In this document: one piece after another, positions 1 to 64,000 of the stretch | How positions within the stretch are numbered: position 1 is the stretch's first letter | How the letters are laid out: every line of letters begins with the position of its first letter | NCBI GenBank assembly: GCA_947184155.2 | Contig: CAMXCT020002004.1 | Span: 55,889-119,888, forward strand | Length of the DNA stretch: 64,000 nucleotides | Origin: Cladocopium goreaui | Taxonomy: Eukaryota > Sar > Dinophyceae > Suessiales > Symbiodiniaceae | Direction of reading: 5' to 3' | The notes under the pieces: generated by a model | Told to the model about the DNA's origin: nothing | Database searches by the model: none | What the model saw: the letters and a program-made list of their open reading frames with translations, nothing else | Translations under genes and position numbers: made by a program

Positions 1-1410
1 ATTGGTTGCTACCCAGTAAGGTGAAACACGCGTTCTTAATTGTTGCTGCTGACAGACAACAAAAGAATGCATTAGCTGTACAAAATTGCGCCTTAGCCTC
101 TCAGAGTCCTCTCACAGGTTCTTGTTCAGGTGTTCAGTCCAAGACTAAAAGAAATTGCCGTGTACCGAACGGTGTATTCATGAGCAGGGAAAATGTATTG
201 TTGGCGGCCAGATTGCTATTGTGCCGCCCCCCCTGCGGGGAGCAGCTCCGTGGCTGTGCAAAGACGGTCACATATGGCCAGGTAGGTGACCAGTCGTGGT
301 CCGCCACTCACCAAGTTCGTCTCTGGGTAGACAGAATACCGTGCCAGGTCGAAAGGGAGAACAATCCTGGCCCAACATGCAAAGTCAGTAAAACATTGTG
401 AAGCTAACGGCCTGCGGCCGCAACTGTAAAGCAATTTCTCAAACGTGCACTGTCATAGGGCGCCAAGCTGAAAAGATACCTGCAGAACTGTTCAGGTGCT
501 TCCCGAGTGTCTTCGTCTCAGCACAATACCTGCAGTGCATTGCAACGTAGCAGCCAAGGGGGTTCAGCCTTGGAATCGAGAACAAACTCCACTCACCCAA
601 CGAGTGGGCCAGCTGGTTACCATCCAATCCGAAAAATAAACTCACGATCCATGTGCGCAGACTTTGCTGCTCACGGGCGCCCCAGCCAAGACAAACAAAA
701 AACAACCGAATTCAAGGACAAGCCAACCTCCACAAGATACGCGAGGGGAGGGAGGAAGTCACGGTGGCAAGTGTGTGTGTGTGTGCACTGATGGAGCCGG
801 CAGCCTCTGCAATCCTAGTCACCTCAGTTGGCTGACAACAGGCACAGCAACAAAACACACCAAGAAAACAAGAAGAGAGACCAAAAACAGCAAACAAACA
901 ACAACAAGAAGAAAGAAACGCAAAAACGACCACTTAGAGACTGAGTTGCGGACCATGATAGCCTTAGTATGAACAGGGACGAGAAGGGAGAAAGCAAGCG
1001 GAGGCCAGCAGCAGCAAGAGGGAGAAGGCGCCACACCCGAGGGCGAATATGTAACGACCTGGCGAATGCCATGAAGGCGTTGGACGGAAAAAAAAGGATC
1101 ACTCGAGGGCGAATACCTCAGTGCAGGAAGAAAAGCACCTGAACAACACCCGCAACATGGTGTGAGGGCAGAGCCCCACACAGGGCCGAAACCTTTGTTG
1201 CGATGAGGAAAAGCGAAGATAGGAGCCATGAGGAAAAGTGAAGATAGGAGCCTAGCCATCACAACACTCCACACCACAAGGCATGACAACCGGACCGTCG
1301 CAAGATACAACCAGATACCCGGAGAGAGGGACCAGCAGAAAACTGACTGGACCAGAAAGCCCCAAGGGACCAACCGAGGGGGCGGGCAGCGAAAATCCAA
1401 CAGGACCTAA
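1..1410 (-). repeat. Dispersed non-coding repeat, inverted relative of 49.86-50.9 kb
   Basis: Read on the minus strand, about 1410 down to 1000 resembles the plus strand from about 49855 to 50170. Shared blocks include the segment around CAACAAAGG...GGCCCTGTGTGGGG (near 1190 and near 50032) and ACTGAGGTATTC (near 1118 and near 50115). Further on the match fades into CT-rich sequence on both sides. I find no convincing gene; the reading frames here are low-complexity. The repeat is probably untranslated spacer of the same giant element family, here in opposite orientation, so an element copy on the minus strand may extend left of the window. Confidence 0.55.
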
Positions 1411-3096
1411 TTACAACCACTAGTCGCGCTCCTAATGTCGCAAGGGGGCTTAACTCCGCGTCGAGCGTTTAACAAGTTAAAAACCCAAAAACACGACGGC
1501 TGTCACTGCAAAACTCATTCCCTTTTCCACACAGGAAAACACGAAAAGCGAGCTGTCTATCCAGCTTTGTCTTACATGCAGCATGCATGTTTGAACTTCT
1601 CTTGTTCCGGCTGGTCTGCTCTGTTGTAAAAAGGCAGCGGCGGCATGCAAAAACAACTTCAGAGTAAAACGGTCTCCATAAACTTCTTCTCACTCAAAAG
1701 GCGGTGAATTCGATCTGTTCGACTTCACCATGTTGTTCCACAAACATCTTTGTCCATTTGCATCTTCTCATCAAATTCCAAAAACATCGAAAACGTTGTC
1801 AAAAACATTTAGCAACTTCCAGAAACGAAAATGCAGTCCAGTTGAGAAAACATTATTTTGAGATTGTTGAAAACATCATGCACATGGAGTTGATAAACGA
1901 CGTCAAACTTCACCTCAAAACGTTCGCACCAAAAACTCATCCCAAATTCATTTGCTGTCCAGATTGCATCAAGTGCAAATGAATTTCACAGAAAACGAAG
2001 TTCTTCTCCAAAAAGTTGATGTCAAACATCATCATCCAAAATAAGGAAATCTCAATGCTTCTGTGTTCAAACTCAGATGTCTCCACATCGTTCTGCATCA
2101 TTTCCAGAGTTCCGTTCAACCGTAGTCGCTTTTGACCACTGTGTCCTTGGCAAATTTCTGTTCGTGGTTGTTCTTGTTGGGCTGCCTCTTTCGCTTTTTG
2201 CTTTGCTTCTCTGGATGGCGAAACGTATATCTGGCTGGGGGATCTACGTTTCGCCTTTTGTGGTGTTTTTGTTTGTGTTTGTTTTGTGTTTTTGATTTGC
2301 CATACTACAATCCACAGGTGTCAAATGTAGATTTCATTTTAAACTGCTTCTTCACACTTGGAAATGGACGGCCCTCATTGAATAGATTTGTTTTGGACAA
2401 GTGTCATCTACGGATGAACTATGATATGTGGTTTTCAACGTTTTCTGGAAGCTTGCATTCTGCATGAGGTTTTCGCCGAGTATCAACAACGGTTGAGGAG
2501 GTTTTTATGCAAAACAACGTTTGCTGAAAACTGGTTTTTGGAGAGTTGCAAAACTTGATGTAGAGATGATGAAGATGGTTTTGCCATTTGCATGGCAATT
2601 TGGAATGTCGTTTATTGCCTTCGCATGTGCATGCTCGACAACAAACTCCAAACCTTTTTCAACCTGGTTTTTATTTCAACAACTTTGTGGACGAGAACTT
2701 TGTGGAGATGGTTTTGTGTTTTTCACTGCATGCTGCATGTGAGCAACTGGAAACTGTGCTTTGAGTGGTGCACCGTGCTGGAACATCAAATTTCAGCAGA
2801 AAAATCATCCCAGTCTCAAATGGAAAAGTCGGCCGTGCAAACGTTGTTGGAAAAACATCATGCACGTCAATAAATAAGAGAGAAAGAGAACAGCACGGTA
2901 CAGCGGCTGACAGATAGCCGGACAGCTTACTTTGGTTGTTTTCGTGTGCTGAGAAAAAGGAGTTAGAGCGAGGTCAAGTCACTTAATTTGAGTTTGGTTT
3001 GCTTGCGTGTTTTTTTGCAAGCTTTATTGGCATCGCCGGTGCTGCACGGAACCCAAGCGTAGGTCGACGCGCGCACGCGGCTAGGACGCGAGTAAG
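1411..3096. other. Non-coding, AT/T-rich stretch without a recognisable gene
   Basis: The segment has many short runs such as GAAAAC, AAAACA and GTTTTTG and only short uninformative reading frames. It contains one strong inverted repeat (2217-2255), listed separately. I see no promoter, RNA gene or transposon end that can be defended. Confidence 0.5.
2217..2255 (+). repeat. Long hairpin with G-rich loop, copy 1
   Basis: GGCGAAACGTA (2217-2227) pairs with TACGTTTCGCC (2245-2255). After one mismatch ATC pairs with GAT, leaving the loop TGGCTGGGG (2232-2240). The flanks resemble those of a second hairpin at 51560-51597, including the TTCTTGTTGGGC block about 45 bases upstream. Confidence 0.6.
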
Positions 3097-4175
3097 ATGA
3101 TCCAGAGAGGAGATAATTCAGGAGCTGAGATGCAACCACCAGGATCAGGACCAGGTTCATCGACTAGGCTAGAAGCAGGTCAAGGGAATGGTGCTGACTG
3201 GAACGACAAGGACTGACAGGTTGTCAAGGACCGAATGTTGGCGGTGTAACACCACAGAATGAACGAATGCAGGAAATCCTAAGGATGACGCAAGGTTTGG
3301 ACCCTATGCAAGTGCTGAGGTTAGACAGGCATTGGGAGAGCAAGTGAACCAAGTGAGGGGTGTGCCTGAGTTGTTTGGTCAAAGGGATGGTATGTTCCCA
3401 AATGGATATAATCCAATGCACGCAGAAACCAATGGAGATGGCACGTTGGACGTTTTTGCACGCTCAGAAAAATGGATAGGTAATCCACCGACACCCGAGA
3501 GCGAAATGGAGCAACAGAGAACTCGAGATCTTGGGATGGTCAAACTATATTGGAGATTTGGTAGCGTGGTCGATGCAAGCATCCCTGGAGTTTGGTTCAG
3601 AGATAGAACAAGCGTGTAGATGGCCAACAGCTTTGCAATGGCAGGAATTAAGTTCTGCACAGAGAGCCAGGAGCAGGAGACTGATAGCAATTCTGAAAGC
3701 TGCTTTCAATGGACACCCTCGGACTGTAACGCTGATTAATGCCTACTCAGAAGGGGTCAACCTGTTGAGTTCAGATGTTGGAGTAAACCCTGATTTGCAG
3801 AGTTCAAATGGGTTTGAATCGATAAGACAGCTCACCATGGAATACAACTTGAGAACCCGCAGTGAAGCATTGAGTTTTCGCACAGCCCTTGCACACAAGA
3901 GTTTCAGTTTGCATGCCAGTGAGACAAGCCCAAGCACTGTTGTGACGGACACCATCCGGAAGATTGACTATTTTTTGTGGCCGGCGCCATTGTCTTTCGA
4001 CTGGTCACCACACTTGAGGCTTACCTGCGGACCAGCGGGGAATCGAACCACCACCGGTGGTCTGTCCGCGTCGTCAAGAACCGCCCTACCAACTACTCCA
4101 CAGGGACGCCTCATCCGGAAGATTGACTATGAGAATGCACGCTATGGCAAGCTCTTGCGTGCTCTTGCAAGTTCA
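3097..4175 (+). pseudogene. Degraded copia-type gag remnant
   Basis: The translated pieces match the gag layout common in dinoflagellate copia-like elements: a Pro/Gly-rich start at ATG 3097, then 'SEKWIGNPP' (frame of 3332, near 3470), then in another frame (from 3531) 'QASLEFGSEIEQACRW', 'QRARSRRLIAILKAAFNGHPRT', 'NGFESIRQLTMEY', 'RSEALSFRTALAHKSF' and 'ETSPSTVVTDTIRKIDYE'. At least three frame changes or stops interrupt it between 3216 and 3540, and a SINE is inserted at 3972-4111. After the insertion gag sequence continues for about 15 codons ('NARYGKLLRAL') and then passes straight into helicase sequence in another frame near 4170. It is a dead fragment fused to or truncated by the larger element. 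Family assignment is from memory of gag sequences, not a search. Confidence 0.65.
3953..4130 (-). mobile_element. tRNA-derived SINE with 19-bp target-site duplication
   Basis: A perfect 19-bp direct repeat CATCCGGAAGATTGACTAT (3953-3971 and 4112-4130) flanks a 140-bp insert. On the minus strand the insert starts GGCGTCCCTGTGGAGTAGTTGGTAG, which contains an A-box-like block, continues with a perfect B box GGTTCGATTCC (around 4034-4044) and ends in a short A run (TTTTT on the plus strand just after 3971). That is a pol III promoter, a tRNA-like body and a target-site duplication, the signature of a tRNA-SINE copied by target-primed reverse transcription. It interrupts the gag codons for 'IRKIDY', which are duplicated on both sides. 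The identical duplication suggests a fairly recent insertion. Confidence 0.85.
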
Positions 4176-7100
4176 ATTGATATGGGAAACTATCCTCTCA
4201 GAATTCCCAGATGTTGGTGGCAAAACCGTGCTAGCAGCCATTGCGCTACCACCATCGCTGCTCACGACATGCAATTTATCTCAGCTGAGAGAGATCCACC
4301 TCATTCACCATGCAGATGACAGGCTCTGCGTATGGAACCCGTCAAACCATGACATCAAGCTGCTTAAGCAACGGGGCTTTAAAATTACGCATATCACAGG
4401 ATGGAGAGCGTACCTCGGTACTGCACAACATAACTACTCGCATTGGACAAGAGTTGCCCTCCCAGAAGGACGACCAGATATGGAGCAGTTAGAAGGTACC
4501 CCTGGAGTGCTCCCCTTCGAAGTGTACTCACAGGCTCCCCTCCGACTGATCTCATGGTGCAGCTTTGAGCTCTCAAGAATTGCCAGAAAACTCTTGCGTG
4601 AATTAGCGGAAATGTGTGAGCTACCTGAAACCACGACACAGGCACTTGTTACACACATTGCTGCACACAATTCAGAGGTCAAAACTGAGCAAGAGGCAAC
4701 CCAATACTTAGCCACGTTGGCAACAGTCACCATTTCCTCAAGGTCCAAGTTGCTCAACTATACCACTATGGTACAACATTTCCTCGGCACCTTGCAATTG
4801 CCCCTGGCTATCTACATGTTAGACTACTACTTGCCCATGCTCAGTCCAAATGAAGGCTATAATGAAACAGGGTTAACAATGCAGAGTGCAGGCCCCATCC
4901 GGCAACCATCGCAACCCATCGCCCTAGAATTCCTTTTCAAAGGCAGCGAGTTTGGACACTGGAAAGCTAAAGGCGGGCAGGATGCTTTCGCGTTCCGACA
5001 CCCAAGCCTGGGCAAAACTGAAGTGTTCAGCCTGCTGGCCAGCGATGCGCACCATCACAAAGTCAGCCCCATTGGCACGGGTAGGCTCATTGCCATGGTG
5101 GGTACAGCGGACGCACTAGCTTATGATGGAGATGACCTTCAAATCCTTTTTGGCTTGGTCCTCGCCATCACGCCACGCGCAGCCAAAAAAAAGGATGAGC
5201 TGGCTGCCTCACGCATATACAGACAGTGCAACCCTAAATTCATCGAAGTTGCTTTCCTCTCAGGACCGGCCATTGAGTTTTTTGCAAAGGAACAACTCGA
5301 AGCCCTCCAAGACTGGTATAGTGCCTCCGGCCAGCACCTGGACCCCGTTGACGCGACCGTCCAGGGGCAGAACAGCCCGGTCCCCCAGACCTTCTTTCTC
5401 GATACAATGTGGATGTTCGGATGTACTAAGCCTACCCGTGAGCTTACCGCGGTTACACAAACCCCCCCGTGCAGGTACCACCTGGGATTAGGCATTTACA
5501 ATGTCCAAACAGCAGTAGAAGGAATGGAGGGCAACAAAAGATCGCATTTCTTGCATTTGTGCGGCCAGTTGCTCCGCCTAGTGCTAATTCCATGTCATGT
5601 GGAGGGCGAGCTTCACCCTTGGACTCGCTCCACTGCACTTTCCTTTGCCGCTGAGCTTGACGGACACGTTTTAGGCACACTCTGCGCAGTGACAATGGCG
5701 TTGCTCACCAACCGGCTAGATCTGTGCATCCAAGGGCTTTTCGGAGCAGGCAAGTCGAAATCCATGGCAATCCTCATCCTGGCCTTGATTGAAATCGACA
5801 CTACCGACAGCCTCAAAATATTGCTCATTTGCAAAGAGAACTCCGGCACTCGATCCTTTGCTGACCTCCTCCTATGGCTCGACCCCCCGTCGGGGGTGTT
5901 TGGGCGCATAGGTAGGCTGGTGGGAGACCAAGAGCGCAACAAAAGCAGTTACTCGCACACTAAATTTGATATCCACGCGAGAGAAAGAAGGCAAATGCTG
6001 AACAAGTGTCAATTAATATTAGCCACCGGGGGAACGGTAGCCCAGGATCTTACCATGCAATGGTCCACAATGAGTGGATTCATGCAAGAGCTCTCCCTCC
6101 TTGTCATTGATGAAGGCCAGCAGTACGGCACTGACCGCGAAATTGCAGTTATCAGCCTGCTGAAACAGCAACCCCTGGTCCTGTGGACAGGAGACTCGGA
6201 GCAGACACCTGGCGGTATTGATCGGGCAGCTCGCAACGCCAAACGGGCACGACAACTACTGTTAGCCAAAAAGCATGGCCTGCGAAGCGATCGCAACTAC
6301 TACATGCCCGCCAACCTTGCCGATGCAATGATCCGACTGCTAGATGGTTCGGCAAATGAAGGCTTAACGGCTCTTAGTCAAATCCTCAAACGAGGCCAGT
6401 CCACATTAGGTCAGCTATGGACAAGTCACCTCTCGCCGCAGGATGAGGAAGACCTCAGGGCAGCCAGCACTGTGCTCCCAGGCCTCAAAGCCGTATTTGA
6501 AGCAGCTCAACCAAATATGCAACGACACTCCCGATTCGTAGACTCGGAACTGCTGGCGGGTACCGCTCTCAATTTTCCACGGTCTCTCGTGCGCCTTGCC
6601 TGGATTTTGCAGCATGCCGCTACCCTCCTGCCCATGGCTGGTGACATACAAGCAGTATTAAACTCTCAGACCGCCGGCGTAAGCGACATCCATGCCTGGG
6701 GGTTAATGCTTCCGTCCAGTTCCAGGGTTAGTCCTGTGACATACCATGCAGTAGTTGCAGTTAGATATCCTAATCTTTGCAGGAAGATCAATGGCCTATG
6801 GGAACTAGGAAGTTTTGCTTCGGGAGGCCTTCCTGACAAGCCACCCGGGTTCCAACTAGTGCTCTGGGATACTAATGCTAGGATCAACGGTTTGGTAGCG
6901 ACGGATTTAGAAACTCTAGTGTCAGAAGTACTCAGCCCCTTCCCTCACAATGCTGGATTTGCCGATGGACTTTTCACAATGACCACAGCAACTGATCATA
7001 AGAACAATTTGAACCGCTCCGTGCTCAAAAGAGATTATGTTCGCACCCTGCGGGTAGAAACAATAGCCAATTCGGCAGGAGGAACAGCGCAGGTATCAAT

Positions 7101-7263
7101 CGTAGCTCAGCCCAGTATTGGATTTCTCAACACTAAGTATTACTCCAATGGCTCTCCTACAGAAGACACTGAAGACTGCCTAGGCTCCGTAGCCTTTGGC
7201 TCAAGTTTTCGGTTCAAGTTACCAGTAGCCGAGCACACCTGTTGCAGAGGAGAGTACTGGTAA
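4057..7263 (+). CDS. SF1 (Upf1/DNA2-like) helicase of element 1, motif VI degenerate
   Basis: The first predicted start (4057) lies inside the SINE. Similarity to the second helicase (43683-47693) begins near 4170 ('ILSEF...AAIALPP...DDRLCVW'), so the true 5' end is lost. Walker A is 'GLFGAGKSKS' (Lys about residue 566), Walker B is 'VIDEGQQYG' (Asp-Glu about 685-686) and a motif III-like 'GDSEQTPGG' follows. Known superfamily-1 helicases use these to couple ATP hydrolysis to unwinding of nucleic acid. The end is odd: where copy 2 has 'ATVALTRAIEHTYIVSP' (motif VI with its Arg), this copy reads 'SVAFGSSFRFKLPVAEHTC' and stops soon after, about 290 residues earlier than copy 2. It is therefore probably inactive or truncated. 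It lies upstream of the DNMT-RT polyprotein on the same strand, consistent with a role in the element's replication (inference). Confidence 0.75.
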   Translation: MVCPRRQEPPYQLLHRDASSGRLTMRMHAMASSCVLLQVQLIWETILSEFPDVGGKTVLAAIALPPSLLTTCNLSQLREIHLIHHADDRLCVWNPSNHDIKLLKQRGFKITHITGWRAYLGTAQHNYSHWTRVALPEGRPDMEQLEGTPGVLPFEVYSQAPLRLISWCSFELSRIARKLLRELAEMCELPETTTQALVTHIAAHNSEVKTEQEATQYLATLATVTISSRSKLLNYTTMVQHFLGTLQLPLAIYMLDYYLPMLSPNEGYNETGLTMQSAGPIRQPSQPIALEFLFKGSEFGHWKAKGGQDAFAFRHPSLGKTEVFSLLASDAHHHKVSPIGTGRLIAMVGTADALAYDGDDLQILFGLVLAITPRAAKKKDELAASRIYRQCNPKFIEVAFLSGPAIEFFAKEQLEALQDWYSASGQHLDPVDATVQGQNSPVPQTFFLDTMWMFGCTKPTRELTAVTQTPPCRYHLGLGIYNVQTAVEGMEGNKRSHFLHLCGQLLRLVLIPCHVEGELHPWTRSTALSFAAELDGHVLGTLCAVTMALLTNRLDLCIQGLFGAGKSKSMAILILALIEIDTTDSLKILLICKENSGTRSFADLLLWLDPPSGVFGRIGRLVGDQERNKSSYSHTKFDIHARERRQMLNKCQLILATGGTVAQDLTMQWSTMSGFMQELSLLVIDEGQQYGTDREIAVISLLKQQPLVLWTGDSEQTPGGIDRAARNAKRARQLLLAKKHGLRSDRNYYMPANLADAMIRLLDGSANEGLTALSQILKRGQSTLGQLWTSHLSPQDEEDLRAASTVLPGLKAVFEAAQPNMQRHSRFVDSELLAGTALNFPRSLVRLAWILQHAATLLPMAGDIQAVLNSQTAGVSDIHAWGLMLPSSSRVSPVTYHAVVAVRYPNLCRKINGLWELGSFASGGLPDKPPGFQLVLWDTNARINGLVATDLETLVSEVLSPFPHNAGFADGLFTMTTATDHKNNLNRSVLKRDYVRTLRVETIANSAGGTAQVSIVAQPSIGFLNTKYYSNGSPTEDTEDCLGSVAFGSSFRFKLPVAEHTCCRGEYW

Positions 7264-8442
7264 CTGCGTAGTTAGCCCAGGGGTAAGGGACTTGTTGTGT
7301 AGTTTGTTGCTGGGGCGACTTACTGTGGTCAATTCCTCCTGTGCTGCCGGAACCCCCCCCTTTTTTTACTTGAGGTGTGATTGAGTTGGCTTTGTGAGTT
7401 TGCGTTTTAGTTTTGTTGCTCTCTTTTAGTTTTCGCCTGGACCTCAGATTGAATAACTGGTTGAGAGATTGTGTAAACTTTAGATCTGCTTTTGGGATTC
7501 CTAATCACCTGATTCGCATCGAGCTCAGATCTCAAGGTTTGGTTTTCTTTGTTGCCTGGGTGTCTGTCCAAAGACGCGACAGGCACCTCAGCCAACCCTC
7601 ATTCACACCCCTTTTTGAGTACCTGCTTTTACACAGGGTTTCTGTCCTTAGACGTGACAGGCTCACTGTTTCCTTTTTCCATTCTTAATTTGAGTTCACA
7701 CAGTGTGTCTGTCCAAAGACGTGACAGGTCACTGTTCTCTTTTCTCCATCTTTACCAAGTCCCCTTTCTTTTCCGTTTTTCCGTTTCGCTCTCACACAGT
7801 GTGTCTGTCCAAAGACGTGACAGGTCACTGTCCTTTTTACTTCACTTCTTTACCAAGGCCCCTCTTCTTGCCCGTTTCTTTCGTTTTCTCTTGGCTCTTC
7901 TGTCTCCCTCCTGGTTCTTTGTTTGCGCTTTCTTTTCGCAGTGTGTCTGTCCAAAGACGTGGCAGGTACTCTGTTCCCCCTTTTGATCTTAATCGATCTC
8001 CCTGCGACCTTTTCTTCCTTTTGCTTGCACAGTGTGTCTGTCCAAAGACGTGACAGGTGCTCTGTTCCCTCCCCTTTTTACTTTGCTTGCCCCCTTTTAC
8101 TTGAAGTTTAGCTGATCTCTTCTGGTTACACAGTGTATCTGTCCAAAGACGTGACAGGTCTCTGTTACCGATACCACTTACCTTTCATTTGCATTGAGGA
8201 CACCTTCTCCCCCCCCTTTTTTTTAAATTGCTTGATTTGTGGTTAAGTTTCTGTGACTTCCTGTGCGAATCTACCTCAGCAACTCCACCTTCTCTTCTCT
8301 TTCCTTGATTGAATTCTCTCTCCCAGTTTTACGGGTTTATCTGTCCAAAGACGCGGCAGGTACTCCCCTCTCCCCTCTCTCACCTCGTAATTTGTCATAC
8401 CTCTCACACACAACCTGTTCCTTGTGAGAACTCAAAGCCATA
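7264..8442 (+). other. Pyrimidine-rich spacer (leader) before the DNMT polyprotein
   Basis: This stretch of about 1.2 kb is rich in C and T (runs such as CCCCCCCTTTTTTT near 7360 and 8214) and carries eight copies of the CTGTC/GACAG stem-loop. Reading frames across it merely spell the repeat ('CLSKDVTG', 'VSVQRRDR') in different phases and are not considered genes. The same texture, CT-rich with stem-loops, occurs at 36.9-37.1 and 40.5-41.1 kb before other ORFs, so it looks like an element leader. Confidence 0.7.
7564..8359 (+). repeat. Array of eight conserved stem-loops
   Basis: The 19-base cores start at 7564, 7642, 7709, 7805, 7947, 8038, 8139 and 8341. The consensus is CTGTC, loop CAAAGACGT, GACAG. 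The first and last have loop end GC instead of GT, the second has CTTAGACGT, and the fifth and last have GGCAG (a G-T wobble keeps the stem). In copies 3 and 4 an outer CAGTG/CACTG pairing extends the stem. Spacers vary from about 67 to 200 bases and are unrelated CT-rich sequence, so the array is not a tandem satellite. The last copy ends 83 bases before the ATG at 8443. Confidence 0.9.
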
Positions 8443-11400
8443 ATGTCCGAACACATCGAGGCTCAACAGGCTGCTGCAGAACGTCTCGGTGCACTTGGAT
8501 TGAATGCCACTCTCATGGTGCATTTTCCGAGCAAAATCAAAGCACCTGAAGGCATACTTCTGACCACCTATGATCAGCTGCATTCACAGATAGCGAAGCA
8601 GGAGACGACTGCTTATGCGTTTCCCTCTTTTGGAGCTGCTCAAAGTGCTATGAGAACACTAGCGACGATGCAACAGACTGTTATATTTATCTATGAGTGT
8701 CATGCCAACACTGGCCCAGTTGAAATTGCAGCAAAAGTCTTTGACACTTGCCATAGGCATGTTGCAGCCATTCGAGAAATTAAGCAGCTCACTGGAGCCC
8801 TCAGATATCAGAAATATCCTACTGTATTATATCTAGTCAAAATGGATAGCCTGTCAAGCAGTCCGGCGGTAATTGAATGGCAAATCTCTGACACGATAAC
8901 TGACGAGCTAATAATGCCTGCTCGTATCGCCTTTGAAAATTTTGTCGGCAAAGAACTGCGACAAGGGCAATATCCAGGAGTCAGTGAGACCAGTACATCA
9001 CCAAATGGCTGCTATAATTCTGACAAGTCAAAAGGAAGCGTGCCGCTTACTATCAAATATGAAAAGAACTCGTGCTTACAAAGAACCAAAATCCGTGAAG
9101 CAATTGAATCACTCCAGAAAGAAGTCAACGCAGCACAAGATACCCAGTTTCAGATCAAAGAAGGCATTGACTGGACTCGTTTACATAAACTACGGGAGGC
9201 TGCTACCTTCACAGTTATGTCCACTCGGCACTTAAGTGATCAAGAACGAAATGCTCTTGCGCTGGAGCTCATGTCCTTCAGAATCAAGTATTTTTTCCTC
9301 TCTAAAGCTCAAGTAATGCTGAAACTAGAAGGTATTGAAATCGAAGTGCTCCGCAACTTATTGCATTGTTCAACAACGTACTTGCCCTTTGGACAACGCC
9401 AGCAATCGACACAATTTGTTCTTAGTCAAGTGAATGCCATTGGCAGCAACTGGTACCGAATTGAAGTAAAGTATGCACCAATAGGCAGTATGCCCTTCAT
9501 ACCACTTCAAATTGCTAAAAGTAGCATTATCCCACTCCTGGAAAATGAAGTAGCAGTCATTGACTCAGAGCTCGGCTTTGCACTCATGAATGCGTTTTCA
9601 GCATCCAAATTTGAATTTCAAACAATCGTCAATGAAGACAATGTCAATGTCACGATGCTCACTTTTTGGATCCCTCATGAAGTTAAGCAGAACTTCCCAT
9701 GTTCTTTCACAGTCAAGGACAGAAGAGGAAACAGTATTGTTTGCACGATAGAGCACTGTGGAAACATACTGCCGCAAAATGGTGCACCGGGTGAACCACC
9801 CAGGCACGAGACCAAAGGAGAGCATTGGCGTAGAATTGGTGAAAAGTGTAACCCAAGCTTCAAAAATAGACTCACTGTTATCGCTCCTGTCAGCACCCAG
9901 AATGCTTCACAGAAGCGACGGTTCGGACTTCTTAAGGACTCAGCATATGACTTGCAGACTCAACAGGTATCATATACGTACTCTGAAGAGACCTACCCTT
10001 GGATTCTCTTCCTTGAATCTATACCTGTAAAAGATACACTTGACATCTTTTTGAATCATTTCAGTCATTTTGAAGCAGTGAATAGTGCGAAAGGAGATTT
10101 CTGCAAGCAAAACGTCCTCAGGTTTGAGCAAGTGTCCAAATTTACCAGAATCATGATGTTTGAAATACCGACAGGCAGGCAATGTCAAATCAATCGAGTT
10201 GATGGCCTCGAAAGCTCATTATACCTCACTAAGGTTGATGCCTTACAAATATATCCCTTCAAAGCTTGCTATCTTGTCATGCTTGTGCCTCCCCACTTCG
10301 ACTTCAGTGCCATGCTAACTGCTGATACTAAAGTTGAAGCCATTGCTGCATGGAAATTTATTACATTCGACAACAGCGGTACCAATGGGAAAACTACCGC
10401 GGTGCCCTCTACAAGCTCCACACAGCACCAGCTGCTCACGAAGGACAAACGAACTGACCAGGGTGCTAAACTGCCTAGGACCCCGCCTGTCCCCCCTAGT
10501 AGCAAGAAAGAAATTGATCAGCTTCCGGCTTACGCAGCGTTAGGCACCACTCCCCCGCCAACTCCGCCCTCCCAACAGGTCAACCCTTATCAAAACAGTC
10601 CCCCCCTCACTGATGCTGTCGCTGGGGCAAGCGACCATGACACTGCGAACCCAAATGCAGAGCGGTCAAGCAGTCAAGGTGATCTCAAAGGTGCTCAGCG
10701 CGCTGGTAAAGTTCCAGAAGGGCAATTAACACCTGGTGATGCACGCACTAACCCCCCTACTGTCAGCCCAACCATCCCATGGACCAACCTACCTGCTAGT
10801 CACCCTGCTGGCACCAGTGAGCAACCAATTACTGATATGGTTGTTGATCAAGACCTTCACGGAAATAACATACGCAAAGCAGAGGAGGAAGATAAAGAGA
10901 TGCTACCTCCCCAACCTGCACTTCTCTCCACCCCCATCAAGAAACCCCCTACATGTGAAGGAGAAGCTCTTAGCAGTCAGAAAACTAGCCTGCAAGAGCT
11001 CAAATCCACTTACGGAGATGTGAAAGGTGATTTTGCAAGCAAAAACAAACTGCCTAATGAACTTTCTGACCCTGTTATGACTCCGTCCTCCCCACCTGGT
11101 GTTTCCCCTCCCTCACAAACTGACAATGCGAAACCGGAGAGCAGTGACCCCATTGTACATACACTTCCAAGTCAATGCCAGCCTCCAGGTGCTTCCTCTA
11201 ATGCTCCTATTGGAAATGCTCCTTTACCAGAAAAACAGTCATTGTTACCTGATGACGCTGTTGTCGTAGAAATCTGTAAAGATCCCCCTGACATTGCAAC
11301 CCCCACAACGACCAAGTCGTCCCAGGCCCCTCCCTTACATCAAGGAGAAGCATTGCCCCCTATCCAGGCTGCCCTTCAACGAAGTTCTGTCCTATCGGCT

Positions 11401-14400
11401 AACGACAAAACGCACGTGTGCATTGATATCACTGGGGAAGATGACCATACTGAGCAAATTGACCTCACACGGCCATCCTTTGAACGTGAGACTCAAAGTC
11501 AGTCCCCACAACTTCGTTTTGCTTCTCTCTCTCCTTTTGCTGAATCTAGCCGAAAATGGTTCCCGACCCTTGATGCTACCGTTATTGCTGACTTAGCTAA
11601 CAAAGCCCAAGCCATTGCGATCCACTGTAGTCACATGTCTAGCATGAATACTGCATTGTACCTCCTATCAAGAGGGCCTTGGATCCCAACACATGTTAGT
11701 ATACATGTTCGACAAGCAGCCCTTGCAGCAGTAGGTGTAGGGTGGAGCTGGGTCCATCAAGTACCCACGGTTTTTCCCTTTACATGTTTTGACGCCTGCC
11801 TATCCTTAGCAACACTTCGCACCATTCCCCCCAATGACACTACACAAAATGATGCAGTGTATGAATTATATTCAATTGTATGCGCTAACCTTAGTCAGAG
11901 TACACGTAGTTTTCTTTTCTCAAGGCTTGTGTTACAATGTCAGGAGTGTTTACGGTCTAGTGCAATACCAATTGACACCTTCACTGCGACAATCAAGCCT
12001 AATACAGGTATAGATGACCTTTGTGACTCGTTAGTTCCAATTTGGAATACTGATGAATTGACAGAGTGTCAAGCTTGTTCATGTCTAGATGCTGCCAAAG
12101 CCAAGTGGAAGTGCGGTAAATTTGGCCCCTTGATCATCGTTCGAATCAAGGTACCTCCAGGATGCTCTTTTCCGAAACTCGAGGAAGAACGACTCCCACT
12201 TGGGCATAAATTTATGTTCCAAGAAAGAGAGTATGAAATCCAGTGTCTCATAGCCACCACTAGGCTTGACTTTGACAGCCAGCTCATAGTCCTGCATACT
12301 AGTCAGCCTGGAATGATAAGTATGTACGACCACAACAATGGTATACGAGTTGCGGACTACAAGCATGTCAGCGGGAAGCTCCTCATCAGTGGGCTTGTCA
12401 TACTGCCAGTCAAATCACCCAAAGCAATTCTAATGACAAAGCAACTTTCTGAAGCAGCAGGAGGTGGTGAAGTTGCGCAGTATCGTAGAAGACAATTAAA
12501 GGTTGTCAAAGGCTTTCTCAAATCGCCTCGAAAGCAGAGAAGAACACGAACCTCGCAGCTCTCTCACCCTTCTTGCAAGCACAATGCTAAAACCAAGTCG
12601 AGCAAGAAGAAGGCGAAGACGACCAGACATGGACCCCCTAAAGATGGTAAGAATGAGGATATAGTTGAAGAGATTGACCCTGAAGGATTACCTAAGATTA
12701 TCGCACACGGAACGCTGGCCAACATTGGTGTTATCTCGATGTTTGATGGAGTCGGATCTGTCTATCACATCATTAAGAAAAAACTAGGTAAACCCCCTAC
12801 TATTTTCATCGCAGCAGAAATTGATCCTGTCTTACGTCGGCTTGTTGCTGCTGAAATAGGGCTGCGAGAAGACCAACAGTGGGGATATACGATCGAAGGG
12901 GTTGCTACCATCTACGTTAAAGATGTCTGGGATTTAGTTGCCTGTGATTCTCTGATCCTTCGTCAAGCCAAGGCAATGCACCCTACAATCAAGTGGATTG
13001 TTGTTGCAGGATCTCCCTGTCAAGATCTTACTTATGCAGGTTACTTAAATGGATTGCTTGGACTGACAGGTCAGCGAAGCAGGCTCTTCTTTATAGTCTA
13101 CCTTGTTATTCGGCATCTTCAGAAGCTCTTTGGAACTGAATCGATCCGATACTTGACAGAGAATGCTGGAAGCATGCAAGTTGTACAAACTGACCGCAAA
13201 CCTAAAGGTGTGCAGCGCCTTGAGCAGTCAGAACACTTCCAAATGTTTCTATACTGTCTTGGACTTCCTAGTAAGCAACCAACCAACCGGTGGGTCTGGG
13301 ACACGAGTCCCTACTATGGCATTCAGCGAAAAAGGGTATTTCTACGGAGTCACATGGACACAGAGGAGCTTGCCAGTGTTCCACTTACATTTCTAGATGA
13401 ATGGGGCCCATTAGTGACCTTGAACGGTGAAAACTTACCATTGGCCCCATTACTCCGAACAAGAGGGCTGTCAAACAGTGGAATTCTGAAGCTCTCCTGG
13501 ACAGGCTACCAGCCCAGTGCACTTCTATGGGATTATTCCTTTTTTGGTGGGAGGAAGTCTTTCATGTTGTTAACCCAAATGGCTGAGGGAGTTAGATTCC
13601 CAAACCTGCCATGGGCAAGCTTCATCCCTGCTCACTTTCTCCCTATATGGAAAAGCTTCCTTATCACTCTTCAAACAGACAAAGCGACCACATCCAAAAA
13701 AGATGAACTCATCGAACAACTGGTGCCTATCTTTCATAATCCTAATATTGTACTGCCAATGAGAATCCTGACGGTCCAAGAAGTACGTAAATTAGCAGGA
13801 CTCGAGAATATCTTAACGACAGAAAGACATGGGCCTTCCCTTCTCACGGATAAAGTGGTTCGAGATTTTTGTGGCAATAGTTTTCATCCATCTCTCATCA
13901 GTGCGGCCCTCGGTACCGATGATCAATTACAACAGTGGGTTGATGGAAACAATGATGCGCAGCCGTACCACAAGGACCTACCGAGTATCCAAGAAGTTTA
14001 TTCTAAATACCAGGACTTGCTGAAGCTGGTTTTAGAACAAGCAGCTGCTCGAGGAGTTCAACTCAGAGATGACAAAGTGGATTTTGAAGCAAAATGGCGG
14101 CACTACTCTCTTAATGACAGCGTTGAATCAGCTTGCCCCCCAGTAGTGCACCAGCCGACAGTTTTCGCATTTTTACAAGGGTCCAACCCCCCTAAGTATC
14201 ATGGAACCCACAGTGAGGATAAACCCCCTTTTGGTGACAAAGAGTTGAGCAATATTCTGACACAATCTCGGATTGATTGGATGCTAGAGTCCTCAAACAC
14301 ATATGAAAATGTTACCCTATCAGCGCACATGCTCTATTTGGCTGTTAAAAATGGTCTTGGATTTCATTCTGAAGCTCAAGAGATTAAAGCAAAGCATATT

Positions 14401-15246
14401 GAACTGTTGAAAGAATATACTGGTGCTGAACAACTTACTGCTATCAAACAACTTTTTGTTGTCTTCCAGATTGCAACGCTCAGTGTAAAGCACCAATTTC
14501 CCTACGGTTTTGTCATTTGGGCACCAAAAATCATGCAACCTCCCCTTATCTATGTAGGGGTACAACGACCTTGCCTGCTATTCCTGTTGCTTTCTCATGA
14601 GCCTGATCAACCGTTTCGCTTTGGAACGGTCGCATTTGACTATCGACAAAGTAAAGACCTTCTCATTCATGCCAACATACCAAAGATATTTGCTGATGTG
14701 GTGCAAGTTTCTTATCACACGTTTACGACCTACCCGATACTTGCTCGAATTGATAATGGACAACACTATATACATCTTAGTGAATTTGCGGCTTTGCAGT
14801 GCCCTTTCTGTGCCTTGTGTTATTTGCACACACTCGGTGCCCCGCAGTGCTTTATGCACAACGCCTTGACCGCTAGCACTGTCATCCATTTACTCGGTGG
14901 ACTGGATGGCACAGGTGGCTTAAGTATTATAGGTGTATTAGCACGAGATGTTAGTGTTGCCAATCCACAATGGATCGCCATACATGTGGTTGACAATCAC
15001 CAAGTTCAAGATCTTGCAGATTCTAAGTCCTTTGTTGCGTACCAAGTTGCCACCCCTGTAGTATGGTCACCAATGTGGTATACGCAGTCATCGTCCATGC
15101 GACGAACGCCCAGGCAACTTGGAACTCAGCTCATGCAATCGCATACACTAGACCCATCAGGAGAATATCTTATCTTCGCAAGTACGGAGGAGTGGAGCAG
15201 GCTACTTTTCGCACTGGGAGAAGCCCCAACGGAGGGAGTAAACTGA
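8443..15246 (+). CDS. Retroelement polyprotein with DNMT3-like cytosine-5 DNA methyltransferase
   Basis: This ORF has 2267 codons starting at an ATG 83 bases after the last stem-loop. Residues about 1-640 are unrecognised and about 650-1060 are a Pro/Ser/Thr-rich linker. A Cys-pair region (CQEC near 1166, CQAC near 1209) is faintly reminiscent of ubiquitin-protease fingers but has no visible catalytic Cys. A cytosine-5 methyltransferase follows at about 1427-1820: motif I 'FDGVG', catalytic 'GSPCQDL' (Cys 1526), 'GLTGQRSRLFF', an ENV-equivalent 'ENAG' (Glu 1573), 'QRKRVF' (Gln 1628) and motif X 'CGNSFHP'. The spacing and the 'G-TG-RLFF' block resemble DNMT3, a de novo enzyme that transfers methyl from SAM to cytosine. 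Residues 1830-2267 are unknown. The ORF ends at TGA, but the same frame stays open into the endonuclease ORF. Similar retrotransposon methylases are known from dinoflagellates. Confidence 0.85.
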   Translation: MSEHIEAQQAAAERLGALGLNATLMVHFPSKIKAPEGILLTTYDQLHSQIAKQETTAYAFPSFGAAQSAMRTLATMQQTVIFIYECHANTGPVEIAAKVFDTCHRHVAAIREIKQLTGALRYQKYPTVLYLVKMDSLSSSPAVIEWQISDTITDELIMPARIAFENFVGKELRQGQYPGVSETSTSPNGCYNSDKSKGSVPLTIKYEKNSCLQRTKIREAIESLQKEVNAAQDTQFQIKEGIDWTRLHKLREAATFTVMSTRHLSDQERNALALELMSFRIKYFFLSKAQVMLKLEGIEIEVLRNLLHCSTTYLPFGQRQQSTQFVLSQVNAIGSNWYRIEVKYAPIGSMPFIPLQIAKSSIIPLLENEVAVIDSELGFALMNAFSASKFEFQTIVNEDNVNVTMLTFWIPHEVKQNFPCSFTVKDRRGNSIVCTIEHCGNILPQNGAPGEPPRHETKGEHWRRIGEKCNPSFKNRLTVIAPVSTQNASQKRRFGLLKDSAYDLQTQQVSYTYSEETYPWILFLESIPVKDTLDIFLNHFSHFEAVNSAKGDFCKQNVLRFEQVSKFTRIMMFEIPTGRQCQINRVDGLESSLYLTKVDALQIYPFKACYLVMLVPPHFDFSAMLTADTKVEAIAAWKFITFDNSGTNGKTTAVPSTSSTQHQLLTKDKRTDQGAKLPRTPPVPPSSKKEIDQLPAYAALGTTPPPTPPSQQVNPYQNSPPLTDAVAGASDHDTANPNAERSSSQGDLKGAQRAGKVPEGQLTPGDARTNPPTVSPTIPWTNLPASHPAGTSEQPITDMVVDQDLHGNNIRKAEEEDKEMLPPQPALLSTPIKKPPTCEGEALSSQKTSLQELKSTYGDVKGDFASKNKLPNELSDPVMTPSSPPGVSPPSQTDNAKPESSDPIVHTLPSQCQPPGASSNAPIGNAPLPEKQSLLPDDAVVVEICKDPPDIATPTTTKSSQAPPLHQGEALPPIQAALQRSSVLSANDKTHVCIDITGEDDHTEQIDLTRPSFERETQSQSPQLRFASLSPFAESSRKWFPTLDATVIADLANKAQAIAIHCSHMSSMNTALYLLSRGPWIPTHVSIHVRQAALAAVGVGWSWVHQVPTVFPFTCFDACLSLATLRTIPPNDTTQNDAVYELYSIVCANLSQSTRSFLFSRLVLQCQECLRSSAIPIDTFTATIKPNTGIDDLCDSLVPIWNTDELTECQACSCLDAAKAKWKCGKFGPLIIVRIKVPPGCSFPKLEEERLPLGHKFMFQEREYEIQCLIATTRLDFDSQLIVLHTSQPGMISMYDHNNGIRVADYKHVSGKLLISGLVILPVKSPKAILMTKQLSEAAGGGEVAQYRRRQLKVVKGFLKSPRKQRRTRTSQLSHPSCKHNAKTKSSKKKAKTTRHGPPKDGKNEDIVEEIDPEGLPKIIAHGTLANIGVISMFDGVGSVYHIIKKKLGKPPTIFIAAEIDPVLRRLVAAEIGLREDQQWGYTIEGVATIYVKDVWDLVACDSLILRQAKAMHPTIKWIVVAGSPCQDLTYAGYLNGLLGLTGQRSRLFFIVYLVIRHLQKLFGTESIRYLTENAGSMQVVQTDRKPKGVQRLEQSEHFQMFLYCLGLPSKQPTNRWVWDTSPYYGIQRKRVFLRSHMDTEELASVPLTFLDEWGPLVTLNGENLPLAPLLRTRGLSNSGILKLSWTGYQPSALLWDYSFFGGRKSFMLLTQMAEGVRFPNLPWASFIPAHFLPIWKSFLITLQTDKATTSKKDELIEQLVPIFHNPNIVLPMRILTVQEVRKLAGLENILTTERHGPSLLTDKVVRDFCGNSFHPSLISAALGTDDQLQQWVDGNNDAQPYHKDLPSIQEVYSKYQDLLKLVLEQAAARGVQLRDDKVDFEAKWRHYSLNDSVESACPPVVHQPTVFAFLQGSNPPKYHGTHSEDKPPFGDKELSNILTQSRIDWMLESSNTYENVTLSAHMLYLAVKNGLGFHSEAQEIKAKHIELLKEYTGAEQLTAIKQLFVVFQIATLSVKHQFPYGFVIWAPKIMQPPLIYVGVQRPCLLFLLLSHEPDQPFRFGTVAFDYRQSKDLLIHANIPKIFADVVQVSYHTFTTYPILARIDNGQHYIHLSEFAALQCPFCALCYLHTLGAPQCFMHNALTASTVIHLLGGLDGTGGLSIIGVLARDVSVANPQWIAIHVVDNHQVQDLADSKSFVAYQVATPVVWSPMWYTQSSSMRRTPRQLGTQLMQSHTLDPSGEYLIFASTEEWSRLLFALGEAPTEGVN
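15244..15246 (+). promoter_or_regulatory. In-frame TGA between methylase and endonuclease ORFs
   Basis: The codons run AAC TGA TTT CTA TTA CTC GGA ATG in one frame, and the frame then stays open to 16650. The TGA is either a readthrough stop separating two polyprotein parts or a CGA to TGA mutation, the expected change at a methylated CpG. Nothing in the sequence alone decides between these. Confidence 0.5.
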
Positions 15247-15261
15247 TTTCTATTACTCGGA

Positions 15262-16650
15262 ATGATGATTCTGCGGAACCTGCCTGCTCCTCTGCTCCGT
15301 ACTCTGCTCAAGATGCTTACTCGATGTGTCAAAACGACTTACCTATTCGAAACAGGGACTCAATGCCCGCCATATTTATCAAAGATACGTGACCTATCAA
15401 TATTGCCCAATATACTCCATGTTCGAACACCATGGTGGAAGCTAACCTTGCAACATGTTGCCGCACTTTTCCATCAGAGTGCTGATAATTTTTATCAGCA
15501 ACTTATGTGTGACTCCCGAACATTACCTTCTCTTGCAGTAGAAGAAATAGGAAGAGGCATTCTCGAATACCGAAAAGCTATCAGGCAAGATCTTCCATTT
15601 AGGCTCAAACGATTACATGTGTGGAATGTATCAGGGTGGACACTTGCAACTAGGGCAGGGGATGCCAAAATGCGACTAGTTAAGCGACTTCTACGGACAG
15701 GCCCGGTCTTATTACAAGAAACCAGATGGCATGCTGAAACCCATCAGGTCTTGCACCATAACATACCAGGCATTCAAGTTGCACACACCCAAGGATTGTT
15801 GACAGAAAGAGGTGGAGTGTCGGGTGGTGCGGCAGCCTTAATTCCACCTGGGTGGAAACTTGACCGAACAGAAGTTGTCATCCCAGGTCGCATTGTCCTT
15901 GCAGTAATCCAAGACAGATACTCTACTATCGGACTTTTGTCAGTGTATTTACATCCACAAACTAAGGTCGTTGAGCTGAAAGAATTAATCGCCTGGGTCA
16001 AGACCAGTAAAGTAGACTTTCCCCTCTATATGGGAGGAGACTTTAACCAGGTTGATACCAGTTGCCCGGACCTATGGAATGAATTATTAGTCCATGCGCA
16101 AGTTCTCGACACGCATCCACAACTTCACACCTTTGAGAGCCCTACTGGAAGTTCAGCACTCGACAGAGTATTATGTCCTACTGATTATATAGCTGCAGCC
16201 CAAATAGATGTGATGGTAGCAGCCAATAAGCGACATCACCTGAGTGGACATTACCAACTCACCGCGACCTTTGTAGTGCGACCAAGAGTCAAAAGTGACA
16301 TGAAAGACCCAGTCCATCAAACCATCCCAACTCACGTGTTTTGTCCTGGAAAGAACGAGGCTAACCCCTATATGGTCCCTAACGATTTACAGGAGCTGAT
16401 AAGAAGGATTCAAAGACTACCCCAAACAGATGAAGTTGAGTTTGTGTCCACCCTTTGGTCTTGGTGGAGACAACAACCTATTCCATCGAATCATCCTAGG
16501 ATTCCCGAGCATGAACTTCTGCGGAAATTCCTTTTAAAATTCGAGCTGAGGTGCTACACGTACCTGCAAAACAATATCATGCACTTCAGACTGCCACTTA
16601 CCATATATTTAATTCTAACGGGGCTAGTGAGCTATATCCAGGAAAAATAA
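15262..16650 (+). CDS. APE-type endonuclease (endonuclease/exonuclease/phosphatase fold) of element 1
   Basis: This 462-codon ORF is in the same frame as the methylase polyprotein. Motifs of the LINE endonuclease appear in order: 'LHVWNVSGW' (Asn near residue 120), 'LLQETRW' (Glu 153), 'GGDFNQVD' (Asp 260, Asn 262), 'SALDRVL' (Asp 301) and 'LSGHYQL' (His 330). The last is normally Ser-Asp-His, so Gly in place of Asp may weaken catalysis. The family nicks target DNA to prime reverse transcription. Its last codons overlap the RT ORF in the -1 frame, and comparison with copy 2 shows that protein similarity changes frame near 16533-16545. The real product is therefore likely an endonuclease-RT fusion. 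Confidence 0.8.
   Translation: MMILRNLPAPLLRTLLKMLTRCVKTTYLFETGTQCPPYLSKIRDLSILPNILHVRTPWWKLTLQHVAALFHQSADNFYQQLMCDSRTLPSLAVEEIGRGILEYRKAIRQDLPFRLKRLHVWNVSGWTLATRAGDAKMRLVKRLLRTGPVLLQETRWHAETHQVLHHNIPGIQVAHTQGLLTERGGVSGGAAALIPPGWKLDRTEVVIPGRIVLAVIQDRYSTIGLLSVYLHPQTKVVELKELIAWVKTSKVDFPLYMGGDFNQVDTSCPDLWNELLVHAQVLDTHPQLHTFESPTGSSALDRVLCPTDYIAAAQIDVMVAANKRHHLSGHYQLTATFVVRPRVKSDMKDPVHQTIPTHVFCPGKNEANPYMVPNDLQELIRRIQRLPQTDEVEFVSTLWSWWRQQPIPSNHPRIPEHELLRKFLLKFELRCYTYLQNNIMHFRLPLTIYLILTGLVSYIQEK
16533..16539 (+). promoter_or_regulatory. Candidate -1 ribosomal frameshift heptamer (T TTA AAA)
   Basis: In the endonuclease frame the bases read CTT TTA AAA TTC, giving the slippery pattern X XXY YYZ with X=T, Y=A, Z=A. 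A -1 slip leads to TTT AAA ATT CGA and continues into the RT frame without a stop (that frame is open from 16515). The site lies where similarity to the uninterrupted copy 2 ORF changes frame. I see no strong downstream pseudoknot, so a plain one-base indel remains possible. Confidence 0.5.
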
Positions 16651-19600
16651 CAATTCGAAGTGATCTGTTGAAACAGATATTTGATTTTCTAGACCAGATC
16701 ACGATGACTCGGCAATATCCCGCTCTCGAGCAGGTAAATCAACAAGCTAGAGGTATCGGCAATAACATTACGTTTTGGAATCGGTTACGATCTATTTGCC
16801 CCAAGGGCGTTATCTATAATGGGCCGATCCTCAATCAGCAGGGAGAACAGTGCACCACCTCCCAGATGCTGGATGAAGCCATGCTGGACACGCGGAACTT
16901 CTGGTTTATTAAGCCTCAAGACTCTCTTCAAGAATGGGAACCCATTTTACGAGAGTACCAGACTGCCTCGCCGTGGCCAAGTATTGAACTTCCCCAGAAA
17001 CAGGACTTTCTCCATACACTCCTTGGCACTAAAGATTCAGCCCCTGGCCCTGATGGAATCCCCTACTCTGCATGGAGGCTCTCCCCTGAAGATAGCTACC
17101 CAGTCTTAGATCAGCTAATGATGAAAATGCTAGCAGGCCTACGAGCTGCACCTGTACAAGTTGGGGTTTGGATACCCAAGGCAAAAGTAGGTCCGACCGC
17201 TGACTACTTTAGGCCCTTAGGAATGCCCAATACTTGTGATAGGCTGGTTGATGGCACCATTGCTGCCGTAGTCATGAAAGCAACTTGTGCATATATGCAT
17301 CCCTCGCAAGTAGTCATGAATTGCTTTAAAGAACCGCAGCACGCGGTCCATGCCATACAAGCCTTACTGGATAGCAATACCCCCGTGGCTGCGCTCCTAG
17401 TTGATCTATCGAAAGCCTTTGAGCGGGTGAATCCCTATTGGATCTTACATATCCTGCGAATGCGCAACGCACCGACATGGGTATGTAATTACGCCAAATA
17501 CATCCTGTTTGGAAGGCTCATCCGCCATAAAGTTCAAGGCAGACTACTGCCGCCTAGGGCGGTGCATGTGGGAGTTGACATGGGAAGGTCTTTCTCAGTA
17601 TTCCTATTCTGTTTGGCAATGGACCCGATATATCACTATATGAATCGTATTCCCCGGGTCATTAGCGTTCAGGGATACATCGACGACAACACGATTGCAG
17701 GGCCGGGATATGACATTACCTGGGTAAGTAGAGTCCATAAATGCTATCAATGTTGCTGGTCGGCAGGGTTTCAAATTGACCAGCATGCTTGTTGGCAAGC
17801 TATCAGCTCTGACTGTCTCCCCTTTTCAGTCCAATCCCTGCCTGGGAGGTTTGAAAGTGAAGTTATTCTCCGACAAAAAAAATACCCTACCGCACGAGCA
17901 GCAATCTTATCGGCTATCCTTTCCCAAAAAACACTTATACTTGCACGAGCTGACAAGTGTATTGGTTTGACCCCTCGAGAAGCTTGCGGTATCCTCAACG
18001 GAACTGACTATACACCCATATGCTCATTGTTGGCACTGGAGTGTAACTGTAGGTGCAAAACAGCATTGGTAATCAACAGTCCGCTTCCAAGCTGGGTGCT
18101 CCGTCAGCTAGATCAGTCAGGTTTCGGGGCACACTGCATCCAAGGTGTTGCAACCTCACTCGGGCTATTACTACTGGGGCGTGCCCAATTGTCTGATCGT
18201 GACTTATGGACAGTAACCACACACCCTACTACCCTTAAACAAATCAATCCTAAAGCTGCCGAAAAGTTTATACATCGACTCAGGCTGTTTCGGCAACCAG
18301 TCCTCTCGGTTGTCTCTAAGAGCATTGCTTTCAACACGTTTGCACAAAGTGTGGTACTATATACCACATCCTATTTTGGTGCTGCCACTGAAGATCTCCA
18401 AATGCTACGCGCGGCAGCAACGGAACTCTTACTTGGACGTAGTTGGATTAGACATGACCTCCTTGCATTTGTATTTCGACTGTGTAAAATTGCACCACTA
18501 CTTGACCCGGGTGTCAGTATCCTTGTTTCTGCATTAGGGCTATTTCTGCGAAAAGGAGGAAAGGTTCATGAACTGTATGTTGAAACTCCACCGGCAGTGA
18601 ACAGACAAACACACGAAGTTAGGATACTATGGCAAGCGTGGGCACGTGTCGTTGGGGAAGATGTCCTAACAAGAGCTGTGTCAGGAAGTGGGACAATCAA
18701 ACAACGCATAAATGCAGTTAAAAAATGTGTGCTCCATCACATGATGCAACTTGCATCTGACTATATTCGTAATAAGGTGCTAACAGCCGGATGGACGGGA
18801 GGAATAAGCTGGGCATGGCTCAGTCATGCTTGCGAGGCCAACAAGCGATGGATTCCTAGTATTACTAGGTTCACCTTGTTACGCTGGGCAGTCAATGAGG
18901 ATGATGATGAGTGGTTAGCACGACGTGGCCAAAGCCGGCAAAAAAAATGTGCTCTCTGTGCCAACTTTGGCCGTGCTTACCCACTCGGTGGCTATCAAAT
19001 CGCAATTTGTGAAACATGTATAGTAACCAAACAGATGACGGCTTTTACGACAGACTCCCTCGTCAGACTGCTTGAGACATCACATAGAGAACTCCCTATG
19101 CAAGAAGAATTGCCAGCAAGTGAAGACTGGGACAAATGCATTGCATGTGCAAAGGGAGACAATACGGTAGGGCATTGGGTTCGGTGGTGTGTAGTACCTA
19201 TCAGCGCACTACGAAGCCTGACAGGAGATAATTCAATACTGTCGTTAGCCGAAGGGTCAAGGAAAAGCGCTAAGCACTTAGCAATAGCCTCGCGAGTAGT
19301 TCATCAATTCAGGTTGCTACTACGGGAATCAGGTGCAATGAGACATCAAGTCTCTGCTCCCACTACCCCCATGGATACCTGGATACATAACCTCGTGCAA
19401 AGAGTACAAACAGAGCTACCCCTGGACCTTCGTATGCAGCATGTAAGGACACAAGCAGTTTCCGCCCACTGTTCTGTTGATGATTCGCTACTCTGGTGCT
19501 GTGACAAACCCCCACTCCACATCTCGTGCGCCCTTGCTCCAGCTCGGGTATGCATTACGCGAGAAGCAGTGGAAACAAATCAAATAATTGCGGTCGTCCC

Positions 19601-21329
19601 CTTAGGCTCTGAGCCGCTACAATTAATTCAGCAAACTATCCAGTTCGGAACAGGAATCTCCCCTAATGTCTCGCTCTCCACTTTCCAGTGTGAGTGTGGT
19701 GACTATCATTGCCGTCTTACAGCATTGCAGCCTATAGGCACCGATGAGGTGCTCAGCAGCTATCTCAAGTCTGACAAGACTACACTACTAGTACAATTTG
19801 ATGGATCCTGTCATGCTGATAAGGAAACAGGTGGAGCGGGCGCTGCTCTTTTAGAACTCCAGCGAGAAGGACTAACGTTGCTCAAGTGGAGGGCTATTGC
19901 ACTACCTAGCTGCCCAGACAATATCTTTGCTGAGGCGGTGTCAGCTAACCTCGCAACAGACCTTTTATGTGAAGAAATGTTAAACAGAAGCTACGCAGTT
20001 GACCAGGCCTATCTACAAGGAGATATCCTCCCCATCGTTAAGCACCTAGCCTTCGCAGGACGTTTTCGTAGGATCGACCTACAGCCTATTATACAGCAAA
20101 TTCGCCGGAAACAATCAAGGTTTTTTGATTATGGAAAATGGGTATATCGCCCAAGAGAAGCCAATATACTCGCAGATTATCTTGCTGGCGTGGCTAGCAG
20201 AGCGGCCCAGGCCTTCCCAGCTAATGTCAGCGAGCCTACTGAAATCTTTGTTGAAGCACCTTATCAGTTGGCTATGCGATCTGGAGCCGTTGTACTGGAA
20301 GAGAGGCCTCTAGGTACTACTATTCTACTACTTACTGAGGTCCCGAATATAAGTCTAGAATTGGTAAATAAATTTATTGTGCTCGCTGCGAACCAGCAAT
20401 ACATCAAAGATGTAGAGGCCTATCTTGCGGGCACTGCCAATCTCACGAAACCTCGAGTAGTAGAGTATATGGCATCTGCAACAGACTGTCTTGGCCGACT
20501 ATACGGCAGAGGTCCCTGTGCTCAAAGACTTCCACGAAAGGTGCGATTACTACTATTTGGAGCTACGCACCAGGAAGTAGACATGGTCGGCGCTTTCTAT
20601 GAAATCATGCGACGCCTCCTTCGCAGCAGCCACCTCCCACACATAGCAGATCTTCGAGCAATACTTACCGATCTTTTAGGGCTGGTATCGCCGAATCAGA
20701 GGTCTACTGTCGTAAAGCGACATCCGCTAATTGTAATGAATGCAGGGGCAAGAGAAGCGTGTGCCAAAATAGAAAGAGAACACCATATCCCATGTCCTCC
20801 AGCCCTATATCATCTCAGTCTCCAAATTGAAACAGCAACACAAGCGCTTGTTAACGACCACCTGCCCTTAAGGAGGCCACAATATGCTGCTCATGTCAGA
20901 GGCGCTGCTTTCCGAACTCTTGAATGGTATGAAGAACACATTATGATCTCTTACTACAAGGAACTAACGAGAAGGTGTCACGTAACATCAGCAATTTGGC
21001 TTCATGACGGACTCTGGCTCCCAAAAGAAATTTCTCCACAGTTAATTTACGAAGCAGAAAGGGCAATGCTCCACCAATTACAGCTGGATTCATGCGATCC
21101 CCCCCTTTTCAGTTTACGTGAACTCGCCGCAGATGCTCAAGCTCTTATACAGACTCTCGATGATGTCAACATGGCCACAAATCCCTCCCCCCTCCCACGT
21201 ACCGGAAGGAAAAGAAACATCGAAAGTGAGCTTTTCGGGATGAGACCCATCCGATGGAACACACAAGCACCAACATCGGGCTATGATACCTTTACGAAAC
21301 GCATGGCCAAAAGGCGTAGAGCAGCCTAG
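16551..21329 (+). CDS. LINE-like reverse transcriptase / RNase H polyprotein, element 1
   Basis: The listed start is a GTG; the frame is open from 16515 and is probably entered by a -1 shift. Visible parts (residues from 16551): RT with 'PGPDGIPYSAWR' (165-), 'VDLSKAFERVNP' (catalytic Asp 285) and 'YIDD' (376-379); two Cys modules 'CALC...CETC' (from 800) and 'CIAC...HWVRWC' (from 863); a SET-like stretch (about 980-1075); RNase H with 'FDGSC' (Asp 1084), 'FAEAV', 'QGDILP' and 'ANILADYLAG'; then a C-terminal domain with 'VDMVGAFYEIMRR' (Asp 1344) and 'WLHDGLW' (Asp 1486). The same order recurs in copy 2 (51784-57039), which supports all segments as real. Role: reverse transcription and removal of the RNA strand. 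The C-terminal domain is unassigned. The Arg/Lys-rich end could be a nuclear signal. Confidence 0.9.
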   Translation: MLHVPAKQYHALQTATYHIFNSNGASELYPGKITIRSDLLKQIFDFLDQITMTRQYPALEQVNQQARGIGNNITFWNRLRSICPKGVIYNGPILNQQGEQCTTSQMLDEAMLDTRNFWFIKPQDSLQEWEPILREYQTASPWPSIELPQKQDFLHTLLGTKDSAPGPDGIPYSAWRLSPEDSYPVLDQLMMKMLAGLRAAPVQVGVWIPKAKVGPTADYFRPLGMPNTCDRLVDGTIAAVVMKATCAYMHPSQVVMNCFKEPQHAVHAIQALLDSNTPVAALLVDLSKAFERVNPYWILHILRMRNAPTWVCNYAKYILFGRLIRHKVQGRLLPPRAVHVGVDMGRSFSVFLFCLAMDPIYHYMNRIPRVISVQGYIDDNTIAGPGYDITWVSRVHKCYQCCWSAGFQIDQHACWQAISSDCLPFSVQSLPGRFESEVILRQKKYPTARAAILSAILSQKTLILARADKCIGLTPREACGILNGTDYTPICSLLALECNCRCKTALVINSPLPSWVLRQLDQSGFGAHCIQGVATSLGLLLLGRAQLSDRDLWTVTTHPTTLKQINPKAAEKFIHRLRLFRQPVLSVVSKSIAFNTFAQSVVLYTTSYFGAATEDLQMLRAAATELLLGRSWIRHDLLAFVFRLCKIAPLLDPGVSILVSALGLFLRKGGKVHELYVETPPAVNRQTHEVRILWQAWARVVGEDVLTRAVSGSGTIKQRINAVKKCVLHHMMQLASDYIRNKVLTAGWTGGISWAWLSHACEANKRWIPSITRFTLLRWAVNEDDDEWLARRGQSRQKKCALCANFGRAYPLGGYQIAICETCIVTKQMTAFTTDSLVRLLETSHRELPMQEELPASEDWDKCIACAKGDNTVGHWVRWCVVPISALRSLTGDNSILSLAEGSRKSAKHLAIASRVVHQFRLLLRESGAMRHQVSAPTTPMDTWIHNLVQRVQTELPLDLRMQHVRTQAVSAHCSVDDSLLWCCDKPPLHISCALAPARVCITREAVETNQIIAVVPLGSEPLQLIQQTIQFGTGISPNVSLSTFQCECGDYHCRLTALQPIGTDEVLSSYLKSDKTTLLVQFDGSCHADKETGGAGAALLELQREGLTLLKWRAIALPSCPDNIFAEAVSANLATDLLCEEMLNRSYAVDQAYLQGDILPIVKHLAFAGRFRRIDLQPIIQQIRRKQSRFFDYGKWVYRPREANILADYLAGVASRAAQAFPANVSEPTEIFVEAPYQLAMRSGAVVLEERPLGTTILLLTEVPNISLELVNKFIVLAANQQYIKDVEAYLAGTANLTKPRVVEYMASATDCLGRLYGRGPCAQRLPRKVRLLLFGATHQEVDMVGAFYEIMRRLLRSSHLPHIADLRAILTDLLGLVSPNQRSTVVKRHPLIVMNAGAREACAKIEREHHIPCPPALYHLSLQIETATQALVNDHLPLRRPQYAAHVRGAAFRTLEWYEEHIMISYYKELTRRCHVTSAIWLHDGLWLPKEISPQLIYEAERAMLHQLQLDSCDPPLFSLRELAADAQALIQTLDDVNMATNPSPLPRTGRKRNIESELFGMRPIRWNTQAPTSGYDTFTKRMAKRRRAA

Positions 21330-21563
21330 ATATCTATCCTAGGTACTTTAGCTAAATGGAACATACACTTGGATAATCTGTTTCTGTTTTGTCAGACGTA
21401 TAGAGCCCTTCTGCTCCAATGAGCTTGATAAGTGCTGTAGCACCTGCATCTTCTCCTTGGAGCACCTTTCTCTGCTTAAGCTACGAGGTAAGGCATATTA
21501 TTGCAACTTATGAGCCGTTTTACTGCTCACAGGTAGTTAATTCTGTACTCCCTATCTCTGCCA

Positions 21564-21944
21564 ATGAGCATAGAGACTGGGAGACCTAGACAGAAACCAT
21601 TGCCGTGCTCAGCGAACCCTCTCTCCCATCAAGTCACTCAGCTGCGAAATAGCCTGGCTCAGGCAACTGACAAGGTAAGCCTAGCCGACATGGACACGGA
21701 GGAAGCTATCAAGCAATTGAAATTGGCATTAGGGGCGCTGGACGAAGCTATAGTATTCCTGGCAAACGAGGAAGGGAATCACGTAGTCCCAAAACGAGGA
21801 TCTTGTGAAGAACAGACTGACCGGAAATCTTTGACTGCCGTCGATCGAGCAAAAATCTTTCAGAGACGGGAGGCAAGTCGTCGGCAAGAGAAGCACGGCA
21901 GGCAACAGAGTCAGAATTCTGTGAAGCGAAAATTGGATGAATGA
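21564..21944 (+). CDS. Small unrecognised ORF with helical, basic C-terminus
   Basis: The ATG at 21564 begins 126 codons. The middle ('EEAIKQLKLALGALDEAIVFLANEE') looks like an amphipathic helix or short coiled coil, and the last 40 residues are strongly basic ('QRREASRRQEKHGRQQ'), compatible with nucleic-acid binding. I do not recognise the family. It lies 234 bases after the RT stop on the same strand and opens a run of five small ORFs. No stem-loop precedes it, unlike the next three. Confidence 0.45.
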   Translation: MSIETGRPRQKPLPCSANPLSHQVTQLRNSLAQATDKVSLADMDTEEAIKQLKLALGALDEAIVFLANEEGNHVVPKRGSCEEQTDRKSLTAVDRAKIFQRREASRRQEKHGRQQSQNSVKRKLDE

Positions 21945-22600
21945 GCGGACCTATCGCTGCACATTGTGTCTGTGCCATAAAACAGTCATTAGCGCAGAGG
22001 GCAAAATGACTGGTCAATTGATTAGTTGTCGTGCCAAGTGTGTACTACTCCTCTCTCTCTCTTTGATTTCGATACTAGGTAGTGAGATCCTAACGGCACT
22101 CCACGTACTGTCCCTCCTTTCTCTTCTCTCTATCGGGTTTTTGGTTGCTCGTGCCTTTTCTGTTTAGCATTCAAGTCCTCTCTCGTTTGGTCCCCGAGCC
22201 ACACTCCAACTACGTACTTGATTGGCAGTGCTGATTGTCGAAGACTCAATGCATACTTCGCTTTTCGGCTCCTCAGTAGCGGCATTATGAGTTAAATGAC
22301 TAAGCTAGAGAATTTTGTATTTGTATCATGAATTATGGCAACTCTCTTCCATAATCGTCCGTGTGTTGTAGCTTCCTCCCTAACCATTCAACAGACCAGT
22401 GAGAAGTATGCTTCGCTTTCCATTTCTTAGATTACTCAGGGTACTTCTGTCCAAAGACGTGACAGGGGTCCCTCACATTAACATTTAACGGTGTCTTCTT
22501 TCTCCGAATTCCACTATACTACATCTTTCCCCCACATAAATTGCGCGAGTCTGGTGGATTTGAAAGAGATTACACAATTTCAGATATCGGGTTGCCTGCC
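21945..22600 (+). other. Spacer between small ORFs
   Basis: Apart from one stem-loop (22447-22465) I see no gene in it. A short hydrophobic reading frame (21937-22167) has no start context or relatives that I can see. Confidence 0.4.
22447..22465 (+). repeat. Conserved stem-loop
   Basis: CTGTC (22447-22451), loop CAAAGACGT, GACAG (22461-22465), the majority form. It lies about 135 bases before the ATG at 22601. Confidence 0.85.
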
Positions 22601-22984
22601 ATGGCGTGCGCACCATCGGAAGCATCAAGCTGTGACGAACGACTTCTACACATCAAACGTGTCATTAATAAGTACACGGCTTGTTGTACTTTACTGGACA
22701 ATCTACAGTCCGCCCACTACCATTTGCTCAAGGCGAAGCAACAGGCCAGGGAAGTATTCTGGGTTGACATACCAATGCCAGAAAAGCTTGATGAGAACAT
22801 TCAAGCGCAAGTCACTCTACTTCACATGATAGCTGACTACAAAGCTCACATCGTACGTGAAATGGAATACGCTCAAACTGAGCTGTTAGTCCCAGTGGTC
22901 TATCCCGATGGCATTGAAATCAGTTCAAGTGTAGGCGAAGAACTACATGATGTGAGAGAGAACTGCTTCCCGCGCTCACCCTAG
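22601..22984 (+). CDS. Small unrecognised helical ORF
   Basis: I choose the ATG at 22601 (CTGCCATGG context), giving 127 codons; the frame is open upstream to 22541 but only from a TTG. The protein begins 'MACAPSEASSCDERLLHIKRVINKY' and looks mostly helical, with no membrane segment and no known motif. It follows a stem-loop and lies between other small ORFs on the same strand. A structural or RNA-binding accessory role is only a guess. Confidence 0.45.
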   Translation: MACAPSEASSCDERLLHIKRVINKYTACCTLLDNLQSAHYHLLKAKQQAREVFWVDIPMPEKLDENIQAQVTLLHMIADYKAHIVREMEYAQTELLVPVVYPDGIEISSSVGEELHDVRENCFPRSP

Positions 22985-23453
22985 CACTGGGTGTACCGAA
23001 GACTGAGAAGTGCTAGCACTATAAAAGAAGCAGGATGACAACGTGCCTACAATCTCCCTGTTCTCAACTTGCACAGTTGTGAGAGGATGGCTAGTCCCAA
23101 CGTGGTTACGCCGCACATAGCGCAGTTTTGATTCAGCCATTGATAAAATAAGATCACGTGTGCTCCCAGCTTTACTGACAGGTTATATCAAAGATTTTCC
23201 ATGCTGACAGCCACTAGATTTCCGATACAGTGTTACGAATTTCACAGCACTGTCCTAGCCCACGTAGTCTATCGGCTCAAACAGAGTTCAGACAACACAG
23301 CCAACCCCATGATGTGTTACTTTCAATGATGCTAACAATTTTGCCTGACACCACCCTAAATAGAATAGGTTATCCTTAGGCGCCAAGCCACGGTGCTTTT
23401 CCGACTAAAGACGTGTCGGGACTGCACCTGGCAAGCGCTCCACTCGCGTAGCC
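22985..23453 (+). other. Spacer with one stem-loop near its end
   Basis: Nothing gene-like is seen between the stop at 22984 and the stem-loop at 23401. Confidence 0.4.
23401..23419 (+). repeat. Conserved stem-loop, CCGAC/GTCGG variant
   Basis: CCGAC (23401-23405), loop TAAAGACGT, GTCGG (23415-23419). Relative to the majority form two base pairs are changed, both sides together, so the stem is kept. It ends 34 bases before the ATG at 23454. Confidence 0.85.
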
Positions 23454-24263
23454 ATGTCGACCGCGCTCATGACATTTCTGAGGAACTACCATTGGAAAGG
23501 TTATAACGTTGAAACCATTCAGAGTACTCCAAATATGTTGACGAATCTACATCGCGGCAAGTATCCTATCCATAGGCTATGTCACAATGTCAACATAGAG
23601 TGCAGGGCATTTAACTTGATGGAAGTATGTACATGGCTCAATGGAGAGAAATGGAACATCCTATGGGCTGAAGACGAGTCATGGCTTCCGGATGAGACGA
23701 CAGTAGTGATGGGGGCCTCATTGCCCCATGGATTCCATAAGGTCATTCCTCGAGAGTGTGACGAGGTTTACCTGCAGGCTTGGTTGAATATCGCAGGCTA
23801 CGGAAGTTTTTATCCCTTCGCAGCAGAGGTGCGACACAACGGATACGCATGCTGGGCCAACTCCAGACGTTTTGCAATAGTTGCAAAGAATGCCCAACAA
23901 TGTGCTATTATTGCAGAAATTATGCATGCGTACAACATACTAGGCAATCGCATCGAAACACTGCAGCCAACCCTAGAAGGAATCGCACTGAGTGAGCAAT
24001 CACGAATCAACAGTGCTGTCCACGAAGATGATCGACCGTGCTTTGATTTCCGGCTCTCGCCAGAGTGCCAAAATGCAATAGCAGGCCGTTTTCCTAATCA
24101 TGAAGATGAAGCGGATCGGATCTTCCAACTTAGTGAAGGCATCCAAGTGCTGCAAATGCAACATAATGACCTTGTACAAGAAGCCAACCGAGCACTTTAT
24201 CGACTACAGCAAAACTGGTATGCCCTCAGTGAAGCGTATGCAACCATCTTCGATGACCTGTGA
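23454..24263 (+). CDS. Element accessory protein, relative of the ORF at 37121
   Basis: The ATG at 23454 begins 269 codons. Residues about 60-165 match the ORF at 37121-38284: 'NGEKWNILWAED' against 'NGECWNIVLNDD', 'FYPFAAE' against 'IWPFYATE', 'SRRFAIV' against 'PRRFAVI', and 'MHAYNILGNR' against 'MHEHNILANR'. The last 60 residues are helical ('EGIQVLQMQHNDLVQEANRALYRLQQNW'). Two diverged copies with shared Trp, Arg-Arg-Phe and Asn-Ile-Leu positions argue for a real folded protein. I do not recognise the domain. Confidence 0.65.
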   Translation: MSTALMTFLRNYHWKGYNVETIQSTPNMLTNLHRGKYPIHRLCHNVNIECRAFNLMEVCTWLNGEKWNILWAEDESWLPDETTVVMGASLPHGFHKVIPRECDEVYLQAWLNIAGYGSFYPFAAEVRHNGYACWANSRRFAIVAKNAQQCAIIAEIMHAYNILGNRIETLQPTLEGIALSEQSRINSAVHEDDRPCFDFRLSPECQNAIAGRFPNHEDEADRIFQLSEGIQVLQMQHNDLVQEANRALYRLQQNWYALSEAYATIFDDL

Positions 24264-25018
24264 GGCCCAGGTACTTAGCAGAAGTCCGGTGAAGTTGATT
24301 GTCAGGCAAGAAAAAAAAGTGTTTTACTGGTCAGCCTGTTCTGTGGTGATTCTCACATGTCACGCAAATACCTTTAAGGGAACTGAATCACAGGCTCACC
24401 TATTAGGGGTACATTCATCCTCCTCTTGACTTTGCTGTCGCTGACTGCATTGTGAACATGCCTTTCTGATTGCTCACAGTTTCCTCATCCCCCTTAAGCT
24501 GTCATGCCTAACGAGCAATATCCCCTGCCCACCTCCTAGCAAGTTAGATGACAGTCCTATGAAGGAGAGTTTATAGAATGTTCACGACGGGCTTAGGATG
24601 ACCCCCAACCCGCACTCAACTCGTCTGTACTTGTTCTCCAATATTCACTCGAACACAATGGTTAACCTGCTTGTTGTCCTAGGCTCTTCTCCAAGTCAAG
24701 GGTGTGAAAATTAGATGTGAGCGTATTTCAGTGACAATGGGACAGGAATAAAATCAATCTTCCCCATCACACTGGCTGAGATACCCTAGCGAGACAGTCA
24801 TCATAGAGGCATGACCGCCATGACCCAACATATTTAGCATGCCTGACATTCAATACAGTAACCATTACGGTCACGTTGTCTTTCCGACCAAAGACGTGTC
24901 GGGATTGCAACTGACTGATAACAACATCGACTAACTGCCATCTTAATTATGACTCTCACCGTACTTCAAGGTAGCAATCTGTATACAGTGGGCCCCCACT
25001 CTCTCTACCTGTACTGCC
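24264..25018 (+). other. Spacer, no gene seen
   Basis: About 750 bases without a supportable gene. A stem-loop lies at 24884-24902. Confidence 0.4.
24884..24902 (+). repeat. Conserved stem-loop, CCGAC/GTCGG variant
   Basis: CCGAC (24884-24888), loop CAAAGACGT, GTCGG (24898-24902). It has the same doubly compensated stem as at 23401 and lies about 117 bases before the ATG at 25019. Confidence 0.85.
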
Positions 25019-25765
25019 ATGGATTATGTGCGACTCCGTGGTGAAGAACACCATTTCTCGATGCCAGTTAAGATGATCTTATATAGCTTGGAAGCAGCGC
25101 AAGAACTTATGGTAGCTGTGCGAGACCTCAGGCGTACAGTACGGCTAGTGCAGAGTGGATGTGTCACCTTTTTTCCAGAAGAAGCACATGGGCTGCAATT
25201 GATATATAACACCTTAGAAGCTGACCTCCAGCAGGTTGAATTGGACGGACAGCGCATCACACAGCATCTCTTGACAGCACTAGCAGCATCATACGAGGAC
25301 ATAGTCCAAGTGGCAGGTTTTAGTCGCTCGTCTACACGAGGTGTGTGGGTCAACCACCTATACTTAGTTCCAGCTGCTGATGGAGGCATGACTGATCAGG
25401 CGGGCCTTGTACCAGTGCCAATAGATGCCCGACCATTTCGGCTGACTACCCAGACAATACACATCACTGCGACCCTGGGCGGTTTTTTGGACCGCAGGAC
25501 CATGCGGCAAGCAGCTGATACAGTGGTTGAAGTCGCTTTTCTACTCTTACGGACCGGGTTGCCACCCAACCTCCGCATCTGGACTACCATAGCAGCAGGA
25601 ACCAATTCAACGGTGCAAAGACTCCAACCAAGCACGCTCCTGGCGGAAGTAGACAGAATGATGGCTCCCGCCATAAGATTTAGTTTTCTCGTGCAGGATC
25701 CGCCCACTGCGGCCATTCGCAGTCCCGACAGAGAGTTGAGTGCGCCGGAGGTCGTCCTCCTGTAA
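25019..25765 (+). CDS. Unrecognised 248-residue accessory ORF
   Basis: The ATG at 25019 sits in a CTGCCATGG context. The N-terminal 110 residues are helical ('LEAAQELMVAVRDLRRTVRLV', 'LEADLQQVELDGQRITQHLL'), and the remainder looks like an alpha/beta region with no motif I know. It is preceded by a stem-loop, lies on the same strand as its neighbours and has normal residue composition, so it is likely a real gene of the element. Confidence 0.55.
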   Translation: MDYVRLRGEEHHFSMPVKMILYSLEAAQELMVAVRDLRRTVRLVQSGCVTFFPEEAHGLQLIYNTLEADLQQVELDGQRITQHLLTALAASYEDIVQVAGFSRSSTRGVWVNHLYLVPAADGGMTDQAGLVPVPIDARPFRLTTQTIHITATLGGFLDRRTMRQAADTVVEVAFLLLRTGLPPNLRIWTTIAAGTNSTVQRLQPSTLLAEVDRMMAPAIRFSFLVQDPPTAAIRSPDRELSAPEVVLL

Positions 25766-26008
25766 CCAAAAGTGAGATAGCTGGGGTTTTAGAGGTGATG
25801 TATCTCAGATTTGTGGAATTTGCATGATTTATGTGCCACCCATTACCTTCGCTGGCCATCATGTGCTCAAGAGCTGCTACCCCACAACACAAATCCAAGT
25901 AATACCACTCAGTATACGTCCGTTGATTTCATTTGATGTATTCAAGCTGTTACCGCTAGACATAGAGGCTTAGCTACGCAGTGCACACTGATTCGCCATG
26001 GTGACGAA

Positions 26009-26404
26009 ATGAAGCACTTAGATGTAGTGGATGGAGTTATCGGAGCAATATCGCTCGAAGCAAGACCTCCTTCTGGAGTCATAGGAGACAACATCGAACT
26101 GTTAATCTTACACCTACGAATGCCTGATGCTGAGACATGGATCGCACACACTGCTACACATGCAGTACTCAGACTCGAGGAGCAACAAATCCAAGACTAT
26201 CTCCTCATATCCAATGGACTCATGCACAGGACCCCCTGCGCTTTCTCGATCACAGAAGAGACGGTAGACCGCCTTGATGATCTGCTGCTTGAACAGCTTT
26301 TCCGTGAAGGAATAGGCCTCACAGATTCATCTACGATGTACATAGCCACAGCTCATGTACAGCACAGCTACACCCAACTTACTCACTGTTTAACAAGTTT
26401 TTGA
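26009..26404 (+). CDS. Unrecognised 131-residue ORF
   Basis: The ATG at 26009 begins 131 codons ('MKHLDVVDGVIGAISLEARPP...'). Composition is ordinary and no known motif is seen. No stem-loop lies directly upstream. The YR retrotransposon begins about 290 bases downstream, so anything that normally follows this ORF has been moved to about 35.9 kb. Confidence 0.4.
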   Translation: MKHLDVVDGVIGAISLEARPPSGVIGDNIELLILHLRMPDAETWIAHTATHAVLRLEEQQIQDYLLISNGLMHRTPCAFSITEETVDRLDDLLLEQLFREGIGLTDSSTMYIATAHVQHSYTQLTHCLTSF

Positions 26405-26526
26405 TGAATCAACTGGCTCAAAGCAGGGGTTAATTCTATCATATTCAGGTGTAATATCGCCAATTAGTAACTTCTGACCAAAAGAGAGTTGTGTTCCATC
26501 ACGACAGAGAGCATGGGTAGGGGGAT

Positions 26527-26668
26527 GGGGTCCCCAATACCATGTGCTCAACAGGGGGAGGTGGACCCGAGAGGGTCCGGGGGGACGTTAAACTGTCGTA
26601 TAGCGCAGGGGAGTTGCTGAAGGCCCCCGTCCCTAACGAACCGTGAATTTACACGGTACCTTGGTACC
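26527..26668. other. Left part of a hairpin-dense segment
   Basis: Inverted repeats follow each other closely: GGACCC-GAGA-GGGTCC (26563-26578, a GNRA-type loop), CCGTG/CACGG (26641-26656), and GGTACC-TT-GGTACC (26655-26668). The YR element inserts 24 bases later. The hairpin-rich texture resumes on its other side at 35.9 kb, so the two parts were probably one segment. Confidence 0.55.
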
Positions 26669-26691
26669 CCCTAGTCGGCGTGTGTTGACAT

Positions 26692-27180
26692 GCATCACTG
26701 GGCTTGCCCAGTGTGTCTATAGGTAGCATAGTTTTGGTTGGGTGGGGGGGTGGTGCAAGTTGCTCCTTGGATTTGTCTCGCTCCTCCAGCAGTTGCATTC
26801 CTCCTCTTCAGGTTTGGCCTCAACTGATTTTCGATCTTGCAGCTGTCAAATTTTTCACAGTTTACAAAGGCATGATTTTCTCGTTGTGACGGAATGTTTA
26901 CTGAATGATGTGTGAAGTTCACAGTTGATCGTTGGAAACGTTGCTGGCTTTGAAGTTTTGATCTGAAATTTTTGAAACAAACAAAACAGTTCCGTTGTCA
27001 GCTCTGCTTTCTTTTGTGGACAAATTCTCATGTCACTGCATGTACGGGAAGGTTCTTCTGGTTGACTCACAGTTTTGGATCTGCAGTTATTTACAATACA
27101 GATGCACACTCACCACATTCGGTTTGAACTGGTCAGGAATCGATATGATATTCGGAGAGCACTGGCTCTAATTTCAGGTA
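26692..27180 (+). repeat. Split direct repeat A1
   Basis: This 489-bp left-terminal repeat starts GCATCACTGGGC and ends ATTTCAGGTA. Its second copy lies at 34912-35400 (offset 8220). Confidence 0.9.
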
Positions 27181-27236
27181 GGCTGGGGCGCGTTGCAATC
27201 CAAGACTGCTTGGACGGTAGTTCATGATCGGGTGCC

Positions 27237-29297
27237 ATGGATGGGCATGCCATTTGGCCTGCGATAGATGCTGGCATTTTAGCCCACTTTGAAAGGTTGT
27301 TTGTCACCCCAGTGCGTTTGGACGCAGCATTTGACTGTGAAGAAGACTGCAACGATTTACTTCTCAGTGCTTTTCCTGACATGCTTGATGAACTTCGTTT
27401 AGACACAACTGCACTGATGTTGATTTGGAAGCAGGATAACCAAAGGTCTTTGAAGAGGTTTCGACGGTCCATTGCAGTTGATAGCATGTTCAGACTGCCT
27501 CAGCCTGGTTGCATGACAGTTCAAGAGCAGTTTCAGCATTTGACCAAAACGAGTGTTCATTGCATTTTGGAGATGCATACAAAACGGCGACAGCGGAAGT
27601 ACAAGGAGGATCCACCTGATGTTAGAAATAAACGTTTTGAGACCGAGCGCAAGAAGTATGCGTTGTTGCTGGCACAGGTGATGATTGCAGCCAAGTTGCC
27701 AGTTGCGGCATTGGTGGCTACGTTGGATGACCCGCGTGCTGGATGGGTTCACATATTTGCTGCAAGGAGAGGGAACACCCTCAAGAACAGGTACAAGGCA
27801 TGGAAACCATTTGAACGATGGTTAGAAACACACAAAGGGTACTTGTATCCTGCAGGTGTTAAAGACGCCATCGATTACGTTCAACATCGAGTTGATGAAG
27901 GTTGCGGACGTACAATTCCGGATTCCCTGAATGCAGTGTTGACGCTCCTGGAACAATTGGGGCGAGTGGACGAGGGGTCCAGGATCTCGTCAGACCCTTT
28001 GTGGAAAGGGCACGTGAAGTCATGGACGGCAGAGTTGGCCTCAGAAGCCCCACCGAGGAAGCCAGCTGAGATGTTTACAGTTGCAATGGTGCTGGCTTTG
28101 GAACTTACAGTTGCTGACGAACAGAGCCCGATTTTCAAGAGGGCTTTGGCGTGGGTTGTTTTGTGCATGGTTTGGGGTGCAATGAGGTGCGACGATGTTC
28201 AAGCGATTCTTCCTTACAGGTCGGTGTTGTCAAACTATGGTTTGAGGTTGGTGCTTGGAAGATCAAAGACAACTGGGCCGGACAAAGCACAGAAAGAAGT
28301 GGGCGTTCACATCTTTCGCACAACATCGCTGTCGGGTGAGGACTGGCTGAAGATTGGGTATGACATTTGGGAATCAGATCAATTCAAGTTCAGGCGGGAC
28401 TACATGGTGATGGAGCCATCAGCAGATTGGGAGAAGGTCAAGCGGAAGTTTGTATCTCCCAGTGGCCTCAGCTCACTGGTTGCCAAGCTGCTCAGCTTGC
28501 TAGCAGCACCTCGTCAAGTTGCACACGGTTGGGAGCTCATGTAACATGTTTTGCTGTTGCCTGATGGACTTGAAGCACATTTCAGTGGTCACAGCCCTAG
28601 GAATTTTGTGACTTCAGTTGCTGCTGCAATTGGCTTTTCAAGAGATGAGCGTGCATACTTGGGTAGGTGGAGCATGGGTATGGTTGCTTCTGAAGAGTAT
28701 GTACGTACTTCGAAGCAGGTTGTTTTCAAGATTCAAAAGGCTGTGAATCGTTCCATCGTCGAGGGACGAGAGGAGGTCTACTTTGAGGACGAAGCGCTGC
28801 AGAGGCTTTGTGACGCGGCTCAGACCTCAGGTGCAAATCCCAACAGGATCAAGAAACGCCACTCATTGATGTCTGATTGGTCTGGTAGGCATTCGTTGGG
28901 TGGCATCTTTCCAACACTTGCCGTCATGGTTGACGATTGGCAGGACTTGGATGAAACTGAGGAATCCAGGGTGTTGCTGGCAGATGATGTGGCCAGGCAG
29001 GCCGCGAAAGAACGCATGTCTGTGGCTCAGACCAAGAAGTATTTCATCACCATTTCCAGAAGGACTGCTTTGAGACGTTTGCATTTGGATGGATGTTTTG
29101 TCAAAGCTGATCGATGTTGCGAAGTGCTGCATCTTGATGAAGTCACGTCAGAAGACTTTGATTCCATTTGCCAAGCTTGCAAACGCAAGATGGTGGCTGA
29201 GTGTGGAAGGGAGGACCCTTGTGAGTCTTCTTCGACGGCATCATCGTCGTCGACGGCGTCGGAGCTCAGTGCAGATGCTGCTTTGGGAGATGACTAG
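27237..29297 (+). pseudogene. Tyrosine recombinase of the YR retrotransposon, split by one stop codon
   Basis: Two reading frames in the same phase (27237-28544 and 28551-29297) are separated only by TAA at 28542-28544. The upstream part carries the first catalytic Arg in 'GAMRCDDVQ' (codon 28185). The downstream part carries 'HSPRNF' (His 28590, Arg 28599), 'GRWSMG' (Trp in the second His/Trp position) and the nucleophile Tyr in 'SEEYVRTSKQ' (codon 28698). These form the Arg - His-x-x-Arg - His/Trp - Tyr set of the family, which cuts and rejoins DNA through a Tyr-DNA bond and integrates the circular cDNA. The stop lies between the first Arg and the His-x-x-Arg, so translation would give no active enzyme unless it is read through. 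A Ser-rich and acidic tail follows to 29297. Confidence 0.82.
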
Positions 29298-29859
29298 AGT
29301 GTGGGTGCAGCTGGCTTGAAAGGTCAAGGCACCGTTTGTTGGAAGGTTGTTTCATTTGCGTTCAGACGCTTTCACTTTTCACCTTTTGCTGTGAATTTGG
29401 ATGGTGATGTCGTTGAAACAACGCAGAAAAACCTGCCTCAGTGGCGGCCGAAAGGGGGGAAACGATTGACTGAGGCAGTCAGAAATCTCAGATGTTTGTT
29501 TCTGTGAGTTTGCAGTGGTGATTTGATTGCACTTCGGCTGATGGTGTTGAGACGTCGTTCAGACGATGTCATTGGAAAGTTGATTCTTGTTGTTTGCGTG
29601 ATGGCTCAGACCTGAGGGTGCCACAATGTCATGAAGCAGGGTTTAGACCTCATGACTTGTTTCCTTGCATTTTCAATGGTTTGGGTTGCAGTGCTTGTCA
29701 ACAGGTTCCCAATTTGTGCAGGACTCCGGATGTTCCACTTTGGCATTTTTTTTCTCTGATTTTGACTTGTTACATGCACTGTGAGTTTGTGAGTTTGCAT
29801 TTTTGAAATGTGGTGTTTTCGAGTTACTGTCGTTTAAATTTGACGACGCTGCGTAAACG
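29298..29859 (+). other. Spacer inside the YR element
   Basis: About 560 T-rich bases between recombinase and gag ORFs. I see no gene or clear signal in it. Confidence 0.4.
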
Positions 29860-31110
29860 ATGGATCCTGACATTCAGAGGGAATTCGTGAGAGACAACAT
29901 GGATGCAGACCTTCAATTCATCTTAGGTGAATCTGGGGTTGAGCTTGAAAACCAAGCAGCCATCGCTCGGCACTACGGTTCCCTTCGAAAGTTCAGCGCA
30001 CTTGGAGATGATCGTGCGGCAATACGTACAGCATGTGTTCAGGACTTTGCAATTCCTGCAGATACACCACAAGCCAGGGCCCAGACGGCCTCAGTTGTTG
30101 CAGCATGGGAGACTGCGAAGGAGTACATGGCAAAGGAGATAGAACTCAAAGCAGAGGCCAAGATTTTGGGCCAACCAAGGGTTTTACAAATACATGAGAG
30201 GCAAGCGATGATCCGTGCAGTTGAGCTGGTCCATGGATCATTGAATGATGCCGAGTGCCCTTCTTCTGATTATCTTTCGATTAAGGCTGAAGAGACGGAG
30301 TGCAATGAACCAACTGCAGCACCATTGGATGAGATTGTGAGTAAACAGGCTTCCACCAATTCACAGATCCAATCTGCTGTGGACACAACGGGGCACATCA
30401 GAGTGACAAGGACAAAGACTAAGGCCAAGATGCCTTCTTCAACTGAAGAGTACAGGAGGGTCATGAAAGTGGAGATGTTCTCATGGCTTTGCATGGCATC
30501 AAGGTACAAGTCAAAACACTGGCTCCATGGTTTGACATCGACACCATTCCTCAAGTTCACCGAGTTCATCCTGGGCGACAGGGTGTATGGGCTACAGATA
30601 CCATCCTCGGCAGGGGACAATACCCAGCAGAGGGTCAAGCCAGACTGGACAGTGATTCTGGCATTTGAGCATAAGCTTCGAAAGGAGGCAATGAAAAAGG
30701 TTCACAACGGACACACGTTGGCAGACGCTTTGGAGGCGGTTATTCGAGACCCTGATTTGAAGGAGGCCTACTTCACGACCCCAATGGCCTTGAAGGCGTC
30801 CATGCCGGAACCTCAGCCCTTCAAGTATCAGCGTTTCAACAACAAGGGAAGCTTTGGAGGCAAGCAGTTTTCCAATTTCTCCAAAGGGAAAGGCAGGGGC
30901 TCCAAAGGAAAAACAAAGGGCAAGTCCATGGACACGAGACTCAAAGGATTGAGTTTGGCCTGGAGGACACCAGATGGTCGTGAGTTATGCTTCGCCTGGA
31001 ATACAGGCGATTGTGATGGAAGTTGCGGGCGTGTTCATCAATGCAGGGTGAAGGGTTGTTATGCCTCACACAAGGCGGTGGACCATTCCAAGGCCCAATC
31101 GACCGCTTGA
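29860..31110 (+). CDS. Gag-like nucleocapsid protein of the YR retrotransposon
   Basis: The ATG at 29860 begins 416 codons. The first 300 residues are helical and charged. About residues 320-360 form a Gly/Lys/Ser/Phe-rich stretch ('GSFGGKQFSNFSKGKGRG') typical of RNA binding. A Cys/His cluster follows near the end ('CFAWNTGDCDGSCGRVHQC', then 'C..SH...DH'), resembling the finger in DIRS-order gag proteins. It would package element RNA. The ORF ends with TGA at 31108 and the methyltransferase-RT ORF continues in the same frame 12 bases later, so a gag-pol readthrough fusion is possible. Confidence 0.75.
   Translation: MDPDIQREFVRDNMDADLQFILGESGVELENQAAIARHYGSLRKFSALGDDRAAIRTACVQDFAIPADTPQARAQTASVVAAWETAKEYMAKEIELKAEAKILGQPRVLQIHERQAMIRAVELVHGSLNDAECPSSDYLSIKAEETECNEPTAAPLDEIVSKQASTNSQIQSAVDTTGHIRVTRTKTKAKMPSSTEEYRRVMKVEMFSWLCMASRYKSKHWLHGLTSTPFLKFTEFILGDRVYGLQIPSSAGDNTQQRVKPDWTVILAFEHKLRKEAMKKVHNGHTLADALEAVIRDPDLKEAYFTTPMALKASMPEPQPFKYQRFNNKGSFGGKQFSNFSKGKGRGSKGKTKGKSMDTRLKGLSLAWRTPDGRELCFAWNTGDCDGSCGRVHQCRVKGCYASHKAVDHSKAQSTA
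31108..31110 (+). promoter_or_regulatory. In-frame TGA between gag and pol of the YR element
   Basis: The codons ACC GCT TGA CAA CCC GGC GGT GTG GAT stay in one frame from gag into pol. The downstream ORF has no ATG until 31186, inside its first motif, which favours a readthrough fusion (or a CGA to TGA mutation) over independent initiation. The TGA-C context is one that tends to be leaky in eukaryotes. Confidence 0.5.
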
Positions 31111-31122
31111 CAACCCGGCGGT

Positions 31123-34100
31123 GTGGATTTACCCAGCGAGTCCACACAAGTTACAGGTGATGGAAAAGGGAAAACACTTAAAGTGATGTACCTATTTGCT
31201 GGGCGTCAGCGCCACTCAGACATCGGAGCATTCCTTAGGAAGGCGGAGAAGTCTGGAAAATTTCATTTGGAGCTGATGGAATTCGACATTGAAAGGTCGC
31301 CAGATCATGATTTGACTGATGACACGTTGTGGAACAGGATATTTGCCCTTCTCAAGGAAGGGGATTGGGTGCTTATTGTATCACCTCCATGTAATACTTT
31401 CTCCAGAGCCAGGTTTCAACATCAACAACACCCGGGACCAAAGCCCCTTCGCACTCGTGCATGGCCGAAAGGGTTCCCATGGTTATCTGACAGGGATAAG
31501 AACAAGGTCACGGAAGCGAATCTTTTTGTTGAAAGGTCATTGAAGGGTTGCGAAATTGCTGCCACCACTGGGGGATTTTTCATTTTGGAACATCCTGAGG
31601 ACCTCGGGACAGTGCAAGGAGAACAACCTGGGTCCATTTGGCAATGGGAAGAGTTACTGGATCTCATCCCCAAGCTTGCTGCCGTTTGTTTTGCAATTCA
31701 ACAATGCCATTTTGGCGGATTGACCCCAAAGCCAACGAGATTTTTGGTGAACATGAAAGTGGATGATCCACGATGTTACATTTCTTTGCCGCAGTTTGAT
31801 AAAGCTGGATATTACAAGGGACCTCTTCCAAAAGATTGTGGACATGTTCACACTCACAAATTAATTGGCAAAACGGCATCGCGTTGGAACACTGCCCCAA
31901 GTGCATCATATCCCTCACAGCTTTGTGAATTCCTGGCGAATCTCATTATCAATGCCACGGCATCCTGCGGTGGGGGCCCTGAGAATGAGATTCCTGCTCA
32001 ACCTGAAGTGAAGAAACGTAGACTTTCAAACAACATGCCTGCTCAAGTTGAGCCACGTGATGTTGCTTTGACCTGCAAGGTAGCTGGGAGCTCAGGGACT
32101 GGTAGTACTGGTAATGTTGAAGTTGGTTGCAGTACAGTTGATGCGACAACACTTGGGAAGCCACATGCAAGTAGCAGTACAGCCGACAAAACCGCCAGCA
32201 GGGAGAGCAATCCGAAGGTTTGGACGGCTGGAGAACACATTGTGGTCTCTGACTCAGAAGGGGAGCAAGTTACAGTTGAGAGCCAAGCGTGCGGCAGTGC
32301 TGATTTGCAGTTTGACATGAGTGCATGTTTGAACACAGGCAGACCCATTCAGGTGGAGTGGGACCGAACACAGCGTGGTTTTGTGGATGGTTTTGGTTTG
32401 TGCAGTCCATGCAGATGGAAACCGCACCAACGTGGAACGGGGCGCACACATGACATGATTAAGCTGGCTGATGATACTTTTAACTTGCTGGTTGAGGGTG
32501 TAAGAGAGTCAGTAGCAGACTTGAGGATGGAAGCGTTCAAATTGGTGACAGGCAAGCTCACTCAGTCTCCTTTTACATCGACAGCATTACAAAAGGTCAG
32601 GTCGAAATGGTTTGCATTATTAAAGGATCCGAATGATGCAGCAGTGCTGGATGAAGGGCAACCATTTTTCCTCAGGGCATTGTCGCAGTGGCTGACTTGT
32701 TTTGAGGACCCGGATGCTCACTGGTTGACAGGGGTTGAGGATTCATATGCAACTGGAGTTTGTTTGGGTGTTCAGAAGCCTTTGCCAAGATCAAGACAGG
32801 TTTTCCCAGAGAAACAAAAACACCGTAAACTGGATGAAACTGAGTTCATGCCGATTGCAGAGAACTACTCTTCAGCACGAATTTCGGCGAAAGAATTGGA
32901 GGATAAATTCAAGGAAGAGGAAATGCTTGGGAGGATGCACCCGTCAAAACTTGGTGTGTTGAAAAAGGAATACGGCAGTTCCTTGAGGGTGGCAGCTATG
33001 GCAGCGATTGCAAAACCTGATGGAACAGTACGGCCACTTCACGATGCAACACATTCTGTTATGGTTAATCATGATATACTATATCAGGATAAGATTGACT
33101 GCCCTGGTCCACCGGAGATTGCTGCTATTGTTCGCGAAGCAACTTCTACAAAAGAAGCTCCGTTTTGTGTGAGCGCTGACATTAAGGCAGCCCACCGTTT
33201 GGTCAAGGTGCGCAAGGTGGATTGGGGATATACCTGTTGCAGAGCGGACTCCAATTCAGATACGGTTTGGGTTAATCACACTGGAACATTTGGCGTATCT
33301 TCGGCCCCGTACTGGTGGGCGAAACTGGCTGGCCTGCTGGGTCGCTTCGTGGGGTTTTTGTTCCACCAGCGCTGGATGATGCAGATGATTTATGTGGATG
33401 ATTTACATGGGGTCTTCATTGGCCCGGAGAAGTTCTTGTTTCTTTGGGTGTGGGTTTTGGCCTACGAGTTGATTGGTACACCATTTGGATACCACAAGTT
33501 CAAGGGAGGATATGCATCTGAATTTGTTGGATTCCAAATCAGATATGACTTGGCCGAAGTGGGAGTGTCAACGAAGCGCGGTGAGTGGCTTTTGGCTTGG
33601 ATCACAAATGCAAGGGCAAACAAGTTTGTTGTCCCTGCCCGTGACTTTGCTGAGTTTTTGGGATGCCTTGGATTCATTTCACAACTGGTCACGTGGTTGA
33701 AGCCACACCTGGCTCCATTATTTGCTTGGTCTGCTGTGACGGCCAGGGGCACAGTTGGGCGCTTACCTGAAACCATCATCCTGACGCTTGACTATATCGA
33801 GAAGGAGATGAAGGAGGAATCGTTTCTGGTCTCAACCAAGCGGCCGACAGTTCTCACTGGAGAACGTTTCAGGACGGATGCGAAGTGCGCCCAGGATTAC
33901 ATTGTCTTGGCTGGTTGGGACATGCAAACGCGGAAGTGGTTTGCGTTGAGACTGGGTACAACAGAAGTCCCATACTTCTTCAAGAGTGATGGCAGCTCTC
34001 AGTGGGCGTCGACAGCGGCGGAGTTGATGGCGTCATTGGTGGCGCTTCATGTGTTTGGTTGGCTTGCACCTAATCGTGATAGAAAGACCTTAGATCTGGC

Positions 34101-34467
34101 ACTTACAGCTGGCACTGACAATCAGTCGAACGAAAAGCTATCATCGAAGAGATCCACAACCAAATGGCCGTTGATGGCGGTGAACATGCAACTATCATCG
34201 TCGCTCGCAAGGGCGCGGTTGTCACTGAGTTTGAAATGGCGCCCCAGAGAACAGAATGTGGAGGCGGACCAATTGACAAATGAAAATTTTGAGGGCTTCC
34301 CGGAGGAGGACAGGCTTGTCATAAAGTTTCATGAATTGGATCTGAAGGTGTTGGACGGGCTCGTCAGGACTCGGGCCGAGTTTGTCGCTGCAAGAGATCG
34401 CGAGAAGGAGGCTGCGAAGACAGTTGGTGGCACCAAGAAGAAGAGGTTTGACAAAACACCTTGGTAG
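31123..34467 (+). CDS. Methyltransferase-like / reverse transcriptase / RNase H protein of the YR element
   Basis: The frame is open from just after the gag TGA; the first ATG is 31186, so positions here count from that. An N-terminal cytosine-methylase-like domain has 'MYLFAG' (1-6), 'SPPCNTFS' (Cys 69) and 'ILEHPEDLG' (Glu 135 in the ENV position). A Ser/Thr-rich linker follows (about 270-400). The RT includes 'AIAKPDGTVRPLHD', 'VSADIKAAHRLV' and 'YVDDLHG' (736-). The end is RNase H-like: 'TAGTDNQSN' and 'EQNVEADQLTNE'. DIRS-order elements are known to couple RT-RNase H with a methyltransferase, usually of the adenine type; here the Pro-Pro-Cys motif points to the cytosine type. The order YR - gag - MT-RT-RH on one strand fits a PAT/Ngaro-like variant. 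The frame is intact, so this ORF may be functional. Confidence 0.82.
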   Translation: MDLPSESTQVTGDGKGKTLKVMYLFAGRQRHSDIGAFLRKAEKSGKFHLELMEFDIERSPDHDLTDDTLWNRIFALLKEGDWVLIVSPPCNTFSRARFQHQQHPGPKPLRTRAWPKGFPWLSDRDKNKVTEANLFVERSLKGCEIAATTGGFFILEHPEDLGTVQGEQPGSIWQWEELLDLIPKLAAVCFAIQQCHFGGLTPKPTRFLVNMKVDDPRCYISLPQFDKAGYYKGPLPKDCGHVHTHKLIGKTASRWNTAPSASYPSQLCEFLANLIINATASCGGGPENEIPAQPEVKKRRLSNNMPAQVEPRDVALTCKVAGSSGTGSTGNVEVGCSTVDATTLGKPHASSSTADKTASRESNPKVWTAGEHIVVSDSEGEQVTVESQACGSADLQFDMSACLNTGRPIQVEWDRTQRGFVDGFGLCSPCRWKPHQRGTGRTHDMIKLADDTFNLLVEGVRESVADLRMEAFKLVTGKLTQSPFTSTALQKVRSKWFALLKDPNDAAVLDEGQPFFLRALSQWLTCFEDPDAHWLTGVEDSYATGVCLGVQKPLPRSRQVFPEKQKHRKLDETEFMPIAENYSSARISAKELEDKFKEEEMLGRMHPSKLGVLKKEYGSSLRVAAMAAIAKPDGTVRPLHDATHSVMVNHDILYQDKIDCPGPPEIAAIVREATSTKEAPFCVSADIKAAHRLVKVRKVDWGYTCCRADSNSDTVWVNHTGTFGVSSAPYWWAKLAGLLGRFVGFLFHQRWMMQMIYVDDLHGVFIGPEKFLFLWVWVLAYELIGTPFGYHKFKGGYASEFVGFQIRYDLAEVGVSTKRGEWLLAWITNARANKFVVPARDFAEFLGCLGFISQLVTWLKPHLAPLFAWSAVTARGTVGRLPETIILTLDYIEKEMKEESFLVSTKRPTVLTGERFRTDAKCAQDYIVLAGWDMQTRKWFALRLGTTEVPYFFKSDGSSQWASTAAELMASLVALHVFGWLAPNRDRKTLDLALTAGTDNQSNEKLSSKRSTTKWPLMAVNMQLSSSLARARLSLSLKWRPREQNVEADQLTNENFEGFPEEDRLVIKFHELDLKVLDGLVRTRAEFVAARDREKEAAKTVGGTKKKRFDKTPW

Positions 34468-34497
34468 AGGTTTCAATCACATCAACCTCAACTAAAG

Positions 34498-34912
34498 TGG
34501 GGGTTTCTCACTTGAGGTCGCTGTGATACAGCTCACTGGAGCTTGCTTGGTTTATTTTGGATGGGCAGCATATGACAAATTTGGACAATGCAATTTACAG
34601 CCTGGTGTCTGGTGAAAGAATGGCAGGTTGAAAGAATCAACCGAACGGCAGGTGCTGCCCATTAAATGGACAAGCGCAGGTATCCACCAACCATGTGTTG
34701 AAAAAGGGGGGATGCGTTTGCGTGGAGAGTTTGTTGGAGACAGTTTCATTGCACTTGTCATTTCTCATGTCAGTTGAGAGTTTGCGATGTCATCAGTTTG
34801 TTGTCGATGTGGTTTGCGTTTTTCGGCACTTCGATTTATTTTGATTTGGCGCACGACGTTGGCAAGTTTGATCTGGAGATCCTCACCTTCCCAAAACTAT
34901 GTGTAATGTAGG
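34498..34912 (+). repeat. Split direct repeat B1
   Basis: This 415-bp repeat begins TGGGGGTTTCTCACTTGAGG and ends GTGTAATGTAGG. It directly abuts A2 (one shared base, 34912), which forms the circle-like junction expected from the replication model of these elements. Confidence 0.9.
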
Positions 34913-35400
34913 CATCACTGGGCTTGCCCAGTGTGTCTATATGTAGCATAGTTTTGGTTGGGTGGGGGGGTGGTGCAAGTTGCTCCTTGGATTTGTCTCG
35001 CTCCTCCAGCAGTTGCATTCCTCCTCTTCAGGTTTGGCCTCAACTGATTTTCGATCTTGCAGCTGTCAAATTTTTCACAGTTTACAAAGGCATGATTTTC
35101 TCGTTGTGACGGAATGTTTACTGAATGATGTGTGAAGTTCACAGTTGATCGTTGGAAACGTTGCTGGCTTTGAAGTTTTGATCTGAAATTTTTGAAACAA
35201 ACAAAACAGTTCCGTTGTCAGCTCTGCTTTCTTTTGTGGACAAATTCTCATGTCACTGCATGTACGGGAAGGTTCTTCTGGTTGACTCACAGTTTTGGAT
35301 CTGCAGTTATTTACAATACAGATGCACACTCACCACATTCGGTTTGAACTGGTCAGGAATCGATATGATATTCGGAGAGCACTGGCTCTAATTTCAGGTA
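34912..35400 (+). repeat. Split direct repeat A2
   Basis: This is the second copy of the 489-bp A repeat, with one visible mismatch to A1 (34942). Confidence 0.9.
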
Positions 35401-35450
35401 CCCACCCTTACCCACCCTGGTTTGGGTGTGGTGAGGGTGCATTCTGCGCT

Positions 35451-35865
35451 TGGGGGTTTCTCACTTGAGGTCGCTGTGATACAGCTCACTGGAGCTTGCT
35501 TGGTTTATTTTGGATGGGCAGCATATGACAAATTTGGACAATGCAATTTACAGCCTGGTGTCTGGTGAAAGAATGGCAGGTTGAAAGAATCAACCGAACG
35601 GCAGGTGCTGCCCATTAAATGGACAAGCGCAGGTATCCACCAACCATGTGTTGAAAAAGGGGGGATGCGTTTGCGTGGAGAGTTTGTTGGAGACAGTTTC
35701 ATTGCACTTGTCATTTCTCATGTCAGTTGAGAGTTTGCGATGTCATCAGTTTGTTGTCGATGTGGTTTGCGTTTTTCGGCACTTCGATTTATTTTGATTT
35801 GGCGCACGACGTTGGCAAGTTTGATCTGGAGATCCTCACCTTCCCAAAACTATGTGTAATGTAGG
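35451..35865 (+). repeat. Split direct repeat B2 (right end)
   Basis: This is the second copy of the 415-bp B repeat (offset 953 from B1) and ends the element. A 50-base spacer (35401-35450) rich in CCCACCC and GGGTG separates it from A2. Confidence 0.9.
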
Positions 35866-36866
35866 TTGGGTTGCTCCTCATGTCACACCCTCGTTTGTGT
35901 TTGCGCACATCCTTGGGTGATCGTGCGGTATCTCGGGGTTCTCCCGGACCGATCGGTACACACGTGGTACGGGACCGACGGGTCTCACCTTACCTTGTGT
36001 CTAGGGTAGCAACACCCAATGATGACACGGGGGAACAGGCAAGGTCGGTGAACCTCTTAGAGACTTGGGGACTTGTCTCGAGGAGGGGTCAACGGGGCAA
36101 CCCGTTGGCTAACGGTCAATATTCATCGTTGGGTAGCTAAGCTCGCGGTGGACAAGACCGTCGGTTCCTCCCTAACAGTGTTAGGGTCCTGTCGCAAGAC
36201 AGGTGTATCCCCCTGGGATACATGGGATCGCTAACGACTGGGTCACCGACCGGTTCACTCTCAACCTTCGGGGAGAGTGGGCTCAATGTACAGTCTGGCC
36301 ACAGTGAGGACCTTGTTTTTGGCTCTAAGGTCCGAGCTGTGCTCCATAGGGACTGGGGTCACTGAAAAGGTGACTAAGACTTTCCACTCCTTTCTTGGAT
36401 CGTCTTCTCCGGTAATCGCTGGAGTCCGGGAACCTATGGGGGCATCATGAGTTGGTCCCTTGGATTGAGTGGTGATCATCTTGGGTGAAATGAATGGGTT
36501 CCGTCTCCACGTCCATTCAGGGTGTACGGTTTACGCTGTACATTCTTGGTGGAAATGAATGGGTTCGGTTCCCACGTCACTCGGTGAGTGGATCCACTCT
36601 CCTTGGTTGACCTGGGACTCGTGGTGTGGAAAGGGTACCGCCCCAGGGTGCGCCTGGTGCTTGCGGGGGGCCATGCTTCTGCGTGGATTTCGCCTTTTTG
36701 GCGTGGCCCTGCACCGGGAGCCCAAAGGTACCAAGCGGATCAGCAGAGGTACTCATGAGTACACGTGCTCACATTGGACAAGTTCTCAAGATTGAGATCT
36801 GGCAGCAGCTTTGTATACCCTGTCGCAAATCTGTGGCTCAAACCACTTTCCCATGTACAGGGCTCC
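35866..36866. other. Hairpin-dense structured segment, no protein gene
   Basis: At least ten close inverted repeats occur, including GAGAC/GTCTC (36060-36079), CAACGGG-GCAA-CCCGTTG (36090-36107), an overlapping alternative CCGTT-GGCT-AACGG (36102-36115), CCTAAC-AGT-GTTAGG (36171-36185), CCTGTC-GCAA-GACAGG (36188-36203), GTATCCC-CCT-GGGATAC (36205-36221), CACTCTC/GAGAGTG (36256-36279) enclosing CC-TTCG-GG, GGACCTT/AAGGTCC (36308-36333), GTCAC/GTGAC (36358-36374), and the palindromes GAGTGGATCCACTC (36587-36600) and GTACTCATGAGTAC (36749-36762). GNRA and TTCG loops are RNA hallmarks. A direct repeat of about 33 bases starts near 36480 and 36545. I do not recognise a known RNA family. Confidence 0.65.
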
Positions 36867-36867
36867 C

Positions 36868-36898
36868 ACTCCTCTGACTAAAGACGTGTCAGGGGAGT
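36868..36898 (+). repeat. Conserved stem-loop with extended 11-bp stem
   Basis: The core is CTGAC, loop TAAAGACGT, GTCAG (36874-36892). The stem extends outward to ACTCCTCTGAC (36868-36878) paired with GTCAGGGGAGT (36888-36898), including one T-G wobble. A CT-rich leader follows, then the ATG at 37121. Confidence 0.9.
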
Positions 36899-37120
36899 AC
36901 CCTTTCCCTCATTTACTTTCCCTCCCCTTTTTGCTCTCTTCTTCCTCCCCTCCCCCTGGTTGTCTCCTCTCGTTACCTTCGCTGTTATCCGTGATTGGTG
37001 GCACCTCGGGTGTACTCACTGGTCGATACCTATCAGTCATCTGGGCCTGCTTCCTCTCTTCTTCCTATCTGCTCTCCATTCCTACCTCTGCCATACTTTT
37101 GTGTACTCCGGTGGACAGTC

Positions 37121-38284
37121 ATGGCGCACTGGAGTGGTGATAAGGTCACGCTGAAGGCAGGCCCAATGACTGGACCTGACCAAGCGGGCCTAGCTGTAGG
37201 CAGTAACGATGCTGAGGCTCACAGTGAACACCAGCGACCTGAGTACAAAGAGTCCTACATCACGGAATACGATGGCATTCAGGTCTATCGGCAGCAGGGC
37301 TGTTATGAGCACGCAAAGCAGCTCCATGCGTGGTCTTTCTATGAATATAGAATGCGCATCAATGGAGAATGCTGGAACATTGTCCTCAATGACGACATGA
37401 AGAGCCCGCCGGACTGGGCCTATCCAGGGTCAAGCTCCGCCAAATTGTCACACGACTTCTGCCACGTAGACACGGAGGCCAGTGATGATGACTATACCAA
37501 CTTCTGGTTTGTAGAGATGGGAGGCCGACAGATATGGCCGTTCTATGCCACAGAGTCCTTTCAGGAAGACCTATGGATCTGGGTGAGCCCCAGAAGATTT
37601 GCTGTCATCACGAACCACCAACACAACGAGAAACTGAATCACTTCTATGTTGACAGAATGCATGAACACAACATCCTGGCAAATCGTACACCGTGCTGGC
37701 CCTTCACTGAAATGACCAATAGCTCAGGCAAGGTGACGGACAAAACTATCGCCCTCAACAGAGAATCCCGCTGTAGTTCAGCAGGTCATGAAACGTTCAA
37801 AACTGGCTTTGAACACAAGAGTGCCATGAAGCTTATGCCGCGAAAAGAAGAGAATCTGCATGGCAAGAGAAAGTACTCTGACCCCTCGGGACAAACTACT
37901 ACACAACAGTTTGACCCATCTGGGAATTATAGCGCGCGTGATCTGCAGAAACTCAATGCGACTTTTGCTGATCAGTCTGAGGCTAAATCGACTGCTATGC
38001 CAACACATACAACCAGCAAAGTCACAATGTGGCGGCAGGGGGAGGTACCGCCACTAGGTCCTGCAGCAGAAGGCCGGGCCCGTGCTGGTAAACAGCTGGC
38101 TTATGCACGCACTCTCTTATCGGTTGTCATGGAGGCAGCCACTCAAATGGAAGAAGTCGTGAGCAATTTAGTGCAGATCGAGCAAGAACAAGCCACAGCT
38201 AAGGAGGAAGACTCGGTGCAAGTGGCTTCAGCTGCTCCGACTGAATCTTGCACAGATCCAGCCACCGAGGGAAGTCAAAACTGA
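37121..38284 (+). CDS. Element accessory protein, relative of the ORF at 23454
   Basis: I choose the ATG at 37121 (CAGTCATGG), giving 387 codons; the frame is open upstream but crosses the CT-rich leader. Residues about 60-185 share 'NGECWNIVLNDD', 'IWPFYATE', 'PRRFAVI' and 'HEHNILANR' with the 23454 ORF. The second half is a low-complexity linker and then a helical segment ('ARTLLSVVMEAATQMEEVVSNLVQIEQE') that may be a coiled coil, placed like the helical end of its relative. Function unknown. Conservation of the core in two copies supports a real protein of this element family. Confidence 0.65.
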   Translation: MAHWSGDKVTLKAGPMTGPDQAGLAVGSNDAEAHSEHQRPEYKESYITEYDGIQVYRQQGCYEHAKQLHAWSFYEYRMRINGECWNIVLNDDMKSPPDWAYPGSSSAKLSHDFCHVDTEASDDDYTNFWFVEMGGRQIWPFYATESFQEDLWIWVSPRRFAVITNHQHNEKLNHFYVDRMHEHNILANRTPCWPFTEMTNSSGKVTDKTIALNRESRCSSAGHETFKTGFEHKSAMKLMPRKEENLHGKRKYSDPSGQTTTQQFDPSGNYSARDLQKLNATFADQSEAKSTAMPTHTTSKVTMWRQGEVPPLGPAAEGRARAGKQLAYARTLLSVVMEAATQMEEVVSNLVQIEQEQATAKEEDSVQVASAAPTESCTDPATEGSQN

Positions 38285-38965
38285 GTGGCGCTTGATTTTG
38301 ACATCTGCATGCTGTATAAAGTCCGAAGGAACCGCAGCGAAGACTGTGGCCCCCCCTCACCTCGAGGATGCAGGACGTGAAAAGACGGTAACTATACTAG
38401 ATGGTCTGCCCGTTCAGAGATCAGTAAAAGTCGATTAGAGTGCAACAGTTGGGAATGCATGTAATACTTTGTTTATGGTATTTTTCCATTGCACTCATGC
38501 AGGAGGTGTCTTTGGTGAGCATGAGGTCTTTTGCCACGATGACCGATAGAGGGCCTGCAATTGGTTGTGTGCTCAAATCAAAGCACCGGATTTCTGATCT
38601 TCATCAACGCTTCCATATGCAAGACAAGTCCCATACTAGCTAGATTACCGGACCTGTTAGGCCTATGTTGTCACAGACAGGCTCTACAGCACTCGTCTGC
38701 AGCATCTGCATGGCTGTTATGCATAATCTGTGCTGTCTTGCATGTCCATGAGACCGTGCAGTACTTATTCCATCTGTGACCTGCGCAGCAATTCTGGCTC
38801 AACTATCGAGGGTCAGACCTTCTGTTGACAGTTATACTTTTAGTATGCCCCTCATCATCCTTCTTAGCCCTTGCATATACGAGTTTTGTGTTTCAGTCAT
38901 AAGTGCGAGGCCTCTCTGGCTAAAGACTGTCAGGGTTGCCTCCACCCTCTTTTTACGGGGTAAGT
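38285..38965 (+). other. Spacer with one stem-loop at its end
   Basis: I see no gene. The stem-loop at 38916-38933 lies just before the next ORF. Confidence 0.4.
38916..38933 (+). repeat. Conserved stem-loop, short-loop variant
   Basis: CTGGC (38916-38920), 8-base loop TAAAGACT, GTCAG (38929-38933); one pair is G-T wobble. It lies 32 bases before the ATG at 38966. Confidence 0.8.
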
Positions 38966-40084
38966 ATGCGACTCCGTGTCCGCCATGGGATCCTTGGTGA
39001 AATTGCCCTGACGATTGAGGTCTCAGAACCGACAACTCTGGGATGGGATATCATGAAACAGACGGCGATGATGCTTAGGTTGGATTCACCCTTCCAAGTG
39101 GTCCTCTACGCAGACAGCTCGTCAGTAATCCAGTCGCCACTCAGGGCTGTTCAACTTGACACTGTTACAAATGAGGCAACCCTATGCTATGTAGTTCAAT
39201 CAATGCAAGTCCCATCAGCACAGCAATATCAAGACCTCATGACAGCCATTCATCACAAAGACGTGATGGATGTAAGCTATCTTCTTAGCAAAGGCTTGGG
39301 CCTTATGGACGTGGCGACGGAGGGAGGGCATACCAGCACTTTAGTAGCTTCTGCTATTCTTCGAGACCATTCTGCTGATCCGTATGCTTGCCAGCCTACA
39401 GCTGGCCACTGCTTCCCTCGATATGGAGCCAGTTTAACGTATCTACTGCTACAAGCCCAAGCTGACCCCAATATTATCCCGCCCACAAGGCCACCTACCA
39501 CCATGTTAGAATTAGCAGTTGAGCTGGGCAGCTCACAGCTTGTTCAAACTTTGCTTGAGGCTGGTGCCTCGGTGACACCCGTACAAGGAGCGCTACCACC
39601 TCTCTTCCTTGCTGTCCTTCATCGGCACAGGACGAATGTACAGTTGCTCCTAGACGCACAAGCGGACCCGAGGCAGGAGATTCCGATTGCTTCCGTGCTT
39701 TGCCATTCATTGCAATGGTATGGTCACCCTGCCCGAAAAGAAGTCTTCAACGCTGTACAAGCTGCTGCTGCGCAAAGTGCTGAAGACACGGTCATTGATA
39801 TGCTACAGCAAGGGTGTGGCGCCGTAGACGATTGCAGAAGTGAGCAGTCTTCGCTGGCGCGAGTGGAACCCACAACTTTGACAGATAGGGCCACCGCAAT
39901 CATGAATCAAACTGTCTGGAAATACCAACATATCATTGAGAAACAGTCTCGACAAACAAACTTTACTACGTTTCGTTGGCGCAGAATACTTGAAGGACTG
40001 TACTTACCAGAACGATTACGAAATGAGCTGCAATCACCCCCGGATCTCGACCGGGAAGCAGCACTCCTGCACCAAATTGACTAG
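38966..40084 (+). CDS. Ankyrin-repeat protein with ubiquitin-like N-terminus
   Basis: The ATG at 38966 begins 372 codons, 32 bases after a stem-loop. Residues 1-70 ('MRLRVRHGILGEIALTIEVSEPTTLGWDIMKQTAMML') look like a ubiquitin-type beta-grasp fold. Residues about 95-250 contain ankyrin repeats: 'DLMTAIHHKDVMDVSYLLSKG', 'LTYLLLQAQADPNI', 'MLELAVELGSSQLVQTLLEAG' and 'LFLAVLHRHRTNVQLLLDAQADP'. Such repeats bind protein partners. An ankyrin protein is unusual cargo for a retroelement. It could also be a host gene lying between elements, but the stem-loop upstream and the strand argue that it belongs to the element. Confidence 0.75.
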   Translation: MRLRVRHGILGEIALTIEVSEPTTLGWDIMKQTAMMLRLDSPFQVVLYADSSSVIQSPLRAVQLDTVTNEATLCYVVQSMQVPSAQQYQDLMTAIHHKDVMDVSYLLSKGLGLMDVATEGGHTSTLVASAILRDHSADPYACQPTAGHCFPRYGASLTYLLLQAQADPNIIPPTRPPTTMLELAVELGSSQLVQTLLEAGASVTPVQGALPPLFLAVLHRHRTNVQLLLDAQADPRQEIPIASVLCHSLQWYGHPARKEVFNAVQAAAAQSAEDTVIDMLQQGCGAVDDCRSEQSSLARVEPTTLTDRATAIMNQTVWKYQHIIEKQSRQTNFTTFRWRRILEGLYLPERLRNELQSPPDLDREAALLHQID

Positions 40085-41171
40085 TTGTGTGCCCTAGATG
40101 AACCTTTTCCCAGTGAGAGGCTGGCACCAGGTCAAGGCTGTATTCCGGCCTATTTGAGATCCGAGAGGAAAATGAACGGGCAGCGCACACACAGTCGCAT
40201 CTCTCAGTTGAACCATGATGTCCTTAAATAGGCAAGTTTTGTGTGCTCAGCTACATTGCTACCGCTTCCGGCGTCTCTTTGGCTCAAATGCAAAGCAGCA
40301 GACAGACCAGCTGTCTCAGCATAGTTCCAGAAAAGGGAAATATAGAGCACCTCGGGGAGGGATTCATATCACTAACCTTTCCGATTCTCAGACAAGGGAT
40401 CTGCTACAGACTTGTTTTGTCACACCACAGTTTATTTCCTGATTTTTCGTGCATTAGGATCTAATTTCGCGATAGTGCCCCTTGCTACGTTACATTCCTT
40501 ACCTGACTCATCGTTCTCCGTCCCATTTGGCATCTGGTTTCTCTGGCCAAAGACGTGCCAGGGCTACCAGTGCTTCTTCCACCACCCTTCTCCCCCCTCT
40601 GATTGGTTTGTGTGTGGTTTCTTCCTTGTCTGCTCTTTGGTTCGGAGTGCCTTGCTCCCTCCCTTTCTCTCTTGCCTTTCTTCTTGTTCACTCTTGTGCC
40701 TGGATTTTCTGACTAAAGACTGTCAGGGCTTCCAGCTTTTATTTATCCCTTTCCTTCCCCCCTGATTGCACCTTTTTCCTCACTGCTGCGTGCGCCGCCT
40801 GATTCGACTGCCGTGTATTAATTTGTGGGTTCGGGCTTTCTTGTTTATCCTACTTCGTGTCAAGGTGCTTGAACTGCCTGGCCAAAGACGTGCCAGGTTT
40901 TTCAACACTCGACCCTTCCCCCCTTCTCTGTTGTTTTGTGTGGTTTGGTTCGGTGTCCGTTGTCTTTTTCTGTGTGTGGGTCTCCGTTTGTTTGCTTTTC
41001 TGTGTTGGTGGTCTTGCTGTGTGTCCTCCTACTCATCTTTGTGTTTGCCATTCAATACTGATTGAAGTGCTTGAGTCTTCTGACCAAAGACGTGTCAGGA
41101 TTCTCAACACCTCCCCCCCACCCCACTTTACCTCTACACCCTGAACAGCTACGCAGGAACTGCACAGTGCG
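40085..41171 (+). other. CT-rich leader with four stem-loops
   Basis: This is the same texture as at 7.3-8.4 kb: pyrimidine-rich sequence with stem-loops and only shadow reading frames. The four stem-loops are listed together in a separate entry. Confidence 0.65.
40543..41098 (+). repeat. Four conserved stem-loops with three different stems
   Basis: CTGGC-CAAAGACGT-GCCAG (40543-40561); CTGAC-TAAAGACT-GTCAG (40709-40726); CCTGGC-CAAAGACGT-GCCAGG (40877-40897); CTGAC-CAAAGACGT-GTCAG (41080-41098). Within one leader the stems differ but each pairs with itself, while the loop stays YAAAGAC(G)T. The last ends 73 bases before the ATG at 41172. Confidence 0.9.
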
Positions 41172-43064
41172 ATGTCTCTGCTTTCCAGAGAACAAGTTGT
41201 GAAATCCGGGTATGCAAAGAACCCTAACGTCAGCTTCTTTGATTTGCTCTTTGCGCTTGAACAGCATAAGAGCATTTCGACTGAGTATGGGCTGAATGTA
41301 TCCATTGAGCAGCACTGGAGGCTTGGAGACCCCCATAAGAAGACCGCTGCACCAGATCGACATGACTATGAAATTGCAATGGTAGGTGGGAGAGAAACCT
41401 TACCTGGGCCTGACTGGCATAAGTTGTACCGATGGTTGGTTAGTCAAAGCCCTGCTTTCTTGCCTTACCACACGGTATATTTGGTGACGGACAATCGGGA
41501 TTTGCAATCGGATAAGGTCAAGTCTGAGCCTGGACTCAGTCATTGGCCAATGGTCGCTGCTTGGTGGAAAGAACGGTTACGCTATGTCGGTCCATATGGA
41601 GAACTCACCACGGTTGTCTTTGTCCACATTTCAGCTGACACTGGTCTCCATAAGGTACACCCGACATGGGCAGGGACGTACATCCTTGATGCGTGTGTGT
41701 TCCTCTTCCCGGCCATCAACTTTGCATTGATTGACAGCGATTGTGTGCCAGTGACTCTCTTCGAGATACGGGAACTTTGGCTGGCGAGCACTGACCCAAC
41801 CCATGCAGCTGCATCAAGCACAGTTGTCAAGAGCAAACTGTCAAGCCCCATTGCGTCATCGCACAAACGTGCGCGATCTGTGGACACGGGAAGGGACATG
41901 CAGCAGCCTGGTCCACCTTCAAAGCTGTCTAGATCGCATAGCGCGGACCATCTTGCTGTCCGAAAAGCAGACCCACTGCGAGCCCCTCCGTTCACCTACG
42001 GTGCCAATTTGGCAGACGAAGTAGACTATGGTGATTCGCCAGACCCGAGTCCCCGAATGTCTCGTCGAGTGACGTCCAGCAGCGATGACTCTTCCCCGGC
42101 TGGGTCAGCTAAACCCACTCGGAAGGACAAAGCAGCCGTAGATGAAACTGCCACTGCGCCTATGCCCAAAGGAGTCATCCTTGTGAGTGAGGCTTTCACT
42201 GAAATCAATGCTGGTCTGGTCATTGTAATGGCTTCGGGTCATGAGAGTCCTGTACCTGTTACTGTCTTGGAGGACCCAGACACAGATCCTGACGAAATTG
42301 CCCGGGTTGTTACCATTGCTTACCACAGACATGTCGAAGCCTACCTAGCTACTACATATCCACCTGCAGATGTCGAGAGAGCAGTCGCTAGTGGATTACT
42401 TGGCTCTCCTCTGCTTGGCACGGCCACACGTGTTACTGCAGATTGGTGCCATGCGTGGAGCTTGCTAGGCCAGTGGTCTGGACTAGTTACGTTTCCTGTC
42501 CCAGCCTCTGGAGTCTGGCCGCGCCATGGTCATTTACGGAAGATCCTTGATGGCTACCAAGGCAGGCAACCAAACTTCCATAAATGGGCTAGGCCCGCCT
42601 ATGAGCAAGGGGCCCTTCCGACCCTTAGCCTGCTGCCCGGTGAGGTCAGTGTACGAGCGCTACCAGGAGACAAGATGTACCAAGCCATGGCAATCGAGCC
42701 ACAGTACATGCGGCCTGTTATCCTTCATGGATTTGGCACCAGTGCCAAGAAAAGAATGCCGAACAGTCTCGCTGACCTCGCCCAATTTGGCTGGTTGCCG
42801 CTGGCTGCTGCTTTATTTGGCACGAATGAATGGAAGCCCCAATGGCTACATCACAATTTCCTTCCAGTGGTTGGACTGCGGCTGCATGCCAAAGTGCCAC
42901 CTCCCCCTCTCTCCCAAGCCCAATTGATCTTGCTGTGTGAATTGTGGCAACGAAAGGAACAATCGGAACCCTCATGTACATCGCTTCAGCAAGCAGCTCT
43001 CCTGAAGTTTGGTCTTCCGTTACCTTTCCGAGAAATGGCTAAAATGGGAAATCACTGTCAATAA
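41172..43064 (+). CDS. Glycosyltransferase-like N-terminal part of the helicase polyprotein, element 2
   Basis: The ATG at 41172 begins 630 codons. Residues about 70-205 contain 'YLVTDNRDL', 'GTYILDACVFLFP' and 'FALIDSDCVPVTLFEIREL'. The Asp-Ser-Asp (188-190) followed by 'CVPVTLFE' looks like the metal-binding D-x-D of a GT-A glycosyltransferase, but I cannot confirm the fold. A Ser/Lys/Pro-rich linker (about 205-330) precedes a second unrecognised domain (about 335-610). The ORF stops where the next frame takes over (43009), and the chain then leads through two more frame changes to the helicase. The whole is best read as one ancestral ORF from 41172 to 47693. Confidence 0.6.
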   Translation: MSLLSREQVVKSGYAKNPNVSFFDLLFALEQHKSISTEYGLNVSIEQHWRLGDPHKKTAAPDRHDYEIAMVGGRETLPGPDWHKLYRWLVSQSPAFLPYHTVYLVTDNRDLQSDKVKSEPGLSHWPMVAAWWKERLRYVGPYGELTTVVFVHISADTGLHKVHPTWAGTYILDACVFLFPAINFALIDSDCVPVTLFEIRELWLASTDPTHAAASSTVVKSKLSSPIASSHKRARSVDTGRDMQQPGPPSKLSRSHSADHLAVRKADPLRAPPFTYGANLADEVDYGDSPDPSPRMSRRVTSSSDDSSPAGSAKPTRKDKAAVDETATAPMPKGVILVSEAFTEINAGLVIVMASGHESPVPVTVLEDPDTDPDEIARVVTIAYHRHVEAYLATTYPPADVERAVASGLLGSPLLGTATRVTADWCHAWSLLGQWSGLVTFPVPASGVWPRHGHLRKILDGYQGRQPNFHKWARPAYEQGALPTLSLLPGEVSVRALPGDKMYQAMAIEPQYMRPVILHGFGTSAKKRMPNSLADLAQFGWLPLAAALFGTNEWKPQWLHHNFLPVVGLRLHAKVPPPPLSQAQLILLCELWQRKEQSEPSCTSLQQAALLKFGLPLPFREMAKMGNHCQ

Positions 43065-43281
43065 GCAGCCTATAGATGTTGGAGAACTGTCCAAACAACG
43101 CTACATAGGAAGACAACCCGAAGCTGAGATGCCTGCTACACTCAAGGACTCGGTTGACTGGGCATCCTGGGTCTTTTCCCTTGCAGAAGTCTGGCAAGAT
43201 GACGCCCCGATGCAAGACCGACCCCTTGAAGTGCATTGCAGTGGATTAGGAGGTGGCCTGCTTAGTAGCGAACACATATGA
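43009..43281 (+). pseudogene. Continuation fragment of the element 2 helicase polyprotein
   Basis: About 90 codons in the +1 frame relative to the preceding ORF, without a proper start (TTG). The residues ('YLSEKWLKWEITVNKQPIDVGELSKQRYIG') look like ordinary protein. It overlaps the ORF before it by 56 bases and the ORF after it by 29, as expected from single-base changes in one long ORF. Confidence 0.5.
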
Positions 43282-43738
43282 TATTTTCCTGCAAAATCTT
43301 GCGCAAACAAAGGTGTATGGCCCATCGCTTGCGATGACAGACAATTGGGAAGAACATATCACCCAATTGGGCCTTACCAAAACAGTGCACGAATATGCTG
43401 TGTACCAGCTCCTTTCCACTGCTGATGGATGGACAGCTTGGCGTGATTTCCTCCCTGAACAGTTGTCTGATCCACAGCTGCTGCTCACGAGAGCGATCCG
43501 CCTCATTGAGGCCGCGAGCATCCGGCCAGCCCACTCCAGGCCACCACATCCGACCTGGTCAACCGCGATTATGCAGATCTTCCGTTGTTACCATCCACAA
43601 GGGAAACAGCTTTTTCTGAAGTCATGTTTTCCACACTTGGTCACTACAGGGGACAACAGAGTGAGCAGGGACATTAACGTGTATGGTTTCTCGGCAGGGT
43701 CCCTATACGGGCTTAGCAGTCCACGAGATCCTGAGTGA
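43253..43738 (+). pseudogene. Second continuation fragment of the element 2 helicase polyprotein
   Basis: About 160 codons, again one frame further (+1). The sequence around 'DNWEEHITQLGLTKTVHEYAVYQLL' looks coding. It overlaps the helicase ORF that begins at 43683. No homologous stretch remains in element 1, where this part is replaced by gag debris. Confidence 0.5.
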
Positions 43739-46700
43739 ATTTGCTGCGTTCCCTGGCCTCACTAAAGTTGCTGCGATTGCGACGCCGCCAGAGATGCTGC
43801 GACTTGCCACAGGCGAACGCAGAGTCACACTGGTGCATTGCCTGGAAGACCGGCTATGTGTGTGGAGACCTGCTTCTCTGACAGAATTTAACTATCAGGT
43901 TGTTCTTATAGAAGGGCACCCCACCTGGAGTGGGCGTGCCAAACATTCCTATGGCCACTTGCTCTTCATTGACCTTGACGAAGGAGTCCACGAAATCCAG
44001 AGACTACAAATCACCACCCCACAAGTTATTCCACATGGGGTACGGTGCGAGGGATTGCTGCGTGTACTCTCATGGGTTAGCTTTGACCTTCCTGAGCACC
44101 TTAAGACGACTCTAAGTGATTTGTTAGTAGCAGCAGGAGAAGGGAACATGGAGCTACAGAATATACCCATCGGTGGACGGGACATACGGGATGGTCAGCC
44201 TGAAACGGAAGCTGACCTACAAGCAGCTCTGATTGCGATGATCCCCACACCGGGAGGCTCCCACGATGAGGGTGGGTTGCTGGTTCGCAACCTACTGGCG
44301 GAATTCCTGCGTGGTTTCTCATTACGAACCCTCATCTTCCTACTGGACATGGTTCTTCCGCAACTAGACGCTTACCATGTGGGACGGCAGCTCCAGCATC
44401 TCCAGCCCTGGGTCAGTGTGGAACTTGCTCAGCAGAAGAAGCGAGGACAAACAGGAACACGCTTGCAGCTCACCTACCAATACGAGGCTTATGCTGGGTT
44501 TCATGTCGTTCACCTACATACTGATGGTGCCCCGCTTCTGCTGTTCAGTGCACCGTCGGATGTTCCAATGACCTCGCCGCGAGAACTCTGCGAGGCTGGG
44601 AATCTAGGCAACTTAGAAGCCAATGTGATGGCGGGCAGAGCATTACTGGGTGTCCTCCAGTTGCCAGATACGCAGCATCGGTGTGTCATATTACTTGTAC
44701 ATGACAAGGTGATGTCTAGCGGAACCAGTAAGAACCCTGCCCAACGAGCTATCAAGCGCATTGCCCCGAAGTTGCTGGAGGTTGTTATCGTCTCGCTACC
44801 CATTGCTCGGACCTTTTGTGGGCGGCTCTTGGACCAATATCTCAAAACAATGAGTTACTTTGATCCTGCAAAGGACTGGCCGAAACCCATCGAAGACTAT
44901 GCGTCCATGACCGTTGTATGGGAGGAGCTAGCTTTTCTGGGAGACACACGCAGCCGCCATGAACTCTTAGTGTTTGCGCAGGCTAACCAGTCGCGCTTAC
45001 CACTGGCAATGGGCATCGTGCAACCGCATATACCTGTTCGCCGCATGGCCAGCGAGCGCAAAACGCAGCTGACGGACGCATTAGTCAGAATATTGACACG
45101 GTTTTTGACACCAGCCACAATATCAATGGATGGGGCCCATGACAGTTACTACTGTGAATATCTCCTTCCTTTAGCAGCCCACGGTGATGGACATGTCTTG
45201 ACAGTTTCCATTGCATTGTTACTGGCCATTCTGACAGGAAGATCTGACTTATGTATTGCCGGGGTTTTTGGTGCTGGCAAAACGCGGTCCCTTGCGGTCT
45301 TGCTCATTGCCCTGAGTTGCGAACTCAAGGAATTTGTTGCCATCATCTATACGAAAGAAAATGTAGCTGCCAAAGCAATTGCGGATCAATTGAGTGATCT
45401 CGCGCCCCCCACAATCAAGAGCTTTGGTAGGCTCATTGGACGCATGGAGGAAGGCAAAGGTGAAGCATATGCCTCCAAGATTGACGTTCGATGCAGTGAT
45501 CGCAATAGAATCATCGCTCACAAGAATGTCCTCATTGCAACAGGTGGCTCGGCCACGGCGGAAATGGCGATGCGTTACTCCAGCTTTGGTCATTGGATCT
45601 CTCGCACCTGGCTTGCCTTCATGGATGAAAGTCAACAGTATGGCAACTACCATGAAATTGCAGCTCTCGCTGCTATTCAACAACCAACCCTGACTGTTTT
45701 CATTGGTGATCATAGGCAAACCCCAGGCGGATTGTCAAAAGGCCGAGCAGCTGCTGTCAATCGTCGCAAACGGTTGCAACGGCCGTTAGGGCTCCGAGCA
45801 CTTGATAAGTCCGGAGACTATCTTCCGCCGGCACGAATGACAGCACTTATAGCGCAGCTTTGGCCTGATGCGAGCCAAGATCCGGAGTCTGACCTCTTCA
45901 GTTTGCTGCGCCTTGCAAATAAGTCGCATAGTGGCCCATGGACATCCACTCCGCAAGACTACGAGCTGCCTGCTGCCCTGGGGCGTGTGCTTCACGGCCG
46001 AATCTCTTGCCAGCTGGATGCACACAGCAGCCTGGTTGCGGCAGCTCTAGCAGTCCTGCTGATTGCCACAGCACCCGAGGAATTTGGAGTACCTGAGTGC
46101 ACCACAACCCTTGAGGCTGCAGGGTTATGTGGTCCTCACCGGTGGGGTATCATTCTCCCTAACAGCTCACGGGTCTCAATGCTGACTTACCAAGCTATTG
46201 TTGCAGTTCGATATCCTGAGTTAGTCCTCCACGAGCCCAATCACATCTACATTGGACACTTCGTGCCACATGAGTCCACTGTGGCACAAGGAGGCTTCCG
46301 GACAGTACTGTGGAAGGCACCTAAAGATCTGAGAGCTGCAGTCGAGGACGTCGTTGCTTTCTGCACTTATCTGAAGAACTATTATCGCAACTTGCAACAG
46401 GGAGCGACCTCGCAGCTGCTTGTCCTATGCAATCGTACGGCGGTGCACAACTTGCTGCTCCAACATGGTTTCCAGTCCGCGTGGTACGGTGGGCTTAGAG
46501 TCTCCACCACTTCCTCTGCCGCGGGAGCAACAGCACGCATTGCGGTCATTGTTCAAACAGGCGTTGGGTTTCTAAGTGGAGGACGTCGGGATGCAACAGC
46601 AGATGAGCGCGAAGACTGCTATGGGAGAGCAACTGTAGCGCTCACAAGAGCCATTGAACATACCTATATTGTTTCGCCTCTTGATATGGCAGGCATGATT

Positions 46701-47693
46701 GGCATGGCTCAGACACTAGGAGTGTACCATTATGGCTACTTCACACTGAAAGGCCGCGACATTCAGTACCATGGTCCTTCAAAATACCCCAGTGACAAAA
46801 GTGCCATACTGGACTGGGGATTAGTGGACCCATTTATTTCCCAAGATGAACCTCCCCTTGCTATTGCCATGATAGTGACCACCAATGGCACGCGAGTGTG
46901 GCGACGATATCGGTTGGTTGTGGCATGCAGAGACAAGCTACGGCTACCCCCTGATGTCCTTGCAGCATTAGAGTCCCGCACACGTGATCACGTGCTGACG
47001 ACCAGCGGGTTTTTCCCCTGCTCGATTGATCGGGAATACTTGTATGGTTATGCTGCTGATGGGTATAGATCGCCTCTCTGGATCTGTGCAGCCTATAATG
47101 GGTCCCCAGCACTTGTTCATCGACATCGAGGCCACAAGGTCTTTTTTCACGTGGGTATACAGGATCGGCAGCTTGTCGTAATACCGGGTATCCACTACTT
47201 CGATGCCCATCGGTTGCAACCGGACCTCTTGAACACATTGGATCGCCGGATTGATCCTGGGTCCATGAATTTTGCAAGCCCCGAGGGTGCAGGAGACACT
47301 GTTAATGACCCCTCCTCGGATGAGGAAGCGGCCTCTACCGATGACGAGAGTGACCCAGAGGACCCTACAGTTGCGTGGTGTCCACCTATACCTGATGCAG
47401 CTGAAGATCCTTCTGAAGATGAGATCGCGAGTGCAGCCGATAAGCTAGCTATCCTGATCACTAATGTCCAACCTAACGGAAACCCTTTTTGCATGCCTGA
47501 AAACCTTGGAGTTCTCCCACAGTTATGGCTACAGGCGAGATTGACGTTGTCATTGACTACCATCCAAGAAAAGTTTTCGCGCATCTTGCTGAGGGAGGGG
47601 AGCAGAGAGCGGGGGGGGGAGACTCGGAGATGGATGAAGAGGGAAAAGAGCGGGGAGGCAGCGAAGCCGACAAATAGGAGGAGGACAAAATGA
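43683..47693 (+). CDS. SF1 (Upf1/DNA2-like) helicase of element 2
   Basis: 1336 codons; similarity to the element 1 helicase starts at about residue 14 ('HEILSEF...AAIATPP...EDRLCVW'), so the first residues are probably an out-of-frame artefact. Walker A is 'GVFGAGKTRS' (Lys 533), Walker B is 'AFMDESQQYG' (Asp 648, Glu 649), motif III-like is 'GDHRQTPGG', and motif VI-like is 'ATVALTRAIEHTYIVSP' (near residue 985). All SF1 motifs are present, so this copy looks more intact than element 1. About 300 extra C-terminal residues have no known domain and end in an acidic stretch. The last 45 codons (from about 47560) run through purine-rich sequence that looks like inverted leader DNA, so the natural C-terminus is probably lost. 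Confidence 0.82.
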   Translation: MVSRQGPYTGLAVHEILSEFAAFPGLTKVAAIATPPEMLRLATGERRVTLVHCLEDRLCVWRPASLTEFNYQVVLIEGHPTWSGRAKHSYGHLLFIDLDEGVHEIQRLQITTPQVIPHGVRCEGLLRVLSWVSFDLPEHLKTTLSDLLVAAGEGNMELQNIPIGGRDIRDGQPETEADLQAALIAMIPTPGGSHDEGGLLVRNLLAEFLRGFSLRTLIFLLDMVLPQLDAYHVGRQLQHLQPWVSVELAQQKKRGQTGTRLQLTYQYEAYAGFHVVHLHTDGAPLLLFSAPSDVPMTSPRELCEAGNLGNLEANVMAGRALLGVLQLPDTQHRCVILLVHDKVMSSGTSKNPAQRAIKRIAPKLLEVVIVSLPIARTFCGRLLDQYLKTMSYFDPAKDWPKPIEDYASMTVVWEELAFLGDTRSRHELLVFAQANQSRLPLAMGIVQPHIPVRRMASERKTQLTDALVRILTRFLTPATISMDGAHDSYYCEYLLPLAAHGDGHVLTVSIALLLAILTGRSDLCIAGVFGAGKTRSLAVLLIALSCELKEFVAIIYTKENVAAKAIADQLSDLAPPTIKSFGRLIGRMEEGKGEAYASKIDVRCSDRNRIIAHKNVLIATGGSATAEMAMRYSSFGHWISRTWLAFMDESQQYGNYHEIAALAAIQQPTLTVFIGDHRQTPGGLSKGRAAAVNRRKRLQRPLGLRALDKSGDYLPPARMTALIAQLWPDASQDPESDLFSLLRLANKSHSGPWTSTPQDYELPAALGRVLHGRISCQLDAHSSLVAAALAVLLIATAPEEFGVPECTTTLEAAGLCGPHRWGIILPNSSRVSMLTYQAIVAVRYPELVLHEPNHIYIGHFVPHESTVAQGGFRTVLWKAPKDLRAAVEDVVAFCTYLKNYYRNLQQGATSQLLVLCNRTAVHNLLLQHGFQSAWYGGLRVSTTSSAAGATARIAVIVQTGVGFLSGGRRDATADEREDCYGRATVALTRAIEHTYIVSPLDMAGMIGMAQTLGVYHYGYFTLKGRDIQYHGPSKYPSDKSAILDWGLVDPFISQDEPPLAIAMIVTTNGTRVWRRYRLVVACRDKLRLPPDVLAALESRTRDHVLTTSGFFPCSIDREYLYGYAADGYRSPLWICAAYNGSPALVHRHRGHKVFFHVGIQDRQLVVIPGIHYFDAHRLQPDLLNTLDRRIDPGSMNFASPEGAGDTVNDPSSDEEAASTDDESDPEDPTVAWCPPIPDAAEDPSEDEIASAADKLAILITNVQPNGNPFCMPENLGVLPQLWLQARLTLSLTTIQEKFSRILLREGSRERGGETRRWMKREKSGEAAKPTNRRRTK

Positions 47694-47862
47694 AGAGAGG
47701 AGGAGAGTACAGAAACGACGGGGCGAAAGGGAAGAAGGAAGGGGGCAAGGTGGGGAGGAAACTGTCGCACAAAGAAAGGAGGAAAAGGATGGGATAAGGG
47801 GACAAAAAAAGGAGATCGAGGGGCGGGTAGAAAGACGAGAAAAAGGAAAAAAAAACGGAAGA
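47560..47862 (-). other. Purine-rich tract, probably inverted leader sequence
   Basis: About 300 bases are almost only A and G on the plus strand, therefore pyrimidine-rich on the minus strand, like the leaders at 7.3-8.4 and 40.5-41.1 kb. It overlaps the end of the helicase ORF. I interpret it as an inverted fragment of a leader. No stem-loop core is found in it. Confidence 0.45.
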
Positions 47863-47942
47863 AAAGTGCCACAATGATAGAGGATGTGTGTGGCCTGTGA
47901 ACTGTGGTTGCGTGGACAAAGTGCCACAATGATAGAGGATGT
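47863..47942. repeat. Tandem duplication with a 25-base unit
   Basis: The sequence AAAGTGCCACAATGATAGAG plus GATGT occurs at 47863-47887 and 47918-47942, 55 bases apart, separated by 30 unrelated bases. Confidence 0.8.
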
Positions 47943-49044
47943 CCTCCTGCAGACGGCAAGGGCTCTCACAATTCGTTTGGCAGAAAAGCTCGCCCAAGCG
48001 ATGAGCTCGTTGATGAGATTGGCTGAATGCATGGTGACTCCAGAAACCGAGTGCTTGCTGTATGCCACGTACTGGTTTCGGCCCATCCTGTCTGAGCTCA
48101 TTGGCTCGGCCCTTGAGAGCTCTGAGGTGAACCGGAGTCGCGCGCCGAGTGGCCCAGTAAAAGTCCTGGTCACTGATCGGCCGCATCGACGAACTACTGG
48201 GCTAGTGGACCTTACGAGTGGTGCCTCTGCCCTATTGGCATGGTTCCCGGCTAGCTGGGCTAGCAAAATTGCTCCCAAACTTCTTGAGAATGCCCCTGAG
48301 AATGCGCAGAAACCACAAGAAATCAACATCGCATGCCCGAAACGTTCCTGTGACGAGACTCCGGTGGAAGGAGCAAAACAGCTGCTCCAAGCAGTCAAAT
48401 TTGCTGCCAAAACCATGCCTGGTTTTCGTCTTGGACTGGATGAAGACTTTCAAATGGCTGGATGCTTCCAGGAGCTCATCCATGGATACACATCAGGGCT
48501 CGTTGAACCATCCATGATGCGAGGTCTCCAACCACTGGGACCGACTCGTACTACTCTGGAAGTGATCGTACCTTCTCAAGAAGGGCTTACACCTGAAAAA
48601 TGGAAAGAAACAGCCACACTGTGCCCACTTGATTGGCCTTCCAACTTCAGTCTGTTGCTATTGTGGCATACCAATGGGAGCCTGCATCAAACGGTAGCGC
48701 GACTCAGGAATCAACTGTCGCACAGCCATATGTTTGCTGAATGGACAGTGCATATCAACAGATTTGCGGAGCGTTTTTGATTCCAGCAACCTGCAGTTTA
48801 TGTAGCTGGACATGCCTTGCAAGCCAACTTGCGGGAACGAACCTTCCCAGACAGGAGAGTCCGCAAGAGGGTTCCTCCGGAAGATCTGGATGAACATCAA
48901 CGGGCGATTCGAGCGCTACATCAGCGAGCTATTGCTCAGCAAGCAGCTAACCCAGTTTCGTTTGCACTCACCAATGAATGGAACGACACTATCACATCGG
49001 ACAAGAAGCATCACTTGGAACATTTCATGAGAGGTACGACATGA
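47884..49044 (+). pseudogene. Unrecognised element ORF interrupted by an in-frame TGA
   Basis: The frame is open from 47884 to TGA 48778-48780 (298 codons) and continues in the same phase to 49044 ('FQQPAVYVAGHALQANLRERTF...NEWNDTITSDKKHHLEH'), giving about 386 codons in all. The true start is uncertain; ATG 47932 lies in the duplicated unit and ATG 48001 follows. The middle ('SNFSLLLLWHTNGSLHQTVARLRNQL') has good protein composition, but I recognise no domain. It stands where element 1 has its DNMT polyprotein, yet shows no similarity to it. TTT TGA TTC would be TTT CGA TTC before a CpG-type mutation. Confidence 0.5.
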
Positions 49045-49248
49045 TCCCCCCAACACCATCTCCCATCTTTTCCCTATTTGTGTCCACCTTGTCTCTTCTT
49101 TCCCCCGTGTCTCTTTTCTGTTTCACTCCGCTTTGTCTTTCACACAACATTGGTTTTTGTTTCATCAGCAACGGAAGTGGGAGTTTATTTCAATCACTAT
49201 TGGGTCTTTCGTCATTTCTACTTCAGGTTACTGTCCATACTGGTGTGT

Positions 49249-49384
49249 CTGTCCAAAGACGTGACAGGTGCATTGGTATGCAGTCGGGGACACAGCTCTT
49301 CCTCATTTATAATTGTCAGGTTCCGCATGACCCATGCCTGGGAGGCTACTTCCACACTGGTGTGTCTGTCCAAAGACGTGACAG
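49249..49384 (+). repeat. Two conserved stem-loops in a 117-base duplication
   Basis: CTGTC-CAAAGACGT-GACAG at 49249-49267 and 49366-49384. The surrounding sequence (ACTGGTGTGT before; GGTGC, then GGTATGCAGT after) is also repeated, so here stem-loop and flanks were duplicated together. Confidence 0.88.
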
Positions 49385-49854
49385 GTGCGCTGGTATGCAG
49401 TAGGTGACACAGCTTCTCCTCATTCATACCTATCAAAAATGTTCTATCACATGCCTGGCCCCTACTGATTCAGACCTCCAACAGCCAGTATCCACACTCA
49501 TGTGTTTTCATGTGGGAGTAATAGCCTAGGCATAACAAGCCGAGCAGCATGCTCTCCCCTTGCACTAGTGCTTAGAATGAGTTGTCCAGCCGAGAGCTTA
49601 GATTACACTAAGGTCTCCTCACACCATGCAGCCCACTGCATTAGTGCATGCTCTCACCCGGTGCCTGACAATCATAGGTGATGAAGTAACTGGTTTCGCT
49701 TTCCCCTGACATAATACTGACGAGACTACCCCTCTCTTACCCGTCCCACTCGCTAAGGTCCTTGAACTCATCGTTTTATCCATTGTTGAGGCAATGTGCA
49801 GAGCTACAGTAGGCGTAGTGCCTCGGTTGGTGATTCTTTTCTGGTTGATTGTTT

Positions 49855-50900
49855 GGTCCCTGCCTGCCGTCGCCCTCCCTCCCCCTCGGATGGTCCTCGT
49901 TGGCGCCTTGGTCCAGGTTTTACTGGTCCCTCCCTCTGGGTATCGTTGCTTCCGGCGACGGCCTGGCTGCCGTGCCTCTGCGCGTGGAGTGTTTGTTGCG
50001 CACTGTTTCCCCCCCTCATCATGTCTCATGGCAACAAAGGCCTTGGCCCTGTGTGGGGATCTTTCCCTCTACACCATGCTTCATGTGTTGTTGGGGTGCT
50101 GTGTGCTCCCTCACTGAGGTATTCATCATTGTATGATCCTTGTCCCCTTCCTGGACTCCGCTAAGACACGTTCGTACCCCTTCTAGTGCGTGTGTGTCCT
50201 CTCTCTCTCTGTCCTCTGCTGCCTCCTGGCTCCTCTCCTCGTTTCCTCTGCTGGCTCGTAGTGTTGCATGGGTTTTTCTTTGGCCGCTCCCCCCTCTTTG
50301 CGTCCCCCTTGATGGCAGGTTTCGTGTTGTTTGGGCGTGCGTTGTTTTTGCTTCCTCTGTTGCCTGGATACCGAGGGTACAGCTCTGCACAGTCACCCAT
50401 TTTTTCACCTTGGCCACATTGATCTCATCCTGTAGTGACTAAGGATTTATCCGAGGTGGGACAGCCTTTGCTCACCGTCCCCCCCCCTTTTCTAGTTGAG
50501 TTGATCCCCTTTTGAATTCGTTTGTTGGTTTGTTTGATTGTGTTTTATTTGTCTGGTTGCTTCCTCTTTGGCTGTGTTGGGATGGGCCCTTCTCTCTCTG
50601 TTGTTTGTTTCCTGTGTGTTTTCTTTAGGGGCGGTAGATTCCCGGTAGAGCCATGGACTAGGCTGCACTGCAGTGAGCTCTACTGGCGCTGTCCAGTTGT
50701 GCTTCCTGCAGTTCAGTCTGGAGCGCCCGAGTGCAGCAAAGCCTGCCCACATGGTTCGTTGTGCGGCTTTTCTGTATTGCTCTGGCTTATGGCCCACTCG
50801 ATGGGAGAGTGGCCTTGTCTGGAAGATACAGATGCCTTCCTGTGCATCCGGTCCTCTCCGCAGAACTTGCTGGGACGATGATGCCTAGTGACTCCTGTCT
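49855..50900 (+). repeat. Dispersed non-coding repeat, partner of 1-1410
   Basis: This CT-rich stretch is in opposite orientation to its relative at the left edge. The best-matching part is about 49855-50170, and the boundaries are approximate. Confidence 0.5.
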
Positions 50901-51559
50901 GAGTACCTGGTGCTGGCGCACCGAACCACCTCATCTTTGATCGTTTTCGTGCACAAGACTTACAGCAATGCAAATGCGACTTTTGTCTACCTACCTGCAG
51001 TATCATACTGGAAGTGCTCACGAGCCCATGTTATAGTCGACAAATCATTTGTCTGTCATGGCCGTACTGAGCCGGTCAGGCTTCTGCCATTTTTTCACCC
51101 ACGGCCTTAGGGTCTTGGGCACAATCACGTGACGGTTTCTGCAAGTGCTTACAATGTTGCAGGCTGTCGGTGTTCTCCTCCCCGTTTTGGGGGGGAAATA
51201 GATTACAGTCCCTTGCGGTGGTGTATACTGATAGGAATGGACTGCCTGGCATACGCTGTACCATGCAGTGTGAACAGCAGAGCTGCGGAAGTCTATTTGT
51301 TGACAAATCGTCCATGCAGGCGGCCTTTGTCCCACACATCAAGTCTGCCTACAATGATGGACTCTCTTTGCTGCTCTCAGGTAAGACGGTCTGGGCAATC
51401 AGGTACAACTCAGTGCACCGCCGCAATTAATTAGTTTGCATGTTTTTGATGATGATACAGTGGCTTAGGTCGCTGTATCCAAGGCAAATCTGAGAAATTT
51501 TTGTGTTGGTTCTTGTTGGGCCCTGCCCCTTTCTTTGTTGCTTCGCTGTTTTGCTTGGT

Positions 51560-51597
51560 GGCGAAACGCAAATCTGGCGGGGGGATTTGCGGGTCGT
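51560..51597 (+). repeat. Hairpin with G-rich loop, copy 2
   Basis: GCAAATC (51568-51574), loop TGGCGGGGG, GATTTGC (51584-51590). The upstream GGCGAAACG is shared with the hairpin at 2217. The inner stem differs from copy 1 but still pairs, and the loop differs at one base. It lies about 130 bases before the RT reading frame. Confidence 0.55.
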
Positions 51598-51723
51598 TTT
51601 TTTGGCTGTGGTTCTTGTTGTTTGGTTGGTTTCTCATGATGCTTTGCCTGAGATTTTTGGACCACACGAGTCCTGTACACTACTGCTTTTCACTGCTTAC
51701 GCAATTGTAAGGACCGTGCCTAG

Positions 51724-54700
51724 TGCGAATCGGCCAAACCGGAGGAAAAAAAAATCGATAAAGTTATTCTTCCGACCGAATACATGAATCGTGGACTAAT
51801 CCAATATCAGGTTTTCTATGATCATCTTTTCGAGTCTGCTGGGCATGCATGCATCTCCATCCAATTGCGCCACCGGCCGCCCGTTTCCAGTAGCCCAGAC
51901 CTGCCCCTACATATGACTATACCGGCAAGTGTTTTCCAACCGGGCAAGGACCGACATGACACCCGACAAGTGTGGCCGTCACTCCAATCGCTGGTTCGCC
52001 GACTTTGCTTAGTCTCCCAGCCCACATTTGAATCCCTCCAAACATTATTGTGGCAATGGTGGATGTCTCTCCCTAAGCGGCCCCGTGACTTCAACACCCT
52101 GAGGAAGCATCTCCAATCTGATCGACCACTTCTCAACATCTCTAAACGATTGCTACGAGAGCTCCTGGCGGCCCTTCCAGGCTTCCGTCCTGCCCTTGAT
52201 GAATATTGCCAATCATCTACTGTCATTACTGTTCCTCGTACCTTCCTTTGGAAGTGTTTCGAGCTCCTTGATCTACAGTTACAACAACAACATCTTATCA
52301 CTAGGAATAGAGATGAAACTACCCGCAGTCGTGGCCTGGGAACTAATGCTCCTTTGTGGCAGAGATTACGAGCTAGCTGCCCGCGAACTGTATTTTATAA
52401 TGGTCCTATTTTGGACGGGGCAGGCAACCAGTGCCAGACTGACCTGGACTTGTCTGCAGCCATGCTCGCTACCCGCAAGTTCTGGTTCCAACCGCCTGTC
52501 ACATATGATCCCGAGTGGACAGACTACCTGGAGCAGTATAAATCACAAGCCCAGCCCTGGCCACATGTTCCCCCACCCGGCGCGGAAGACCTCATCAGAA
52601 CTGTCCTTACCACCAACGATTCTTCCCCAGGTCCAGACGGAATACCCTATGCAGCATGGCGACTCCACCCTGGGGTGTCATCTGATGCGATGATTACACA
52701 TCTCAATGATATCTGTAGATCTGCGGTCCCTCCCCCTTGCTCAGTCCAAGCATGGATCCCGAAAGCTAAAATGGGCCCTACTGCTGATAATTTCCGCCCA
52801 TTGGGCATGCCATCGACATTTGAGAGAGTCATCGATGGAAGCATCGCAGCAGTCATGACCAGAGCCATTGCACCACTCCTCCACCCCTCCCAAACGGTGT
52901 TAAATGTCTTCCGCGAACCGCAAAGTGCAGTTCAATCCGTTCAAGCGGTTCTAGACCAAGATGCACCATGCGCATGCCTGTCATTGGACCTTTCTAAAGC
53001 ATTCGAGCGGATTAATCCCCACTGGATCTTGCAAATTTTATCAGCATGTAAAGCCCCCTGGTGGATCATCATGTATACCCGACACATCCTCCTCTTTCGA
53101 AGATGTAGACACAAGGTCCAAGGCAAATTGTTACCCTCAAAAATGATCGTCACAGGTGTTGACATGGGTCGATCTTTTTCAGTCCTGCTTTTTTGCGTTG
53201 CCATGGATCCAGTTTTGACCTACCTTAACCGAATCCCCGGCATGCTGACAGTTCAAGGATATGTTGATGACACCACGATGGTGGGAGATACTGCAGCAGG
53301 CATGCAATGGCTCTCGGATGCCTGGCAAGCTTGCCTCCGCTTGAAATCTGCTGGCATCCAAATTGATGAACACCATTGCTGGCGAACCAGCGGGATCAAT
53401 ATGCATGCAGCTAGCTCCGGTCAGATCGACCAATACCCTCCATTAAACTGGACACAAAGTTTACCAGGACATGCTACATTGCGGCAGGCCTTGTCTCGCA
53501 GAGCAGGATATAGCACCACCACCATAGTGTGCCGAGCAAACTTGTTTGTGTGTCTAACCCCAGCGGAGGTTGATTTAATATTAGCCGGAGGGCATCTTGC
53601 TAAAATTGACCCACTTTTCCTAGTACTGTGTGGTTGTTCTAACAAGTGCAGTGTACTGGTTAATCACCCTGCTTCCCATAGCACTCTGAATGCGCTAGAA
53701 CGTTCCGACTGGGGAGCCCACCTCATTGAAGGGAAAACTACAGCGCTGGGTTTGCTCCTGTATGGTAAATATACCCGTAGTCATCAAGGGTGGACCCCAG
53801 TAGAGGAACTTGTTGGAACACAAGCCATTAACCCCAAGGCCATGTCCAAAGCTAATCATCGGCTTGCCCTTTTCGCCACACCTGCTCACTCTGTAGTGCA
53901 AAGAAGCCTTGCCAACAACTGTTTTATTTTGTCTCTTAATATTTACCAAAGTACATACTTTGGCTTTACTCCGGACGACATCAATTTATACCAACAGCGC
54001 TCTGCTAAACTTATCCTTGGCAGACCATGGCTGGTCGCACGATATCTCCCACACATATTTCGGTGGTTAGGTATTGCTCCTGCACTAGACCCAGCGGTCA
54101 CACTCACTGCAGCGTGCCTGGGATATTGGCTTCGACAGAATGGCTCTACCGCCTTTCTCTCACCGGGGTACCCGGATGTAGGGACAAGGCAAGGAGCGGT
54201 GGTCCAACGCATCTTCCGCACATGGATTCCCTTGCTTGGAATTGACACAGTTGGCAACTTGTTACGCATAACTGCAGGACAAAACACCAGGAAAACACAG
54301 TTCCAATTCCTCCGCCAGCTGAAACTCAGACTTTACGAAGCCATCCAAGTGCATGCATTACAATATCTACAGTCTAGAGTAAGCTTACAACTCTTACCAG
54401 GCGGGGTATCGTGGGCTTGGTTGACCCAATTAGCCACAGTGCCTAAACTTGCTGTTAATGGGGTTGCGCGCTTTGCGGTCTTGCGGTGGGCGGTGAATGA
54501 AGATGACGATGAATGCCTGCGACTTCGAGTTGCAGGCTCGCTGCAGGCTGAGCAGCCATGCCAACTATGTGGACTTCCTACCCGGCTGTACCCACTAGGA
54601 TTGAATTTTGCCCCAGCCTGTGAGAAATGCTGCCACGACCACGATATTAATGCTACCACTCTGTACAGTAGTGAGAGATGGGGAATCCCGACCGCATCCC

Positions 54701-57039
54701 CCTGGCATGCCATCGCGGAATCTGCTCGGGGCTCTTTCCATATTCCTGCCTCGTGGCGTGACCGTGCACGCGATCTCGCCCCTTGCGTAGCGTGCGGGCA
54801 TGGAGACAATTCCTCTCAACACTGGACTCGTTTCTGCATAGTGCCTGTCCTAGTTGCCAACACCTTGTCACCCTCCCCCGATCCAGTGAAATCGTTGGAC
54901 CAACTAGCCCGAGTCAACACAGCTGGATGCGTGACCGCGAGCCACATTCTGCATCAGTTCCGCCGACTCTTGCTTGAGCATGGAGGCATGCAACACGCGC
55001 CATCTTCAGTTCCCCTAAGTGTCGCTGAATGGCTAACCCGCCTACATGACAATGCCCTACAGGCAATCCCAACTCGCTTCCTCCCGGAGCTTGTCTCTCC
55101 CGTCCGACCCCAGAGTGCCAACGCAAACAACCAAAATCATCCGTGCCACATGCAAACAACCGCCAATGAAGCAGTGACTCTCCACTCTGCAGCACTTCCC
55201 GATCTAGTCTGCACAGCTATTACACCCATTGCCCCGGATCAGCCTATCGCTGTCCTCCCCCTTGGACATCCATGGCTTAGCCTCATTGCCCCAGCACGAG
55301 CCCGGGTCGCTGGATTCCGCCCTAATGCTAAGATTGCACCAGCCTGCCCCCACTCACCGGATTCCTTCTGTACTGTTACAGCTCTTCAATCCATCAGTCC
55401 TAATGAGTTGATCTTAGCAATTCCCCCCGATGATGCACCATCCGAACCCTCGATACAGATTGTAGGCCAGTTCGATGGCAGTTGTATGCACGAAGATGAA
55501 TTGGGAGGAGCTGGATATGTTGTCTATGTCATAGAAGGTGGCAAGTCTCGCGTAATTGCATGTCGGTCAGTCGCTCTGCCGTATTGTTCAGATAATATAG
55601 AAGCAGAAATCATGGCCTGTTTGTATCTTGTTGAAGAAGTTGCTGTTGTCGTTAAGCAGCGTTTATCAAGCCGCGGCCTGACGCCCAAGGTAGTTATCCA
55701 AGGGGACATTCTCCCTGTCATTAAGTACTTTCAATTTGCGGGCCGTCTTCGGAGGATAGATATGCACCAACCATTGGAAAGCATCCGTTCAACCGTGAGT
55801 CTGCATCTCCCGGGTAGTCTATTCATATACCTGCCGAGAGTGGCCAACGGCATTGCAGATGACTTGGCTGGACAAGCTACCCAGTTCCTGTTGGCTAAAT
55901 ATAGGCGCAACCCCGCTACCTTCAATCGGAATGCTGGACCGGTGTCCATCAAGCCATCATTCCCAACGGGCCTCTTTCAGGTCGGAGGCTTTCACATTCA
56001 AAGTTTTGATCAAACCTGGAGCCAGCCCTTACTTACCCTAGTAGAGAGGCCCAGCATTGATCACGGTCTTCTCCGAAAACATGTGACCCTCCACCCCCAT
56101 CACCGCCAGCTGATCGAATCCTATCTCTCTCCGTGTCTCCCGCAAAACTGCAGTATTGAAATTGACTATTCCCCCAAAGCTGCTGACAACTACGGACGAA
56201 GATATTGCTGCACCATCGGAGGCCAGCGACTACCGCGTGCTGCCAGGCTGTTATTGTTCGGACAGAATCACTGCGAAATTGACCTCAAAGGATCTTTCTA
56301 TGAACTTGTTCGACGCCTGGGACTACGTTTTGCGCCCGATTTGGTACCCCTCCCAACCATCGATGAGTTCCGCGCGCAGCTAGCCCGAGACCCCTATATT
56401 CAGAAAGTTGAAGCAGTCTGCCCTGACACCATCAAGCAACTCCCATTGAGAATTATCAATAGCTCCCTAGCTGCTACATACCGATATCTCAGTTCTCTGG
56501 TTGATGACTCCCCCAGTGCGAGTGTCAGCGCAATCCTCTGCCAACTCGAGTCTCTAAGTACAACCCTGACAACTCAGTTGCTACCGCGTTTCCGCCCAGG
56601 TTTCCTGGTCAACCATAATGACAGCGCTTTTCGATTGCTAGAGCACTTTGAAGCCACAATTGTTGAGGACACCATTCGTGCACTTATTGCCCGCCACCCA
56701 ACACAATCTTTGGTGTGGCTACACGATGGTTTCTTGGTTGCTCCCCCGCCCCCTGAACAAATGTTAAGGCAGATCGAAAAAGAAGTTCTATCCAATCATC
56801 AGCTTTACCTTGGTCAGACATGGTTTAAAGTGACCTCCCTCAGCACAGCACGCGAGGCATATGTAGACACCCTCAAGCATACCGCTAGTAGCCATGCCCT
56901 GTCCCTCACCCGTCGCGCACCCCACAACTCCCAACGTAGACACCGCAGTGCGCAAGGATCGCCCCATATCTGCGCCACGCCTTTGGAAGCCCTTGCCAAA
57001 CTGCGTGCTCGACGCGAACGCCCGACGGGAGTGAGTTAA
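51724..57039 (+). CDS. LINE-like reverse transcriptase / RNase H polyprotein, element 2 (endonuclease truncated)
   Basis: The frame is open from 51724; ATG 51784 gives 1751 codons, and positions count from there. The first 60 residues and the 20 codons before the ATG match only the very end of the element 1 endonuclease ('KIDKVILPTEY' against 'ALDRVLCPTDY'), so most of the endonuclease is missing; an A9 run at 51746 may have shifted the frame. RT: 'PGPDGIPYAAWR', 'LDLSKAFERINP', 'YVDD' (493-496). Cys modules 'CQLC...CEKC' and 'CVAC...HWTRFC', a weaker SET-like part ('ITPIAPDQPIAVLPLG'), RNase H 'FDGSC' (Asp 1231), and the C-terminal 'IDLKGSFYELVRR' (Asp 1500) and 'WLHDGF' (Asp 1648). Unlike element 1, endonuclease end and RT are in one frame. 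It is likely a 5'-truncated copy. Confidence 0.88.
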   Translation, partial: CESAKPEEKKIDKVILPTEYMNRGLIQYQVFYDHLFESAGHACISIQLRHRPPVSSSPDLPLHMTIPASVFQPGKDRHDTRQVWPSLQSLVRRLCLVSQPTFESLQTLLWQWWMSLPKRPRDFNTLRKHLQSDRPLLNISKRLLRELLAALPGFRPALDEYCQSSTVITVPRTFLWKCFELLDLQLQQQHLITRNRDETTRSRGLGTNAPLWQRLRASCPRTVFYNGPILDGAGNQCQTDLDLSAAMLATRKFWFQPPVTYDPEWTDYLEQYKSQAQPWPHVPPPGAEDLIRTVLTTNDSSPGPDGIPYAAWRLHPGVSSDAMITHLNDICRSAVPPPCSVQAWIPKAKMGPTADNFRPLGMPSTFERVIDGSIAAVMTRAIAPLLHPSQTVLNVFREPQSAVQSVQAVLDQDAPCACLSLDLSKAFERINPHWILQILSACKAPWWIIMYTRHILLFRRCRHKVQGKLLPSKMIVTGVDMGRSFSVLLFCVAMDPVLTYLNRIPGMLTVQGYVDDTTMVGDTAAGMQWLSDAWQACLRLKSAGIQIDEHHCWRTSGINMHAASSGQIDQYPPLNWTQSLPGHATLRQALSRRAGYSTTTIVCRANLFVCLTPAEVDLILAGGHLAKIDPLFLVLCGCSNKCSVLVNHPASHSTLNALERSDWGAHLIEGKTTALGLLLYGKYTRSHQGWTPVEELVGTQAINPKAMSKANHRLALFATPAHSVVQRSLANNCFILSLNIYQSTYFGFTPDDINLYQQRSAKLILGRPWLVARYLPHIFRWLGIAPALDPAVTLTAACLGYWLRQNGSTAFLSPGYPDVGTRQGAVVQRIFRTWIPLLGIDTVGNLLRITAGQNTRKTQFQFLRQLKLRLYEAIQVHALQYLQSRVSLQLLPGGVSWAWLTQLATVPKLAVNGVARFAVLRWAVNEDDDECLRLRVAGSLQAEQPCQLCGLPTRLYPLGLNFAPACEKCCHDHDINATTLYSSERWGIPTASPWHAIAESARGSFHIPASWRDRARDLAPCVACGHGDNSSQHWTRFCIVPVLVANTLSPSPDPVKSLDQLARVNTAGCVTASHILHQFRRLLLEHGGMQHAPSSVPLSVAEWLTRLHDNALQAIPTRFLPELVSPVRPQSANANNQNHPCHMQTTANEAVTLHSAALPDLVCTAITPIAPDQPIAVLPLGHPWLSLIAPARARVAGFRPNAKIAPACPHSPDSFCTVTALQSISPNELILAIPPDDAPSEPSIQIVGQFDGSCMHEDELGGAGYVVYVIEGGKSRVIACRSVALPYCSDNIEAEIMACLYLVEEVAVVVKQRLSSRGLTPKVVIQGDILPVIKYFQFAGRLRRIDMHQPLESIRSTVSLHLPGSLFIYLPRVANGIADDLAGQATQFLLAKYRRNPATFNRNAGPVSIKPSFPTGLFQVGGFHIQSFDQTWSQPLLTLVERPSIDHGLLRKHVTLHPHHRQLIESYLSPCLPQNCSIEIDYSPKAADNYGRRYCCTIGGQRLPRAARLLLFGQNHCEIDLKGSFYELVRRLGLRFAPDLVPLPTIDEFRAQLARDPYIQKVEAVCPDTIKQLPLRIINSSLAATYRYLSSLVDDSPSASVSAILCQLESLSTTLTTQLLPRFRPGFLVNHNDSAFRLLEHFEATIVEDTIRALIARHPTQSLVWLHDGFLVAPPPPEQMLRQIEKEVLSNHQLYLGQTWFKVTSLSTAREAYVDTLKHTASSHALSLTRRAPHNSQRRHRSAQGSPHICATPLEALAKLRARRERPTGVS

Positions 57040-57229
57040 AATCAAGACCAACCCTAAGACCTAGCCTACCACTCCCCAGGCAGCTTTTGCTGCTGCAACG
57101 TAGTTATTGCTGATTGAAACCAACTGTTCACAGGTAGCCCTCATCAGCTCACTACCTTATCTGTACCCACCCTCTGCCGAGTTAGTTCTCATGCCTCATG
57201 TACATTGGTCTTGTCCGGTGGGGTTGGCT

Positions 57230-60200
57230 CCCAGGGGTACCCTGGGTAGCCCTCCCCACCTTTGCAAGACCCATGGGGACATCATAATACTAAACCCTTA
57301 GCCTCGGGTAGTCAATGACCCATTCCCTCACTCAGCTTACGAGCCCAAAGAGGTACATGCGCACCAGTTTTTACCTGGAGGATTTCAAAATAAGGACGAC
57401 GATTTGCGGCCCACTAATAATATGGCACTGCAAGGGATTAAGTAGTCCTGTGGAGAGGACCCAGGGTCAGCCGTCCGCGGAAACTCAGCTAAGCTCAAAT
57501 ACCAATCTGCAAATGCTAATTGATTGACAGGCTGTAGTAACTGCTCAATACGACTATGTCCACCTCCCAGTTGACCAAAAGTCCATCCAGCAGCATCGCT
57601 TCACTATGCTTTTACCTCCTGTTTGCCTCTTTCTGGTTGTTCAGAGGAAATCAACCTCCCACCCTGGGGAAAAGGTGGGGGGGAAAAAAAAAAACCACTA
57701 CAATACTCTCTGTACTCCAGCTCCTTAGCAAACACAGGCATCGTAAAGCTTCGTGTGCAACATTTTGCCCTGAAAGGATGGATTAGAAGTGAGATCATCG
57801 CTATGTAACTGCCATATGACCATTTCTGTTCCCAAGGGTACCTTGGGTAATGGAGAAGCATTTTCAGTGACCCGCATCGAGTTGCTAAGGCTCCTTCGGA
57901 CCGATATAAAATACGTCAAAGGCAGGTGTGACTTGTTGCTGCCCTTGAACCCCGTTTGTCGTCTGTCCGTAGTTAAGTCCTGTCCCATACTATATATTCG
58001 ACCCTCCGATCTACCTGCGCATTGTTTCCACGGCACATGAAGTTTCAAGGTGCGTTTTTGGAGTCATTAGTTTCGGGTCGTCCTACTCGAGTGCCATACT
58101 CATGTAAGGTGCAGCAGGTCACGCTGAGTAATACTACCTTTCGGCGCTACTTGCCACCCACATTGTTTCCCTTTCGAATGAAGCTGGGACGCCAATAAAA
58201 GCTGGGTAGTTACTGATGACATGCATGTCCTAGGAAAAGATATATCTTCTCCGCTTTAACCAGTATGGTTACCCTCAACGCACTACCCAAGCATTCAACC
58301 CCTCATCTCCCGCATAATAGCTAACCCTGCGAGTGGATGTGGTAAACGGACCCAATGGATAAAGGTTGCTCCCAGAAAGAACTGTTGCCCACTTGTTGCT
58401 TGTCCAGATTATCGCATCAAAGAGGGCCTTTTTCCTGATAGTTATTGCCCTGTTGGCAGCATCGCTAGGCTGAGCAACACTTTTGCTTAGGGTCCTTTTT
58501 CATTATATCATCCTGCCAACTGGCGCACGATCTTAAGTGAGTTGTAGAACTACCAACCACGTGGCCATAAGAAAAATTCATGAAGGTTGCTCCAGGGTGA
58601 TGGACTTCACTTCCCACATGCCACCGCTGAAGATCCTGAGCCATGCACCACCAACGCAGAACAGAGAAGTACCACGATGACGCCCCCCTCGCGCAGTGTG
58701 ATAGAGCCGGTAGGACATTATGTGATGCCAAGTCAAAGTAGATAGTGCTCTCGCCGCCCATGGTACCTCATACTCTGAGCTTGATAGAGCCTCGAGTGCT
58801 AGCAGTTTAGGACAGCTGCTGTTCCCAAGGGTACCTTGGGTAATGGCGAGTCTCCAACTACCACTTTGAAATGCGGCACACTGTTCCGAACCGGCGTCAG
58901 CAAGTCCTAGCGCTGGTATCCTGGACGGAATTTAACCAGAGCAGCAGGCATTGGGTTGCGATAGCTCGCATACATGTGCGCCAAGTAGGCAGCTCGTGAA
59001 CGGGCTTGCTTGTGTCTGCCAAGGCCCATGGCCTAAGGATCAGGTTTGTGGGCTACAAGCGTGGCTCCAAATCCATTGGAACGGAGCAGCGCTAACTCTG
59101 TGGGCTTCAACAATCAGTGAAAAGTAGCTGGCAAGATTTTCTGGCAAATAATTACTTGCACAAACCAGCCTCTCGGATAAGCCACCTTTTTGGACTTCGC
59201 AAGATTTCCCAACGAGGGTCAAGGACCATTTCCAATATTGATGGAAGTACTTCCGCGCATCGATGAACTCAGGCCCTTTCGGATTGGTACAAGGCACAGA
59301 AAGAAGCGGTGGCTACGGGGAGATCTCCAGTTGCCGCATTTGAATCGGAATCGCCATCAGTCCGAAAGAAAGACGTGGAAAATGCTATCTTCCTAGATCC
59401 TCTGTTGTACCCGACAATTGTTTTTACCGCATGGTCTCAATGTTCTTACTATGCTTCGGGCCTCCCATTTGGAGGGTTTTGATTGCGAACCCTGTGCAAA
59501 TACTGAGTGACCATTCAATTACTCAATAATTTTTCAGAGGTAGATGCACTCTTTGGACATGCTGAAAGCAGTGGTGCGCAGGCTGGTGCTTCCTAATTAC
59601 TGTTGCCATGGTTCCTGCCAGCATCCTGACATTAACTATCACTGGTTGTTTACTTTTTTGGTTGCAAAGCTCAACAAATTGACCGCAAAATAATCTATCT
59701 CCCTGTAACCTAGAGGGACTAGACAGGACCTTAATTACTGAACACTGCTAAAGACCAAAAGTCTGCATGAGATGTAAAGTTCACTCCCTTAGGGCAGCCC
59801 ATTGTGCATTAAATAGGCAGCTCGTTCCCAGGAGTGCGTGTTTATGCTAAGGCCCAGGGACCAAGGAAACAGTCTACTGGAATCGAGAGAGGCATCTTGA
59901 AGGCATTACGTCCCAGGGTCCAGACAACAGAGCAGCACTAACTCCAGGGGCTCCCGCAATCAGAGCATGGTAGCTGTTAGTTCCTGTTTGTACAGGTATG
60001 TCTTTTATTTTCCATGCCAGCCATTATCCCCCTTGCCTAAATTATCCAATTGACCAGGGGATGTATCTGGTTAGGGTCGCCCACTATGCTTGTCAACCGT
60101 CTGCCATTCTAAGTTGATTTTACCCCATCGGTGTACCCTCATCCCTGGTTCTGAGCCAAGGGGTGCTCACCTAATCATTGGCTGCCCGTAAGTAGTTGTC

Positions 60201-61795
60201 TGGTAAATGGCACGGCACTAATACTACTACAGTATATGGTAACGGTTTAAACATTTGACCCCTTACTGCCACAGCCCAATCTAGGTCCCCCAGTATGATG
60301 GACGACATTTCCCTGTCCACGCTGTCAGATGCCAGCAAATGCTGGGTAGCTATTGCTGACTCGCACGTTCCAGGGAAAGATATATCTTCTCTACTCTGAC
60401 CATAATAGTATCCACCAGCACACTACCCAAGCGCTCATCTCCTAATCTCCCAATATCGTAGCTAATCCTAGTGGTGGATGTTTCATTAAACTGGCCAAAT
60501 GATTAGCGGTTGCTCCCAGGGATAATTGTTGCCCATTTGCCCTACGTCCGGTTTACCACATTGTGTAGGGCCCTGTATAACGATCTACATAACACACCCT
60601 GCTCTTGATAGTTATTGCTGTGTTGGAAGCAGCGCCATGCTGAGCAAACGCCTATGCGTAGAGTTGTTTCTCACTATCACTGTCCCAGCCAGCGCACTAC
60701 CTCTGCCTAGTTATAGAACTCCCGTCAATGTGGCCATAAAAATCCAGTAGAACCGTTAAATAAATAAGGGTGCTCCAGGGTGATGGACATCACTTCCCAC
60801 ATGCCACCGCTGAAGCCCCAGGGCTATGCACCGCCGACGCAAGATGGAAAAGTACCACGATGACGCCTTCCTCGTGCAGTCTAATTGAGCCGATAGGACA
60901 TCCGGTGCTGCCAAGTTCCAGCAGATAGTGCTCTCGCCGCCCATTGCATTTCATGTTCAGTGTGTAATAGAGCTAGAGTGCTAGCAGATTGAGACAGCTG
61001 CTGTTCCCAAGGGCACATCGGGTAATAGCGAGTTTTTTACTATTACTCTGGAATACGATCCTCAGTCACAGGACACTGCCAAGGCAGGGTGTGCAACAGG
61101 CCTCGTGACGCAGCGCGTGCAACATGGTACCAGGGGAGAACAGAGAAACTCCACGATGACGCCTCGCACGAGCAGGATAATTGAGCTGGTAGGACATCCA
61201 TTGCCGCCAAGGAAGGGTAAATAGTGTTCTCGCCGCCCATTGCACCTCATGCTCAGAGCTTGACAGAGCCTAGAGTGCCAGCAGCCTCGGACAGCTGCTG
61301 TTCCCAAGGGTACCTTGGGTAATGGCGATTCTTCAACTCCCACTTTGAAATGCGGCACAATGTTCCAAACCGGTGCTATCCTAGTGTGCTGTCCTTCAGC
61401 CGCGCCGAAATAGCCTCTGCATCGCCCTCCAGAGACGGAGGCATGTAGCTGCGAAGATCTTTCGTTTTTTCAGCAAGTCCCTTGGTGATGTACAGCATTT
61501 CGAACCGTATTCGTGTACAGGGCAGCACGTAGAGCAACTGTGGACCATAGTCGTGCCTCAAACCAGCTGCTCTCCCTTTTCCCACCTCGTTCAATTTTTG
61601 CTTATAATTTTGCAGTGCCAGGTGGAGGAAACCATGAATGACCTGGACAACATAGGGTTTGATAACATAGGGCTTTCCTGCACTCCACCATTCAAGTACT
61701 CCCGCATGCCCTCACCCCCCGCTGTGCCCCTTATATCGCTAGGAACATGACACATATGTCTGTTTTTCCTCTGCTGTTCCCAAGGGCACCTTGGG
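57230..61795 (+). repeat. Second hairpin family, CCCAAGG-GTA-CCTTGGG, six copies
   Basis: The sites are 57230-57246 (CCCAGGG-GTA-CCCTGGG, one pair changed on both sides), 57831-57847, 58824-58840, 61006-61022 (CATCGGG on the right arm, partly broken), 61303-61319 and 61779-61795 (GCA loop). Five of the six are preceded by TGTT and followed by TAATGG or TAATAG; the first lacks both. All are on the plus strand and none occurs upstream of 57 kb. Confidence 0.75.
58195..61380. repeat. Diverged duplications (about 2.18 kb offset) plus a third partial copy
   Basis: 58195-58850 resembles 60340-61030, e.g. GATATATCTTCTC, CACTACCCAAGC and GTTGCTCCCAG recur. From about 58670 (ACCACGATGACGCC) to 58915 the unit recurs a third time at 61155-61380. 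Another block, GGCAGCTCGT at 58988 and 59817, also recurs with its downstream sequence. Identity is moderate with many small indels, so the duplications are old. Confidence 0.65.
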
Positions 61796-62506
61796 TAATG
61801 GTGAGGGCCCCATTTTCACCCTACCAGGTATTCATCTTTCATGGTTCATCCTCCTCATGACTGTCACTCTCTTCCCAATATCCCGGCCCCATCTATGCTA
61901 CCAACATCTGTGCTCCTTGCTTCTGTCCTCCCCATTGTCCATTGCCTCGTGCCTCTCTTGCACAGAGTGCCACCTCCTCCTGTCATCTGCTGCGGTTCCA
62001 CCATGTGCCCCGCCCCGTGCTACTCACTCCTGTGTCATGAATCTCCTACTGAACCACAATACACTGCCCCCCCAACCCTGCCACCAGTTATATGTTGTAC
62101 ATCTCTCCTTCTGTTGAGGTGTCGGGTAGTTTGTTGACTGAGCCTGGACCTCACATGACTCTTTCCGCCAGCAGCCATTGGTTCGAACTGTGAGGACACC
62201 GCACCTGCATAAGCCAGTGTTGCTTGGATCCTCACTTTTACTCAACTTCTAATCTCGCCCGTTCATTCTCCCTACAGCCGACACGGGGTTCCCGTTGTTT
62301 GGCCCCTGCCCGTTTCCCGGTGTTTGGCCGCTGCCACGCAATAGCGAGTGGTTCCTGTTTTTTGGTCCTGCAAGCCGTGCAACTGCCTTCACTCTGAAGA
62401 GTGCTGCCACTGCAGGGTACCTGCTGCTGGTATGCCGAAGCCAAACCCTTTTCCTTCTGGCTTAATCAGTGTTTCTGATCAACACCTACTGGACATATCG
62501 GCTGGA

Positions 62507-64000
62507 ATGAATTGGAACATGCCAGCAGCCAGCAGCGTTCGTTTTCTTGCGGTGAGGGGCACAATATGGGTAGGTGATTGCCATACAACATATAATTTCA
62601 CATTGGTTGAATACCACTTGCATATTGACGAGGTACCATGGATCATTTTTTCGACCCTCGCCGACGCCCTTGAGACAGAGTTTGACCCTGCCTTCTGGGA
62701 TACCGTCAATTGTGGCCGAAAAGAGCGGTGGGGCTTTCTTGAACTACCCTGGGATGGAAAAGTCTACGGTGCTGCACCACAGTATGCCCAAGTCCGGCTA
62801 TCTATCTTTAATCGTGACGCTCACACCATGCGTGTTGTGCAACCGTTTGTGTGGAACCATACGCACCTTAAAGTTCACCCGAACGGAGCAATGGTTTTCC
62901 ATGAACAAAAAAGATTAGCCTTCCTGCTGCCTTTGATAGTAGAAGCTCATGGGTTGCTGCCGCCTAAGCCATTGTTCTGGGTCAATGATGACAATACCAT
63001 CCCATTGTGGAGAACCACCCTGTGGACGCATGAAGAAACCATCCAGTGGTTAGCTGAGACCGGAGAGACGTACCCGCAGGAACTGCGCGAGGAACTCCAG
63101 CCGCGCATTGACCAACTTAAGCCTTCACAACATGCGAAACGGGCACTGCCTCCGCCTCCGCCGGTACCGACCAGGTGGGCGGAGCGATCGATAGCAAAAC
63201 AGCCAGCACAAACAGTGCAAACAGATGCTCCACCGGACCCTAAATGTACTCAGAGCACGCCACAGCAAGTGGCTGACCGAGAGCGGCAATACATGGAATT
63301 GCAGTCTATTATTCACCAAGCAAACCAACAAACGTTCGCAGATAGCCGACCAGCGGCGACCAGACTGACCCAAAAACCAGCCAATTTGCTGGCCGCAAGT
63401 CAACAAAGCACAGACATTGCAGCAACGGCCGCATCGTCCAATCCCAGTACAGGCGTAGTGGCAGAAGCTTCAACCCCGCAGCAAAGTAAGTCACCTGACA
63501 AAATCAGTGCACAGTCATTATTTCACAGACGACCAGGCCCACCATCGGCCCTGCCCGTGAACAAAGCACAAACGGATACCCCGGGTACCGGTGTGTTATC
63601 CTCTGACTCTCACTCTGCAACCCACAGCAAAGATGATGAGCAACAACAACCTTCGGAACAGCTTGCCGCCCACGACGACACATCTACAGAAGAATCGTCG
63701 CCTGCAAATACACCCAAAGCATCGCCGGAGACTCAAGCGACTGACACTGCTGGTGCTAGTAGCCCTGAACCCGCCAGTGACCCCATGCAGGACGTCGACC
63801 TCGCCACAGCGGACATCCCAACGTTGCAGAACATGGAAAAGACAGCCTGCGAAAGAGTGGCCTCCTGTGAAACGAGACTCCTCAATGCCCGCGAGCACCT
63901 TACTCGCATTCGAAAACGCCTTAAAAGAATGCAAGATGCCCACTCACCAGGTACTCCGCAACCCTCGCCTGTTGCAGATATGGAAATGGAAATCATTGAC
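62507..64000 (+). CDS. Unrecognised ORF, open to the window edge (498 codons, partial)
   Basis: From ATG 62507 the frame has no stop to position 64000. Residues 1-200 look like a folded domain rich in Trp and His ('GTIWVGDCHTTYNF', 'WGFLELPWDGKVYG', 'VVQPFVWNHTHLKVHPNG', 'PLFWVNDDNTIPLW'). Residues about 205-430 are a Pro/Gln/Ser/Thr-rich linker. A helical basic segment follows ('ACERVASCETRLLNAREHLTRIRKRLKRMQ'), then another linker. The domain-linker-helix order recalls the 37121 ORF but I see no sequence match. It follows the second hairpin family on the same strand and may begin a further element. The C-terminal part lies outside the window. Confidence 0.6.
   Translation, partial: MNWNMPAASSVRFLAVRGTIWVGDCHTTYNFTLVEYHLHIDEVPWIIFSTLADALETEFDPAFWDTVNCGRKERWGFLELPWDGKVYGAAPQYAQVRLSIFNRDAHTMRVVQPFVWNHTHLKVHPNGAMVFHEQKRLAFLLPLIVEAHGLLPPKPLFWVNDDNTIPLWRTTLWTHEETIQWLAETGETYPQELREELQPRIDQLKPSQHAKRALPPPPPVPTRWAERSIAKQPAQTVQTDAPPDPKCTQSTPQQVADRERQYMELQSIIHQANQQTFADSRPAATRLTQKPANLLAASQQSTDIAATAASSNPSTGVVAEASTPQQSKSPDKISAQSLFHRRPGPPSALPVNKAQTDTPGTGVLSSDSHSATHSKDDEQQQPSEQLAAHDDTSTEESSPANTPKASPETQATDTAGASSPEPASDPMQDVDLATADIPTLQNMEKTACERVASCETRLLNAREHLTRIRKRLKRMQDAHSPGTPQPSPVADMEMEIID

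Follow-up and report, generated by a model that had tools for sequence, protein, structure and literature searches.

A conserved, covarying RNA hairpin heads most genes of a giant, probably multicistronic LINE from a dinoflagellate

The 64 kb of DNA analysed here (hereafter the window) carry a short stem-loop that recurs on the plus strand ahead of successive open reading frames, which raises the question of what this structure is, to which kind of element it belongs and what it might do for the genes that follow it. The first-pass annotation had listed eighteen sites of one pattern and two more with altered loops. All eighteen core sites were recovered on the plus strand of the range, each with five of five stem pairs, and every stem named, including the wobble forms, was found. 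The loop is the 9-nt YAAAGACG(T/C) in 16 of the 18 and the 8-nt TAAAGACT in the remaining two, at 38916 and 40709. One of the two altered sites, core 7642 within the 5' array (loop CTTAGACGT with two mismatches, stem CTGTC/GACAG), was accepted, bringing the total to 19 hairpins; no counterpart was found for the second.

The pattern is specific. A strict search, which required five pairs and an 8- or 9-nt YAAAGAC loop, returned 19 plus-strand matches, namely the 18 core sites and 39251; in 200 dinucleotide shuffles the same pattern occurred on average 0.115 times and at most twice. The match at 39251 has an unrelated stem, lies within the ankyrin ORF9 and is missed by the covariance model, and it was dropped as a chance hit. 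The loop YAAAGACG(T/C) occurs 18 times on the plus strand, 16 times with five pairs and twice with one pair, and not at all on the minus strand of the window. Looser loops (7-11 nt, shifted) gave one chance five-pair match on the minus strand, and a core search allowing two mismatches also lists many chance matches on both strands. With a covariance model built from the 19 hairpins, no other match in the window exceeded 9.9 bits. In the 1.17-Gb genome to which the window belongs there are 2,969 exact core matches, compared to one for the reversed pattern. The core pattern was also seen in 21 stretches of viral contigs, with a single match each, which were set aside, and in at least 118 stretches of prokaryote genomes, again with a single match each and, by a rough estimate, not above chance.

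The structure turned out to be larger than the five-bp stem originally described. This stem is real, but beneath it come two extra pairs, then a small internal loop of pyrimidines, another stem and, in many cases, a third. Over the 15 pairs of this structure, the 19 window sites gave a covariation of 0.496, compared to 0.189 after shuffling and 0.10-0.15 after sliding. A further sample of 40 of the 2,969 genome sites, 36 of them distinct, had 93.9% of cells paired and a covariation of 0.748, compared to 0.229 shuffled and 0.08-0.21 slid; the lower stem covaries as well. Two of the five covariation measures give unremarkable support and are not striking: the 11 double-sided pair changes of the window sites were reached in 58 of 500 shuffles, and in the 36 further sites the observed counts of double-sided changes and of further pair types were reached in 401 and 142 of 500 shuffles, respectively. 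Across 20 copies of the 5' UTR, differences affect 48 of 2780 aligned positions in the cores (1.7%), 300 of 4066 in the flanks and 1642 of 15501 in the spacers (10.6%). The hairpin is thus a conserved, covarying RNA structure under selection that belongs to a retroelement, and in this respect the earlier proposal held. In line with its remark that no described motif matches, no Rfam family reached its gathering threshold across the 64 kb; within 40500-41170 the sole match up to E 10 had E 5.9 and scored 13.9 bits, where the threshold is 100. A limited search of the open-licence PMC literature found neither this hairpin nor a giant multicistronic LINE of dinoflagellates.

The ORFs had been taken for those of successive, separate retroelements. 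Instead, they are cistrons of one non-LTR retrotransposon (LINE) at 7186-51754, which contains all 19 hairpins and measures about 34 kb once a nested insertion is discounted. This insertion (26510-36741) is foreign to the element and missing at the same site in a further copy, C4998, which is collinear with the window element from end to end. The idea that the hairpins are spread over several retroelements was rejected, as the fetched copies are collinear across the junction between the reverse transcriptase and the small ORFs. The 5' end is marked by a relic of the dinoflagellate spliced leader (DinoSL; 7186-7205, plus strand, placed by the copy junctions), which is present in 20 of 21 copies, i.e. 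the window and 19 of 20 loci, the exception being L162, which lacks the 5' end; its scores are 13.5-19, the best among 2000 random 47-mers being 13. The 3' UTR (48781-51754, plus strand) has no visible codon periodicity and ends in a short A run, and in five of five inspected copies the 3' end lies in an A run or one base past it. Among 1601 candidate places, 40 were scored: in 19 the match ends at 51751-51754, in 20 it only starts there, and one is the window itself. Self comparison found no terminal repeat common to both ends, and the longest word common to the junction regions, inspected for a target-site duplication, is 6 nt long and lies away from the junctions. These genomic copy ends show that the element RNA begins with the spliced leader and ends in poly(A). 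A reverse transcriptase ORF at 51784 and a helicase-like ORF at 4057 are outside the element; the former is 35% identical to the reverse transcriptase of ORF2, many of its relatives carry PF03372, and an IMG/VR scan with it gave no match.

The element encodes a putative EEP-like endonuclease joined to a reverse transcriptase and nine further ORFs, all on the plus strand, and seven of these nine are headed by hairpins. ORF1 (8443-15246, 2267 aa) has no Pfam match, and a PDB sequence search gave one match with E 0.75; the pN/pS of its first 500 codons is 0.09-0.27 across 20 copies. ORF2 (15262-21329, in two overlapping frames in the window copy) starts 15 nt past the stop of ORF1 and has no hairpin of its own. 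It contains a reverse transcriptase, as expected of a LINE (RVT_1, E 1.2e-9, 38.6 bits compared to a cut-off of 29.6) and an Exo_endo_phos match that stays below its cut-off (E 0.0075). ORF3 (21564-21944, 126 aa) is weakly constrained, with a pN/pS of 0.40-0.97 across six copies. It is followed by ORF4 (22601-22984, 127 aa), ORF5 (23454-24263, 269 aa), ORF6 (25019-25765, 248 aa), ORF7 (26009-26404, 131 aa), ORF8 (37121-38284, 387 aa counted from the first ATG) and ORF9 (38966-40084, 372 aa, ankyrin repeats), where ORF5 and ORF8 share 26% identity over 241 positions. ORF10 (41172-48780) is split into parts of 630, 1336 and 298 aa in the window copy, whereas in C4998 it is uninterrupted and about 2525 aa long; since it is a single frame there, the helicase and 298-aa parts need no hairpin of their own. 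The middle part is weakly similar to SF1 helicases; a PDB sequence search with this part gave no match and an IMG/VR scan gave three stretches with no relative among them. For the first 630 aa, Pfam found nothing convincing on a 25-member alignment, and a fold search with the predicted structure (mean pLDDT 50.7) gave 133 matches at E 10 or lower and none at 0.001 or lower. The top fold matches of this part are nucleotide-sugar enzymes with E above 1.

All 19 hairpins lie outside the 20 ORFs taken as genes, in agreement with their assignment to plus-strand spacers, and some overlap short, mechanically listed open frames, e.g. 7549-7986 and 48978-49403. In the window copy, they stand singly or in arrays of eight (ORF1) and four (ORF10), at or near the head of ATG-free leaders. 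The ORF1 array, on the plus strand like all others, consists of hairpins at 7547-7600 (core 7564; 46.6 bits in the covariance model), 7624-7678 (core 7642, the variant loop; 48.5 bits), 7691-7745 (core 7709), 7787-7841 (core 7805), 7929-7983 (core 7947), 8020-8074 (core 8038), 8121-8175 (core 8139) and 8323-8377 (core 8341), of which all but the second, the variant, are among the core sites as well as found by the covariance model. The core of the last hairpin starts 102 nt before ORF1 in the window and 102-117 nt before it in 20 of 20 fetched copies, and the leader arrangement of ORF1 is present in 20 further copies. Single hairpins, each found by both methods, precede ORF4 (22429-22483, core 22447), ORF5 (23383-23437, core 23401), ORF6 (24866-24920, core 24884), ORF8 (36856-36910, core 36874) and ORF9 (38898-38951, core 38916, 8-nt loop). 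The ORF10 array, again found by both methods, comprises 40525-40579 (core 40543; 61 bits in the covariance model), 40691-40744 (core 40709, 8-nt loop), 40860-40914 (core 40878) and 41062-41116 (core 41080). The distances to the ATGs at 8443, 22601, 23454, 25019, 38966 and 41172 are 83, 135, 34, 116, 31 and 73 nt, respectively, in agreement with the 30-135 bases that had been noted. The claim that hairpins precede ORFs accordingly stands for seven ORFs; the two in the 3' UTR (49231-49285, core 49249, and 49348-49402, core 49366, both found by core search and covariance model) head no ORF that we could find, the roughly 2.4 kb beyond them being without codon periodicity or ATG depletion. The absence of covariation and a scatter unrelated to ORFs, named beforehand as results that would speak against the motif, were looked for and not seen: covariation was found in the 40 of 2,969 genome sites, and the relation to ORFs in the window, at the 5' ends of 20 copies and in one more long copy.

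The leaders themselves are depleted of ATG. In the six inner spacers, a test based on a single copy and, for a portion of one leader, on six more, there is one ATG in 1268 nt between the first hairpin and the ORF (13.7 expected), compared to 50 in 2857 nt upstream of the hairpin (43.9 expected; p 1.6e-5, composition-corrected). The sole leader ATG, at 24949, is missing from six of six other copies of that leader. The 5' UTR of ORF1 has no ATG in 1257 nt, where 15 are expected, and a total of two over 20 copies; when it is included, ATG is the most depleted of all 64 trinucleotides. The two hairpin-less spacers have 3 ATGs in 234 nt and 6 in 243 nt. Among the roles proposed in the first-pass annotation, initiation has the best support, since the tract without ATG starts no later than the hairpin; RNA processing and a function in reverse transcription or packaging are less supported. 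On balance, we favour the reading that the hairpin is a conserved leader element of the LINE that marks, as judged from sequence, a ribosome start for each cistron. Ribosomes would start scanning at or upstream of the hairpin and then reach the AUG of the ORF, either by internal recruitment on the long RNA or on separate, trans-spliced mRNAs near whose 5' ends the hairpin would lie; we consider these two routes about equally likely. Counted against a leader role are the hairpins at 49249 and 49366, which mean that not every hairpin heads an ORF, and ORF3 and ORF7, which have none. In addition, the ATG-free tract extends above the first hairpin for 378 nt in ORF1 (to the 5' end of the element) and for 255 nt in ORF10, which fits entry at the hairpin less well than an RNA that starts further upstream.

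It is conceivable, albeit unlikely, that the hairpin is primarily an RNA-processing signal that marks or gates a trans-splicing acceptor just upstream, by which the polycistron would be cut into spliced-leader mRNAs while the genomic RNA stays whole. The element RNA itself receives a spliced leader at the 5' end. Tandem dinoflagellate genes are in some cases co-transcribed and resolved by trans-splicing, but polycistronic expression is called rare in dinoflagellates in the same source (PMC11453091). Between the first hairpin and the nearest ATG upstream of it there are AG sites, several of which follow a pyrimidine-rich run, but such sites are frequent by chance. Against such a signal, a genome-wide search for the spliced leader joined to a guessed ORF9 acceptor gave seven matches, each with two mismatches and each showing one identical non-leader variant, none of them real, and GGCTCAAG was found within 150 nt upstream of none of 247 hairpin matches in the examined loci (duplicates included; inner ones mostly with 60 nt of upstream sequence).

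We think it rather improbable that the hairpin is bound by a protein of the element or by an export factor, serving export or packaging of the genomic RNA or cis-preference and lying in the spacers since these are free of coding constraint. Tandem arrays and the hairpin pair in the 3' UTR would suit such a site, and the AAAGAC of the loop is similar to AAGACA in the retroviral CTE, an element that recruits Tap-p15 (PMC4330393). However, the CTE has this motif in the internal loop of a stem with 2-fold symmetry, whereas it is apical here, and this is a resemblance only; moreover, a binding site predicts neither an ATG-free tract starting at the hairpin nor closeness to the downstream ORF. A DNA-level palindrome, e.g. 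a protein binding or recombination site, is very improbable: inverted repeats in a single orientation throughout the element would allow it, but stem letters change while pairing is kept, and the upper stem has wobble pairs (CTGTC/GGCAG, CTGGC/GTCAG) and 30 of 36 sites have U-G at one lower pair, which a double-stranded site does not predict.

Returning to the leader element, a hairpin at the head of most genes is an unusual arrangement for the LINE class, and it probably helps each gene of one long RNA to be read. A more far-reaching version, which we put forward tentatively and below even chances, is that one spliced-leader-capped RNA of about 34 kb may be a true multicistronic LINE genome in which seven main units each have a hairpin-headed initiation leader, with arrays of eight and four before the two largest, and that such short structured RNA elements may form a class of their own that is new. 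A high-copy LINE of this size with a common initiation-type hairpin asks how eukaryotic ribosomes read many ORFs per RNA, and the 2,969 exact core matches are a large set of natural variants for testing that question.

LINEs are usually regarded as one- or two-ORF elements, and typical ones are under about 10 kb. Like APE-type LINEs, the element described here has a reverse transcriptase, with a putative EEP-like endonuclease ahead of it, and a poly(A) 3' end, and terminal repeats were not found; it differs from them in its length of about 34 kb, in its roughly ten ORFs, one of them with ankyrin repeats and another, of about 2525 aa, weakly helicase-like, and in the hairpin at most cistrons. 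Terminons, the giant Penelope-like elements of rotifers, are also very large retroelements with extra ORFs, and their class of reverse transcriptase differs. Viral and cellular IRES elements are structured RNAs upstream of an internal cistron. The hairpin likewise is structured RNA ahead of internal cistrons, internal entry being putative, and unlike an IRES it is short, present in many copies and without an Rfam match. Like the retroviral CTE (PMC4330393), it is a stem-loop that presents an AAGAC-type sequence in unspliced RNA of a retroelement, but it is a single hairpin with an apical rather than internal loop, YAAAGAC(G)T, and no 2-fold symmetry. Finally, the spliced-leader relic at the 5' end is like that of DinoSL-tagged dinoflagellate retrogenes (PMC12014239, PMC6050394), except that here the element which begins with it is a giant LINE that encodes a reverse transcriptase of its own. 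The spliced leader at the copy ends indicates that, beyond host retrogenes, a full-length retroelement has been retrotransposed from spliced-leader RNA.

A strict search for the hairpin core (8- or 9-nt YAAAGAC loop, 5/5 stem pairs) yielded 19 hairpins on the plus strand of the window, compared to a mean of 0.115 and a maximum of 2 in 200 dinucleotide shuffles. The repeated stem-loop noticed in the first-pass annotation was thus borne out, with 18 of the 19 sites matching its pattern. The site at 39251 was dropped, as it lies inside an ORF and has an unrelated stem, and the one at 7642, whose loop is changed, was added, so that 19 sites were accepted. These served to build a covariance model, which, applied unfiltered to both strands of the 64 kb, scored them at 43-61 bits and gave no other match above 9.9 bits; as the sites had trained the model, their own scores are no proof and the informative part is the score gap. 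Among genome stretches outside the training set, which had been preselected by the core pattern, 20/20 were matched at 40.4-61.1 bits.

Folding of the flanks revealed that the original description was incomplete in that each hairpin extends further below. In many of the 19, two extra pairs below the stem are followed by a 2x2 pyrimidine internal loop and, further down, by a second stem of ~5 bp and often a third, offset by a single-base bulge in the 5' arm; this lower structure was not seen in the fold of 7642, and the lower stems differ somewhat around 7.6-8.3 kb, 22 kb, 36.9 kb and 49 kb. Matching of each site's own upstream and downstream flanks scored 12.9 vs 9.3 (sd 0.66) for redealt flanks, and the real value was reached in 0/20000 permutations. 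For a 15-pair structure, 80.7% of the cells in the 19 sites were paired with a covariation of 0.496, compared to 63.8% and 0.189 for shuffled and 34-45% and 0.10-0.15 for slid controls. Since the tandem copies in the window are related, further genome sites were tested. The core pattern matched 2,969 places in the 1.17-Gb assembly containing the window (reversed control: 1), and 40 sites (36 distinct) were picked among the first 100 places listed, using a pattern in which the upper stem was partly fixed, and the fourth upper pair and all lower pairs were free. This set was 93.9% paired with a covariation of 0.748 (shuffled, 66.3% and 0.229; slid, 30-48% and 0.08-0.21), its members not being independent events because the same site is often present in several copies. 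Pairs changed on both sides numbered 11 in either set, not clearly above shuffles (58/500 for the 19 sites and 401/500 for the further set). The hairpin is a conserved, covarying RNA, confined in the window to the giant spliced-leader LINE (7186-51754, plus strand).

The placement of hairpins ahead of ORFs holds for ORF1 (eight hairpins, the 5' array), ORF4, ORF5, ORF6, ORF8 and ORF9 (one each) and ORF10 (four), and fails for the 3'-UTR pair 49249/49366, which heads no ORF. In the six inner spacers, the tracts from the first hairpin to the ORF start contain one ATG in 1268 nt vs 13.7 expected, compared to 50 in 2857 nt vs 43.9 expected in the parts preceding the hairpin (p 1.7e-7 when based on length, 1.6e-5 when composition is included). 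The sole ATG is missing from 6/6 other copies. When the 5' UTR is counted together with the inner tracts, no other of the 64 trinucleotides is as depleted as ATG (1 vs 28.7 expected); TAT comes next, at 0.25 of expectation. The hairpin-less spacers contain 3 ATGs in 234 nt (ORF2-ORF3) and 6 in 243 nt (ORF6-ORF7). These counts indicate that, in single-hairpin leaders, the hairpin marks the start of the ATG-free leader. The ATG-free leaders of seven translation units are headed by hairpins. Hairpin cores of the 5' UTR diverge sixfold more slowly than its spacers (1.7% vs 10.6% of aligned positions). We infer that the hairpin acts at the point where ribosomes begin.

Other results argue against a role in initiation only. 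ORF3 and ORF7 are without a hairpin, and the 3' region following 49249/49366 displayed no codon periodicity in three comparisons, the one with a near-identical copy being of minor value, and ATG is not depleted there (52 vs 39.6 expected). For ORF1 and ORF10, the ATG-free tract begins a considerable distance before the first hairpin, consistent with an RNA 5' end at that position. The route may be internal entry or trans-spliced 5' ends. Retrocopies of trans-spliced RNA were looked for directly at a guessed ORF9 acceptor, and none was found; no leader end was detected within 150 nt upstream of hairpins in the fetched loci, where most inner hairpins were covered by only 60 nt upstream.

ORF1 (2267 aa) has no Pfam match, and ORF2 combines EEP-like and RT parts. 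ORF3 to ORF7 encode 126, 127, 269, 248 and 131 aa, respectively, ORF8 387 aa (26% identical to ORF5) and ORF9 372 aa with ankyrin. ORF10 lies in the window in pieces of 630, 1336 and 298 aa, and is a single open frame of ~2525 aa in a second long copy on contig C4998. A weak likeness to helicases is seen in its middle part (AAA_19 and Viral_helicase1, neither reaching the cut-off), and its 630-aa part has 66 homologues among 7,999 candidates scored, in clusters of up to 58 members. The predicted fold of this N-terminal part (41172-43061) is of low confidence, and its likeness to nucleotide-sugar enzymes is weak and non-significant. pN/pS was 0.09-0.27 for the first 500 codons of ORF1 (20 copies). 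For the RT end, four diverged copies gave 0.14-0.16 and the near-identical one 0.35; therefore, the copy differences arose mostly under selection.

The element ends at 51754. Among 40 of 1601 candidate 3'-end places that were scored, similarity stops at 51751-51754 in 19 and begins only at 51753/51754 in 20, the remaining one being the window itself; 5/5 inspected copies terminate in an A run or one base past it. The region from RT to ORF4 is collinear with the window over ~3 kb in 3/5 fetched copies and interrupted in two. The C4998 copy (88573-123455) matches the window end to end at 97.8-98.9% (80% in the first part of the 5' UTR), carries its own insertion of ~1 kb, and has 16 strict-pattern hairpins in the same order, the counterpart of 24884 having a changed loop; its ORF1 and ORF2 are each split into several frames. 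Positions 26510-36741 are absent from this copy and therefore represent a nested insertion, whose borders share the word CAGAG; the element measures 44.6 kb in the window and ~34.3 kb without it. The four longest plus-strand ORFs of the insertion (27237, 28551, 29860, 31123) have no Pfam match. It contains internal repeats (26692-27180 and 34912-35400, 99.8%; 34498-34912 and 35451-35865, 100%), and two other copies, L165 and L219, carry a short form of ~1.1 kb. Upstream, a helicase-like ORF (4057-7263) shares 27% identity with the helicase part of ORF10; as this similarity ends at nt 7185, where the element starts, the ORF was seemingly cut when the element inserted. Downstream, a different LINE adjoins (51754-57039). 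Its RT is 35% identical to that of ORF2, has relatives in protein clusters with as many as 801 members, and has a distant EukProt match named symbB (P0103); this match and the spliced leader are the grounds for taking the host to be a dinoflagellate. The right flank (58188-61373) holds diverged repeats (58188-58875 with 60328-61057, 70%; 58650-58894 with 61129-61373, 83%).

Around copies of the 5' array, 20 genome loci (L148-L167) were fetched, in which 133/141 array-strand loop matches had 5/5 pairs. The array comprises 2 to 8 hairpins per copy, the last of which stays 102-117 nt from ORF1 despite the varying array size. Similarity to the window starts at 7182-7193 in 19/20 loci, and at 8074 in L162. 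The dinoflagellate spliced leader is given as DCCGUAGCCAUUUUGGCUCAAG (PMC2606063), and a relic of it stands at the element start in the window and these 19 loci, scoring 13.5-19 compared to at most 13 in 2000 random 47-mers. In L150, L154, L156 and L165, relics occur in tandem as we read the junctions, which is what successive cycles of trans-splicing and reinsertion would be expected to leave.
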